A program made the position numbers and the translations under genes. Shown piece after piece: positions 1-64,000 of a DNA stretch of 64,000 bases (position 1 is its first letter; every line of letters begins with the position of its first letter). The notes under the pieces are model-generated. The model ran no database searches. It worked only from the letters and a program-made list of their open reading frames with translations, and was not told the origin of the DNA. The stretch spans positions 3,224,001-3,288,000 of the forward strand of contig NC_057765.1 of assembly GCF_010389155.1 (NCBI RefSeq), given 5' to 3'. This DNA is from Erigeron canadensis. Lineage: Eukaryota > Streptophyta > Magnoliopsida > Asterales > Asteraceae.

Positions 1-820
1 ATAAAAGAAACTCGTTGTATAATATAGAGAGGTATAGAATTAGTTACCGAAACACGTCGGGCACACACATAGCAGCAGTATAGCACACATATAATCAAAT
101 AAGAAAAACTTACAAACTGAGGCAAGTATTGGGTTTATAACCTAAATGTACTAAGAATGATCTAAAATATTGGCCTACTGGGTGTACAACCTTGTCTGTT
201 AGCCTAGTCATGATAAGAACCAATAAGAGCACTACTCTTAATGGTCATTTCCAATACATCCAATACACGGTCAACTCAGCGCTTCATCAGCAAACTCCCT
301 TTGGATATATATTCTTCTCATTCACACCCAACACCCAATACATCTAATACGTATCCATGCCCCATCATTTATCTAATCAATAATAACCCATGTCGGAGAA
401 GGATTAAAAAAAAAAAAGAAAATTAACCAAAATATTGCCCATGGAAATCTCCATACGGAGTTGAATACACACTCAATACAGATTGTACCGAGTAATGTTC
501 ACCATATTGAGTTTCTAATACACACCCAATACGCTTCCAACGGGAGTCTTCGAGGGTTATGTCCTAAGAAGTAAGAAATGCCGTTTAATTAATTAAACAA
601 TTAAGTACATCGACTTAAGTTTGACCAGAAAGTTTTTTATACGAAGGTGTTAAAAGCCCATTTACGAAGTTTACTATCTACGAATATAGGATTTTACTAA
701 CTTTGATTTTTTTTAAAAGAGAGAAGTGAATCTCTAGGGGATTAATATTATATGGTCTATAATAGTATCTAGATTTTCTAAAAGTCGTCACTTGATACTT
801 TTTTAATCTAATTATCATAG
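1..820. other. Intergenic, no gene seen
   Basis: AT-rich sequence with no convincing coding region. The short open frame at 241-426 is low complexity and resembles no family I know. No paired terminal repeats were found here. Confidence 0.5.
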
Positions 821-1102
821 TACTCGCGCAATATGACGGCGGTGGTTCGGATGACGGTCTAGTGGCTCGGTGACGGTATTATTGATGGTGGCGGTGTCAA
901 GTGTTTTAGGTTGATGTAAAGGTGATAGTGGAATATTTTAGAAGATAAGGACTTAAAGTATTAATTTTCAAGATAAGGGTTTAGATTGTAAACTAATTCA
1001 TTAAGGGCAAATTTGGTAATTTATAAAACTTTTTTCATATTAGGTATTTATTAAGAGTAATTTTGTACTTTTGCATCTAAACATTTTTTAACACTTTTTA
1101 AA
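821..1102 (-). mobile_element. Decayed Helitron-like 3' end
   Basis: Bases 823-850 read on the minus strand as a GC-rich stretch ending in TTGCGCGAGTACTATG. This resembles the 3' hairpin of the better Helitron copies at 1103, 3055 and 60101. The CTRR terminus is not intact and no 5' end was found, so this is only a probable relic. Confidence 0.3.
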
Positions 1103-1482
1103 CAAGATGGGTACCCGAACAATGCGGAGACGGTGGCGGCAACGGGTGGTGCCGGTAGGGGTGATGGTAACGATGCGGTTATTAATCTAAAAGTGATTGA
1201 TGTAAATGGTAGTGTAGTTATTTTATGGTTATGTGATGTATCTTTTGCAAATAACTTTATTAAGAGTATTATAGAGATATTAGGTGGAGATATTTAAATT
1301 AATGAATAAAGAAGATAGATAGTTTGGATAAATATGAGTGAAAAATTATTTAGGGCTGATATATATTAGGTAGATTCAGTGTGTGAGTTAAGAATGTGAT
1401 AAAAACTAAGGGTATTTTCGGTATTTTAAAGGTAGAGAGTTAAAAATAGAGTATGATAGTTTGTTTATTAATATAGTATAGA
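1103..1482 (-). mobile_element. Non-autonomous Helitron copy
   Basis: On the minus strand the element starts TCTATACTATATTAATAAAC (1482 downward) and ends with a GC-rich hairpin region and CTTG (1106-1103) followed by T. CTTG looks like a mutated CTAG/CTCG end. The interior (about 1190-1350) is clearly related to 3140-3298. It has no coding capacity and no terminal inverted repeats, as expected for a Helitron. The base next to the 5' end is not the expected one, so that boundary is approximate. Confidence 0.55.
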
Positions 1483-2175
1483 AGTAGGGGGTTGATAATT
1501 ACTCCTATAAAGGAGTATAGATTACCAAAGTGCCATAAAGATCTTAAACATTGATTAGAACATTAAACGGTCATATTCTGGGAACTCATAAGGGTACTTA
1601 TTTAACCCTTTAGGGTTTTTAAATTAACTTTTCATAATATATATATATATATATATATATTCTTTAAACATAATTCTCTTATATGTTTTTAAATTTGATT
1701 ATATTTTAAGTGAAATTTTCATTTGAAAACTATAATTTATGTGAAAAATTAGAAAACTGGTGAAACACATTGATTACCACCATCATCTCTCTTTTTCTCT
1801 CTGCTCCTCCCATGACGCCATGGCGGAGCCATCACAGTAAGGGCAACACTCGTATCGTAACAAATCACCACGCTATCTCTTGGATTGTCGTACATCAAAT
1901 CCACACCATTCTCGTGTGCGTCTGGCTTCCAACCCCTTTATAGATACCTCGAGGTAAGCTACCGAGAAGGAAGAAGCCCCATGAACGGTGCAGCCGTTGG
2001 ATTAAGGGCTTCGCCCGTACCGTATCACAATTTCCAGCAATGGTGCTGCTGGTGGTGGCGGTGGGCGGTAACAGTGTGTTAAGTTTCAAATAACATTATG
2101 TTTGGCTAATTTTCTGGTTTTCACACAAATTCTAGTTTTCAAATAATTACAACTCTATGTTTCAGTTCTTTTATT
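1483..2175. other. Intergenic with AT microsatellite
   Basis: There is an (AT)n tract at about 1637-1660. The remainder is AT-rich with a short GC-richer patch at 1790-2060, in which two overlapping open frames on opposite strands are unconvincing. No gene is supported. Confidence 0.5.
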
Positions 2176-3045
2176 GTAACAACCCAACAAGGCGAAAATA
2201 TGAGGCATTAGTAGAAAAGCTCAGCGTGACATGAAAATTAAGTAGAGACAACTAAAAGCATTCAACGATTAGAGCAATCCATACATAATTCAAGTACAAA
2301 TACAAGTTACGGATCAAATAATGCACAAGGAGCACAAAACCATCAATAGTTTACAAAAATAGATCAAATGATGGCTAACGATCCTAGGCATAACCCATGA
2401 ACGGGTGCTATGAATCACGGATCCACAAAAGTCCAAGTTCAATCCTATCAAATGCAATGCAATCATCCATCACGTCTTTGATTCACTTGGTTACCTGAAA
2501 AGTGTACTAAAATGCATCAACATAAAGTTGGTGAATTCATAGGTTTTGACAATAAGAAACAAGTGTGGGGATAACAACCGTTTAACCTTGATTAATATCA
2601 TAACTATCACATAACCTTGATACGAACATATAACCATGATTAGGTCATTAAATGACCACATAACCTTGAAACCTTGATTTGGATTGATAAACGATCACAT
2701 AACCTTGAAACCTTGATTTGGATCGATAAACGATCAAACAAACTTAATACAAGCATATATCAACCATGCAACCTTGATTCAACAATTAAACGAGCATGAA
2801 ACTTTGATAAAACAATCAAACAACATATAACCTTGATAAACTAGGCTTTCAATCTTATAACCATGATTTAATAATTAAACGTCCATTTAACAATCAAATA
2901 AACCAAGAACACTTTGTACACTTTTCACCCCTAAAACATGTAAAGTAGAGGGGCTATGAACTCACCTTGGTTTGGCAACGACGAGTTAGTATGTAGTTAT
3001 GTCGGCCCCACATTCCCTAAGAGTCCATGAACTATAATTTTATTT
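2176..3045 (-). mobile_element. LTR fragment, inverted relative to 3299-6222
   Basis: Read on the minus strand this piece ends in TGTTACA (2182-2176). It shares several blocks with the right half of the LTR at 3299-6222: the passage around 'aaggtgagttcatag' and 'gtgaaaagtgtac', and the passage around 'cctaggatcg' and 'tgctccttgtgca'. Between them lies an array of short degenerate units containing 'ataaccttga' (2580-2900). The 5' half is missing; the Helitron at 3055 abuts the break. Confidence 0.5.
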
Positions 3046-3054
3046 ACATATGAA

Positions 3055-3298
3055 CGAGATGGGTACCCGCGCAATGCAGCGGCAGTGATGGCACTGGGTG
3101 GTGCTAGTAGCGGTGGTTGTAACGGTGTGGTTATTAATCTAAAAGTAATTGACGTAATTGGAAGTGTAGTTATTTTATGGTTAAGAGAAATATCTTTTGT
3201 AAATAGCTTTATTAAGAATATTATAGATATATTAGATGAAAATATTTAAATTAATTAATACAAGAGATAAATAGTTTGGATAAATATGAGTGTAAAAT
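3055..3298 (-). mobile_element. Helitron copy, 5' truncated
   Basis: The minus-strand 3' end has a hairpin-forming stretch with TTGCGCGGGTACCCATCTCG and is followed by T, matching the A|T insertion preference of Helitrons. The body is a diverged sister of 1103-1482. The 5' TC end is absent because LTR-like sequence begins at 3299. Confidence 0.5.
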
Positions 3299-6222
3299 TG
3301 TAACATTCGTGAATTTTGACCTATTTGACTATGTTTCACTTTTGTTGACTATGTGATTAATTGTAACATTCGTGGCGTTGGACCCATTGACTTTCGTTAA
3401 TTATGTATGTAACATTTGCGTTTTCTTTTTGGATTCACCATTCATGTGTGTAACTCATGCTACTAATTCTCTGAGTAATAGTCTAAAAGTGGCGAAAATG
3501 GGAAATAGACAGAATAAGACAAATTTGTGGGGTATTAGTCTAAAAGAAGCGAAAATGGGTAATAGACAGAATAAGACTAATTCATGGGGTATTAGTTTAA
3601 AAGAGGCGAAAATGAGAAATAGACAGCATAAGACTAATTCGTGGGGTATTAGTCTAAAAGAGACGAAAATGGAAAATAGACAGAATAAGACTAATTCGTG
3701 GGGTAGTCTAAAAGTGCTGGATAAAAAAAAAAAAGAAAAAAAAAGGAAGAGATTTATTTACATCTGACCCAGCCCTATCCTCCCCAAACTCTTACACTTT
3801 CCCTTATCCACCCATTCATTTCGTTTTCACTCTTTCTCTCTAAACACACTTAAGAACACACACACATACTTATCTCTCTCAATCTCTAGATTTCTTCTTC
3901 AATTAGTTTTGTTTCAACAAGATTTATACAAGAATCATCATTTAATCATCATACCAAGGATTTGAAGGTCAAAGTCCAAGAAGTCCTTCCATCTAGCTCA
4001 AATTCGGGTTTGACTCTTTGAAGGTATATTTGGTAAGTAAAACTCATCTCAAATCCACCATTTTATGTTTATAATCATGTTTCAAGTCTAACCCAAACAA
4101 CCCTTAGTCAATTTTCGGCTTAAAAGCTTAACGGGTCAATTTTAGGGTTTACAACTTGGATAATTTAGGTCAGAATCGGATTTGAGGCTTAATTGAAGTT
4201 ATGGAATGATTTTTAAAGTATGAGTTAGTTTCATACACATTACTTATGTCAATTTATGCTCAAAACATGTCTAAAAACTCTTCAAATCGAGGTCTAGGTC
4301 GAATTAGGGTTTTGTGAGGTCAAAATGGGTCAAGAACGAATATTGAGTTAAAGTGATGTTATGGAACTATGAAAGGGGTTATGTTTGTTATCTTCAATCA
4401 TGTTGATTATATGTCGAATTGAGTCTTGAATCTCACAAAAGTCGGATTTCAAGTGTCGAATTAGGGTTTGGATGTTCTTGGCCAACTTTAACTTTTTTTA
4501 GTCAAACCATTCTTACCCATGTTGTTCCCTGCTTTCTTGCTTTATGTCTTTAACTCGTTTTAATCCATGTCAAGTCAATTCCTAACATCCCCTTAATCTC
4601 ATAGCCACTCAACAAAACATAATTTTGGATTCTTATGAGCAAACGAGTCTCGAATCATGAACGTATGAACGTATATTAATATGTATGTATGTACTATATG
4701 TTGTGAATGTGTGACGAATATCTTACGCTTGTAGCCCAATCTTAACTTGTCATAGCCGCTCAAGGTGAGTTCCGTAGCTCCCTACTCAATTGAGATTCGG
4801 GCTGAAAAGTGTACATACGTGCTTGTTTGGTTTTGGTTGATTTGATTGATGACTTATTGCTTGTTGTTGATTATTTGAGTGATTGTTGGATGGTGTACGC
4901 ATATGATTGTGACATTGTGATTATTAGGATAGTCGTACATACATGGAAGTCGGTTATGCCTTCAAAGGGTTGTTAGGTGTGGTGGGAAGGCTGTGGGTGA
5001 CTCTATATATAAGCATCTGGGACTTGATGAAAGCAAAATCCTCCGAAGTGTATGTACGTGTTGTTCAGTGGGAATGAATGGACTTGTCATTTGTTGATGT
5101 ACTTCCAAGTGTTTTTACACTTGAGAACATGCTTTCGTACTTAATGATTGGTTGACGTACTTCCAAGTGTTATACACTTGAGAACATGCTTTCGTACTTA
5201 ATGATTGATTGATGTACTTCCAAGTGTTTTACACTTGAGAACATGCTTTGCACTTATTTATTGATTGGCTTGAGTTATGATTTGTCTTATTGCTTGATTG
5301 CTAGTTAGATTGATTTGTTGATGGTATAACCTATTGTTGTTGGATTATGTGTTTGGTTTGGATTGTGTGATATGACTAGAATAGTATTACATACATGGAA
5401 GACGATGATACCTTTAATAAGTTGTTAGATGTGGTGGGAAGGCTGCGGGTGACCCTGTATACAAGCATCTTCGATTCCTTAAATGTAAAGTCGTAGTATG
5501 TGCATTGTGGTTTGGATGATTGGTTGTCGTACTCCCAAGTGCTTTGCACTTGAGAACATGTTGTTGTACTTATAGTTTGGTTGGTGTACTACCAAGTGTC
5601 ATACACTTGAGAACGCGCTTTTGTACGACGTACTACCGAGTATTTCATACTTGAGAACATGGTGGTTGTGGTGGCTTTTGTTGGTGTTATGATACATTTA
5701 TGATACATTATTTGATGTCTTATTGTTTGGACGTGCATGTTATGTTTTCTCTAATTAATGCGATTAGACTCTTGTGCGAGTACTAACATGTGGCAAGGGT
5801 ACGCCATGAGTAACCCTCTCTACATTCTTGTGTGATGTGATGGTTTACCGTAAGTTATGATTTACTTGCACCTTGTACATGTCATGATTTGCCTTTACTT
5901 TACACATGTTGTGACTTGGATGGTAATCAGGTGATTCAAGTGCGAGAAGCATGATTGAGGTTGCATTAGAACCCGGGCTTGGACTTACATGGATCACAGA
6001 TTCATTTGCCCTACTTTGACTTTATGCATAGGATCGTTTGCCATCTTTTGATATCATTTTGTAAACGCTTGATGGCTACATGCTCCTTGTGCATTTAGTA
6101 CTTGTTGTGTCATGTTTGGATCCACCAGATTCCTTGTTTATCATTTAGACTTATTCTACGATAATCCCATGCATATGTTATATCTTTTCGGTAATATTTT
6201 GAGCCTAGCTTGGGGTGTTACA
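3299..6222 (+). mobile_element. Long LTR of a Ty3/gypsy-like element
   Basis: It begins TGTAACATTCGTG (3299-3311, repeated at 3362-3374) and ends TGTTACA (6216-6222), so the termini are inverted TGTAACA/TGTTACA. Just after the end, 'gaatggtggcccatgc' looks like a decayed initiator-tRNA primer-binding site. Inside are a 57-bp minisatellite (3481-3714), a pyrimidine-rich leader (3771-3900), and a run of ~60-bp units containing 'acttccaagtgt' and 'acacttgagaacatgct' (about 5085-5660). At about 2.9 kb it is within the range of long plant LTRs. No coding domain follows it. It could also be read as a solo LTR. Confidence 0.5.
3481..3714 (+). repeat. 57-bp minisatellite, about four units
   Basis: Units begin at 3481, 3538, 3595, 3652 and 3706 with 'gtctaaaag' (one base changed at 3595). 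The first three steps are exactly 57 bp and the last is 54 bp. Since 57 is a multiple of three, the array stays open and reads as 19-residue repeats containing 'KMGNRQNKTN'. The frame ends in a lysine-rich low-complexity tail and lies inside an LTR. I regard it as non-coding. Confidence 0.8.
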
Positions 6223-6940
6223 GAATGGTGGCCCATGCTTGGTCGTAGAGAATTAGGCGGTTTGACCTAGACTACGGCTTAAGTTAAAATTCTTCATATA
6301 GCATGCATGGTTAGGAGTTTTGTGTACAACATGATTTGTTTGAACTTTGAAGGTGCATTCTAGGAGTTTGTAGTTAGGATCATTTTATGATGAAAATATG
6401 AGTACGATTGGACAACGTGTTGTTTTGCGATGCGCACTAGATAAACAATGTCTTATGTTGTGACAAGTACAACGTGATGAATGTATGATGGGTACGATGT
6501 GATTAATATGTATATTGATTTGAACTTGATTGTGGTTGAGATCGATTGTTGTTATTGATTTAGGGCATCGTAAATTACGGTATTAGTCACCGTAAGAGAC
6601 GGCGGGGCAACCTCTGGCGAGCGTGTCAGGCGATGAGGGAAGACGTCTTGACGGTGGTTACTTTATATGGAGCGTAAGAGATGGTCATGGCCATCTCTAG
6701 GTTTATATGAGACGGTGGTTACTTTATATGAGACGGTGGCCTAGAAACGCTAGGTTTGATTTGAAAAACACCACCTTCTGCTTTACGCTACACACAATGT
6801 GGGGCGACGCTGAAGTTACACTTTGTGGGGCACCGTTTAGGACGGTGGAGCCCACCGTGCGAGACGCTAGGCCAACCCTAGTAGCGTGCCAGACGCTAGC
6901 CAGGCGTGCTAGACGCTAGGTTCTGATCCAGTCGAGTAGC
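6223..6940 (+). mobile_element. Remnant internal region of the LTR element
   Basis: It follows the LTR end and decayed primer-binding site and contains no gag or pol. From about 6590 to 6920 it becomes GC-rich with short direct repeats: 'gacggtggttactttatatg' occurs at about 6651 and 6711, and 'gacgctag' occurs several times at 6870-6918. A 70-residue open frame here is repeat-derived. Confidence 0.35.
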
Positions 6941-8247
6941 AACAGCAATTAAGGCACTAAAACATGACCCATCTTCATACAAACCCAAATTTTTTGACTA
7001 CAATTTGTTTAAGACGAGTTTGCAACTCATTTCCACACTTGACGTAAACAACATGAATAAACAAGTATCCTAGATCCATTCAAATATATACAAAAATCTT
7101 TGATAAAAATTTATTTTTATCCCATTTAAACCGAAAACCCTAGTTTTTACATGAAAAATCATTTTAAATGGAAATTCCGAGGTCTTTTGGCTATAACCCA
7201 TCATGATTGACACAAACAAACGTGACCTACATCGAAATCATAATCCATAACATCACTCTCTTACAAGAAATCCATTCTTGACCCATTTGACCTATGAACC
7301 CGAATTTGACCGAAAAATCCTTGTAAGTTGATTTAGAAACAAGTTTACTAAAAAGAAATGATGGTTTTTAGGAAGGTTTAACTTACCAAAATTCCTCCGA
7401 AAGTGCAAGTCCGAGTTTGACCTGAATTAGGTGATTTCTTGCACTATGAAACCTAAATTTTTGATATGTTGATAACGTGGTGATGAAAATGAAAAGCCCT
7501 AACAAATCTTTGCTTGAAACATTAAGTTTAGTGCATTAAATTTAGAGAGAGAGAGAGAGATGTAAGAAAAGTGGGTGTTCTTGCAATGAATGAGGGAGAG
7601 AAAGGTGTAAGAGAGTGAATGGATGGTTAGGGTGGTGGTGTAAGAGATAAGGTTGGGTTGGGAGAATGGGTGGGTCATGGGTTAGGGTTGACCCATGGAT
7701 AGCCCACACTCCTATTTCTAGTTAATTTTAGGGATAAGTATCTTGAAATGTAATAAACTTTGGACGAATGTTTATAGTATGAAATAACTAAAGTTGTGTT
7801 CATTGTATATAATCATCTTTAAATTATGTGTATTGTGTGTAAGAATGCATACGTGGCAACCATATATAGCTGTTACTTGTTAGTATTTGATTGGTTGGTT
7901 ACATTTTCTTACATACAATACACATTATTTAAAGATGATTACATACAATGAACACAACTTTAGTTATTTCACACTATAGACATTCGTCCAAAGTTTGTTA
8001 CATTTCAAGATACTAACCCCTTAATTTTAATTATCAACAACTATGGAACATTCAAGTTAATCAATCAATTACCCTCGCATATCATGCGAATACAATCTAC
8101 TTTAAATGATCATTTATCACATACATACACCTTGAATACGATTAACTCACATCTAAACTCGATCATGTATAAAATTAGTTGATATTAACTAGTCGATCGT
8201 ACAATAAATTAACGAGTCAACTTAAATCAAATTCCACGAATGTTACA
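6941..8247 (-). mobile_element. LTR copy, minus strand, interrupted
   Basis: On the minus strand it begins TGTAACATTCGTGGAATTTGA (8247 downward), the same start as the plus-strand LTR at 3299. It shares the leader (the complement of 'tctctctctctaaat' and of the 'ttacactttc' type block). It is split by the MULE MITE at 7731-8020. Its inner end near 6941 is imprecise. With 3299-6222 it forms a large head-to-head inverted arrangement. Confidence 0.45.
7731..8020. mobile_element. MULE-type MITE with 9-bp target duplication
   Basis: A 290-bp non-coding element with terminal inverted repeats of about 120 bp. The left arm 'agtatcttgaaatgtaa' at 7737 pairs with 'ttacatttcaagatact' at 7998. The arms continue through 'acgaatgt', 'aactaaagttgtgttcattg' and 'taatcatctttaaat'. 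It is flanked by a perfect 9-bp direct repeat, TTAATTTTA, at 7722-7730 and 8021-8029. Long terminal repeats plus a 9-bp duplication are the hallmarks of Mutator-like elements. Confidence 0.88.
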
Positions 8248-8445
8248 TTTATTTTAATAAATTCTTAAAATTAGTACATTATTATATATGAAAAACCAAC
8301 CCATGAATTTAATATCAACAAATTACAAGTTTTAATGCACCGTGGTAGTTTTTAGTGACTGCAATTGTGAGCAAAACATTAAATATAATATTATAATTTT
8401 TTTAAAAAATACTTTATATATATATATATATATAAGGGATATATA

Positions 8446-9087
8446 GGGGAAAGATAAAATGAGTCCAGCTTATTTTGAGTCCAAAAAAAGTCCATTGATT
8501 TTCTTCCATCTCCTCCAATTCCAACCACCTTTTACCACCACCACCATCATCTCTGACCACCACCATGATCATCCGGCGACGGGGACCATCTCCGGCGAAA
8601 CTTACACATGTGTAAGTACAACTTATGTACACAACAATGAAGGTTAAAGGCAGAGTCCGTCAATCCATGGCACTATGGCAGTGGCCAAGGGCGGAGCCCG
8701 TTAGGTAAATCACCCATCACCGGTCACCCCCTATGACCTATCACCCTCTATTGACCTATCACCCTCTATGACCTATTACACTATGACCTATCACCCTCTA
8801 TGACCTATCACCCCTACAAGCTTTGGTTTATGAATATTCTTAAAGGCGAAGCCCGCTCCGAATCATAATTTTTGACAACCACCACCAGCCACCATCATCA
8901 CCGGAAAGTTAACTTACACATGTATAAGTTGTACTTACATATGTGTAAGTCTCGCCGGAGATAGTCGCCGTCACCGGAGTTTCATGGTGGTGGCCGGAGA
9001 TGATGATGGTGGTGGTGGTCGGAGTTAACTTACACATGTGTAAGTTACATAGACTTTTTTTAGACTCAAATTAGCTAGACCCACCCC
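8446..9087. mobile_element. Palindrome-rich MITE in a TA tract
   Basis: The ends are inverted: left 'tataggggaaag...gagtccagctta', right the complement of 'gggtctagctaatttgagtc', within TATAGGGG...CCCCTATA, and (TA)n lies on both sides. Shared blocks include 'gagtc(c/t)aaaaaaagtc'. The interior has four near-copies of the 18-bp palindrome ACTTACACATGTGTAAGT (8600, 8912, 8933, 9028) and a ~17-18-bp tandem array built on 'ctatgacctatcaccct' (8727-8815). No coding capacity. A TA target suggests Tc1/mariner or a similar family, but this is uncertain. Confidence 0.6.
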
Positions 9088-9212
9088 TATATATATATAT
9101 ATATATATTATCTTGACTTTTACGACGAGGTTTTCGAGTTGAATCAAAAACACGAGAGGTTTTCGAGTTGAGTCAAAAACACGAGTTCAGTATTAACTAC
9201 GATAACACACTT

Positions 9213-12200
9213 ATGATGTTTTTGGCGTTGTTTCAGAGGTTGAACTTGGAACACTTAAAGATTCCACTAACAGACATAAATCTTGCCACCAAAAATTTTG
9301 CCGAAGCTTATCGCATTGGCTCAGGGGGATATGGTATGGTGTATAAAGCAGAGCTGGACCACTTTGATGACTCCTATTCGTCATCAATAGAAGGAAATAA
9401 TAAAGGAAAGTTGCGTAAAAAGCGTAGCACCGTAGCCATAAAACGTATATTCAGTAGAGAAGACAAGCAAGGAGAATTAGGATTTGTGGCAGAAATTGAA
9501 ATGCTTAGTAAGTGTAAGCACCATAATGTAATCTCGCTTCTAGGCTTTTGTGATGAAGGTCCCCAAAAGATTCTTGTCTATGAGCATGCTTCTAAGGGAA
9601 GTCTTGATGATCACTTGGGCAACAAAAATATCATGACTAATATGACTTGGGCACAACGTATACGTATATGCCTTGAGATCGCACTTGGATTGGATTACCT
9701 ACATTGTAGCACAGAAGACAAAAAAAGGATAATACACCGGGATATAAAGAGTGCTAACATTCTGTTACATGATAATTGGGAGGTGAAGATTGCGGACTTT
9801 GGGCTTTCCAAATTACACTCTATGGATCATCAAGGTAGTACCCTCAATACGTTTACTATTGCTGGCACAGAAGTGTATGCAGATCCGGAATATTTGAAGA
9901 CGGGAAAGCTGAAAATAGAGTCTGACATTTACTCTTTTGGGGTAGTTCTTTTTGAAATCTTGTGTGGCAGGTTGGCTTATGATGCAATTTATAATCTTGA
10001 AACTGAGAAGGGGCTTCCATCCGTTGTGCGACGGCGCTTCAATGAGGGAACATTAAAGCAAATGGTAGATCGGAAACTAGTGGAAGATAATGACGAAAGC
10101 ATTTTTACGAGAAATAGCAGACTGAATGAAGATTCTTTTCTCATTTTTTCAAAAGTGGCCTATCAATGTCTTGCAGAAACTCAATCCGAGCGTCCAAAAA
10201 TGGAAGCCATAATCAAAGCACTTGAGAAAGCACTATACTTGCAGGTACTATTGATGTCTCAGTATTGACTTACTATTTTTATCAGTATTTATTTGGTATC
10301 ATTGTTAGTTAGTAGCGTCTTATTGGTAATCTGATAGAACAAAAATGTAGGATTCAACACTCATCTAAAGACATGACAATTGCAGAAAATCTTACAAAAT
10401 TTTTACGTTGCCGTAAACCACTAAGTTTTGACAATACACCACCAAATATGTCTTACAGTGTTGTACAGTACAACATTTTTAGTGGTGTACATCCAAAAAT
10501 TAGTGGTGTACAGATCGTTTCCTATTATTAATGCATAATTATTAAAGAATATCTACAAGCTTCCTCCAATGCAAAAGTCTTGTGAAAGCTCTTCAATTTA
10601 CTTTTACGTTGGACAAGTAGTTATGGTATGACTCTATGTACCACATCTAAATTGTCAAAACAATGTGTCATTTCTAAATTATTGATGAACTGTTTGACTT
10701 TAATAGGTTTAGAAATAAAGAATAGTACTTGTCACACAATATGTTTGTATATAATTCCAAATTCAAAAACAAAACAAAGTTAGTACAAAAAGTTTGAGAT
10801 TGTGAAAAACGTTTGCTTTCATACACGTACTGAAACTGTAAGCAGAATTACTGATATAATAGAGAGAATAAAGTGCTGAATTTCAAAAATATTTTTAGAA
10901 ATGCTGAATTTCACCAACTTTGAATTATCAAGCATGCATGATGATTGATTTACTTATGCATGATTTGACAGGAAAATAGCAAGGACAACCTCCAAATTTC
11001 ACTTGAAAGTATAAGATTGGCAACAGAAAATTTCAGTGATAAATATTTCATCCAAAAACGATTATTTGGGAAAGCATATATAGGACATGTTCCAAATGCT
11101 AATGGACTCGCTAATGCTCTTATAAAGCGGTTGGAAAAGAATAAAGATGCAGAGCATCTGTTTTTGACAGAGCTTGAAATTCTTTTAGAGTATAAGCATG
11201 ATAACATCATTGGTCTAGTAGGCTATTGTAACGAAGAGGATGAAAAAATAATACTTTATGAGTCAGGGTCTAGAGGAAGTTTATCTAAGCATTTGAAAGA
11301 TGCTAATGTTAACTGGATAAAAAGGCTAAAACTTTGCATTGATGTTGCAAGTGGATTGGACTTCATTCATGGGGGCGATGTAACACAACAACGGGTTATA
11401 CATAGACACATCAACTCCGATACCATCATAGTAAATGAAGATTGGGTAGCCAAAATTTCCAACTTTGATGGTTCCTTACTTACTGTAATGAATGAGGAAT
11501 TGAATTCTGGATTAATTGGAATAAAAGATGATATATACTCACTTGGTGTTGTTTTATGTGAGATCATGTCCGGGATGTATAGCCAGGATACGAAAAAGTC
11601 CTTAGGAAACTTGGCTTTAAGGGCTGATAGAAGAAGAAATTTTGATAGCATGGTGTTTGAGGGTATAAAGAAGCAAATTGTGCCGCAATCATTGATCACA
11701 TTTCAAAGGATTGCCATTAGATGCTTGGAAGATTCATGGACAAAGAGGCCACCAGCGGGTGCAGTGGTAATAGAATTGAAGAAAGCATTAGAAATCCAAG
11801 TAAGTTGAATAATAACTGAAAAAATTGCGCTTCAAATCATTTTATGGTAAATTTTTATCGATCCAGATCCATGTTTCTGGAGGATATCTTTGTTTCTTTT
11901 TTCAAATAAATCAATGGTTGATATATATGAGTAAAACTTGGCTTATTATAATGTAACTCGGTATATATTCTAATTGTAGGAGGATTATGAAATATGGGGG
12001 CCAAAGCTACCTAAAGGCTATGAAGAAATATTCCAGATGTCAGAAAAGCCGGATATGTACTTCACGGAAAAGAAGAAAAATCTTTATGACATACTCACAG
12101 AGGGCATCCTTCTTCAAAACGGCACAGTGGTAATTATCTTTGCATTAGCATTTCATCCATATTGTTGCTTTGTAAAAATATGATCGATTCAAATACCATT

Positions 12201-14086
12201 TGGGTCAAATTGCTTACCTGAAGACCATATATATGTGTTCAAATAAAGTGTATCTTAACTGAATGGATTTGTTTTTCTTCTGTATTGTTTTCGATAATAC
12301 AGCTGTTTTCACTCGGAAGTAATGGAGAAAGGAACAAAATGATATCTGCAACAAAGTTTTCATACAAAAATCGTTGGTCACATAAGTGGCGATCTATTTC
12401 AGGATCTAGGTTCTTATCTATCTCTTTCAATTCTTAGAGTATTTGCGTTTGCTTGTGCACATGCGTTGTACTGTAGTAAATTGCAGCTTTCATTAACTCG
12501 TTACTATTAGGTACGAGTAATTTTTTTTTATTTTAACGACAAATGTATCATGGAAATGACATATAGTATATGTGCTAAGTCTAATTAAATATCTTATGGC
12601 AAGTGTAGATTTCAGAAAGTCGCGAAGATGTTAGATATTTCAAATATGAAGATCCAAATCCGGACAAGGACTCAGTTTTTATCTCCTGGAGTAAATTACA
12701 GTGTCCATCTAGTTTTCAAGTTTTGTCGTCCAAGAAAATCTCAAGCAAAACGAATGTATGTGAACCTAAAGTACAAAAGAGGGAAGGAGAATTTAAATGC
12801 ATATTTTGCAACATGGAGAGAAGATGAATGGATGATGATTGAATTGTTTCGATTTTTGAATGACTCGGAAAGTACTGATTTTGAGGTTCAGCTGGAAAGT
12901 TTTTCACGATGCTATTGTGGAAGTCGTGCTGTCTATATTCAAGGCATTGAGTTTCAAGAAGTTAATGATGCAAGTTTACTTACTCTTTTGTTTGCCCAGT
13001 GGATCCTTTTGTAAACTCACTAAGCAACAATTTCATTTCCAAGATTAGAAGTTTATATCAAAACGTTTCAATTTATGTACAGGTGAAACATGAAGAAACA
13101 GAGAAGTCGAATGAGATCAGAGGATCCTTTACATCTGAAGAAGTATCCCCAGGGTCTAAAAGTCATGACGATGGTGAAAAGGTTATCTCCTTGTTTCAGA
13201 AAAAATTAACCGATACTACAATTAGATATTCACCCTCGTTTTGTAGTAAACGCTTTAAAGTGTTTGATGAACAGTTTTCATTGCCAAGTGAAGTGATCAG
13301 AAAAAAGTGTCAGATACTTCCTGCAACGGAGTTTCTTTATGACGCTTCTAATGCAAAGCTCACTAATTTAAAGCAGCTTCAGGACTCAAGGTTTGTGTTT
13401 TAAACTTAGTATGTATATATATAAAGGGTAATTGGATGGAAACCCCCTAATCCCATGTACCAATTGGTACCCAACTACCCACTAATCCCCCGGCCAGGCT
13501 AGTATCCAGGTCACTTAATAATCCCCTGATTATCTCAAGTTTGTCTTTGGCAAGACTCGAACCCATGACCTCTTTCTGAAAAGTGGCGGCTGATGTCCAC
13601 TGGGCTATTACCCGGTGGTTGTATATATATATATATATATATTGTCTTACTGTAATCCCATGATCTAATATACCTCGCAGTTTTCAAGAGATGATTGAAC
13701 TTCCATCACAACAAGTATTTCGCATCAAGTGCAAGATCCAAAGCCAAATGTTGTCACCAGATACAAAGTATGACTGTTACCTTGTTTACAAGCTTCAAGA
13801 AAAGGGCTGCAAATTGCATTGTCCTGTGATAGTACGCAATCTACTCCATAAGAGAAGGAAAGAGGCTGGAATTCTATATTTTAGGTTTCCAAGTGATTTA
13901 AATCAACATGGTTCTACACAAGTACCAAAAGAGAGGCAGGATGGATGGATGGAGGTTAAAGTGTGGAAGTTTAACTCAAATCATAACCTCAAGAATGACT
14001 GGCTTCATGTGAATTTGAAACTTATTAGTTATGAAGGGACAATGTCGGGCCTTAATGTATGTGGCCTTGAGTTTCGGCCAATCTAG
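9213..14086 (+). CDS. Tandem kinase with two PP2 domains (kinase-pseudokinase-PP2-PP2)
   Basis: Seven exons: 9213-10244, 10972-11799, 11980-12129, 12303-12409, 12609-12960, 13083-13390, 13681-14086, all with GT-AG introns and continuous frame, giving about 1,060 residues. Kinase 1 (about 10-340) is complete: GSGGYG loop, VAIKR lysine, HRDIKSAN (175-177) and DFG (195-197). The second kinase-like domain (about 350-620) has HRH for HRD (488-490) and NFD for DFG (508-510), and no glycine loop, so it is a pseudokinase. Two PP2-like (PF14299-type) modules follow, at about 640-823 and 900-1060, each with an LSPxxxY core and a C-terminal GxEF motif. No signal peptide or membrane span is seen, so a cytosolic protein is inferred. 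The start is uncertain: ATG 9213 is the first in frame, but a 5' exon is possible because 'tttcag' at 9231 could be an acceptor. A SINE sits in intron 6. A role as receptor or decoy in defence is inference. Confidence 0.85.
13427..13621 (-). mobile_element. tRNA-derived SINE in intron 6
   Basis: Read on the minus strand it carries an RNA polymerase III A box, TAGCCCAGTGG (13609-13599), and a B box, GGGTTCGAGTC (13564-13554), about 35 bp apart as in tRNA-derived SINEs. The tail runs into AT-rich repeat sequence at 13410-13427. It lies antisense within the last intron of the kinase-PP2 gene. Confidence 0.7.
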
Positions 14087-14554
14087 AAGAACTGGGAATG
14101 CCGCACAATGTCCATTCGCGTAACGTTCTACTCATTCATAATTTCCACTTTACATAGTTGAAGTTTTAGGTTAACAATAAAGTTGATTTAAGGATTTGTA
14201 CAATGTATATCGTTGTAAAAGGATATTTGTAGTTTATGATGTGCAGAGGCTGTTTGCATCTTTAACATCATGAGTGTAATTTCAAAAGTTAAAAGGATTA
14301 AAACTGTACGTAATTTTTAATATAATCACAAGAATGATCAGCGTAATCCATTCTACTAAAATTTATCTAATTGAGATGATGTGTGAATGGGATACGTGGT
14401 AATGATGTGTGAATTGGATACGTGTCTTTCAAAACAAACAAGAAGACTTCTTTAAACAGAACCCATATAATGTGCATTACTGAATTTTTTTTTATTTTAT
14501 TTTATTTTATTTTTTTTTGGTGATATATGGGCATTTGTCCTTTAGAAAATTTTA
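14087..14554. other. 3' flank of kinase-PP2 gene
   Basis: This probably contains the 3' UTR and polyadenylation region of the preceding gene ('aacaataaag' at 14174 is a possible signal). It has a T-rich stretch at 14486-14518. Nothing else is recognised. Confidence 0.4.
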
Positions 14555-15032
14555 TCAATACTATTATATAAAAAAAAATAACACTCTCTCTTATCAAATG
14601 TTAAAATGTAACCATGTAAATGTACAAGAATGTCCTTCCTTTATTTCAATTAAAATGCATTCCTATTTAAACTATAGGGAAAGCTTGCATACTGTTTACT
14701 GTATTTAATTAGATACAGCAAAGGTGAAAATCGGGGGGGGGGGGGGGGTATTTAATCACGTTCCAAAAATTGAATAAGATGAATGTGAGAGCAGTATATA
14801 TACTGCTAACAGCATTTAGTATTTTCCCTTAAACTATTTTCACAATTTCACTTCAATTGAATATCCACTTATATTGTTAATACGTGTATTTTTTGTTAGT
14901 GTTGGTTGATATTGAAGTTACGGTATCATCGTGGTATCTCGCTTAATTAATTGTTCACTGATACTGTTTTTGGTAATCACGACATCGAACGTTGTCAATG
15001 GTATCCGCTGCAACGCGCGGGTACCATGCTAG
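14555..15032 (+). mobile_element. Non-autonomous Helitron, 478 bp
   Basis: It starts TCAATACTATTATATAAA after an A (14554) and ends CTAG (15029-15032) followed by T. Just upstream of the end is a GC-rich hairpin segment, CCGCTGCAACGCGCGGG. There are no inverted repeats and no coding capacity. It contains a 16-base G run (14733-14748) and the palindrome 'gcagtatatatactgc' (about 14792). Confidence 0.72.
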
Positions 15033-16379
15033 TAGATAATAAAGAATAAAGGACAAAATATCATGGGCATACCCATAGGGGATATACATTTTACAAAGCC
15101 TAATGTACATCCCAGATAATAAAAATTAAGAGAGAAACTTATCACTTCTTTAATTATGGGTTTAGTTATAAGTGGAGGATTATTTATAGATAAAGAGATG
15201 TGTATATGGTTTTGGTGTTTTAGGACTGTTTTGGATTGCCATCTTGATATAAGTAGTAATTTCATCTTTTTGAAAGTTATAATTTTGGGTAGTGGGTCTT
15301 TTTCTCTGGTTTGACTTCAGAAAGTCAAAAGCAAAGAAATAGTGATTGTTTGGTTATTTTGATTTGGACTTGGCAAAGTTTTATGATGTAATGCTGTGAG
15401 ATGTATTATTTGAGGATAAGAGGGTTGGCTGTTAATAAAAAATCGGCTATTATGTATTTGAGGATAAGAGGGTTGACTGTTAATCGAAAATAGGCTATTA
15501 TGTATTTTGTGGTGATCATTTTTATTATGACTTATGGGGTTGAAGGTTCAGAAGTTAAGATTTGTCATGGGGTTTTAGATTTCAATTTGTGCTTTAGCCT
15601 AGTTAGTCCTGGTTGGGAAAGTGAAATTATGGTCATTTTTAAATGTGGTATTTAAGGTATTAAAGATAGATTGTTGACTTTTAAAAGTCAAAATTAAGGA
15701 AGAGGTAATGCAAAGGAAAATTATTTTGGAAATTGGTTGCTTGTGTTCCTTTTGATGTATGTGTTTAGCTTGGAAGTATGTTATTGTTGGTGCTGAAGTA
15801 TATGGTTTTATTAAGTCTTTTAGTACAACTGTACAAGGGTATGGGTTGGATATATTGTGTTAATGTCAGAGTTGACTTTTCTAGTCAATAGATTGACTGA
15901 TCCATTTTTTGGTGAGAAATATTACATTGTTAATTTAGTTATTTCCTGGTTATGGGGAAAAAGATTTTGTTGGTTGTTCTTAGTATATCTGTTTCGATGG
16001 GATGTTATTATTAGGATGCTGAGCTTTACTTTTGGTTTAGCTTCTGGTGGGCCGAATAATAGAAATATTTCTCGATTTAATCATGTTGGGCCGATTTGTA
16101 GGACTTATAGAGGTTTGGTTGGTTTTTGGTTTATTAATGGCAAAAGGACTTGTAATTCGTTGAAAGGAAATGGTAATTCGGCAAAATGTTTTACTTTGGC
16201 AAAAGGGATTCCTTCAAGATTTAAAGACTTGCAAGTTTATGGATTTGAAATTTTGAAGTTTAGAGATATCAATTGTTATATAATGTTTAAGTTTTGTAAT
16301 AAGTTTTTGATATTTTAATAGACTTCGATAAATATTTTTTCTGGTTAAACTCAAGTTTTTTTATTTTTAAGTGGCAAAA
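15033..16379. other. Intergenic, GT-rich, no supported gene
   Basis: A 153-residue open frame at 15857-16318 starts with a non-ATG codon and has biased T/G-rich composition. It has no recognisable domain and I do not call it a gene. Two ~55-bp near-repeats containing 'tatttgaggataagagggttg' occur at about 15405 and 15460. The stretch may be old transposon sequence. Confidence 0.4.
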
Positions 16380-17160
16380 TGTTATCAATTAACAAGACCG
16401 TCTAGCAAGATACTAGAGGTCATAAACCAACAATACAAAGTCTAGGATACATGAAATTACACATCTAGTCTCATCCCGAAAAACTTTAACAACTAAGATC
16501 GCAAAAAGGTTAAAAAAAAACTTGTGTCAATTACGGTGGGTGGAGACACAAGAAAAAACCCCTTCAATAAAAGCCGAACCACCGGTTTTCACTTTGTAAT
16601 ATTTTTGTTGCGATCCCATACAAGTTTCGGGGAACACTACAATAAGATAGCATCTAGAAAAAAGGAAATACGAGTAGTAAAATAATGAAGCCAAGAAAAG
16701 AAACCAGAATCATGCTCTCTAGTCCCTAATTAAGCATGCAGCCCAACTACAGCAAGTCATATTCGCCCATATTCATCTGCTCGTTCCATTCTTCCCATTT
16801 CAAATAGACGTGGGCAAAAAACCGGTTCTAGATTATCCAAGAACCCGAACCGATAACCGGTTCCACTTTTGGATCCAAAAATTGGTTCCTTACCGGTTCC
16901 AATCGGTTCCAAACCGGTTCCGAACCGAAAAAACCCGAAAAACATGGTCAAACGTTGACCAAGAACCGGTTCCGATCCAATGCCCACCTCTAATTTCACA
17001 CAATCCTTTTTTTCCCGGCTCTGAATCCAACCAAAAGAAGTGGCAACAATCGCATTAAAAATATCTATGCTATTCTCATGAATATTATTGTTAACCATAT
17101 TATATCTAGCTTTCCAAAAGTTTTGAAGATTTAAAGTTGTGACTTTTCTTGAATATTTAT
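16380..17160 (-). mobile_element. LINE (L1-type) 3' fragment
   Basis: On the minus strand, about 17160 down to 17010 translates as the extreme C-terminus of an L1-type LINE ORF2: a segment like 'FWKARYNMVNNN', then 'DIFNAIVATSFGWIQSR'. It is followed, after the nested hAT MITE, by untranslated sequence ending near 16380. Everything upstream of the ORF2 end is missing, a typical 5'-truncated insertion. Recognition rests on a short peptide. Confidence 0.5.
16805..16992. mobile_element. hAT-type MITE, 188 bp, nested in the LINE
   Basis: The ends are TAGACGTGGGCA and the complement of TGCCCACCTCTA, 11 of 12 matching. The flanks are ATTTCAAA (16797-16804) and ATTTCACA (16993-17000), an 8-bp target duplication with one mismatch. 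TAGAGGTGGGCA-type ends and 8-bp duplications are characteristic of hAT elements. The interior is packed with copies of ACCGGTTCC in both orientations. Confidence 0.85.
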
Positions 17161-17399
17161 GGATATATTTATTTTTGATGAATAATCGGAAGATCCTTTG
17201 AGAAATTTAAACTCTTATTTGAACTTGGATATGTTTAGCAGGAAGTTTTTCCATCTTCTAGCTTTTAGGATAATTCTATGGAACTAAAAAAACCACCATT
17301 TGATCAGAGGAATTTTAATCTTAACAAATTAGTTGTTTATAATGCTACTCATATCAAGGATGTTTGAGAAAAAGATGAGATGATGTGAGGTTGTTTGTA

Positions 17400-17830
17400 A
17401 AAAGAATATTGATATGGGTTGATATGGGTGTTGACACCAAGAATGTCCCTTATTAATTGTTTGTAAGGAAGAATGAGCATGAGAGAGATAAAAGATAAAT
17501 GAAAAAAGTTGGTCTTGTTATGTTTATTGGTCATTTGAAAATAATTTGGTTGTTTGTAACAAGGATGGATCATAATCAACATGTTATGTGAGCTTTCTAC
17601 CTATCATTTCACAAACATTTTTTGCTCACTACATTTTTATATATACATCCATTTTACAAACTATCAAATAATTTCAAAATTACTGATAAACATCATCAAA
17701 TCAATTTTGTCATTTACGTTTATCTCTTCCTTTTTATGTCAACATCCACATCAATCTCCACATCATTACCATAACAACAAAATTTCCATTCTCATTGTCT
17801 ATATACCCACAAACAATTATTTTGGGGTGC
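17400..17830. mobile_element. Imperfect foldback element
   Basis: The two halves are loosely inverted around about 17600. Left blocks 'gatatgggtgttgacac', 'gataaaagataaatgaaaaa' and 'tcatttgaaaataatttggt' correspond to the complement of 'gtcaacatccacatc', 'ttgtcatttacgtttatctc' and 'caaataatttcaaaatta'. No target duplication was identified and no class can be assigned. Confidence 0.4.
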
Positions 17831-18517
17831 CAACGTAACCTAACTTAGATATTGGTTTGAGATTATGATCTGATTTGATATTAGTTTGAAATCTAATACG
17901 TTTTATGCTTATGATATTACTTTAGAAATATGGATATGATTGTGACATTGTTCTGAAATGATGTATATGTTCGTTATACTAGTTTGAGACGAAAGAATTT
18001 GATGATTCAATGACACATCTAAATCTTCATTAAACAATTTCAATAAACTTACTTAGCAATCAAGAGTATATACTCATTAACAAGAGTATTTACTTTTAGC
18101 CATGTTACATAGTAAAAGATATCCGATTATGTTTTTTTCCGAACATTATCCGATTATATTAGAATCTAAATCTTAGCCTCTTAGGTACCGTATTTTTTAA
18201 TATTCTTTTCTTACAATGAATTTAGTTATATTTTTCAATTATCATACATTGAGGAATCATTTCAACTCATTCAACTATGGATACAAATTTCAAACAAATT
18301 AATTTACGACTTTGTTTTTATTAAAAATTCATCTTACTCACCTGCTTTTAGTGGATCACATTTAACACGATGTATTAAAAACTTAACAGATCAGAGTTAA
18401 GAAAGTAAACGAAAGTTTTTGTTTATTATTCTTTTTATTTTTAAAAGCTAAATACATTTTACAGATGATGCCAATTATTGTTTTTTTCATCTTTCATGTA
18501 CTTTTCTTTACATTGTA

Positions 18518-18940
18518 TTCTCGAGTTTTTATTAAAATAAAAGAAAAGAGAAGATTGAATAGGGAAAGAAAGGATAGATGATTACATAACAAAGAGACAT
18601 TCTCGAGTTGAAAGAAAAGAAAAGAATGTTGATAGTTAAATGTATTCTTGAATTGAAGGGAATGAAAAGAAAGGATAAAAAAAATATAATTTTACATTTA
18701 TAGCCTTGTAGTAATTAAAACCTTTATATAAGTTTGAGGGGTATAATAATAATTTCATCACTTTTCCTTCCAAATCTTGCCAAAAGTGGCAAGAAAGTTT
18801 TGGGATCAAAATATCCTATTTTCCCCTTTCTTTCCCTTCCCTTTCTTTTAAAAAAAAAAAACTCAAGTATACAAAAACTAAAAGTTTCATACCCTTTCTT
18901 TTCTTATCCCTTCAAAATAAAACTCAAGAATGCACTCTAA
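18518..18940. mobile_element. MITE family A, copy 1
   Basis: The termini are inverted: TGTATTCTCGAGTTTT at the left, and on the right the complement of TGCATTCTTGAGTTTT (18923-18938). The interior is purine-rich on the left and pyrimidine-rich on the right, and includes 'gaaaagaaaag', 'ttccttccaaatc' and 'cctttcttttaaaaaaaa'. A second copy lies at 34400-34848 with the same order of blocks. Confidence 0.6.
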
Positions 18941-19731
18941 GGAATAACATATGTGTTTCTAAAAGCATAAAAGGATAACATATGTGTTTCTAGAAACATA
19001 CATATATGTTTCTTCTCTCACAAATCATTTAAAAATATTAAACCATATGATTGAAATCAATGTTTAAATTTTCAAAAGATTATGAGGAGGAAACATGTAT
19101 GATACATACTAAGGGGGTGTTTGGTAGGAGTGAATCATAAAGAATGGAATTAAAGGAGGGAATAGAAAGAGAATGGAATAATAAGAAAAGGAATGATTAT
19201 TTTGTTTGGTATAACTAGAGAATCGTGACAAGAAACAAAGAAAAGAATCATTCTCTTGTTTGGTTATTTTATTTAATGGAATGGAAAAGACTTTCATATG
19301 GTTTTTACTTATTTATTTATGTATAATCCACATTGATTTTTCAAGAGTTGTTACAGCTTATTTATATTAATGCACTTTTTTCATTATAAACTTTATTTTT
19401 ATTAAATGTTTTTTTTATAATTAGGTTGCTTTATCTTATTATGAAATAATAGTGTTCCTAATTATATCAACAACAAATTGTCACAACATCAATTAATTAA
19501 AGATCTTAAAAACAAAACATTAACATCGTACGTTATATTATAATGCATATACAAATAGCCATTAAGACGAACCATGCCATCGTTCATACTTCATAGTACT
19601 ATCTACCATAGTTTACCAAAATATACATCCCCACATCAGTATCGTATCCTGAACAAAAGATTGTAACCATAATTCAGCAACTTTGAGGGGTAACATGGAG
19701 GAAGTTCAAAATACTAGTTTCCGACAAACAT

Positions 19732-20749
19732 CTAATCCAAGGCATCATTTGCAAGCATTTGGATATAGAGAACTTTGTCTTGTTCAGATGAACGTAGAAA
19801 TATGTGGGCCTTGCTTGTATTACAACCAATGATGTCCATCCCTTTAAGACGTTGATGTGCACTAATGCCCGGTAAACTTTGGATCTCCGTGATAACTTCT
19901 TCAAGAACATCAGCAGCAATGGTTTCATGAGCACTCACAACAATTTTTTCACCCAACGAACCAATGGAATGCTCGATTCTTTCTGTCAAGTCGCTCGAAC
20001 ATTCCTTGAAGATTTCACTGAAGTCGTCACTTTTGCTTCTCTTTCGTTTATTGCTTGCACTTCCCGCAACTCCACCAGATTGTGAAATGTCCATATCAAC
20101 TTCGATGGGTGATGTTGGTGTCTCTTCTACAGCATCTTCTTCTCCAAGATCAACAGCATGAGAACCGGTAGCTCTATCTTTACCGAAAATGGTACAAAGC
20201 TTTTCATAAAAAGGTAATGGCTTACCTTTAAAACCGGCAGCATTTTTATGAGTCTACAACAAACAAAAAAAGTGCATTTTATGAGTTTTTGTTGCATAAC
20301 ATATAAAAAAGTTACTACTAAAAATAAATGTATAATAATAACAATATATAGAGGCCTTTCTTGAGCCTATATTAGAGTTGACTAACCTTGATGTACTCCT
20401 CCCACACTTGCTCTTCTGCATCAATGCAACCTTTCCCAGAATCCCACTTAAAGCCAAAGCCACTTGTACTAGTTCCTACTATCATGTCGTGCACAATGGT
20501 AAAATTTGACTTCAAAGTTTTCATTCTCGACTTGATATGAGGTTCAGCTTTAATGCCTGAGTTAGGCAGGCTTTTTTCCAATAGTTGTTCCACAGCTTTA
20601 AGATACCCGGGCTTGAATCCGTTATCGGCACCTGAATACTTACCAGATACATGCACTTCCATCAATGCATCGATTAGCTTAGCATCTTCCTCTGTAGTCC
20701 ATGGTCTTTTGTTTCTTCCTGGTCCTCTAACTACACTTGAATCTGCCAT
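19732..20749 (-). CDS. Harbinger ORF1, Myb/SANT-like DNA-binding protein
   Basis: Two exons, 20749-20387 and 20253-19732, give an intact protein of 294 residues. The ATG at 20749 precedes the conserved RPWTTEEDAKLIDAL stretch. Residues about 10-120 form the Myb/SANT-like domain found in plant Harbinger ORF1 proteins (tryptophans at W18 and in 'GFKWDSGKG' and 'VWEEYIK'). A basic patch, KRKRSKSD, near residue 180 may be a nuclear signal. The C-terminal part, from 'DDFSEIF' onward, is helical. In this family ORF1 binds the element ends and helps bring the transposase into the nucleus. The donor AAG|GTTAG and acceptor GTAG|ACT are canonical. Confidence 0.8.
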
Positions 20750-20995
20750 ACCTATGGCTATATAATTGAACAAGAAATATAGTTGACCTGCTGGAAAAAT
20801 TGTAAGAAATTTTATTGAAAATAACTTACTTGTACATTGAACCATATATATATATGTATGCGAATATCACAATAATGGAACATACATCAGTGGTCACAAA
20901 AACATACATTCAGCTTCTATTCTTAACTAGAAAGTCACAAAAATACAATTTTGGCACTTACTAATAATAAGAAATCTAAACATACAAAAATCACA

Positions 20996-22385
20996 CTAAT
21001 GAGCGCGCCTTGCATTCCATTCAGTAAACATTGCGTTTGCAAGATTATCCCTATAATCACTCCACACTTGTGAAGTCTCCACGGTTGTAATAACATTATC
21101 GTGATCATTTATAGGTTGTGTATGATTAATTGGCACTTCGTGCTCTATAGGGTCTTCTGCCATTGTTGCACGGATGAAATTATTTATCAAACAACAAGCA
21201 ATTATTATTTGTGACATGGAATCATGTGGATGGAATGAAACATCACGCAAAATTGCCCATCTATTCTTAATCAACCCGAAACATCTCTCAATTACATTCC
21301 TTGCTTGTGCGTGTCTCATGTTATACAATTCTTTTGCAGTTGTAGGCGGATGATTCCAATCATTAAGATGGTACCGTTGACCTCGATAAGGACTTAAAAA
21401 ACCTTCACAGTTCATATAACCGGCATCACAAAGGTAGTAATTTCCTATTAGATCCAATGAAACATGTCTTAATTAAATTGTTACTCATAAAGATGGTTGT
21501 GTTTTATTTTATATGTATCATAACATACCATGAGGTACTTTAAGACCGTTTGGCCTACTAATAGCATCTCGAAGTACCCGACTATCGGCTGCAGAACCCT
21601 CCCATCCCGCCAACACATATGTGAATTAAAGGTCTCTTGTACAAACACCAAGGACATTTGTACAGATCTCACCCTTTCGGGACCGATAAGGTTTTCGATC
21701 ACTAGCTGGGACCCTAACTTTAACATATGTTCCGTCTAATGCTCCTAGACAACCCTTCAACCAAAAACAAAAATAGATATATAACAACAAGCAAAATGGG
21801 GACTAGTATAAAACCCGGATAGTTTTAGAGATAAATTCATAACCGACTAACCTTAAACCATTTCCACCTCTCGTCTATTTCATTGTCTGGAATTGGTACC
21901 GGTTCTTTATAAAACTCTTTGTGTACTCGACATACCGCTTTTAGCACTAACTTGAAATACCGACATATAGTTTCACCAGACCTTTTGAACATGATACCTA
22001 TGTTCCGATTTTTTTCATTGTGTGCAAGTGTGTGTAAAAACATAGCTACTTGTTCATCGACTAACATATTTTTGCTATTACTTAACCCCCCTCTATTTTC
22101 AAGAATTTTACAAAGTTTTGTAAAAGTGTATATATCCATTCTTGTAGTGACTATACTCGCAACATCACTTGCATATACCATTCTTATCATATTCTGACCT
22201 CTTTCATAATAACTAACAAAATATTTTGAACTTAATGTTCTTGACTCGATTACATGATTCATGGCAGCACCACACAACAAAAACCAACGTGCAGAAAAAT
22301 ACATTGCGTGAGATGCTCCTAAAGTGGCCATCATAGCAGCTTGCCTAGTTTGGATTCTTCTCTGAAAATAATTTGTTCTCGCCAT
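20996..22385 (-). pseudogene. Harbinger DDE transposase with one nonsense codon
   Basis: Three exons fit: 22385-21852, 21754-21529 and 21444-20996 (403 codons in frame). The catalytic acidic residues are all present: D in GALDGTYVKVR, D in LCDAGY, and E in NVIERCFG. The N-terminal part has the usual helical region of the nuclease family (DUF8040/DDE_Tnp_4 type). Exon 2 contains an in-frame TAA after 'GVCTRDL', where family members have glutamine or similar. As read, the protein would therefore stop before the second D. Everything else is open, so this looks like a recent single-base loss. A sequencing error is also possible. Confidence 0.8.
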
Positions 22386-23147
22386 CTACATAATACCCAA
22401 ATTACAAAGACCAAAACTAAAAAATGAAACTTTAAAACATGTAATAAAAATATACTTATATAGTTTTTTCTTGCAAGATTAAAATAGTATATTGTTTCAT
22501 GTAATGATGTATAGCTTCAGGATAACTAGAATCATGTAATAATAAACTTTTTTTTTTATTTACATGACTTACTCGATCAAAATAGTAACAAAATAATATA
22601 AGAAGTAGTAATTACAACTAGTGATTACAAGTAGTGAAGTGAATACCATATTTATTAAAATTAAAATAGACTACACAGAAATACAAAAAAATGATAATAT
22701 AAAGAAAGAATAATAAAGTTGATAAAGTTTCAAACCTTTGTAAGAAGATTCACCGCTATTTTGTTTGAAAGAAGATAGGAAGAATCAATAGAATACCTCG
22801 TTTAAGATCTGATGATATTTTGATGATGATGATGATGAAAAAACTTTTCAAATTTCAATCGTCATATCTAGGGTTTGAGAAAACATTTTGATTTGGGGAT
22901 AATGTGAAACTCATATTTTATAATTGTTTTTTTAAGGCATAACTTTGATTCTCCTGATTTTACAAAGGAGGAATGAGCGTAGTTAAAATATTGATTCTTC
23001 CCCTTTCTACAGCTTTTTAGAAAGAATAAAATTGATGGAAAGAGAATGTCATTTTTATTCTCTATTTCCATTCCTTCTATCCACCAAACAAAAGAAAAAC
23101 CCCTTATTTCCATTTTCTCTTTTTCATTTACATGTACCAAACACCCC

Positions 23148-23284
23148 TAAAACATGTCTATTTTTCCATTTCTTTAAATACATGCTTTAAAATAGCACCA
23201 AAACTCCACACACATTACCATTTTTCACATCCTCTCAAAATCAGAAAAGTAAAACGCACCACCGCCGCCACTCTTCGCCGGAAA
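23148..23284 (+). promoter_or_regulatory. Truncated proximal promoter/5' leader of arogenate dehydrogenase
   Basis: Only 137 bp separate the right end of the Harbinger element from the ATG. 'ctttaaatac' at about 23173 is the only TATA-like sequence in this gap; the rest is a CT/CA-rich leader. Sequence further upstream now belongs to the transposon, so the original distal promoter is 4 kb away or replaced. Confidence 0.4.
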
Positions 23285-24412
23285 ATGCTTTCCTTTTCTC
23301 CGGCGACACCCAAAACCACTACCATATCCACCCGTCTCCACCGGGATCACCACACACTCTCCCACCACTCACAACCACCATCTCACCTCCGGCCCACCAA
23401 ACCCCATCTCCGGCAGCGCCGCCACACACTCAAAATCTCTGCCATAGACGCTGCCCAACCTTTCGATTACGAATCAAAAATCTCAACCCAGTTCGCCAAA
23501 TCAAAAACTCTCAAAATTGCCATTGTGGGGTTTGGAAATTTCGGCCAGTTTTTAGCTAAAACCCTCGTCCGGCAAGGCCACGACGTCCTCGCCCATTCGC
23601 GTACCGATTACTCGAATATCGCAGCCGAAATCGGGGTATCGTTTTATCCGAATGCTGATGATCTTTGTGAGGAACACCCAGAGGTAATTCTGTTATGCAC
23701 TTCAATTTTATCAACTGATAAAGTACTTAGATCATTACCATTACAAAGATTAAAAAGAAGTACATTATTTGTTGATGTGTTATCTGTTAAAGAATTTGCT
23801 AAAGATTTGTTTTTACAAATATTGCCCTTAGATTTCGATATATTGTGTACTCATCCTATGTTTGGACCCGAAAGTGGTAAGAATAGTTGGAAAGATTTGC
23901 CCTTTGTGTACGATAAAGTTAGGATAGGTAACGACGAGTCGAGGGTTTCAAGGTGTGAGAAGTTTCTTGATGCGTTTGCGCGAGAAGGGTGTGTGATGAA
24001 AGAAATGACGTGTGCAGAGCATGATCAGCACGCGGCGGAGAGTCAGTTTATAACGCATACGGTTGGGAGGATATTGGAGAAGTTGGATTTGGATAGTACG
24101 CCGATTAATACTAAAGGGTATGAGAGGTTGTTGGATTTGGTTGAGAATACGTCGAGTGATAGTTTTGAGTTGTATTATGGGTTGTTTATGTATAATAAGA
24201 ATGCGATGGAGCAGTTAGAAAGACTTGATTTGGCGTTTGAGTCGTTGAAGAAGGAGTTGTTTGGTCATTTGCATGATGTTTTGAGGAAGCAGTTGTTTGG
24301 GACGAAAGAACGGGCCTTGGGAGTTATGCAGAAACCACGGGCTTTGTCGAAGCTGCCTCCTAATGGGAATGGACTTGTATTGCCACCAGGATCAGATTCT
24401 ACTACAAATTAG
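23285..24412 (+). CDS. TYRAAT2: Arogenate dehydrogenase, plastid (tyrosine synthesis)
   Basis: A single-exon gene of 375 residues. It oxidatively decarboxylates L-arogenate to tyrosine with NADP+. Residues 1 to about 52 are rich in Ser, Thr, Arg and His and low in acidic residues, a plausible plastid transit peptide. The Rossmann loop GFGNFG is at 82-87, and the conserved HPMFGPESGK is at 190-199. 'SQFITHTVGR' and 'LVENTSSDSFELYYGLF' are further family blocks. The length fits the single-domain TyrAAT2-type enzyme rather than the duplicated TyrAAT1. The frame is open upstream to 23132, but that ATG lies in the transposon end, so ATG 23285 is chosen. The first part of the gene is GC-rich and the remainder AT-rich. 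Confidence 0.92.
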   Translation: MLSFSPATPKTTTISTRLHRDHHTLSHHSQPPSHLRPTKPHLRQRRHTLKISAIDAAQPFDYESKISTQFAKSKTLKIAIVGFGNFGQFLAKTLVRQGHDVLAHSRTDYSNIAAEIGVSFYPNADDLCEEHPEVILLCTSILSTDKVLRSLPLQRLKRSTLFVDVLSVKEFAKDLFLQILPLDFDILCTHPMFGPESGKNSWKDLPFVYDKVRIGNDESRVSRCEKFLDAFAREGCVMKEMTCAEHDQHAAESQFITHTVGRILEKLDLDSTPINTKGYERLLDLVENTSSDSFELYYGLFMYNKNAMEQLERLDLAFESLKKELFGHLHDVLRKQLFGTKERALGVMQKPRALSKLPPNGNGLVLPPGSDSTTN

Positions 24413-26490
24413 GGCTGCACTCTAGTTTCTTATTCATGGTATGTTATATCTCTATTTGTTTGTCTGGCCAACTCAAATGCAATTGTTTTGTCGTAGATCA
24501 TGATCTTGTCAATTGATATGCAGTAAGTCGTCTTTTAGCTATGCAATAGTTATGTGAATGATCCACATTTTGCAGTGCATTAGTTTGGATTGAATTATTA
24601 TCTGCATTGTAATTTCCCAAAAATGCAGTGAGGATTACATCATCTCTGCGCTATAGTAAAAAATTAGTTTGGATTGAAATTAAAGCTTTGCATTTTAACC
24701 ATGTGTTCAAGCTTAATATTCCTTATAATTGGTTCTTACCCCGTTCTTAGGAGTTGGGGGGTTTCTTTTTTCATAGGTTGTGGTTTGTTGGGCTAACATT
24801 TAGCAATATGGTTATTAAAAGTTTTATGAATATGTCATAAGAAACAGTCTCAACATAATGTCAAATTTCATTGCTTTGTCAACCAATTATGCATAGACCT
24901 TCGTTTGTTAAAAGAGAACGAATGAATCTTGTGGACTATAATTAAAAGCTCAAATTATTTTTTATGATAATAGTTGGTTAATAGGTGATATCAGCATGAA
25001 ATTTATCTAATTTTTTAGTAAATGTTGCAAATTTGACCTTGAGGTATTCCACCAGGATTCGAGTTTCACTTCATACATTTGTAACGGTTAATTTATAGGG
25101 TTTTTTTTTTCCGAGTCTTGGGTTACATCCCACACATTCGTGTAAGTTAGTAAATAAGAGTAGAATAGTTTATAATTCAAGAAATAAAAGTTGCAAATCT
25201 GATTGGGCTTATGTTTATGCTTATAAAGAAATGATAAGTATGATTTCAAAGATTGACAACTGTTAGTAACATATCTTTACTAATGCTTTGGTTGTGTTGT
25301 GTTTTGTGAAGCTACAGAGCAGTTGTTATGTTGTGCAATGTGTTGTATGGCTAATGAGACAAATGGGGAGGGTGAGTTCTCAATTCGAAGTCATATTCCC
25401 TCAATTGTAGAAGCTGCTATCTGCAGTTTTAGTTCTTGGGTTCATGTTGCGAGAAGATGAGTAGGAAGACATAATTGTAGTAGGCAATTTAAGTTATTCT
25501 ATTTATTTCTTTTTTTTTGAACATTATTCTATTTATTTCATTTATGTGTTTATTCAAGAACCTGGGATATTAATAATGACTAATGAGTTTAGTTGGGCTA
25601 ATATTTGGCAATGTCGTTAAGAGGTATGCATATAGCATAAGAAACAGTAAAGAACTAAAAACGGGTAAACGGATTGGTATTACTTGTTAAAGTTACTCAG
25701 GAATGGTGAGCCATTTTGACTCCGACGTAGCAGCCTAACTAGGTTTTGTCCGGCTTCAACCATTTTCCTAGTCATTGAAATATGTTTACCTACATGGCTA
25801 AAGTAGGATTGTACTCACGTCACTTTTGTGGAGGCTGTTCCCAGGCCATTTAATTTTTGTTGGTCTACTGGACCATCAGTTAATGTTATCACATAGACAC
25901 TGCATTTGGCTTGTGTGTATACAAATAAAGAGATGTGGTTTCGTAGATTCTTGTGGTGGTAAACTTTGCTTTCAAAACAAGGATGAATAGATATTTAACC
26001 TTGTGATTTAACACACTTATATCAATTTCGAGTATCAATCGTAACATGCTTGTACTTGGTTGTCAATCATATGGTAGTCATAATTCTTTCCTTCATTTTC
26101 ACATATAGATGATAAGGAAGTTTTAGCATGATAATTGTATTGTACTCTGTTGCTAAACTATACAGGTAACAGTAATTTCACACATTTACCATGGTGAGAC
26201 CTGTAATATCCTTCATGTTTCTGGAATTTTGGTTGAAATATTAAGGCTTAATGCCTTCTACTGCATCACTAGTCGATAAGTTAAAAAAAAGGACCCTTTT
26301 TCTGCTTGCTCTTTCACACTGAGTAACTCTGTTGGATTTGATCAAAATCGATCGCCTTAAGTGCTATCACTCTCTCTACATGCCCCTTCAGGGTATACCC
26401 GACCAGAAACCTGTACAATAGCACATACTATACGCTTAGAGCTTTCCATACATGGTTGCATGGTAGAAAAGAGTGCAAGAGTAGGTTGCT
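24413..26490. other. 3' flank and spacer, no gene seen
   Basis: The 3' UTR of arogenate dehydrogenase lies here; its end is not defined. The short frame at 26361-26612 is antisense to the last exon of the next gene. No paired repeats or domains were recognised. Confidence 0.45.
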
Positions 26491-29134
26491 TTACCTATCT
26501 CTATCCTCGGTTGCTATTGATGCCTTGTCATAACCTGATTGGATATACTTCTCATACTCCTCCAAAATTGTCAGCATCTTTGACTCTGAATCCAACTCAT
26601 TGCAGTTTTTAAAACAAAGCTCTGCAATATGAGTAATGGACATTTTTCCAAGTTGGAGCAAGAAAGAATCAATCTTTTCAATTTCATTTCCATAGAAGGT
26701 ATGTTTTCCTGTTAGTACCTCCGCAAGTACAACTGCAAAACCGCTGAGATTGCTCCGCAGAGGAAGGGGCTCTGACAAAATAATACTCACTCAGATATAT
26801 GTAATTTCATAAGTGCAAACCAACATTACTATAATGGACAGGAAAGGTGCATCTGAGAGACAAGTTGAAGTAGTAACTTACTGAACTCAGCATAGTAGTC
26901 GTCATAAAGAAAATCATTATTGTTAGGGTAGTAACCGTTTACTATCTGCGTAACATCATAATCTGAAAGTTTTGCTGTGAAATCCTGTACATTCATATTT
27001 CAGGAAACCTCAGTAAAACCAGTGCAATGTACACATACACGGGACAATAGGTTACCATCTGGATAGTGGAAACGACGAATCAAAGTTGCTTATTGCCCGA
27101 CTAGGTTCTAATGCCAATAGTATAAGAGCTGCAATTATACCTCATCCAACATTATATTATGTCTGTGAAGCCGAGACTCACTAACTGATCTCACTCCATC
27201 TTCTGTCTGTTGCAAGAAAACAATTCCTCGGGCAATTCCTACTGCTATTTTAACCTTCATAACTAACGGAAGTTGCGCTACAGCTCCTACAACAGGTAAA
27301 ACTAGATACTCAGGTTCAAGTTACAATTATTGGCAAAGTTGATTTATATATGGGGTTATGTATGTTGCTTACCACTATACAGGAGATCTTTTAAGTTTCC
27401 CTTTTGCATAAATTCATGTACAAGGAAGAGTTTTTCACCTTCCAAACAGTATCCTATGGGCTTAACAAGATTGGGATGATAAAATTCTTTCAGCATTTCT
27501 GGATCAAACTGCATTCAAAAGTGATCAAGTTCTGTGAACTAGACACATACAATGGAATGAGCGCAGCCTTCCATACAAGTAAGATAAGTATAATAGCTTT
27601 TTCATGCCAACTAACTAGAACAATAGGAAGGGTAAAGTAATAGACACTGTACCCGGCCACTTTAAGACTTACATATTTGTAGTGGTGCAGTCTTTTTACC
27701 GCAATGGGCAATCCGGTGTTATGCTTACAAGGGGAAAATGTCGTTTTATGGATCCAACCTTTGTAAACATTTCCATAACTTCCCTCACCCAAACATTTGT
27801 CATTCTCAAAGTCCCAGATAGCACGTTCCAATTCACAATACGTAAACTTCTTTAGATCTTTAACCCCTTTTGAAATTTCTCCGTTATAACTAAGATCCTT
27901 GTTGGTCGAAGTACTGGTGAAAATTTGGGCTTTGAAAACATGGACAACACAAGAAGAAACAAACAACAAAGTTAGAAAACTTTAGCTAAAAAACCTATCA
28001 CGGGTACCCACCATTGTTAGGCCAGGTAAGATAAGTGGTGTTCTATAGTGTGATATATCCTTTAAAGAGTGCAAATTGATTATTGATAAATATACATATA
28101 TGAACATGAAAAATTGATGAAATAGGGGTATACGGTATACCAGAGTTCTCTTTCGTTGCAGTAAAAAGATACTTAGGGATCTTCCATGTGAGTCCCCTGA
28201 CTCTTGATGCCTTTTGTACTTCCAGCAAAGCCTGAAGTTTGGCCACAACTTGAGTCATGGTAGGACGTTTTTCCAAAACGCTAGTCAAGCAACGATCTGC
28301 AATCTCAGCAAACCCTCTTAAACATTTGGGACTAATTGTTCCTGTTATTTTGGAATCAACCATTTGATCGAGTTTTCGTTCTTTCACACATTTTTGAGCC
28401 CACCTTGCCAAACTACATTGTTCTTCACCGTTGCGTTCATCCACTGCACGTCTTCCTGTTAATAACTCAAACAAAACCACCCCGTATGCATATACATCTG
28501 TTTTCCTTGTCAGTTTTCTTGTATAGAAATATTCTGGGTCCAGATACCCGAATGTGCCCTTAACACTAGCATCAACATATGACAATGATTGATTAATTGG
28601 GCTTACCTTGGATAACCCGAAATCTGAAATCATAGCGTCCCAGTTCTCATCCAAAAGAATATTGGAACTCTTCACGTCACGATGTATGATTCCTTGTTTG
28701 GTGCCAACACCCGTGTGGAGGTAGTCTAATCCACGTGCAACACATATGGCTATCTTTAGTCGTTGCACCCAACTTAAATAAGTACTAGTTTTGTGTAGAT
28801 GATCATATAATGTGCCGTTGGGCATAAATTTATAAACAAGGATCATCTCCTTGTTATCATCACAAAAACCAATCAAAGGCACCAAGTGACAGTGGCGCAG
28901 CGTAGATAGCATCTCAATTTCGGTGATAAACTCAGGTTCCCCCTGGTTGGACTTAGAATCTAGCCGTTTGATGGCCACCGCATGACTAGTTTCTCCACAG
29001 TATATATTACCTTTGTATACCTTTCCAAATCCTCCATGTCCAATGACCCGTTCATCAGCAAAAGTTTTGGTTGCAGATATAATCTCTTCGAGGGAAAAAC
29101 GTTGACATGTTTGTGCAGAAGTTGCTGATGACAT
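26491..29134 (-). CDS. Tandem kinase: CrRLK1L-type kinase + RLCK-VII pseudokinase (TK-A)
   Basis: Six exons, 29134-28141, 27929-27673, 27508-27373, 27286-27141, 26984-26882 and 26771-26491, give 638 residues with all phases matching. Kinase 1 (about 11-300) resembles the cytoplasmic kinase of FERONIA-like receptors: QRFSLEEI entry, GHGGFGKVY loop, K56, HRD 151-153, DFG 171-173 and DPEY, all intact. No extracellular malectin region, signal peptide or membrane helix is present. The second domain starts like RLCK-VII kinases (FTYCELERA, GEGSYGNVYKGWI, IAVKRL keeps the lysine). It has 'RLHRHNIML' in place of the catalytic loop and DYD in place of DFG, so catalysis is not expected. An upstream in-frame TTG stands where paralogues have ATG, so translation probably starts at 29134. 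Confidence 0.85.
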
Positions 29135-30337
29135 TTTCGCACCTTTGACTATTGTTTTAGAGTACAAATCTTGTTTAATTATACACTATATGAGAAGAAA
29201 GTTTTAGGAGCCTGGTGCTCTTCAAATGCAGATTAACACAAATTTCTTAACTTAAGAAATAATTAATTAGGCTTTCAGTTTTGCATTGCTTTAGTCAACA
29301 TTCAACTAGTTCATACTAGTTCATATTAGGTGCAATGAGGTCATCAACCAATCTGTGAAAGTCAAAGAAAATAAAAAATGAACCAATGAAAAACCAACCA
29401 GTATTTAAAATTATTGTCATAGAAGGTCCTAGAGACTCTTAGCTGTATTTATTTCATCTCTATCTCTAGTATAAAGATTTTGACACATTGTCCTAAATCT
29501 TGATAACTAGTTTCACTGGGTCATTTTCGGTTTGGTTTACAAGTCGGGTCAGTTAATCCATGGGTTGGCCCAAAGCCTGAGTCTTGCAAGTATCATTCAA
29601 CTTTACACCGTCTGCTAAGATATATGCATGTAACATCTATAGATGGATCTAAGGAGACTTCCCTTTCTAGTTTATTCGATTCGCAATAGTAAGCTTGCAA
29701 CTAAGCATTAGTTAAGAAATTTTTTTCAACTTGATGATCGGGATCCTTTTCTAATCTTCCTATTATTTCTCTTCATCACGGGTCAAATGAGATACGATTT
29801 AATAAAGGAAGTCATGTACAATTTTGTTATATCACTGATAATATAATTGCAGGTTTTCCTACTGGGTGACATGTGTGTACAATCAAGTCTAGTTGCCTCA
29901 TTGTCTTTCTCATGTAAGTTTGTCTGTCTTTATTAAGCAAATATATGCAGGGATTTTACTAAAATCAAGTCCAGTTTCTGATCTCGTGGGTTTTCAATTT
30001 TCCATTGGGCCAGCCCGGGTTCAGACTTAATATATTTAAGGGACTGTGGCCTAAACTGGGTTTTAACGGGTTATAGCAGTTGGCTTTTTCCGGTCTGGTT
30101 CAGCAGGTTACACGGGTAGGCCCGCATTTTTATCACCCTATCATTAGGTATAATAATTTTAATTATACATTGTGTCATTGTATCTAACATATATGATTTG
30201 TTTGTTAATATAAACAAAAAGGATATTTGTTGATTAAATATTGTGTCATGTGTTGATCAAAGAATGTTTTGATCGTATTTTCTATTATATACATATTGGT
30301 AGATATATCTATATCTATACACGTAATTCGACAGCTA
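29135..30337. other. Spacer between tandem-kinase genes
   Basis: The promoter of the 26491-29134 gene should lie here, though no clear TATA box stands out. Two patches with GC-richer words ('gtcgggtcagttaatcc' at 29545, 'gggccagcccgggttcag' at 30007) look like transposon debris. No ends could be paired. Confidence 0.35.
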
Positions 30338-33300
30338 CTAACTCTTAAATCTTCTCCGTATTAAGTCGTCATAATTTTCCAAGATCGTTAGCATTTTTGA
30401 TTCTGAATCTAACTCATTGCATATGGCAAAACATGAATTTGCAATATCAACTAAAGACATTTTCCCATGCTGGAGCAACAAGCTATCGATCTTTTGGAGC
30501 TTCCATTCCTCAAAGATACGTTTACCTGTAAGAATCTCCGCGAGTACAACTGTAAAACCAGAAAGATTGATCTGTGGTCGAAGTGGAGAGGCCCCTGACA
30601 TATTGATCCTAATTCAGATCTATGTTATTGGAATGACATGAAAAAATGAAAAGGGTACGTGGAACTAGAGTAACTTACTGAAGCGAGGATTTTTGTAGTA
30701 GTAATCATCAATTACTTCAGTATAATAGTAATCTGAAAACTTTGCAGTAAAATCCTGCATATATATAGAAAGTGAGTTAACATGAAAGAAAGAGAAGACC
30801 ATCTTCAAACTCAAAACTCAGCTTTAAATAATTTCTCAGTTTAAACTGGCATGATAGCCGCGTAACACCGAAGTTTAAACTGCATATATATATATATAGG
30901 ATTAATTTTTTTTTACTAATTAAGGCTTGTTAAGATGTGAATTGTTGATTCAGCATGATGTGACAATGTAGTATGTATTAAATGACACAAAGATGGACTT
31001 AAATCACAATTTTTTAACCATCCAACGGCTACATGGATTTTCTGTGTATCGGACTTCACCAAAAAGTGGACGCAATGCATGAATCACACCAATTCTAAAC
31101 TATAACCGACTATAATAATATAAACTCAGAAATTTACCTCAGCCAACAATATTTTATGCCTGTGAAGCGGAAGCTCATTCACTATTCCACTCTGATTATA
31201 ACGATATGTTTGATAAGGATATGTTGTGATTTCATTTCGCATGCTGTCTAAGAAAACTATCCCTCTAGCAATTCCTACTGCTATTTTCACTTTTGTAGCT
31301 AGTGGAAGTTGTGCTATAACCCCTGCAACTCATTCCAATTAGCTTGTATTAATATTTTTATACTCTTGAAACATTTATTTGATGTATATTAGAGCTTATT
31401 TACTTATATTACCACTAAGTAGGCGACCCTCAAAGTTTCCATTATGCATGAACTCTTGCACAAGGAAAAACGATCCTTCTAAGCAGTATCCTAAAAGCTT
31501 AACAAGGTTGGGGTGACTAAATTTTCTCAAGACCTCCAAATTTAACTGCATTCAAAACGATGAAGTTTAACAATCATAAGTCGGGTCGAAGAAGATATAT
31601 ATATTTGAAGCATTGCCAGACCAATAGTAGTCATAATATTGGCCATAGACTCACTCTTTCATATACCATACTTAGGATTTTCAAGGCTTACATGGTTGAA
31701 TAGATGAAGTCTCTTGACGACAACAGGCAAACCTGTATTATCGATAAAGGGAGCATATGTAATTTTATCGACCCAACCTTTGTAAACTGTTGCACATCTT
31801 CCCTCACCTAAACATGTGTCATTTCCAAAGTCCCTTGTAGTACATTCCAGTTCAACATATGTAAACCTTTTTAGATCTGGGGCTACTATTTCCTCAAAAT
31901 AACCTAAATCAGTACAATCCTTGTTGGTTGAACAGTTCTGCTTCATGTTGTTTCCATGGTCATTTAGAGAACTTGTACCACTTTCTGAGAATAGAGTAAA
32001 AAGTACAAAATTTATAGCTAGGAAATATTTACCTAACAGTGACCAATAAATTAAAGTCAACTTGCTCATCCTCTTTAAACAAAACAAACTATGTGAATGA
32101 AGAGGGTAAAGTAGCACCCAATACCGTCTAGCTTCCATGAGTTATGGGACCCAATAACATCTTCGACTGTGTATAGGGAAGGTGAGAGGTAGAAACCTTA
32201 TCCCTACCTAAGCTAGGTAGAGAGGCTTTGCTTATAAAAAAAGGCCTTTGGCCTGCAAGGAAAAAGGATTGAACCCTTGACCTCTGTCTCTACTTGATCC
32301 AACCTCTATGTAGATAAAGTCATAAAACAAAGTTGAATATTTATAAGATTTGGTATATACCTGAATTCTGTTTAGTTGTGAAAACAAGATACTTGTGAAT
32401 CTTCCAAGTGAATACAGATATGCCTAATGGCTGGACCGGGTTTTCAAATTTTCGTTGTAGTTCAAGTGAAGTCTGAAGTGACACGACTATCTCAGCCATG
32501 GTAGGGCGTTCTTCAGGATAGCTATGCAAACAGCGATTTGCAATTTGTGCAAATTCTCTTTTACATTTGGGGCTAATAAAGCATCTCATATTAGGATCAA
32601 TCATTTGATCTAGCTTTTTTTCCCTCACACATTTTTGAGCCCACCTTACCAAACTACACTCCTCTTCCTTAAGGCGTCTGTCCACTGCAAGTCTTCCTGA
32701 ATACAATTCGAACAACACAACCCCAAATGCATACACATCTGTTTTCCTTGTCAAGTGTCCAGTCATAGAGTATGCTGGGTCTAGATATCCAAAAGTGCCC
32801 TTTATACTAGCACTAAGATGGGAAATTGATTGATCAATTGGGCCTAATTTGGATAACCCAAAATCAGAAATCATAGCTGCCCAATTCTCATCCAAAAGAA
32901 TATTCGAGCTCTTCACATCACGATGTATGACTCCATGTTTGGTACCAACTCCAGTGTGAAGGTAGTCTAAGCCACGTGCAGCACCTATTGCTATCTTTAG
33001 TCGTTGAAACCAAGTTAAAGGTGTTGCAGCCTTGTGTAGATGATAAGATAAAGTTTCATGTGGCATATATTCATAAACAAGAATCATCTCCTTGCTTTCA
33101 TCACAAAAACCAATAAGAGACACCAAATTACAGTGACGCAGAGTAGATAGCATCTCTATTTCAGCTCTAAACTCAGATGCCCCTTGGTTAGACATAGAAT
33201 CCAACCGTTTGATCGCTACAATATGACTGCTTTCTTCAATAATGATATCTCCTTTGTATACTTTCCCAAATCCCCCCTCACCAATCACAAGTTCATCGTC

Positions 33301-33405
33301 AAAATCGTTGGTTGCGGATTGAATCTCTGCGATAGAAAAACGGCGGCAGGGCTGTGTTGAAGTTATTATTGAATGTTTCTCACCTTTGTCAATTCCAATT
33401 TTCAT
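30338..33405 (-). CDS. Tandem kinase: CrRLK1L-type kinase + RLCK-VII pseudokinase (TK-B)
   Basis: Six exons, 33405-32361, 31984-31692, 31545-31413, 31322-31138, 30754-30679 and 30594-30338, give 662 residues. Intron phases are identical to the 26491-29134 gene. Kinase 1 has GEGGFGKVY, the VAIKR lysine (K66), HRD 161-163 and DFG 181-183. The APE-equivalent is DPA (209-211), because the normally invariant Glu is Ala; this may weaken the activation segment. The second domain (about 385-660) keeps 'VVVKRL', but the glycine loop is GEGRCATVY, the catalytic loop is replaced by 'PLHRHKILL', and DFG by DYY. Exon 4 carries a 13-16-residue Tyr/Asn/Gln-rich insertion relative to its paralogues. No membrane segment is seen. 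Confidence 0.84.
32150..32320 (-). mobile_element. SINE-like insertion in intron 1 of TK-B
   Basis: On the minus strand a B-box-like GGGTTCAATCC (about 32277-32267) lies downstream of a possible A box 'tggatcaagtag'. It is followed by a body with 'ctacctagcttaggtagg' and 'gataaggtttctacc', a word pattern reminiscent of plant Au-type SINEs. The ends are not precisely defined. Confidence 0.5.
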
Positions 33406-34399
33406 AATTCTGAGCACTTGGTGTTAAGATGTGTAGTGAAATTTTAGATACTTTACATATTCTAGCGAACTTCAATAGAAAGAAGTGGGGTAATGATGGC
33501 GCCTTCAAGGAAGTAACAGAATAGTCATGCTAAAGAAAAAAGTTTATATAATTGGCTTAGGTTAATCGATCTGTCATCTTCACTCTTTTTGTCCATTATT
33601 GTCAATAATTCATCTTCATTTTTGTCCATTATCTTCAAAATTAAAAAAAAAAAAAACAATGAAGTACAACCTTTATTAAGAAGGGTAAGATTTTAACTTT
33701 GAAACTTTTTAAACACTTCTGCTGATGGACGTTAGAGTCTAGAACCTCAGTTTTTTTTAACAACGGTGAGAAAAACCGAACCAACAATCTAAAATCCCAT
33801 CGAACTGAAAAGGCCAAAAACAGAAAACCAAACCGAATGGATCTGTTGGTTTTCTAAAAGCCGTGCTTTTCAGTTCTGAATTAAAATGGTTTAATAGTCA
33901 GTGACAGATCCATAAATTTTTTTCAGAAGGGGCATCAAACAACAATGATGATAATGCATACATTTTAATAAATTGTAAAAATAAAAAAAAGATATCAAAA
34001 TATCTCTATATATAAAAGGCTATCGATCAGAACATATTACGTGTTGATGTGTAAGGTTCACGTAAGCAATTAAGCTATAAACGTAGCTTTATACTAAAAA
34101 TAAAAAGGATGTCTGATTTGGGAGGCATCTCCACCAGTTGAACCAATTAAGTTTTTGTTTAGAATTGACAAACTCACTATTAATAAACCGTCGTTCAGAT
34201 CGAAGCTTACTTAGAAACAGATTTCCCGTTCCCAACTTCCCATCGGAGACAACCCCTAAATTCTTTCCTATTTTTAATTTTTCCATCTCCCTTCCAATCT
34301 TTAATCCCCCAGTCTCTTCCTATTTTCAATCCTTAAAGATAATCTCAATTCCTTAAACTTTAGGGATTTATGGTTTTAAACTAAATGGCTAATAACACT
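33406..34399. other. Upstream spacer of TK-B
   Basis: AT-rich. An A-run is at about 33640-33655. No gene is supported; the two overlapping frames at 34089-34356 are mutual shadows. Confidence 0.4.
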
Positions 34400-34848
34400 G
34401 TATTCTCGAGTTTTTTTTTTTTAAATGATAGGAAAAGAAAAGATTGAATAAGGAAAGAAAAGAAAAAAATTTATATATCAAAAAGGCATGCTCGAGTTAC
34501 ATGAAAAACTAAAGAAAAGAAAAGAAAACACAAAATTAATAGTGTTCTTGAGATAGAAAGAAAAGAAAAGAAAGAGAAAAAAGTTATAATTTTATAATTA
34601 TGTCCTTTTTCCTATAAAGTTGTTATTAATTAATAGGGGTAAATTAGTAATTATACACATAACTTAAAAGTTTTCCATCTAAATCCTCTCAAAAATGGGA
34701 AGAAAGTTTTTACTTCAAAAACATCCATGTTTTCTTTTCTTCCCCTTTCCTTTCTTTTAAAAAAAAAACTCAAGAATGCAAAATAGAGAAGTTTTCTAAT
34801 CTTTTTTTTTTTTCTATCCTTTTAAAAAAAAACTCAAGAATGCACTCT
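34400..34848. mobile_element. MITE family A, copy 2
   Basis: It shares the order of blocks with 18518-18940: TGTATTCTCGAGTTTTT at the left end, purine-rich then 'gaaaagaaaag', a central 'ttgttattaatta' spacer, 'gggaagaaagttttt', then 'cctttcttttaaaaaaaa' and 'ctcaagaatgcactctaa' at the right end (34829-34846). This second copy supports a transposable family rather than chance low complexity. Confidence 0.6.
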
Positions 34849-37393
34849 AAATCTACAGATATATCAATTTTTTTTTTAGTCCCACTGTCGGCATCACGAT
34901 ATCAACACATATGTCAGGTTAGATTTTTTGATCCTTTCACTATATCGTGATGCTATATCAATTTTTGTTTGTATGTTTGTAAATAGAAATCATGAAAAAT
35001 TATAAGTTTTTTCTCAACTAAATTTTTGCTAATAAGGCTGTACTAAATTTATTCTTGATATATGTTGTCTTTATGTTAACGAGATTACACATGGTGTTAT
35101 GAAACAATTTCTAAACCGTGTTTTTTTTTTTTATAATCTTTTGAGGTTATTTTTGTGGATTTATGTACTTCGATCCATTTATATAAAGATCGATTACATG
35201 CAGATACCTGAAAACTAATTATAAATTTAGAGAAATTAAGTTATTGAAAACTAAAAAATGTTTTGGTTAGCTGGTTTTATTTTGGCCTGTAAAGAGGATT
35301 AGCCATTAGCCATATTATTGTTAATAACACACTACTATCAGGTTTTTAAGTACTTAGACAAGCTGTACCATTTTCCTAAAATCATGATCTGCCACTTATT
35401 TTGCACTCAATGATGTTTGAATGTAGAATGCGATAATGCATTTCTAAGCACAGATATTAAACTAGGCTGACAAAATGTTTTGTATGGTAAGTGTGATACA
35501 GAGGGAGGTTGGTGGGTTAGTCCTAATTTGGGTAGAAATTAGAATTAAATTGGTATTGTTCACAAGATGTGGTCTACCTATAAACACCCCTCAACTCAAA
35601 CGTGACTTCAAACCCTATAAAGACATTTTGTAGAACCAAAACATGACACATGGTCGACATGTTTCATGACTAGATGACATGTTAATTATATGGGCATTGC
35701 GTAATTTTTCAACCCGGTTGGCCTGAAAACGTATTTAGTTATATGTTATTGGCAAATATTTGAACAACGATTCCCTATGTTATTATGGCAGTTGGTCTCA
35801 TATATGCATCCTCTATTAGGATTCAGGTAGTTGTTTTTAACTATAATTTTTTCATGAAAATAACAGTTGAACTTTCACCTCTTTTACTATTCAAGTACTT
35901 ATTTTTAACGTGATTTATCTATGAAATAAGTGTTGCACTTGACTTTTGCTTTACTGGAGTCAATAAAGATATTTTTAGCTAGCCATTTTGATCTTTTGCT
36001 TTACTTCACTCTTTTCTCTTTCGTATTACCGATGTCATTTGCAACCCAACCCTCCTGACCTATTTCCTCCATTTTTTAAATTTTACTCATTTTGACTAAC
36101 ATGTTACCCAACCTCCCATTTTTCTAGGCCACACTTAATAGTTTCACTTATCATTTCTTATGATTTGGGCGTTGCAGCATTAATTTGCCTTGATCTAATC
36201 CTTATGTATGACTAGAATGTTCCATTTCTTACATGCTTAGTGGTAAAATTGTACGAAACACCTCAAAGATCAAAAAGAAGAAGTGCTCCATGGGGATTTA
36301 CTGAGTTGTTGTCCACCTTTGATGCTTACTCATGAGGTCAGTGTTGTTGAGAGATTTTTCTTTGTTGTTTATTATCTAGGGCCAACATTTTACAAGTCAT
36401 TAAAAGAGGTGTCCATATTAAAACTACATTTGGACAATGCTTTGACAGAAAACACAAGAAAATTTAGTGATCACATGATGCAAATACACAACAAAACTGC
36501 AGCCAACATCATTTTCCTTTTACAACCTGATATGAATCCAACAACACAAGTGACCATCCAACATCAGCATACTTGAACCATATTTGTTGTCTATGATATC
36601 ATAACATAGTAGCTTAAGTCTTTTCTGGCATGTACACAAAGTTGGGTGACCATTGATTCATTGAACAACTTTCCTGACCCTTACTTGAAAGGTGATAATA
36701 ATTTTATCTTATTAAAAGAAGTATTTTTGTTAGTATGCCATTATTCCAAAAGTAATATGAAATTTGGATAGTCCATTTTTTTTTTTATGTTGATCTGTTT
36801 TTTTTTTTATTATTATTATTTTATCTTTACTTTTTATTTTTGCAGAATGGTGAGGGAGAAGAACAGAAAATAAAGTCCAAGGCCTTTGACATATTTGGTT
36901 GCTTTATCTTAAACTAAGTAAATTATAATATACTTAATGGATTGATGTTCACTCTTATTGTTTATCCTCAACTATTTACAGTGTTAATTATATTGTTTTG
37001 GAAAATGATAAATCCTTTTAAGATTAGGGTATAAGAAAATGACATGTGGTATCTACTAAATATTTTTCTTAATGTTGCTCTTTGATTTTGTCACATGTCT
37101 TCAACTAATACTTAGGATGATTTTTAGGCCATTCTTTTATGAGGATTAATCATTTCTTTATTTTTTTTTACGACTCAAACTTCATTAGTTTCAGGGTAGT
37201 TCTTTTAAAATGTTACTTTAAGGTAGCTACTTTATTCCATATAATATATCTTCTTTTGTTTTGATCTTGAGTTTTGACAACCGAATACAAGATTTGATTA
37301 GGCGCTCCATTAAAACATTTATTTAAGTTATAGGATTGATTGTATAGATATTGGAAGAGTGAATAAAATTAGTTAGGATAATAAGATACTATT
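34849..37393. other. AT-rich spacer, no supported gene
   Basis: A 97-residue frame at 36283-36576 starts with a non-ATG codon and resembles nothing I know. Several poly-T runs are present (for example 35119 and 36778). No paired repeats or domains were identified. Confidence 0.4.
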
Positions 37394-38573
37394 TGATGCA
37401 AGAAGAAGCGCAATCAAATGGCTCAAGAACAAATGATTAAATCAAAGATCGAAAACATTGACAAAACATCAATATTGTTATAAACTTAATAATAATTCAA
37501 CTGAATTGTACAATAACGAGAATTCCTATTTATACTAGCCCTAGTACTTTTAAAATAGGAAACAAATCAATTCATATTTATTTAACATAAATAAAAAATA
37601 ACTTATAAAAATAAAAGATAACTTATTAAAATAGAAGATTTAAATTAACTGCATTATGGGTTGGTTCAGGTCATGATATCCTGCATCATTCCCCTCCACT
37701 TCGAAAAAAACTCATCCTCGAGTTTTCCGCAAGCTTGGAACACGAATCTAAACGACATCCACCCGCATCGAATGGAACATCAACGCGATTCCCGTTCATA
37801 ATAATGTAGATGTCGATGTCCAAAAATACACTTCCAACTTCGCCATGTAATATGACAATTAATGATGATCGACTATTAAAGTTGGAACAAATACGCAAGG
37901 CAAGAAAGTCGACAATCAAGGATAGTTTTCCAACTTTAATATTCAAAATTGCAATTGAAGTAAACTGCCAACCACACGCTTTTATTTTCTTCCAAATTGG
38001 AAATTCAAATCTCATACTTCTAAGGTGATATATAACATATTCCCAAATTAATAGTACCTTATGATTGAAATTCTCGAACTCATATCCCTCATAACGTGAA
38101 ACAAATGAATTGTAACTTTTGGGTTGAACTTTACGTACACCACCATTGAACCAGACGTACCATTCTTTATCTTCGTACTCATCAAACACAGGAAGTGCTT
38201 GATAAGGTGTGCTACAATTCTCAAGATACTCCTCATTCCCATAGTTCTTGTCCCGGATGAAAAACTCTGAATCGGTTTCTTGAAACTTGTAACTATCGGC
38301 GTTATCAGGATGCTCCTCTTGCCCAATGATCTCATCCCAGATGACATCCTTTGGGTCAGTTTCCTGGATCATGCGATCTTGTGAATAGAACACGATTTCA
38401 TAGCTGCCTCGTTCGGCGATTCGGCGAGTAAAAAAGTGGTTCTCATCACGCATAGCCATTTGAATTAACCTTAGCTCTGATTACCAACTGATGCAGGAAG
38501 AAACGCAATCAAATGGCTCAAGAACAAATGATTAAATCAAAGACCGAAAACATTGACAAAACTATCAATATTC
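37394..38573 (-). mobile_element. Small LTR retroelement with primer-binding and polypurine sites
   Basis: On the minus strand, a complete 3' LTR of 295 bp (37688-37394) begins TGATGCA and ends TGCATCA. The polypurine tract GTGGAGGGGAA (37699-37689) stands directly before it. The matching 5' LTR is truncated: only its last ~85 bp (38573-38489) remain, nearly identical to the 3' copy. The 5' LTR is followed by 'ttggtaatcagagc', a close match to the initiator-tRNA-Met primer site. The internal region is only 800 bp and lacks gag-pol, so this is a non-autonomous TRIM-like element that carries its own open frame. Confidence 0.78.
37686..38459 (-). CDS. Unknown 257-residue ORF filling the small LTR element
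   Basis: The ATG at 38459 lies just inside the primer-binding site. The frame stays open across the whole interior, and its stop codon TGA is the first three bases of the 3' LTR. The N-terminal half is acidic and rich in Asp, Glu, Phe and Tyr ('DEYEDKEWYVWFNGG'). The C-terminal part is hydrophobic and Ile/Leu-rich ('LIVDFLALRICSNFNSRSSL'). No zinc knuckle, protease, reverse transcriptase or integrase motif is visible. It could be a remnant gag-like or captured sequence; I do not recognise it. Confidence 0.5.
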   Translation of the reverse strand: MAMRDENHFFTRRIAERGSYEIVFYSQDRMIQETDPKDVIWDEIIGQEEHPDNADSYKFQETDSEFFIRDKNYGNEEYLENCSTPYQALPVFDEYEDKEWYVWFNGGVRKVQPKSYNSFVSRYEGYEFENFNHKVLLIWEYVIYHLRSMRFEFPIWKKIKACGWQFTSIAILNIKVGKLSLIVDFLALRICSNFNSRSSLIVILHGEVGSVFLDIDIYIIMNGNRVDVPFDAGGCRLDSCSKLAENSRMSFFRSGGE

Positions 38574-39387
38574 TAATTCATGGCTACACTTGAAAAAATT
38601 CAGATTGACCAACAAGGGGAGAGAACAAATCATAGATGCTAAATTCAAAAGCTTAGATCTCTTTTATGTAGAATCTATCATATTATATAAAGCATTTACT
38701 CTTCATTCTATAACGAAGGAGTTTCGAAAAAAAGAATGCATCAGACCGCTCTCTCTTAATTGCAACACATCACATGGTCTCTCACTCCTTTACATGGCCA
38801 CCCTCCTTCCTCTATTGCACCAACATTGCCAGCCACAGCTGACTTCTGCTCCAAACCACCAAAAACCGCCATTTCAAAATGCCGAAAACTACTCACTGCC
38901 GGTGCATTATGTTTGCGGGTCTACTCAAGAGTCAAGACAACCGATAAGACTTTGTCTTTTCAATTATCTTTTTGGGCCCGGGGCGTATCAACCAGTTGTC
39001 CAACATGTCTGACCCACCCATTTTGCCGTGTTCAACACCAGGATAGTCTAGGTAAACAATAGTCAACCAAGAATGCTTTATCTACATACATCTTATATCT
39101 TATTCTCCGTAAGTAAAAACTCTTATAGGGTAAAATCCACATCCTTACCAAACGATTTCACTGTCATTACTTCAGCCCGGTGTAACTTTAGGTAGAATCA
39201 GATTTTTTTTAATATAAGAAAGTCCAACATTAGGTAAATTGAAAATTGTAGAGGTTTCTTAGAAAGTGAAGTCCTATTTTACAAATCTGAGCTATTAATT
39301 ATCAATCAATTGAATAATTAAGCATTGCGATTGGTCGATTGACTTTCAAAATAAGTTACACTTCAACCCTTCTTATTTCTTTCTTTA
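38574..39387. other. Spacer, no supported gene
   Basis: Overlapping frames at 38590-39062 read through simple CA-rich sequence, and their different frames contradict one another. Nothing is recognised. Confidence 0.4.
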
Positions 39388-39735
39388 CAATTCTGCCTCT
39401 ATACTTTGATTATTTTCCTTTTAGTACTCCGAGCTTGAATTTAACGCTAAAATCTGACTTAACTTTTCCCACTTCCTATTTAACAGCGACAAATCTTCAA
39501 ATACTTCTATTTCCATAGTTTCGATTCATGTGTGTACGTTGAAATTTTTACCTTAAAAGCACCCAATTTAGCCATGGATGGGTGTTTAAAGTGAGGAAGA
39601 AGAAAAAGTAATTAAGTAAACAAATCATACATGCTGGTTTCTAGAATTAGGCAGCCACTTAGACATTCTCCTCCGAGTCAACTGGTAATGCTCGTTCAAG
39701 ATAGTTATCATGTTTGATACTAATCTAACATTTTT
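39388..39735 (-). pseudogene. Decayed 3' end of a tandem-kinase gene
   Basis: 39633-39735 matches the end of the last exon of the 41010-44152 gene (its 41040-41140), for example 'caggcagccacttag' and 'ttcaagatagtta', with substitutions and loss of the frame. The similarity continues into the 3' flank: 39388-39520 matches 40730-40862, sharing 'ctctatactttg', 'ttccttttagtactccg' and 'cttcaaatact'. The rest of this gene copy is gone, so this is a relic of an additional duplicate. Confidence 0.65.
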
Positions 39736-40427
39736 CTTGTAGTGGGTAAAAGACTAAGACGATGGCGGGAACATCACAATTTGTGTATATACCAAAAACC
39801 AACATACAAAACAAGCGACAACCTATCTTCTCTAGGATATAGAAAACTAAATCAGATTACAAAACTCATTTGAATTACTTGTGAGTTACAAATATACTGC
39901 CTTAAGATAATAGAAATAAATCAGAGGACTCAATCTTTTAAATCACTGTGAATTTTTAATCTATTTAAATTTATGGAAAGAAAACATCTAAACAATACGA
40001 TCGGGTATCATTTAAGCAGAGGACAGGTTTCGTGTTGTCCCAAATACACTATTTGTCCAATATTCTAATACGTGAATATTGTGTGTAATTAGGTTAAGAA
40101 AAAAAAGGTATGTTGGTTATTAGAAGAATACTTGTATACCCTATAATCGTATGCTCCGTATATACTTTTTCAAATGTACTGGTTGGTCAAATTAATTTAA
40201 AGAATAAAAATGGTTGGTGAAGTATGTAGCAGATAAAACTTAAACATATGGAATCGTAATTGTAATATAACAATAAATTAAATGGAACTAAGTTTATATA
40301 TCAAAAGTGTAAATAATTTGTTTTTAAAGGTTTCAAGTGAAAATCCTAAAACTGTATTGTTTGTGATGGTGGGACCAACTACAAAAACAACCCCCCATAT
40401 TTGCAAAGTAAAAAAAAACTAACAAAA
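39736..40427. other. AT-rich spacer
   Basis: Nothing recognised. Confidence 0.4.
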
Positions 40428-40677
40428 TCTATCTATAAACCCTTATAGAGGGTATAAGTTTTAAGAAATTAAGCAATTTTTTCATTTCCATAATACCCTT
40501 CTTACTATTATTGTTTTTTACACCTCCTCAAGTATCTACAGAAAGTACCCTTATCAAAAATTTAAACCCACAAAACACACAACATCCTTCTCCTGCGCAT
40601 TCTTCGATCACCACCACCGCCTTCATTTTATATTGTCCTTATCTTCTAGCCGCTGCAACGCGCGGGTACTATGCTCG
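40428..40677 (+). mobile_element. Non-autonomous Helitron, 250 bp
   Basis: The 3' end CCGCTGCAACGCGCGGG plus TACTATGCTCG, followed by T, is nearly the same as the end of the Helitron at 14555-15032. The proposed 5' end, TCTATCTATAAACCC after an A (40427), is plausible but less certain. It lies in the 3' flank of the 41010-44152 gene. Confidence 0.6.
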
Positions 40678-41009
40678 TTTTTACAAAGCATATTGTAAAC
40701 TAGCCTATTTATTAAAAAAAACTCTTATTCCTGCCTCTATACTTTGGTTATTTTCCTTTTAGTACTCCGTGCTTGAATTAAATGCTAAAATCGATCTGAC
40801 TTTAATTTGTCCGACTTCCTCTTTAACAGCAAGAAATTAATCTTCAAATACTTGTATTTCCATATGCCTACAAATGATAGGAAGTGTGTGAATATTGATT
40901 CATGTGCTTTGAGTTAAACTTGTATGCTCATATTTTAACCACATTTTAATTCGAGCACCAATATAGTAATTATCCTAAAACATTAGTTTTCTGAAAGAAG
41001 AAAAGGTAA

Positions 41010-44000
41010 TTAAGATAAATAACAATAATTGAAAAAAGAAACACATACACGGTTTCTGGAATCAGGCAGCCACTTAGCCATTCTGTTCCGTGTCAATTTG
41101 TAATGTTCCTTCAAGATAGTTACCATATTTGATTCTGCATCCACCTCATTGCAAATTTCAAAACATATATCTGCAAGATCATCCAAGGACTTATTTCCAT
41201 ATCGCATGACGAGATGATCAATTTCGTTTTTACGCTTTTCATTGGGGATTCGTTCCCCTGTTATAATCTCTGCGAATAACACTCTAAAACCGGAGAGATT
41301 GCTCTGTAGCAATAAAGGTCCTGACAAATTAATATTTATTCAGATCGAGTATGCAGCTGTTTCACAACTCAACTACATCACGAACAAAATTTCCTAACTA
41401 TGAGAGATAGGTTGAAGTAACTTACTGCACCCAGGAGTATAGTCGCCAGGCTCGTTAGAATAGTAGAATTCAGTATAGCGACCGTGTACTAACATAGTCA
41501 CGTCATAATCAGAAAGCTTTGCTGTAAAGTCCTATTTTATAAATGCATTAAGACCAGCAAGGTATGTTAACCAGCTTACTAAAAAAAAAAAAAGAAAGAA
41601 AGAAAAACATTAGAGCACATATCCTAGAGTTAATTTCATTACATACCCCAGCCATAATTAGAAGTTTCGCCCCTATCATATTTTCTTATCATTACATACC
41701 CTTTTGTATCTATTAAGTACTAGATCTATTCTTGCGATTAGATTTAGAGCTGTTACTTTGATATTTTTATATACATGGAGATAGATATAGATACATATGG
41801 AATACGAGATCATGATGATGGCGGCGGCAGATCACCACATCATATAGCTAAAGATATTCATTAGTAAAAAACAGGTTTATTACGGAAGAATCTTATACGA
41901 TATTTTTTTGTTGGATGCATCTTAGACGATATGTTTACTACTATTATTAGCTACACACGCATAATTAAGACGATATGTTATTATCTAGCTTTCCGAGTGT
42001 AACTATTGAATGCCTACATTAAGTTGAAAGGTCGGGTCAACATGTACCTCATCAAGCATTATCTTGTTCCTGTCAAGCTCGGACTTACTGACTTCATCGT
42101 CTGTCTTATGCAAGAAAACAATCCCTCGAGCGACTCCCACTGCTATCTTCACTCTTGTAGCCAATGGAAGTCGTGCTACAGATCCTACAACCCATGGAAA
42201 TAAAGCTCTACACTTAAACCTGCATATGTTGATTAAATTTTACTTATGTCTAGCGCTGTTTTTTTTTGCTTACCACTACCAAGGTCAATATCAAAGTTCG
42301 AATTAGGCATAAGTTCATACACAAGGAAGGCCTCATGACCTTCTAAGCAGTATCCCAAGATCTTAACAACGTTGGGATGACAGAACTTTTTTAACGTTTC
42401 TGGATCAAACTGTGCTCAAAAGCGATCAAGTTAGACACTTAGACAACGTACTTAGGCTAATAAATAAGTATCTTATCTGATAATATAAAATGTAAAACAG
42501 CAGATACATCACTCTCCTTTTCAAGGCTTACCATCATTGAGAAGCGTTGAAATCTTCTAACTGCAACGACCAATCCAGTATTCTTCTTACATGGTGAATA
42601 TGTCATATTATCCACCCAACCTTTGTATGCCTTTCCATAACTCCCCTCACCTAACCATGCCTGATTCTCAAAGTCCCTTGTGACAAGTTTCAGTTCGTCA
42701 TAAGTGAATAGTTTTAGATAACCATCTGTGTTGGTTGAAGAACCGTGATTCATGTTGTTCTTAAGGCTCTTTGGCGAACTTGTTCCATGTTGGTCTTGCA
42801 AAATGGACAAAACATTATCAAAAGTTATTTTTAGAGATTATCAAAAAAAAAAAAAAAGAAAAAAAGGTCTCCTTTCTCTGCAGATACATTTGATGGACAT
42901 TATTAATATTCTCTCTTCAAGCAATTACGATTGTATATATCTCCGTAGACTTGTTTTCATTTCTGTAACAGTTACAGCTTTGTCTGGGCCTCTATCCGTT
43001 AAAAAGGCCAATTGTAAGTGTTAAAAATTGTTTTTTGATATTAAGATTATTTTGTAAACGAAGAGCAAAGAATGCACATACGACATTAAGGAAAAGTTTG
43101 TGCATACCAGAGCTTTGCTTAGTTGTGAAAACAAAATACTTATGTATCTTTGATGTAAATCCCATTGCCCCTGATTGATTTGCAGAAATTTCCCATTTCT
43201 TCTGCAATTCCAGTAACTTCTGAAGTAAGCCCACAACCTCAGCTATGGTGGGTCGTTCTTTTGGAATACTAATCAAACAACGATATGCAATTTGGGCAAA
43301 CTGTCTTAAACATTTGGGAGAAATTGTTCCTTGAATTTTAGAATCAGCCATTTGTTCAAATTTTTTTTCTGTCACATATTTTTGAGCCCATCTCACCAGA
43401 CTGCATTGCTCCTCACCATACTTTATGTCAACTGGAAGCCTTCCGGATAGCAACTCAAACAATACGACCCCAAATGCATATACATCTGTTTTTCTTGTCA
43501 GTTGTGTGGTATAGAAAAACTCAGGATCTAGATAGCCTAGTGTACCTTTAACACTGGCCTCAATACAAGACAATGATTGATTAGTAGGGCCTATTTTTGA
43601 TAACCCGAAATCTGAAAGCTTGGCTGCCAAATTCTCATCCAAAAGAATATTCGAACTCTTTACATCACGATGTATAATTCCTTGCTGAGTGCCAAAACCG
43701 GTGTGAAGGTAGTCTAATCCACGACCTGCACCTATGGCTATTTTTAGTCTTTGAACCCAACTAAAAGGTATTGCAGCCTTGTGTAGCTGATCGTGTAAGG
43801 TTCCATGCGGCATATACTCATAAACAAGTATCATCTCCTTGTTATCGTCACAAAAGCCCATCAGAGAGACCAAGTGACAGTGACGTAGCTTTGAAAGAAT
43901 CTCAATTTCAGCCTTAAACTCTGGTGCACCTTGGTTAGACATTGAATTTAACCGCTTGATAGCCACAACATGATTAGTTTCTTCGATAGAAATACTACCT

Positions 44001-44152
44001 TTGTATACCTTTCCGAATCCTCCCTCTCCGATGACCCGTTCATCATCAAAGTTGTTAGTTGCAGCTTCAATATCTGCAAGAGAAAAACGGTGACATGGGA
44101 TTGCTGAAGCTGATGATGACGTGTCATCAGCCTGACCAGATGCATACTGCAT
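41010..44152 (-). CDS. Tandem kinase: CrRLK1L-type kinase + RLCK-VII pseudokinase (TK-C)
   Basis: Six exons, 44152-43108, 42794-42532, 42409-42274, 42184-42048, 41531-41426 and 41320-41010, give 665 residues. Exon 1 is 1,045 nt, exactly as in TK-B. Kinase 1 is complete: GEGGFGKVY (42-50), VAIKR lysine K66, HRD 161-163, DFG 181-183, DPEF. The linker DQHGTSSP...NNMNHG leads into an RLCK-VII-like domain (FTYDELKLVTRDF, GEGSYGKAYKGWV). There the usual VAVK lysine is Arg (VAVRRF), the HRD loop has become 'ELDRNKIML', and DFG has become DYD. Of the three RLCK-VII-type second domains this is the most decayed. The C-terminus is about 20 residues longer than in TK-A and TK-B. ATG 44152 is used; it aligns with MYSATHEGD of the 45320-50156 gene. 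Confidence 0.85.
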
Positions 44153-45319
44153 AATCCTGGTTTGGTTATTCAGATATGTACTTTGGAACTTAATTGATAG
44201 GATGTAAACAATTTGTGTTCCTTATAAGTTTCAATACGATGGAGACAAGCATTGACTACAATAATTTCAGGGGCTGCAGATGATGAAATTTTAAAGCAGC
44301 TTTTATAAAGTCAACTTCAACAATATAAGGTGCAATAAAAAAGTCTCAACCAAAGCAACAGATTCAAGCACACCGCGTGCAGAAATCTACAAGGTATGTA
44401 TATATGTGTGTATGAAGAGGAAGAAGTAAAGAAGAGGTGTTGTGTGTGTCGGTAACTAATGTGTCGACTAGGAAGAAATAAGGAAGAGGTCACAGCTAGG
44501 AGACGTTTAACCGGTTCAAAGATGCTCAACCTGAGGTTAGTAAAGAACTTATGACATTTTTTTAGAAGTCAACTATCAGATGCAGCTACTGAATATCTTG
44601 AGATTATTTTTTTTAGAAGTCAACTATCCACAACGGTAGGTGCAAGGAAAAATGCAGAAATATTATCTATACTAATATAGTAAAAGATTGGATTGGATTG
44701 GAGGTGAATATGCATTAGATATGGAGACAGTATTTTAAATGGGAGGTGATATTAGTACCACCAAAGTTAATAGAGTTACCACACACTACAAGATTTATAG
44801 TAGACTGTACAAACATATAATGCATAAATGTGGTAACTCAATAAAATTTTATGGTAGTATTATCGATTCTCATTTTAAATGCATAAATAACTACTTGTAT
44901 TTAAAAATGAATAACTTATGCTAGATACATAGATATGGTCAATATTAATTATGTACAGATAACAGAAATTCTTGTCATTGCATGGATCTTACAATGTCAA
45001 ATTTTAATAGTTGCACCATGGCATGTATAGAAACCATTTTCTTTCTCAATTTTATTTAACCGAGTTTTGCAAATGTGTGTCTAGAAAAGTGTATGTGATC
45101 ATATGATTACGATTACCACATTCCGTTATTGAAATATACGGTAGTAATCATTTGATCATTGTTGCTTAAACTCGATTCATCTTTTCACCGTTGATTTAGT
45201 CTACAGAGTATCATAGCATATCAATGGTGGTCGATTTTGTTGTTATAGTTGATTTTGTCTACATTGTAGTATATAGACATTGATTGATACATCATACATA
45301 TGAAGGCTTCAAGCTTTAA
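44153..45319. other. Spacer with possible Helitron 5' end
   Basis: At 44667 'tctatactaatatagtaaaa' after an A resembles a plus-strand Helitron start, but no matching 3' end was found. 44740-44870 contains an inverted pair around 'agttaccacac' and 'gtggtaact'. There are no genes. Confidence 0.35.
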
Positions 45320-48149
45320 TTATCTAAAATTTCGCCGGTCTCTTCTGAGATAATCCATTCTGTAAGCCCACAACTGCTCTCCCACCATTTTCATATCTGG
45401 CCGGTACGCCCCTGATGGGGCAGCACATTGAAAAGCTAAATCGACCATATTTTCAAAGATTTTATAATCCACGGATTCTTTCATTTGAGGATCAACCAAA
45501 TCGAATATACGATTTTCTTTGAACTTCTCAAACGCCTGGAAACAAACACCAAAACAATCACGGACTATAGCCTATAGGTATTTAAAAAAAAAAAACTGAA
45601 CAAAGTTTTCAGCCCATTAAGACTCTTCACATTTTCAACTTTCTAGTATGTAACCCAACCCTTCCAATCTACCCCTTACTTAATTACCTTCTAGTCCATC
45701 ACTTCAATACTAATTTCCTAAACTAGCCCAAATAATCTTAAATTCACCCATATCATGGATTGAGCCCTGAATTTCATCCCGAATTCCCGACAGTCATGAG
45801 TCTACCAGATGAACTAACCCCACATTGACATGTACATCGTTGTTTACTACGAGAATGGTAGAGAAAATTGATCAAAGGTCTCCTCTCTTCCTATTTCTAT
45901 TTTTTGGGAATAGTTCCATCTCGAATGGGGCTCAAGCCTATTATGTCATGAAGTGATATCAAACGTCGAAAAAAAAGTGATTCATATGCCTAGCTAGATA
46001 CACAGGGGTGTTAGAAGAAGTTGAAACTAACCCATCTTATTGTCACTTTCTCCTCTGGAGATCTCCTCGGCTGAATGGGCCGCCGGCCCGTCAGAATTTC
46101 TATGAGTAAAACACCGAAAGAGTAGACGTCGCATTTTGTGGTGAGTTGGCTGGTTCTCATATACTCGGGGTCAATGTAACCGAGTGTGCCCTTTATTTTA
46201 GGCACACGAGTTGTTGTATTATTAGTCTCTGCATTTTCAAGTCGTGAGAATCCAAAATCGGCCACTTTTGCCGTGAGTCTTTCGTTTAGAAGAATATTGG
46301 ATGATTTCACGTCTCGGTGTATAATTTGGTATTCTGCTCAACATCAAAAAAGTAAATTTTGTATAAATATAACGTACGTAACTTTATAATATAAAGAAAA
46401 TTTCTAAAAAGATTTCTTACTTATTAGTACCGACCAGTGATGAAAAAGGAATAATTTGTAAAAATCTATATTAATTTTTTTTTGACTGGTTGTTGCCTTG
46501 GTGGTGGGTGTCAAGATGTGAAATTGTGAATAAAACTTAATTAACTTTCAAAAAAAAAAAAATGACAATAGTTAAATGATTGCTTTCTTTAACCGTTAAT
46601 CAAAATAGTATATTCAGAGTTGATCGAGACTTCATGAATTCTAGGAAAAATTATTAATCACTTATTTTTATGCAAGCAAATAGGCTGTATCATAAAAAAT
46701 ATCTTAGGCTTTACTAATTCTTTTCTTTTCTACAATTTTATTCAAACAAAATCTATTTGCATATAATTTTGGGTAAGTCATTGTTAATACGTAATAATTT
46801 TCAATTGTTATTTATGAACATTTTGTTTGAGTAAAGTTTGAAATTAGTTATTCTTTAAGAATAAAAAAATAATAATAATACTGTAGATATGTTATGATGA
46901 GGTGTTCAAAATACACGCGGAGAAAAGAAAATATCATTTTTGTGAGGAATTGAAGAAAGAAAATACAAATATGTTTTATGATCGACATGGATGACCACTT
47001 GATGAATTTCGATTATTGGAGAGAGATCTATATGTATTCTACGTTATGCATACCCGCGTATTGATGGAGATAGGTTAAGCCATGAGAAATATCTATGCAA
47101 ATTGAAAGTCGTTGACTGAAATCCAAGAAACTTCCGCGAATTCCTGATACGACAATTCAACGACTAAATTATTATGGATAAAATGAGACTATTTGCAATA
47201 TGCATGTAAATTCGTTGAGTAAAATTTTTTATAATGTTTGTAGGATACATATATAGTTGCACCTAAGGATCGATGGTCCTATTAAAAACACGTACCAATG
47301 TTAAACCAAATTATCTTATATAAAAATAGTTATAAATCTACATAACTCACACGACTAAAGATGAATTTAATTATAAAATGATAACATCTGCAAAATCAAG
47401 TGATTAGATTAGGAAACAAAATTATTATAGTTTGAAGTTGATTTTTAAAACGGTTTTGCTAAACGAAACCCTAAAGGCTTTAATTTCGTTAAGCTGCATT
47501 AATTAGTTATATACTTACCATAAAATTCAGGGGTGGATTTTTAATATGAAAATGTACAATCTTTTTATGCACGTTAAGTGAAGTCATAAGGGCTTTGTTT
47601 AACATTTTCTTTTTAAAAATACTTTTAGGTCAATTAATCATTATTATTTTTGTATAAACATGATGATAAACTTATTATTGCTAATTAATTACCGTCTAAA
47701 TGTTGTCTAAGGGTACCGTTAGGCATGTATTCTGTAATAAGAAGGTGCTCGTTTCCTTCATCAACGTAACCAAGAAGTTTCACTATACATCGATGATCCG
47801 TCTTCTCAAAGAGTTTGACCTCACTTCTAAACTCGCTTTTTAGAGCATCATAACGTTCCTGCATAATTATTTTCCGATACCACGTGACAATTAGCTGACT
47901 TTATAAAAAGTCAATTTGCTAATTATAATTGACAATTAGTCTATTGATTTAATAAGTCAATTTACTTTTTTGGCAAAAGAAAACGAGTATAGATCATATA
48001 TATCAATCATGCAATTGACCCATTAGTCTATTAATTTATAAAGTCAAAATTATTAAATGCGTACACGATATTAATCGAAGAAAAACCTATTCTAATTATT
48101 AATCGAATGTAACTATATGCTAACAAAATTATCAATAATAAAAAACAAA

Positions 48150-48206
<57 letters not shown>

Positions 48207-50156
48207 TTCTAATAGCACCAAAACTAAAACATTAAAAGATAGTTTCTACTATTGGTAACACATTGCTAGTTTTCACTAAATAATTGGAAGATGGTGTCTA
48301 TAATTATTGGTAATCTTGGTAGATGGTTTCTATTTTCAACAATGTGACAAAAGTTCGTTTTTGAAGCAATTATCCTAATGGGAATTATAATACAACTTAC
48401 AAGCAAGATCCTTGTGTTCAATTCATAAGCAATTTCAAATCTATCTCCCAAAAAACCTTGTTGAGTATATAAATGGGCAAGTAATATTGCATAAACACGT
48501 TAATTGATTTACTATAACAACGTAACTATTCAAATTACCTTCTTTGCACGTTTTATGGCGACCACTTGACCTTCGTTTAGTTGAGCTTTGTAGACGGTCC
48601 CAAACCCGCCTTCACCCAATCTTAGAGATGGTGAAAAGTTTCGAGTAGCTTTTCTGACTTGACTCATAGTCAAATGAACAGATTCGATGATATTTGGTGT
48701 TGGAGACATTGAAAATCTAGCAGGACTAGGTGGAACCTTTTCAGGAACCAAGTTCATTTCTATGAACCGCCGACGCTTTTCTTGGTGACCGTCAGAGTCC
48801 TTGATATTCATGTTGTCTCCACCGATCTTTGGGGTGCCAACATGGTCTAACAAAACATAGAAATTAAAACAGTAAGTCAGTAAGTAAACACCCAATTACG
48901 TCTTTCACGACTTTTGGGTCCCAATATTTCGACAGCCCGTAACAAGCAAAAAATTGTTATGATAGACCTTTGATAACAAGAAAAATAATGTTCTTAGACA
49001 CAACTAGTATCCAACTTGCGCACAATATCAGAAGTAGCCCAAATTAAATATCTGGTACAAATAAGAATAATAAACAGACACAGAACACAAAGAGTCGGTC
49101 TATACCACTGTTCAACTTTGGAGAGTTCAGTTTTGGTGATAAACCAAAATACTTATGCATTTTTGAAGTGAGCCCAGTTGGTGAAACGGCAGAAGCCTCC
49201 AATTGCTCATGTAGTTTAAGTAAGGCTTGAAGAGAGGCCACAACCTCAGTCATATTGGGCCGCTCTTTCGGGACACTAGATAAACAAGGATGTGCAATCT
49301 GGACAAACTGCTTTACACATTTGGGGAAAATTCCACTCATATTAGAATCAACCATTTGATCTACTTTTCGCTCTTTTACACATTTTTGAACCCACCTTAC
49401 CAAACTACAGTCTTCCTCCCCATACTTTTTGTCTACAGGAAGCCTTCCTGAAAGCAATTCAAATAATACAACTCCATATGAATATACATCTGATTTCCTA
49501 GTTAATTTTCCAGTATAGAAATACTCTAGATCCAGATACCCAAATGTGCCTTTAACGCTAGCGTCAATAAAAGACAATGATTGATTAGTTGGGCCTATTT
49601 TGGACAGCCCAAAATCCGATATCAGGGCTTCCCAGTTCTCATCCAAAAGAATGTTTGAACTCTTCACGTCACGATGTATGACTCCTTGATGGGTGCCAAA
49701 ACCGGTATGAAGGTAGTCTAACCCACGTGCAGCACCTATGGCTATCTTTAGTCGTTGAACCCAAGTTAAATGTGTAGCAGCCTTGTGTAAATGGTCGTGT
49801 AAGGTTCCATTTGGCATATATTCATAAACAAGTATCATCTCCTTTTCAACATCACAAAAACCATATAACGATACCAAGTGACAATGGCGCAACTTAGAAA
49901 GCATTTCGATTTCAGCTCTAAACTCAGATGCACCCTGGTCAGACCTGTAATCACACCGTTTGATGGCCACAAAATGGCTGGTTTCTTCAATGGTTATACG
50001 ACCTTTGTAAACTTTTCCAAATCCTCCTTCACCAATGACGAGTTTATCATCAAAGTTGTTGGTAGCAGATTGAATCTCTTCAAGTGAAAAGCGGCGACAT
50101 GGTTGTGCTGAAGTCGACGGTGATGACATGTCACCCTCGTGAGTTGCAGAGTACAT
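45320..50156 (-). CDS. Chimeric tandem kinase: CrRLK1L-type kinase + CRCK-type kinase (TK-D)
   Basis: Six exons, 50156-49106, 48846-48539, 47858-47693, 47143-47054, 46333-46032 and 45535-45320, give 710 residues, with every junction in frame. Kinase 1 matches its neighbours (GEGGFGKVY, K66, HRD 161-163, DFG 181-183), except that the APE-equivalent is DLE (209-211). The second domain is not RLCK-VII. VHLTMSQVRKATRNFSPSLRLGEGGFGTVYKAQL and 'ITEYMPNGTLRQHLDG' are typical of calmodulin-binding receptor-like cytoplasmic kinases (CRCK). It is complete: VAIKR lysine 449, HRD 544-546, DFG 564-566, DPEY. The start of exon 2 ('DHVGTPKIGGDNMN') still resembles the linker of TK-C, so the second kinase appears to have been swapped. 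No signal peptide or membrane helix is seen. An alternative is two adjacent genes, but no separate promoter or N-terminus is visible in the 259-bp intron. Confidence 0.83.
48151..48207. repeat. (TTA)n microsatellite in intron 2 of TK-D
   Basis: About 19 uninterrupted TTA units. The tract lies in the longest intron stretch of the chimeric kinase gene. Confidence 0.95.
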
Positions 50157-50846
50157 AATTTTAATTGGTACGAGATATATATATCGAACTTTTGAGAGGA
50201 AAATAATATGAGCTCTACTATAATGATACACAAAAACAAGTGCATCACAAATCACTAAAAATGATGATTATAATACATTTCAAGTTTGGTCCTACAACAA
50301 TCAAAATTTCAACTACGTAAGGAGCCGGGAAAATCAGTAACGTGTGAATGCTCGAGACAAGACAAACCGAGAAAAAAAATATAATAACGACTAAAGTCAA
50401 TGAAACAGATTAAGAGATCAGTGTGAACAATAATATTTGAGAAATAAATATGATATCATATTTTCTAACGCATGTTGTAGAAATAGATCTCATATGGCCA
50501 TGTCCGATTTATCAAAAAAAACCTTTTATAAACAAGTTTGATATATAGAGATATATAGAGATACCTTGATCCCATATATCTTTTACCTCTATATCACTAA
50601 TTTTGAGCTATTTTAAAATTCTTTAAGCTTTTACGGTGATTTATATTAATTTAAGATCCTTTTTCATTACCCCCTATTATTATTGTGGATTAAAACATAA
50701 TCAGGCCACTTGAATTCTTTCTTCTATTTTCTTACAAGGATATATGAGGTGATTTTCTTCCGAAAATGCTTTAGCAAATGTATGTTATTGCCAATGCATG
50801 CATACTTCATGAAAAAAACCTTACTAAAATTGCCAATAATAGAAAC

Positions 50847-51596
50847 CACCCAATCTTAGAGATGGTGAAAAGTTTCGAGTAGCTTTTCTGACTTGACTCA
50901 TAGTCAAATGAACAGATTCGATGATATTTGGTGTTGGAGACATTGAAAATCTAGCAGGACTAGGTGGAACCTTTTCAGGAACCAAGTTCATTTCTATGAA
51001 CCGCCGACGCTTTTCTTGGTGACCGTCAGCGTCCTTGATATTCATGTTGTCTCCACCGATCTTTGGGGTGCCAACATGGTCTAACAAAACATAGAAATTA
51101 AAACAGTAAGTCAGTAAGTAAACACCCAATGATGTCTTTCACGACTTTTGGGTCCCAATATTTCGACAGCCCGTAACAAGCAAAAAATTGTTATGATAGA
51201 CCTTTGATAACAAGAAAAATAATGTTCTTAGACACAACTAGTATCCAACTTGCCCACAATATCAGAAGTAGCCCAAATTAAATATCTGGTACAAATAAGA
51301 ATAATAAACAGACACAGAACACAAAGAGTCAGTCTATACCAGTGTTCAACTTTGGAGAGTTCAGTTTTGGTGATAAACCAAAATACTTATGCATTTTTGA
51401 AGTGAGCCCAGTTGGTGAAACGGCAGAAGCCTCCAATTGCTCATGTAGTTTAAGTAAGGCTTGAAGAGAGGCCACACCCTCACTCATAGTAGGCCGCTCT
51501 TTCGGGACACTAGACAAACATGGATGTGCAATTTGAACAAATTGCCTTACACATTTGGGGAAAATTCCACTCATATTAGAATCAACCATTTGATCT
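50847..51596 (-). pseudogene. 750-bp partial duplicate of TK-D
   Basis: This copies 48613-49362 base for base in length (750 bp each) with only scattered substitutions. It contains the end of exon 1 (from 'MVDSNMSGIFPKCV'), the whole of intron 1, and exon 2 up to the glycine loop ('SPSLRLG'). It has no promoter, no ATP site and no catalytic loop, and both edges are abrupt. It lies about 0.7 kb upstream of the parent start, in the same orientation. High identity in the intron shows the duplication is recent. Confidence 0.92.
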
Positions 51597-52259
51597 GTTC
51601 AAAATACTTTATCATGTATCACTAGTTTTATATAAATTTTATTTATTTAAAGATTGTTTATACAATGGATTAGGTTAAAGGATTTGGAAGTATTTGATGG
51701 GTTGGACAGCGATTCCCTGTTGGTAGGAGTCTTCCTCTCTTGTACACCGGTTTAGTTATGTTTAGATCTCTTAGGGTTTTGCCCGTGGATCGTGTATGTG
51801 TTTTAGGGGTTTTTCCGTAGTAGGCATAATGATAATGATTAGGGTTTTCCCCCTTTTATAGCTGCTTTTTCGTGGAGAATAAGTCTCTCACGCGTCTTTT
51901 ATCTTTGGTAACGATCTCCTTTATTTAAGAAAGTGATATGATCGTATCTTTTCGTGTTGTTCTTCTTTTCCCCAGGCTATGTGATATCCTGGGTGACTTT
52001 TAAGCCTACCTAGGGTGAGGCTTTATTCTGGGTGACGGTGGGTACACCATCAAAGATCACAAGCACCGTTACAAATCTTTGAACACGAAATTATCTTTAT
52101 TTTTTGCATAAAATTATCTTGAGTAATTTTTACCCAAAACAAAGATATTATAAATATTTAAAATGTTATTAATTATCTCTAATATATAATAAATGAAAAA
52201 CCTAAAATTCCAGTTTGATAAATTAAAATTAATGGTATCATCAAATTTTAATGTCTCAT
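51597..52259. other. Spacer, no gene
   Basis: Short T/G-rich repeats ('ttagggttttgcccgtgg', 'gattagggttttccccc') at 51770-51860 may be old transposon ends. Bases 52255-52259 (CTCAT) are the left target duplication of the solo LTR. Confidence 0.4.
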
Positions 52260-53199
52260 TGTTAGGTCGCAAAACGACCAAGTATAATTTGTTCAGAAAT
52301 TTTTGAAGTTCAGAGAAGACACATGTATAGAAATTCTGAGGACCATCTCAGAACAAGTTCTCTGAGCTTCACCTCAGATCAAGATCAATATATCTGAAGA
52401 CATTCATTCTGAAGTCGAAGACTGAAGACTGAAGAAGAGAACTTCTGAGGAGCAGAATTCTGTGAAGATTCTACCTGATTGAAGATCTGAAGGCTCTCAG
52501 TGAAAAAGTATTTACAACACTTTTTCATTGATTACGAGGAAGTCTTTTTGCAGTACTTTAACGGCTATTACCCGGTTAATAACATTATACCTGGTATTGT
52601 GCTAGTTTAAGTAAAAGGTTGGGAATAAAGTGTGTAATGTCAAATCATAGAAACTTACATACTTTACCTTAAACAAGCATGTTATGGATTTGTCCTACAA
52701 ATCCATAAATGCACCAAACCATATTTGTACGATCCTTTGCCATGTCATCAGACATATGGGTCTATAAATATAAGACTTCTCACACTTGCAAAAATACTTG
52801 GAACTTTAGCATTGCAACTTATGAGATATACTCTAAGTAATTCTTAAGAGTATTTCCTAGTTGATAGATCGTTGTATTTTAAGGTTGTTTAGATATCTTC
52901 ACAATTGTGATTATCTTTGTTCCGCAATATTTTGTTTATATGAATAAATCAAAATACATTGAAAAAAACATTTCGACTCTTTGCCTTAATACTTGATTAT
53001 ACATAGTATTTATATAGTTTCAAGCATTTGTTCTCACTTATTATCTTGTTCACATCCACATCTGGATCGTATCTTGAACTAATCATTCTTCTAGTTCAAG
53101 ATTACTTGCCAGTCGGATTACTTGATATACTTGTGTTAATATTTGTATATCTCGTGTACTTTGTACTTTGCCTAACATCTTGTGTTGTAGGGACTCACA
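52260..53199 (+). mobile_element. Solo LTR (940 bp) with 5-bp target duplication
   Basis: It begins TGTTAGGTCGC and ends GGACTCACA, with TG...CA termini. It is flanked by CTCAT at 52255-52259 and 53200-53204, a perfect 5-bp duplication as made by LTR-retroelement integration. 'tctataaatataag' at about 52761 is a good TATA box, followed by an R-region-like stretch. There is no internal region, so the full element has been removed by LTR-LTR recombination. The TGTTAG start is typical of Ty1/copia LTRs, but the superfamily is inferred. Confidence 0.82.
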
Positions 53200-53809
53200 C
53201 TCATTTACAACTATTAGTTATATTATAAGTTATAATGAAAACTTAATATATTTAACCAGTGTATTATGTAAAAATAATATAGTTATATCATATTAGACGA
53301 GTTTGAGTACACTGTATGAACTTGTTCTTCATTCTTCAAATTCTGGGATCATAGGAATATAATAATGTAACTTCTTAAGTTAATTTCCAATATAACTTTT
53401 TATTAGTTCAATGGATTTTGATGCGGGACTATTCAGTTTACTTGCTCATAAAGATTTTTGGGGGATCTTTAAATAATTAGGGAGGTGAGTGTCGATATTA
53501 TTAATGTCATAACTATTGAGTTTCCTTTAGTTTGTTAATTACGTCAGTTTCATTATTAAAATTTCCCTCTATTCAAGTTTTGTTATTAATCAGATTATTG
53601 ATACATGAAATTTCATATTTTTTTCCTCTCTATATACATATGCGTGTATTTAGTATATGAATTCACCCTAATTATCGGTATTCTTTTTTGAATTAAAGAT
53701 AGTTAATTATCGGTATTCTTTCTTGAATTAAAGATAGTTAGAAGAGTTGATCCCGTATATTTTTTAATAAACAAATCAGTTATTTTATTTCAATTTCCTC
53801 GCAACATCA

Positions 53810-54240
53810 GATTTGGGTTACAGTATATAGTATTTTTTTATCACTAAAATCATTAAATATTCATTAATCTTTAGTCTTCCATTCCTAGTTCAATGGATTT
53901 GGGTATATAGTATTTTTTTTATCACTAAAATCATTAAATATTCATTAATCTTTAGTCCTTTCATTGCTAGTTCAATCATCAATAGATCTGGGTTATAGTA
54001 TATAGTGTTTTTTATCACTAAAATCATTAAATATTCATTAATCTTTAGTCTTTCATTGCTAGTTCAATGGATTTGGGTTACAGTATATAGTATTTTTTTT
54101 ATCACTAAAATCATTAAATATTTATTAATCTTTAGTCTTTCATTGCTAGTTCAATCATCAATGGATCTGGGTTATAGTATATAGTGTTTTTTTATCACTA
54201 AAATCATTAAATATTCATTAATCTTTAGCCTTTCATTGCT
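53810..54240. repeat. Minisatellite, five units of about 84-96 bp
   Basis: Each unit contains 'gat(t/c)tgggt', a TATAGT-plus-poly-T stretch, 'atcactaaaatcattaaat', 'attcattaatctttag' and 'ttcattgctagttcaat'. Unit starts are near 53810, 53896, 53985, 54069 and 54163. A shorter duplication ('attatcggtattctt', 53675 and 53708) lies just to the left. Confidence 0.85.
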
Positions 54241-54480
54241 CCAAATCTAACTATATAGGGTGATTTAAACAAAACCCCATAGTACGTCAGATTATCAAAT
54301 TTTATTTAATTAGAATATTTTTAGTTAAGAAAGTAGTTTTCTTTTATTTGATAATATGCAGGTAGTTTAGATGGCAAACACATTTATTTATTTTTCTCTA
54401 AATGGCCTACAATAATGACAATAAAATGATTATTATACATTAAATTCATATCCTAAATTGGTAGTGATTGAATAATTATA

Positions 54481-55145
54481 AGGGTGGATGGAGCGCCCTG
54501 GGGAGGAGATCGGTACGCATCCGGTACCGGATTGAACACTACACTGACCCCCGGTACCATTAGGGTAGGGAGCGAATTGGTGACCATGGTGCCGGTTTTG
54601 CTGCCGTTCCATTCGACCGTTATGGAAATTAAAAAATAAAAATAATAAAAATCAAGGGACCCACATCAACGGCTACTCCTCTTCTTCTCTTTTCTTCCTT
54701 CTTCTCTTTTCTTTCTTTCATTCATTCATTATGTTTTTTTTTCCCCAGTAGCAACAAAAGTGTACACACACATATATTATCATATATACACATATATTTA
54801 TCAAACAACAATTATGAACCATTTTTTCAACAATCATTTATTTTTCAAAAACGGCCCAACACCCCCAAATATGCAATCGGACTCGAGTTCATCCGACGAT
54901 ACAAAATGATATAGTTTGGTGTTTTATTTTGTTGCTTTATTTTAATATTGTATTAGTTTTAATTTATTAAATAAAAGATTTAGTTATTAAAAATAAATAA
55001 AATTTATGTTAAATAGAAAAGGGTAGGGAAGGGAAGGGAGGAATGGTGAAGCATTTCTAGTATTAGGCAGCGACCAGGGAGGAGAAGCAAAACCAAGTAG
55101 GGGAGGGGAGGGGAGGGGAGGGGTGGCGAGGCGCTTCCCCACCCT
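54481..55145. mobile_element. Probable hAT-like non-autonomous element
   Basis: The ends AGGGTGGATGGAGCGCC and the complement of the right end, AGGGTGGGGAAGCGCC, form imperfect inverted repeats. The flanking octamers (taattata and aaatttta) agree at 6 of 8 positions. The left interior is GC-rich with 'ggtaccgg' words; the right interior holds a (GGGGA)n run at 55100-55123. No coding region. The class is tentative. Confidence 0.45.
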
Positions 55146-55316
55146 AAATTTTAATTGAATTTTCATTGCTGCAAGGTGCCCATTACATTTCATGATGATT
55201 CTAACTATAAAATATGAAGTCTAACTAGGAGTTAATAGTCAATCAGAAAATATATTTTGAGGTATGTCAAATATTTTTAGAATTATAAAAAGAATAGCAA
55301 GGACACCAAATTCAAG

Positions 55317-55323
55317 TATAAAA
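55317..55323 (+). promoter_or_regulatory. TATA box of the glycosyltransferase gene
   Basis: TATAAAA lies 115 bp upstream of the ATG at 55438, with a CA/A-rich leader between. Distance and context fit a plant core promoter. Confidence 0.5.
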
Positions 55324-55437
55324 CCACAACAATGACAGAAACATAACACACCAAAATCAAGCTCTTTGTAGTTACTTAATTGTTCATCCAGCAAAAAACT
55401 TTGAAGTCTTAATAATTTCCTTACGTTGTTACCTAAA

Positions 55438-57193
55438 ATGGAAGAAGATCAACAAACCAATCCTAGATCGTCACAAATTTGCCAAAGAGTAATATTGTTT
55501 CCATTGCCTTACCAAGGTCATCTTACTCCTATGTTTCGACTAGCATATATTCTTCATACTCAAGGTTTTAAAATAACAATCATACACCCTCAACAATTCT
55601 CTCCTAATCAATCAAACTATCCTCACTTCACTTTCAAGTCCATTTCTGATGGATTTTCTGATATCCAAAGTTATATGCCTGAGCAACCAGACGCAAGTTT
55701 TTTCATTAACTATCTTAATAACAACTGTATAAATTCGTTCAGGGATTGCTTGGCTGAATTGTTGGCCGATCACAATGAGCCACCAGTGGCCTGTTTGATC
55801 ACGGACGCTGAATACTACTTAGCCCAGGACGTGGCTAACTCTTTGAAAGTCCCTCGGTTGGTGTTTTGGCCATGCACTATTGTTGCGGTCCTTGTGTATA
55901 GGGATTTATCTTTTTTCTATGATAAGGGTTACTTCAACCTTACAAGAAAAGGTCTAATATTTTTCTTCTCCTCAATCATAAAATGTTAAAATGCTTACAT
56001 ATAGTTTTTTACTTTTTTTTTTTTAATTTTATTAATATATATCTATGCATCAAATTTGATTGATGAATCTTTGCTTAAGGTTTATGGTATGATGCATATA
56101 TACTATTAGTTATAGACTACGCACACTTAATTTGTTACATATTTGGGCTATAGTTAGACGCGTTTTCAGACATACAACGACATTGAATATGAAATGAAGG
56201 TTAACTTAAATGTACAATTTAGACAATTAACCCCTAAGTATAAAGAATATGAATCAATCATATAGCATATAATTTACTGTCCTAGTTTCGTGTGACTTGA
56301 TGCTTTCAGATCCAGAGTTTGAAACACGGGTGCCTAAATATCCTGCTTTAAAAATCAAAGACATTGTGAAGATTGCAACTAACCCGAAAGATTTAGGGGA
56401 ATTTCAAACCAATGTGGTTAAGCAAATAAAAGCATCATCAGGAATCATTTGGAATTCCTTCATACAACCAGAAGAACCTATACTTGAAAACCTTAGACAA
56501 GATTTTTCGGTTCCAATATTCACTTTAGGCCCACTTCAGATGTATTTTCCAGCTTCCATAAGCAACCTGCTTGAACAAGACCGTTCTTTTTTTTCATGGC
56601 TGGATGCTCAAGCACCCAAGTCTGTGATATACGTAAGTTTTGGGAGCATTGCACGTATAAGCCAGTCAGAGTTTCAAGAAGTGGCTCATGGGTTAGCCAA
56701 CACGGGTTTTCCATTCTTGTGGGTAGTTCGACCAGGGATGGTTAAAGGTTCAGAATGGCTCGAGTGGTTGCCAGAGAATTTCCTAGAGAAAGTAGCAGGT
56801 AAGGGACGCATAGTGAAATGGTGTCCGCAGGATGAAGTTCTAGCACATCCCGCGACAGGGTGTTTTTGGACTCACAGTGGATGGAATTCAACATTAGAGA
56901 GCATATGCATAGGAGTTCCTATGATTTGTTCACCTTGTGTTGTCGGGCAACCCATAGTTGCAAGATATGTATGTGATGTTTGGAAGATCGGCATTTTGTT
57001 GGAAAATGGGCTTGAAAGGATGAGTATTGAGAGAGCAATTAAACGAGTGATGCTAGATAAAGAAGGTGAAGGGATGCGGCAAAGAATAAGCCGTTTGAAG
57101 GAAGAGGTAACCATCTCTTTCAAAGAAGGTGGATCATCACATATGTCGCTAAAGAGTTTGATTTATTATATATCATCACTTCAATTTCTCTAA
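55438..57193 (+). CDS. UDP-glycosyltransferase, UGT76-like
   Basis: Two exons, 55438-55951 and 56310-57193, give 465 residues, the usual length for family-1 plant UGTs. The fold transfers a sugar from a UDP-sugar to a small acceptor in the cytosol. The catalytic His is H28 (YQGHLTPM), and the partner Asp is probably D123 (ITDAEYY). The 44-residue PSPG donor box runs from W342 to Q385 and keeps the WCPQ, HSGWNSTLES and final Gln positions. Residue 43 of the box, normally Asp or Glu and important for binding the sugar, is Gly (G384). This could alter donor use or lower activity. The intron lies where UGT76 members often have one, and the N-terminal 'RVILFPLPYQGHLTPM' also favours UGT76. The acceptor cannot be predicted. 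Donor AAAAG|GTCTAA is non-ideal but keeps the frame. Confidence 0.86.
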
Positions 57194-57515
57194 ATCACTT
57201 GTAAACTTCCTTAGCATTTTCATGGATACTAGCAGTGGGTTTGACCCCATTCGACAGGGCTTCAGTTATCATATGATATATATTTTCTTTGCTAGTTTAC
57301 TTGCCTTGAACCTACGTTCGTCTATATATCTAAAAACTACTTTGTCATAGATAGTTTTGTTCATAAGTTTCTCATATAAAAATATATAATTATAATTATC
57401 ATTATATTATTTATGGGCAATACCACATTAGGTGTCGTCGGCACATTACACGATTACACATGTTTTGTCGCTATATATGTTTGCTAAAAACTTTGACCCA
57501 TCAAATATATATTTA
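57194..57515. other. 3' flank of UGT gene
   Basis: The 3' UTR and spacer. Nothing else is recognised. Confidence 0.4.
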
Positions 57516-57545
57516 CTAGTGTTCTGGCCCGTTCAATGGACGGAT
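57516..57545 (-). mobile_element. Helitron 3' terminus
   Basis: On the minus strand CCGTCCATTGAACGG (hairpin) is followed by GCCAGAACACTAG and then T. This has the hairpin-plus-CTAG|T form of a Helitron end. The element would extend to the right, but no 5' TC end was found, so its length is unknown. Confidence 0.55.
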
Positions 57546-57914
57546 AGTCTTAAAATATATTAATCAATATTAAAAAATTAGAACTCAAATATATTAAATA
57601 TATAGAGAATAAAAATAAATTTCTTAAAAAAACATAAAACGAATCAAATAAGTCAAAAAGTTGAAGAAGCATGTTTATAATTAGAACGGTAATTAATTAA
57701 TTGAAAACATATATTCAAAAGTAGAGAATTCATAATATGAACTATACAAAGTAAAAATGACTTATGTGAAGTTCAAATCATCACAAATTTTGAAGGACTT
57801 CTTTGTAAACTACGTTCATTGTACGATTGGTTGGGCGTCCATCTTCATCACAACTTTTGTTCTATCTAAACTTAAGATAAACACAAACAACAATTTTAAA
57901 CTAATAACGAAACT

Positions 57915-58195
57915 ATAGAAGGAAACATATGAAAATTAACTCTATATAAATACTGAATCTAGTTTACCCCCTTTTTTCAACTTTAGTTAAAAAAAAAAAA
58001 ATTTAAACTAAAGAAGAAAACATATGAAAATTAACTTCATATAAATATTGAATTTAGTTAACCTCCCTTTTTTCAACTTTAGTTAAAAAAAAAATAAAAC
58101 TAAAGAAGAAAACATCTGAAAATTAACTCCATATAAAAATTGAATCTAGTTAACTTTTTTTTTCAACTTTAGTTTAAATATATTTTTTTTATAGT
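57915..58195. repeat. Three tandem units of about 90 bp
   Basis: Repeated blocks are 'gaaaattaact(c/t)catataaa', 'ttgaat(c/t)tagtta' and 'ttttttcaactttagttaaa', in the same order three times. They probably lie inside the Helitron whose 3' end is at 57516. Confidence 0.7.
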
Positions 58196-60100
58196 TTGTT
58201 ATATATGTGTTTGTAATCTGGATAAAAAGAGATAAAGGGCACTTGCAGATAGTTAGCTTTTATATAACATTTGCAGGGTTTTTTTTTTTAATTCAAAAAT
58301 CATAAATAAGAGTGACAGATGAATAAAGTAAGCAATTATCTGTTACACATCATTATAAAACCGTTCATGACCCTAAATAGTTGGTTTATCCGGTTTTTAT
58401 CCCCAACATAGGACACTTTTTTCTTTTGACCTCAATAAAATAAAAAAGGACAAGTTGAGGTACTTTCTAGGTAAAAAGCCCTATTTATGTATAATAATCT
58501 AAATCTATGTATGTATTTTTTTCTTCTCTAAGTTGTTATTTGCCTTTTATTTTCATGATTGGCTTCTTAATTTTTGTTTTTTATTCTTCAACATAGGTAA
58601 GATTATATTACTATATTTATTTGTGTTTTTTCCATTATTATTAGTTTTGTCTTCCTCTTACGTAATTCATCAGTAAATCTATGGATTAGTGTTTTGCCAC
58701 AAGATGTTTGATAGGATGTCTGAGAGAAATTTTTTAATAACTTACTGACTATCATTGCGATATATTATTTGGAACGATTTGTTTGATCAATAATTGCTTT
58801 AGCTTTGATATCAAGTGTGAGCTGCATGAATTCTGATTTTAGATTTACAAGTTTTTGTATGGATGGTTTTTCTCGATATGTACATATATTTGATCATAGT
58901 CGTCGCCAAAATTCCAGAATTGATTGATGATCATCTGACAAATTCGATTATATTGTGGAATAATAGTATCTACAGAATTGATGATACAAGATCTCACAAC
59001 AAACACGATCAAAAAAGGGCTCCATCATCTATCTTCTTGTCCCCATTTATATAAATGGAAGTGTGAAACACACAAAATCTATTTGTATTAGATATAGATC
59101 TAACCCCGTAATCTAATGATTCATAAGTATAATCTAAATCAAGGGATTTAATCAAGAAACAAGATACAACAAATATGCTAACAATATAGACCATCATCTT
59201 TTTCACTTGGATATTCTAATCAGGGTAGTAGTAGTCGAGATAGACTACAATAATGACCGGAAGTGCCTGAGTTTTGAGGAAAAAGGGTTATCGTAGAGAT
59301 TGGATCAATTCATAAACGAAACAGAATTAAAGAGTATGGTTTTTCTAACAGGGTTGAATTTGGGCGTCGTAAGTAGCGGTTCTTCTTGTTTGGAAGTGGG
59401 ATGATAGTTGATGGTGCTAAACTTATGAGAAGATGGGTCGTAGACTGGTAGTATGACCTATATATCGTGAAAGATTGAATCTTTTTTTCTCCTAGCAAAC
59501 CCTAATGGTGGGTTGTGAACGGTGGCAGCCGGAATGGCGGAGTTGGCCAGAAAACATAAACCCACAAGATGATGATGATATCAACTTCGAAACCACCACC
59601 ACTATCTGTGTAATGTTATGAGAATGCGATTTTAATTTTTGAGATTTTTGATTTTTTGGGTATATGAATGTGTTAGGGTTGATCGGGAAAATGGGGAGGT
59701 AGGTAGCGGCCGATAGATCTGAAGGTGTTTACAATTTTTTATATAATTACAGAACTTATATACATATATGTTTTCATAACTTATATTTATTTATATATGT
59801 TAAATAAATAAATTATTAAGATTAACAAATAAAGGAAAATAAATTTGATGACCGACTTTAACCCCTAACATGCATCACTTAGACAGTTTTGGTAATTAAG
59901 TTCATTACACATAGACCCCCGATTAGATCAATAACTAACATACACATTTTTTCATAGTTTACTACATCCATAGGTCATTATCCCTCTAAAAAATAATACT
60001 CGTAACTTATTTCTAGCACCTTAACTATGTCGTCTTGTAAGGTTTATTTATTAGAGTTAGATACTACTTGCATGTAAAATATTGAGAAGTTTGACTAATA
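58196..60100. other. AT-rich spacer, no supported gene
   Basis: Short frames on both strands around 58863-59498 overlap each other. The minus-strand frame at 59206-59009 begins with a hydrophobic stretch ('VYIVSIFVVSCFLI') but uses a GTG start and shows no family. A GC-richer patch at 59510-59580 has the composition of coding DNA but no usable frame. Confidence 0.4.
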
Positions 60101-60379
60101 CTAGAACGTTACCCGCGCAATGCGGCGGTGGTCGTGACAATGCCGTTGTAGTGGGGGGCCGAGTGTTGGTGGTGGAGAAGACATTGAGTGGTGTGGATAA
60201 TTGATGTAAATGGTTAATGAAAATATATTAAAGAATAAAGGATTGGTAGTGTAAATTAATCATTAATGTTATGGGGTAGTATGTGTGGAAATATTTTAAG
60301 AGGTGCTAAGTGAAAATATTACATATTTTCAACAATTCCATAAATAAAAGGGGCTATTTCTTTTATAATATAGTATAGA
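60101..60379 (-). mobile_element. Complete non-autonomous Helitron, 279 bp
   Basis: On the minus strand it starts TCTATACTATATTATAAAAG (60379 downward) after an A. It ends with CCGCCGCATTGCGCGGGTAA, then CGTTCTAG (60108-60101) followed by T. Both termini, the hairpin and the A|T insertion site are intact. It shares its ends with 1103-1482 and its 3' end with 3055. Confidence 0.78.
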
Positions 60380-61240
60380 TTAACAAATAGCAATATTAAA
60401 ATGTATGATCTAGAGACAAAACAACTTTGCATGTATGAGAAATTACACAATTTGTGAGAAAAATAAAGACCGCTCTTCTAACAACCCGGATTCTGTAAGT
60501 CCTTCGGGTCTTGTACTTCTATCGAACCGAGATCGACTTAAGGATATGCCGAGGTGCAGAAATTCCTCGAGATAACCCACGATTTTTATATCTACCTTTA
60601 GATGATATATATAACTATATATATATATATATATCTTTTTGCGTGAATATAAACACTCGGGGAACGGCTCTCTGGACTCACCTTACCAAACACATGGTAA
60701 TCTAAGTCTACGAGCCTTTCGGGGGCCGGGTCTGTGTTTGCGGTTCGTGCACGAGACGAGTATTACCCACAAGACAAACTATGCGTGTTCTTAGTTTTCT
60801 CCCTCTAGGATTTGCTCATTTCTCTCTCTACACTCTTGTTGAAACACGCATGAACACAAACCCATATATATAGGCGTGTCCAGGAACACGCAAATCCTTG
60901 TGGGTTTGCGTGTTTCCTTAGGCCCAAGCCCATTAGGGTTTTGGCCGGTTTGTGTGTTTCCCTGAACACATAAACGGTTTGATAGTTCTTGTGGTCAATC
61001 ATACTTTTGCTTGTTTCCACAGAAACTCTCAAACCATTTGAGAGTTCTCATGAACAAGCAAATTTTTACTTGTTTCTCAGAAACTCTTAAATGACCATTT
61101 GAGTGTTCTTGTTGAACAAGCAAACTTTTATTTGTTCCTAAGAACCCTCAAATAACACTTAGGATATATTGAGCTAATGTCTTACTGCTGTCAAGACGCA
61201 GAACCGACATTACACTCAGAGTTAATGTCTTTTACTGTTG
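60380..61240 (-). mobile_element. Sequence beyond Athila pol, untranslated/LTR-like
   Basis: This region follows the end of the integrase gene on the minus strand. It has a near-duplicated ~40-bp block with 'tgtcaagacgcagaaccga' (about 61189 and 61238) and diverged repeats of 'catttgagagttct' and 'gaacaagcaaa' (61020-61150). A TA microsatellite is at about 60614-60632. LTR boundaries could not be fixed. Confidence 0.35.
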
Positions 61241-62506
61241 TCAAGACGCAGAACCGATATCGTAAAGCTTCAACCTGTGACCATTAACAATAAAAGTAGT
61301 TCCATCCGATTTAAACAATTCAACATAACCAGACAGGTAAACATGTTTGATCATAAAAGGGCCGGTCCACCTAGATGTCAACTTGGGTTGCTTAAACTTA
61401 TACTTAGAAAGGAACAACAAAACTTTATCACCGGCTTTAAAATCCTTCTTTCTAAGCCTACGGTCATGCCAAACTTTATTGCGTTCCTTATAAAGCAAAG
61501 AGTTATCATAAGCATACAACCTAAGTTCATCAAGTTCATTTAGTTGCATTGATCTTAACTCACCGGCTTCAACTAGGTCCATGTTGCAATTTTTGAGCGC
61601 CCAATAGGCCTTATGCTCAATTTCGATAGGGAGATGACAAGTCTTGCCACAGAGCAACCGGAATGGGGTAGTCCCAATCGGTGTCTTGTAGGCGGTCCTA
61701 AATGCCCATAGAGCATCATCAAGCTTGGTGGACCAAGACTTCGGGTTATCTCCTACGGTCTTCTCAAGAATTCTTTTCAGTGCCCGATTCGTATTTTCAA
61801 CTTGGCCACTCGTTTGCGGGTGGTAAGAGGTTGAAAAGCGGTGATTGACACCGTACCTCTTTAGCACCTTAGCGAGTTGGTGATTCGCGAAATAACTTCC
61901 GCGATCACTGATTAAGGCCTTGGGCATTCCAAACCTACAGAAAAGCTGTTTTAAAAAGTGAATGAAAACACGTGCATCATTCGTTGGCAAGGCTTTAGCC
62001 TCGGCCCATTTTGAAACATAATCAACAGCAACAAGGATATACAAATTCCTATGTGACGGGGGAAAAGGTCCCATAAAGTCAATACCCCAAACATCAAAAA
62101 CTTCGCATACCTGAATAAAGTTTTGAGGCATTTCATCACGTTTGGAAATGTTACCTTGCCTTTGACACACATCACAAACCTCTACCAAAGTTTGTGCTTC
62201 CTTGAACACGGTCGGCCAATAGAATCCAGTATCATACACTTTCTTACCGGTGACTGACGGTCCATATGTCCACCGGATGGCCCGTGGTGACAAGCATCAA
62301 GAATTTGTCGGGTTTCATCTTCCGACACACCTCCTAATCATCCCATCTACACAAATTTTAAACAAAAATGGATTTTTCCAAAAATAATACTTAGCCTCGG
62401 TAAAAAGTTTCCTCCTTTCTTGTTTCGACATATCTTCTAGAATTGCACCTAAACTAAGATAGTTAGCAATATCGGCAAACCAAGGTCCTGTTTCAAGCTT
62501 CATCAA
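61241..62506 (-). pseudogene. Athila-type integrase, broken
   Basis: The integrase of a Ty3/gypsy element. It has the zinc-binding region (end 'CDVCQRQGN'), then the core with its catalytic acids: D in '[10 protein letters not shown]', D in 'LISDRGSYF', E in 'GQVENTNR'. A C-terminal DNA-binding part runs to 'KLYDIGSAS'. The main frame is open from 62293 to the stop at 61241. Between about 62330 and 62250 the reading frame shifts at least twice, and an in-frame TAG at 62512-62510 cuts it from the RNase H part. Confidence 0.85.
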
Positions 62507-62509
62507 AAA

Positions 62510-63031
62510 CTAATCAAGAAAATCATCATTAATTTCATGCTCTTGTAACTCCTCACGGCGAGGATTTTCGAGCCTACTAAGATGGTCAGCTGCCACATTC
62601 TCGGCCCCATTTTTATCTTTATTTTCAATGTCGAATTCTTGCAAAAGCAAGACCCAACGAATAAGACGGGGCTTGGCATCTTGTTTCGAGAACAAATACC
62701 TTAAGGCAGAATGATCAGTATACACAATGGTCTTGTTAAGGACCAAGTAGGGTCGAAATTTATCAAAGGCATAAACAACAGCCAAAAACTCTTTTTCAGT
62801 CACAGTATAGTTCTGTTGGGCTGGATTCAAGGTCTTGCTAGCATAAGAAATAGGGCGGAAATGTTTATCCTCCCATTGGCCTAAAACGGCCCCTAAGGCA
62901 AAGTCGCTAGCATCACACATCAACTCGAATGGTAATGACCAATTAGGGGGAGTCATAATGGGTGCATTGGTCAAATTTTCTTTCAACAAGTTGAATGCAT
63001 CAAGAAACTCTATCAAACACAAATGGGACAT
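62510..63031 (-). pseudogene. Athila-type RNase H, frameshifted from RT
   Basis: It contains the RNase H signature '[17 protein letters not shown]', '[10 protein letters not shown]' and '[10 protein letters not shown]', and ends at TAG 62510 shortly after '[11 protein letters not shown]'. It overlaps the reverse-transcriptase frame by 32 bp in a different register, so a frameshift near 63010 separates the two. Confidence 0.85.
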
Positions 63032-64000
63032 CCTTCTCTAACAACTTGGTCATAGGCCGGGTAATTTTAGAAAAATCTTTTATGAACCTACGGTAAAAAC
63101 CGGCATGACCAAGAAAGCTTCTAACTGATTTAACATTTGTAGGTGGAGGCAATTTACTTATCACATCAATTTTAGATTTATCAACCTCTAACCCTTCCTT
63201 AGAAACTTTGTGTCCCAAAACAATGCCTTCTTTAACCATAAAGTGACACTTTTCCCAGTTTAAAACCAAGTGTGCCCGTTCACACCTTTCCAACATCTTA
63301 TCAAGACTAACTAGACAATTTTCAAAAGAATTTCCAAACACAGAAAAATCATCCATAATAACTTCCATGGATGTTTCAATCATATCCTGAAAAATAGCTA
63401 TCATACAACGTTGGAAAGTCCCTGGGGCATTACAAAGACCGAATGGCATCCTCCTATAGGCATAAGTGCCAAAGGGGCAAGTAAAAGTGGTCTTCTCTTG
63501 GTCTTTCGGGTCAATGGGTATTTGAAAGTACCCAGAAAACCCATCCAAAAAACAAAAATACTCATTCCCGGCGAGCCTTTCGAGCATTTGATCGATAAAG
63601 GGCAATGGGAAGTGATCCTTGCGGGTCGCATCATTTAGCTCTCGATAGTCAATACATACCCTCCAACCCGTGACAGTTCTTGTGGGAATCAATTCATTTT
63701 TATCATTTAAGACAACGGTCATCCCACCCTTTTTCGGTACACAATGTACCGGACTCACCCATGAACTATCCGAGATGGGGAATATGATTCCCGCATCCAA
63801 TAACTTAATAACTTCTTTTTTTCACAACATCTTTCATGTTCGGATTTAATCTCCGCTGTCTTTGCACAACAGGTTTGACATTATCAACAAAGTTTATTGT
63901 GTGCTTACAAAATTCTGGACTTATACCCGGAATATCAGAAATTTTCCATGCAAAGGCCCTTTTATGAGCCTTCAAGACAGTAATAAGCCTAGATTTTTCA
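63000..64000 (-). pseudogene. Athila-type reverse transcriptase, continues past window
   Basis: The frame from 63800 carries 'WRVCIDYRELNDATRKDHF', 'PLPFIDQMLERL', 'CFLDGFSGYFQI', 'FGLCNAPGTFQRCM' and the active-site 'IMDDFSVFG'. This word set is typical of the Athila/Tat branch of Ty3/gypsy. Upstream, a run of seven A's near 63812-63818 shifts the frame by one; the preceding frame is open to the right edge of the window. The element is therefore old and inactive as seen, and its gag and 5' LTR lie outside. Confidence 0.87.

Follow-up and report, generated by a model that had tools for sequence, protein, structure and literature searches.

A cluster of CrRLK1L-type tandem-kinase genes in Erigeron canadensis with two kinds of second kinase

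Introduction

Do the four kinase genes lying side by side in this part of the Erigeron canadensis genome each encode one soluble chain of two kinases, and is the pair the same in all of them? A first-pass annotation of the window (the whole 64,000-nucleotide stretch analysed) had answered yes on both counts: each gene was said to join a CrRLK1L-type kinase, devoid of ectodomain and membrane span, to an RLCK-VII kinase, a pairing that might be undescribed. Published work is cited below from partial texts of the papers concerned.

Structure of the cluster

Spliced models confirmed a real cluster of four minus-strand genes where the annotation had placed them and, also as claimed, all four stay in frame throughout, with GT-AG introns (4/4). 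Gene A (26314..29134, minus strand; exons 29134-28141, 27929-27673, 27508-27373, 27286-27141, 26984-26882, 26771-26495 and 26410-26314) encodes a CrRLK1L kinase in exon 1, followed by a predicted RLCK-VII-like pseudokinase. Its end had been set at 26491; a seventh exon moves it to 26314. The product equals the NCBI E. canadensis protein P0126 over 669/669 residues, both kinases joined, and Helianthus proteins P0122, P0123 and P0125 share 62-68% identity with it. Gene B (30338..33405, minus strand; exons 33405-32361, 31984-31692, 31545-31413, 31322-31138, 30754-30679 and 30594-30338) has the same predicted domains, and its isoform X2, in which exon 6 starts at 30608 in a shifted frame, is the NCBI E. 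canadensis protein P0121 (629/629 residues), again with both kinases joined. Gene C (41010..44152, minus strand; exons 44152-43108, 42794-42532, 42409-42274, 42184-42048, 41531-41426 and 41320-41010, the 3' end being tentative), obtained by modelling and tblastn, is of the same predicted kind; its closest match among the retrieved proteins, from Helianthus, is just 61% identical. Gene D (45320..50156, minus strand; exons 50156-49106, 48846-48539, 47858-47693, 47143-47054, 46333-46032 and 45535-45320), obtained by modelling and matched by fused relatives, joins a CrRLK1L kinase to an RLCK-IV (CRCK3-type) kinase.

A second kinase-like domain in the same chain is thus borne out by NCBI proteins for A and B and by the models for C and D. 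Neither C nor D was among the Erigeron proteins listed in three protein searches (lengths 0.55-1.75 of the query, best 120 listed); for these two, the case for one chain is made by splice sites, frame and relatives. One relative, the 674-residue two-kinase protein P0148, is coded on a contig no longer than 2,193 bases, which leaves no room for introns like those of the window, and therefore supports one chain. The intron phases, said to be shared, are so in A, B and C (1,0,1,0,1 for the first five introns); gene D departs from them (1,0,1,1,0).

The window also holds a partial copy of gene D comprising the end of exon 1, intron 1 and the start of exon 2 (50842..51598, minus strand; tblastn, 97.9% identity over 750 bp), and a relic last exon of gene C type (39634..39729, minus strand; tblastn, 69% identity, E 1e-9). 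Rfam and tRNA scans of the window were empty. The cluster is flanked by a prephenate/arogenate-dehydrogenase-like gene (23036..24412, plus strand; Pfam PDH_N). In Deinandra, the annotation of P0149 joins a PDH_N-domain gene to a tandem kinase, the likeness to the flanking gene being judged by eye.

The first kinase is of CrRLK1L type

Among 177,635 PDB sequences, the best match of the gene D first kinase is FERONIA (E 3e-94). Against two asterid CrRLK1L receptor kinase domains, the first kinases of A-D show 56-60% identity, and CrRLK1L is the best of three reference classes for each of them, in agreement with the first-pass assignment. FERONIA also leads the listed fold-search matches with 52-53% identity, as expected for the first kinase. 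The K, HRD and DFG motifs are present in 33/34 full-length first kinases, A-C included, the remaining one being gapped at the lysine; five of these 34 are window genes or database copies of them. Exon 1 of gene D (49106..50156, minus strand) has intact HRD and DFG, with DLE in place of the activation-segment DPE. First-kinase dN/dS is 0.20-0.30 (six pairs). For the sunflower kin, the best Arabidopsis matches given in the text consulted are At5g39000 and 'At5g38900' (PMC8866362).

The proposed absence of ectodomain and membrane span holds as well. The only Pfam matches in A-D are to protein-kinase and overlapping kinase-like families, with no malectin-like ectodomain, and hydropathy reveals no membrane-span-like stretch in them (best 19-residue value 1.18-1.66, as against 2.35 and 2.65 in two CRCK3 controls and 1.92 in one malectin receptor). 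Predicted structures of P0003 (mean pLDDT 76.6, pTM 0.49) and P0126 (mean pLDDT 73.6, pTM 0.50) each contain two kinase-like folds; the linker between these is predicted at low confidence.

The second domain of genes A-C is a degenerate RLCK-VII-like domain

With the second domain of gene B, which served as query for the A-C type, the top PDB matches were BIK1 (best, E 3e-29), PBL2 and RIPK, all of which we take to be RLCK-VII kinases. The catalytic motifs of that family are not retained in A-C: of 65 second domains of the A-C type, counting the window copies, 48 could be aligned at both motif columns, and DFG is present in 0/48. Judged by sequence, the second domain of A-C is a degenerate, RLCK-VII-like pseudokinase, and the RLCK-VII assignment stands for these three genes in this degenerate form; it does not hold for gene D. 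Second-domain dN/dS is 0.38-0.45 (three pairs, A-C).

A survey for the same pairing found a CrRLK1L-labelled domain with a degenerate RLCK-VII-like domain in 51/337 retrieved proteins (42 at 50% CrRLK1L identity or more), and the A-C kind occurs in many Asteraceae. Another 19/337 (18 at the 50% floor) combine a CrRLK1L-labelled domain with a near-canonical RLCK-VII domain, some of them with a malectin ectodomain. Since the A-C kind is already in print for sunflower and lettuce (PMC8866362, in the part consulted), the suggestion that the pairing may be undescribed fails for these genes.

Gene D is a different fusion

Exon 2 of gene D (48539..48846, minus strand), which meets exon 1 at a phase-1 junction, comprises a linker, an SP/TP-rich segment and the start of a CRCK3-type kinase. 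This second kinase reaches 68% identity with the closer of two CRCK3 references, from grape and soybean, its matches carry RLCK-IV or CRCK3 names from their sources, and in a tree of this domain it falls inside the Asteraceae CRCK3 clade with 100/100 support, on one of the longest branches. A second-domain family common to all four genes is thereby ruled out. The N-terminus of native CRCK3, with its signal-like and membrane-span-like stretches, is absent from gene D, the CrRLK1L exon standing in its place. At least eight annotated proteins (P0002-P0007, P0013 and P0018) in four species, from Centaurea, Bidens and two Helianthus species, have this architecture; seven remain when the CrRLK1L part is required to reach 45% identity and six at 50%.

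The fused CRCK3 parts keep features of their source. At least three SP/TP sites are retained in 8/9 of them, with a mean of 3.4 in 106 native CRCK3 proteins versus 0.42 in 24 RLCK-VII-type linkers. The catalytic Asp is lost in 4/9 fused domains (gene D counted among the nine) versus 0/106 single-domain relatives, controls that are biased towards canonical sequences because they were chosen as closest matches. K, HRD and DFG are all kept in gene D and in three other fused CRCK3 domains. Compared with the native consensus, the gene D domain differs at 12/116 invariant and 73/176 variable columns (p 2e-9), a pattern indicating that its second half is under constraint.

Might gene D instead be a CrRLK1L kinase gene lying next to a truncated copy of CRCK3, the two joined only by modelling? 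Its absence from the Erigeron proteins listed, an in-frame ATG inside exon 2 and the fast evolution of the second half would fit such an artefact. We nevertheless consider it quite unlikely, for donor and acceptor are consensus sites and the donor, in phase 1, matches in position that of A and B, which are annotated as joined; the same architecture is annotated repeatedly in other species, the partial copy repeats the same exon-intron-exon block, and the CRCK3 part lacks its native N-terminus. In comparisons with 200 shuffles each, scores as high as that of the gene D exon 2 linker occurred in 0 (against B), 6 (C) and 88 (A); for intron 1, in 0 (B), 170 (A) and 121 (C).

As modelled, gene D is thus a distinct fusion of CrRLK1L with an RLCK-IV/CRCK3 kinase, and it is here that the cluster offers something new. 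The first-pass annotation had missed both this fusion and the pseudokinase nature of the second domain in A-C. A pairing of RLCK-IV with a tandem kinase was not found in the literature searched, and the consulted portions of PMC8866362 and PMC10884359 mention no CRCK3/RLCK-IV second domain for the sunflower and lettuce CrRLK1L-1 proteins.

The cluster could also be an expanding and decaying one of little function, its fusions mere by-products of duplication, as the partial gene D copy, the relic exon and the large CrRLK1L expansion in sunflower (PMC11646777, partial text) might suggest. Against this, reading frames stay open across all six or seven exons, with dS at 0.70-1.01 and dN/dS no higher than 0.45, the second half of gene D is constrained and the A-C kind is widespread in the family; we regard this explanation as very improbable.

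Domain trees indicate at least two captures of CRCK3

The separate domain phylogenies that the first-pass annotation had proposed were run. A single clade of fused CRCK3 halves was rejected by the AU test (p 0.0002), and so was a single clade of fused CrRLK1L halves (p 0.001). A single origin is thereby rejected as the simplest reading on both domain trees, which means at least two fusions: the trees indicate that CrRLK1L tandem-kinase genes captured CRCK3 at least twice in Asteraceae. Grouping Erigeron with Heliantheae in the CRCK3 half (AU p 0.115) or with Centaurea in the CrRLK1L half (p 0.143) was not rejected, both sub-groupings having been picked with the first trees already in view.

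In several genomes the locus tags of cluster genes are close to those of CRCK3-type genes, and from this order the captured CRCK3 possibly came from a CRCK3 gene near the cluster. The same proximity makes gene conversion possible, by which one ancient CrRLK1L-CRCK3 fusion would later have been overwritten from neighbouring CRCK3 and CrRLK1L genes; that the join lies at a similar place after the end of the first kinase in all linkers agrees with such a history. Conversion would, however, have been needed in both halves in at least one lineage, given the two AU results, and we hold it to be unlikely beside repeated capture.

Discussion

We propose, with a probability of roughly 0.6, that the cluster encodes intracellular immune sensors of the tandem-kinase type, in which the second kinase is exchangeable. 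The first half is a CrRLK1L kinase that keeps its catalytic motifs but has neither ectodomain nor membrane span; the second, by models and relatives, is an exchangeable, kinase-derived module joined via the phase-1 intron after exon 1. This module would most likely mimic an immune kinase targeted by pathogen effectors or phosphorylated by MAP kinases. Any alteration of the module would be relayed to the CrRLK1L kinase, which would then phosphorylate and activate an NLR partner, comparable to the helper NLR that some wheat tandem kinases need (PMC12830362, partial text).

The second domain could instead act within the chain to regulate the first kinase, in the manner of Janus kinases, and be neither bait nor related to effector sensing. 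The pseudokinase predicted in A-C and the pair of kinase-like folds in the predicted structures, their linker modelled at low confidence, would suit this arrangement, whereas repeated capture of CRCK3 together with its SP/TP segment is left unexplained by it; we find it rather doubtful, though the least so of the alternatives weighed here.

If the genes do encode sensors, an NLR resembling SUMM2 would be the natural partner of gene D, because in Arabidopsis CRCK3 is guarded by SUMM2, an NLR whose activation involves the CrRLK1L kinase MDS1/LET2. According to the texts consulted, CRCK3 is phosphorylated by MPK4 and guarded by SUMM2, SUMM3 being CRCK3 and SUMM6 being MDS1 (PMC13307163); LET2/MDS1 associates with SUMM2 and its kinase activity is needed, and whether LET1/2 and CRCK3 connect in activating SUMM2 is left open (PMC7519094). 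The SP/TP-rich segment of the gene D CRCK3 part may provide candidate sites for phosphorylation by MPK4. We tentatively raise, as an idea less probable than the general sensor function, that the CrRLK1L-CRCK3 fusion is a self-contained sensor of MAP-kinase integrity feeding a SUMM2-like NLR, with LET2/MDS1-type kinases and CRCK3 forming one signalling unit. If so, the fusion would be evolutionary evidence for that unit. Its repeated natural occurrence makes the link between LET1/2 and CRCK3 directly testable, with ready-made constructs. By analogy, these tandem-kinase genes of a dicot family, in which one type of first kinase is combined with differing second kinases, may be likened to NLRs that acquire integrated decoys. 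Genes of this kind are listed among candidates for OrDeb2 broomrape resistance in sunflower (PMC8866362, partial text).

Comparison with known systems

The closest known proteins are the sunflower and lettuce CrRLK1L-1 group (OrDeb2/OrAnom1 candidates; PANTHER PTHR27003:SF342). The available text of PMC8866362 describes soluble one- and two-kinase members whose only active site lies in the left domain, and it likens the two-kinase ones to Rpg1, Yr15 and Sr60. As here, their first kinase is of CrRLK1L type without ectodomain or membrane span, and like A-C they are clustered with a second domain devoid of an active site; gene D differs by its CRCK3/RLCK-IV second domain, of which the consulted accounts of that group make no mention. 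Sunflower has 67 CrRLK1L-1 members with several kinase domains (PMC11646777), and two short RLCK-VIIa-2-type genes of H. anomalus together match one longer sunflower two-kinase protein contiguously (PMC10884359), both as given in partial texts.

The likeness to Rpg1-, WTK1- and WTK2-type tandem kinases, pointed out at the outset by the annotation, is upheld in that two kinases share one soluble chain (by NCBI protein for A and B, by model for C and D), without membrane span or other domain by Pfam and hydropathy. In WTK1/Yr15, Rpg1 and their kin the first kinase has the key residues and the second is degenerate, and A-C agree with this; in gene D, K, HRD and DFG are present in the second domain too, leaving the motifs intact in both halves. 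Tandem-kinase proteins further differ in drawing on other kinase families (WTK1 is a WAK-RLCK fusion; PMC6170490, partial text) and in including resistance proteins, whereas the present cluster is known from sequence.

Receptors of the FERONIA/MDS1/LET2 type share the kinase type of the first half, FERONIA being the best solved structure, but they carry a malectin ectodomain and a membrane span, and the window proteins have neither. The asterid receptor P0286 combines Malectin_like with two kinase stretches. CRCK3 (SUMM3), the guardee of the NLR SUMM2, resembles the second half of gene D in identity and clade; the N-terminus of native CRCK3, with a signal-like stretch in the controls, is absent from gene D, whose CRCK3 part is fused to a CrRLK1L kinase.

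Results

Spliced models close in frame for all four minus-strand genes of the cluster, A (29134-26314, seven exons), B (33405-30338), C (44152-41010, end tentative) and D (50156-45320), as the first-pass annotation had proposed, and have GT-AG introns throughout (4/4). Its end of gene A at 26491 had to be moved to 26314, beyond a seventh exon, and the intron phases that it described as shared are so in A-C only (first five 1,0,1,0,1, against 1,0,1,1,0 in D, whose exons after the first are laid out unlike those of A-C). Exon 1 (994-1051 bases) contains the entire first kinase in A-D and ends in phase 1 in 4/4 genes. For A and B, the claimed union of two kinases in one chain is also the NCBI annotation: among the Erigeron canadensis proteins, P0126 is identical to spliced gene A (669/669 residues) and P0121 (isoform X2) to gene B with exon 6 from 30608 (629/629 residues). 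Both kinase-like domains are present in the two proteins, the second one shortened in the X2 form of B. Exon 6 of gene B has two acceptors 14 bases apart (30594-30608, minus strand), and isoform X2 uses the frame-shifting one, giving a shorter pseudokinase. A partial copy of gene D (51598-50842, minus strand, 97.9% identity over 750 bp) is a recent duplication breaking off within exon 2, and a relic last exon lies inside the cluster (39729-39634, minus strand).

The first domain of A-D is by its matches a CrRLK1L kinase. FERONIA is the top match of the gene D first half among all PDB sequences (E 3e-94), and the four domains show 56-60% identity to two asterid receptor kinase domains. Neither an ectodomain (Pfam) nor a membrane-span-like stretch (hydropathy) was found in A-D, and these results and the FERONIA match agree with the annotated soluble CrRLK1L-type kinase. 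All four retain K, HRD and DFG; DPE of the activation segment is replaced by DLE in D and by DPA in B, and dN/dS among the first kinases is 0.20-0.30 (6 pairs).

The same CrRLK1L and RLCK-VII pairing had been proposed for all four genes; it holds for A-C, not for D. Best solved relatives of the gene B second domain in the PDB are BIK1, PBL2 and RIPK, which we take to be RLCK-VII kinases. We collected 337 distinct proteins from the best 120 matches of each of three protein searches (6,729, 735 and 7,979 matches in full; in two of them scoring was confined to candidates sharing most words). Among these best-listed proteins, 51 (P0121 and P0126 included) join a CrRLK1L-labelled domain to a degenerate RLCK-VII-like domain, 47 at a CrRLK1L identity floor of 45% and 42 at 50%, and another 11 carry the degenerate domain alone. 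Both motif columns could be aligned in 48 of the 65 degenerate domains compared (among them those of the three window genes and of their two database copies); the HRD-column Asp occurs in 5/48, DFG in 0/48 and both together in 0/48. Full-length first kinases of such proteins have K, HRD and DFG in 33 of 34 cases (5 of the 34 being window genes or their database copies), the exception, P0131, having a gap at the lysine. Second-domain dN/dS of A-C is 0.38-0.45 (3 pairs), indicating that the reading frame is still under selection.

The second domain of gene D is, on sequence grounds, an RLCK-IV kinase of the CRCK3 type. Of two CRCK3 references, from grape and soybean, the more similar one shares 68% identity with it, the source names of its matches are CRCK3 or RLK-Pelle-RLCK-IV, and the motifs of the domain are intact; its top PDB match is FERONIA, at 225 bits versus 319 bits for the first half. 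Compared with the native (unfused, single-domain) consensus, changes fall on 12/116 invariant versus 73/176 variable columns. This avoidance of invariant columns argues against a freely drifting pseudogene.

A CrRLK1L-labelled and an RLCK-IV domain (at least 60% identity) are joined in 8 of the 337 best-listed proteins; seven further ones with an RLCK-IV label below 60% were excluded. These D-type proteins come from Centaurea solstitialis (P0003, P0005 and P0018; in P0018 the first kinase is shortened and has 37% identity), Bidens hawaiensis (isoform X1 P0002, and P0007), Helianthus annuus (P0004, P0006) and H. debilis (P0013). Among other retrieved proteins, P0001 of Rutidosis leptorrhynchoides has two consecutive CRCK3-type kinases and an LRR-like N-terminal part with a weak Pfam LRR_Zer-1 match; perhaps it is an immune-receptor end joined to CRCK3, or else a merged gene model. 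P0286, P0325 and P0326 (Rhododendron, Actinidia) are CrRLK1L receptors with malectin ectodomain carrying a second kinase labelled RLCK-VII in one chain; the soluble forms may derive from receptors of this sort.

Next, each half was placed in a tree. Among the 35 rows of the CRCK3-half tree, the nine fused domains are scattered and form no single group: those of Centaurea group with native Centaurea and Arctium genes (100/99), those of Heliantheae with native Helianthus and Smallanthus genes at weaker support (84/80), and D falls among native lettuce-tribe and other rows with weak support (87/84). AU tests rejected a single clade of all fused CRCK3 halves (p 0.0002), of Centaurea with Heliantheae (p 0.00005) and of Erigeron with Centaurea (p 0.011); Erigeron with Heliantheae was not rejected (p 0.115), nor was a single clade of the five Heliantheae rows (p 0.243), which are split in the free tree. 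In the first-half tree (44 rows; P0018 omitted, its first kinase being incomplete), the five Heliantheae fusions form a separate clade (100/100), and D and two Centaurea fusions lie inside a clade of RLCK-VII-type genes (100/96). A single clade of all fused first halves was rejected (p 0.001), D with Centaurea was not (p 0.143), and an earlier, quickly built tree (56 rows) agreed with this. The scattering, together with rejection of one clade in both halves, points to at least two CRCK3 fusion events, and three are possible; the long branches of P0007, D and P0013 call for caution in reading these trees. None of the fused domains falls in the second clade of native CRCK3 from Asteraceae (10 rows, 100/99).

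Fused CRCK3 domains have changed. Distance from the Asteraceae base is 0.22-0.48 for fused and 0.05-0.26 for native domains (18 rows; two Rutidosis rows, 0.15 and 0.23, were counted as neither). Seven of nine fused domains, all but P0018 and P0004, exceed every native Asteraceae row. The HRD or DFG Asp is missing in four of the nine (P0004, P0006, P0007, P0013), P0002 has HGD instead of HRD, and D, P0003, P0005 and P0018 keep all three motifs, as do 106/106 single-domain RLCK-IV proteins, these being closest matches and hence biased to canonical ones. The SP/TP-rich segment before the kinase has at least three sites in 8/9 fused CRCK3 domains (one in P0013), against a mean of 3.4 (minimum 2) in the 106 native genes and 0.42 in 24 RLCK-VII-type linkers.

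Judged from locus-tag order, single CRCK3-type genes lie near genes with degenerate RLCK-VII-like domains in Arctium (L6452_26648 and two-kinase L6452_26657), Smallanthus (L1987_27760 and L1987_27765) and Cichorium endivia (L1887_38322 and 38337/38338), the degenerate domains of the latter two genomes being annotated without a first kinase. In Centaurea, both fusion kinds are intermingled by locus tag (CRCK3, OSB04_015364, 015371 and 015419; RLCK-VII-like, OSB04_015368 and 015423). The annotation of Deinandra P0149 joins a tandem kinase to a prephenate/arogenate dehydrogenase, and the Pfam domain of that dehydrogenase also occurs in a gene flanking gene A (23036-24412), which suggests a conserved neighbourhood of cluster and dehydrogenase gene in the window and Deinandra.

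Elsewhere in the window, a putative second tandem-kinase locus (9117-14086) lies on the plus strand, opposite to the cluster; there a CrRLK1L-like kinase (9117-10268) is followed by a degenerate one (10969-11808) and by two Phloem protein 2 domains (12589-13014, 13664-14086). We also noted transposase-like frames of a plant DNA transposon (20996-22385, minus strand; DDE_Tnp_4 in 20996-21472, remainder by eye), open frames resembling a retroelement polyprotein (61241-63821, minus strand, by eye), a UDP-glycosyltransferase gene (55405-57193, plus strand; Pfam UDPGT in 56273-57193, first part by eye) and an open frame with a repeat unit of about 20 residues, KMGNRQNKTN...GISLKEA (3357-3767, plus strand).

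Discussion

According to published work, CRCK3 is an MPK4 substrate that interacts with SUMM2, and mkk1 mkk2 suppressor screens yielded SUMM3 (CRCK3) and SUMM6 (MDS1) (PMC13307163). Kinase activity of CRCK3 is required for CRCK3-triggered death (PMC10441961); LET2/MDS1 associates with SUMM2 and acts upstream of it, its kinase activity being required, and the LET1/2-CRCK3 link is named there as an open question (PMC7519094). Some wheat tandem kinases need a helper NLR (PMC12830362), and a decoy role has been proposed for tandem kinase-pseudokinases (PMC6170490).

The cluster proteins may be intracellular sensors, in which the second kinase would be the watched part and the first kinase the signalling part. 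That four of the fused CRCK3 domains have lost an Asp would be easier to reconcile with a bait than with a signalling enzyme; gene D, its motifs intact, appears compatible with both.

The CrRLK1L and RLCK-VII pairing had been thought possibly undescribed, but three papers already describe the A-C kind in broad terms for sunflower and lettuce (PMC8866362, PMC10884359, PMC11646777), and the pairing occurs in other asterids as well, in some with an ectodomain. D-type proteins are already in public annotation, where the names given to them are unspecific or partial, and no publication on them turned up in our literature searches, whose reach ended short of the 2025 tandem-kinase atlas. Since the A-C kind is in papers and the D kind in none that we found, the architecture of gene D appears to be new within a broader kind that is already known.
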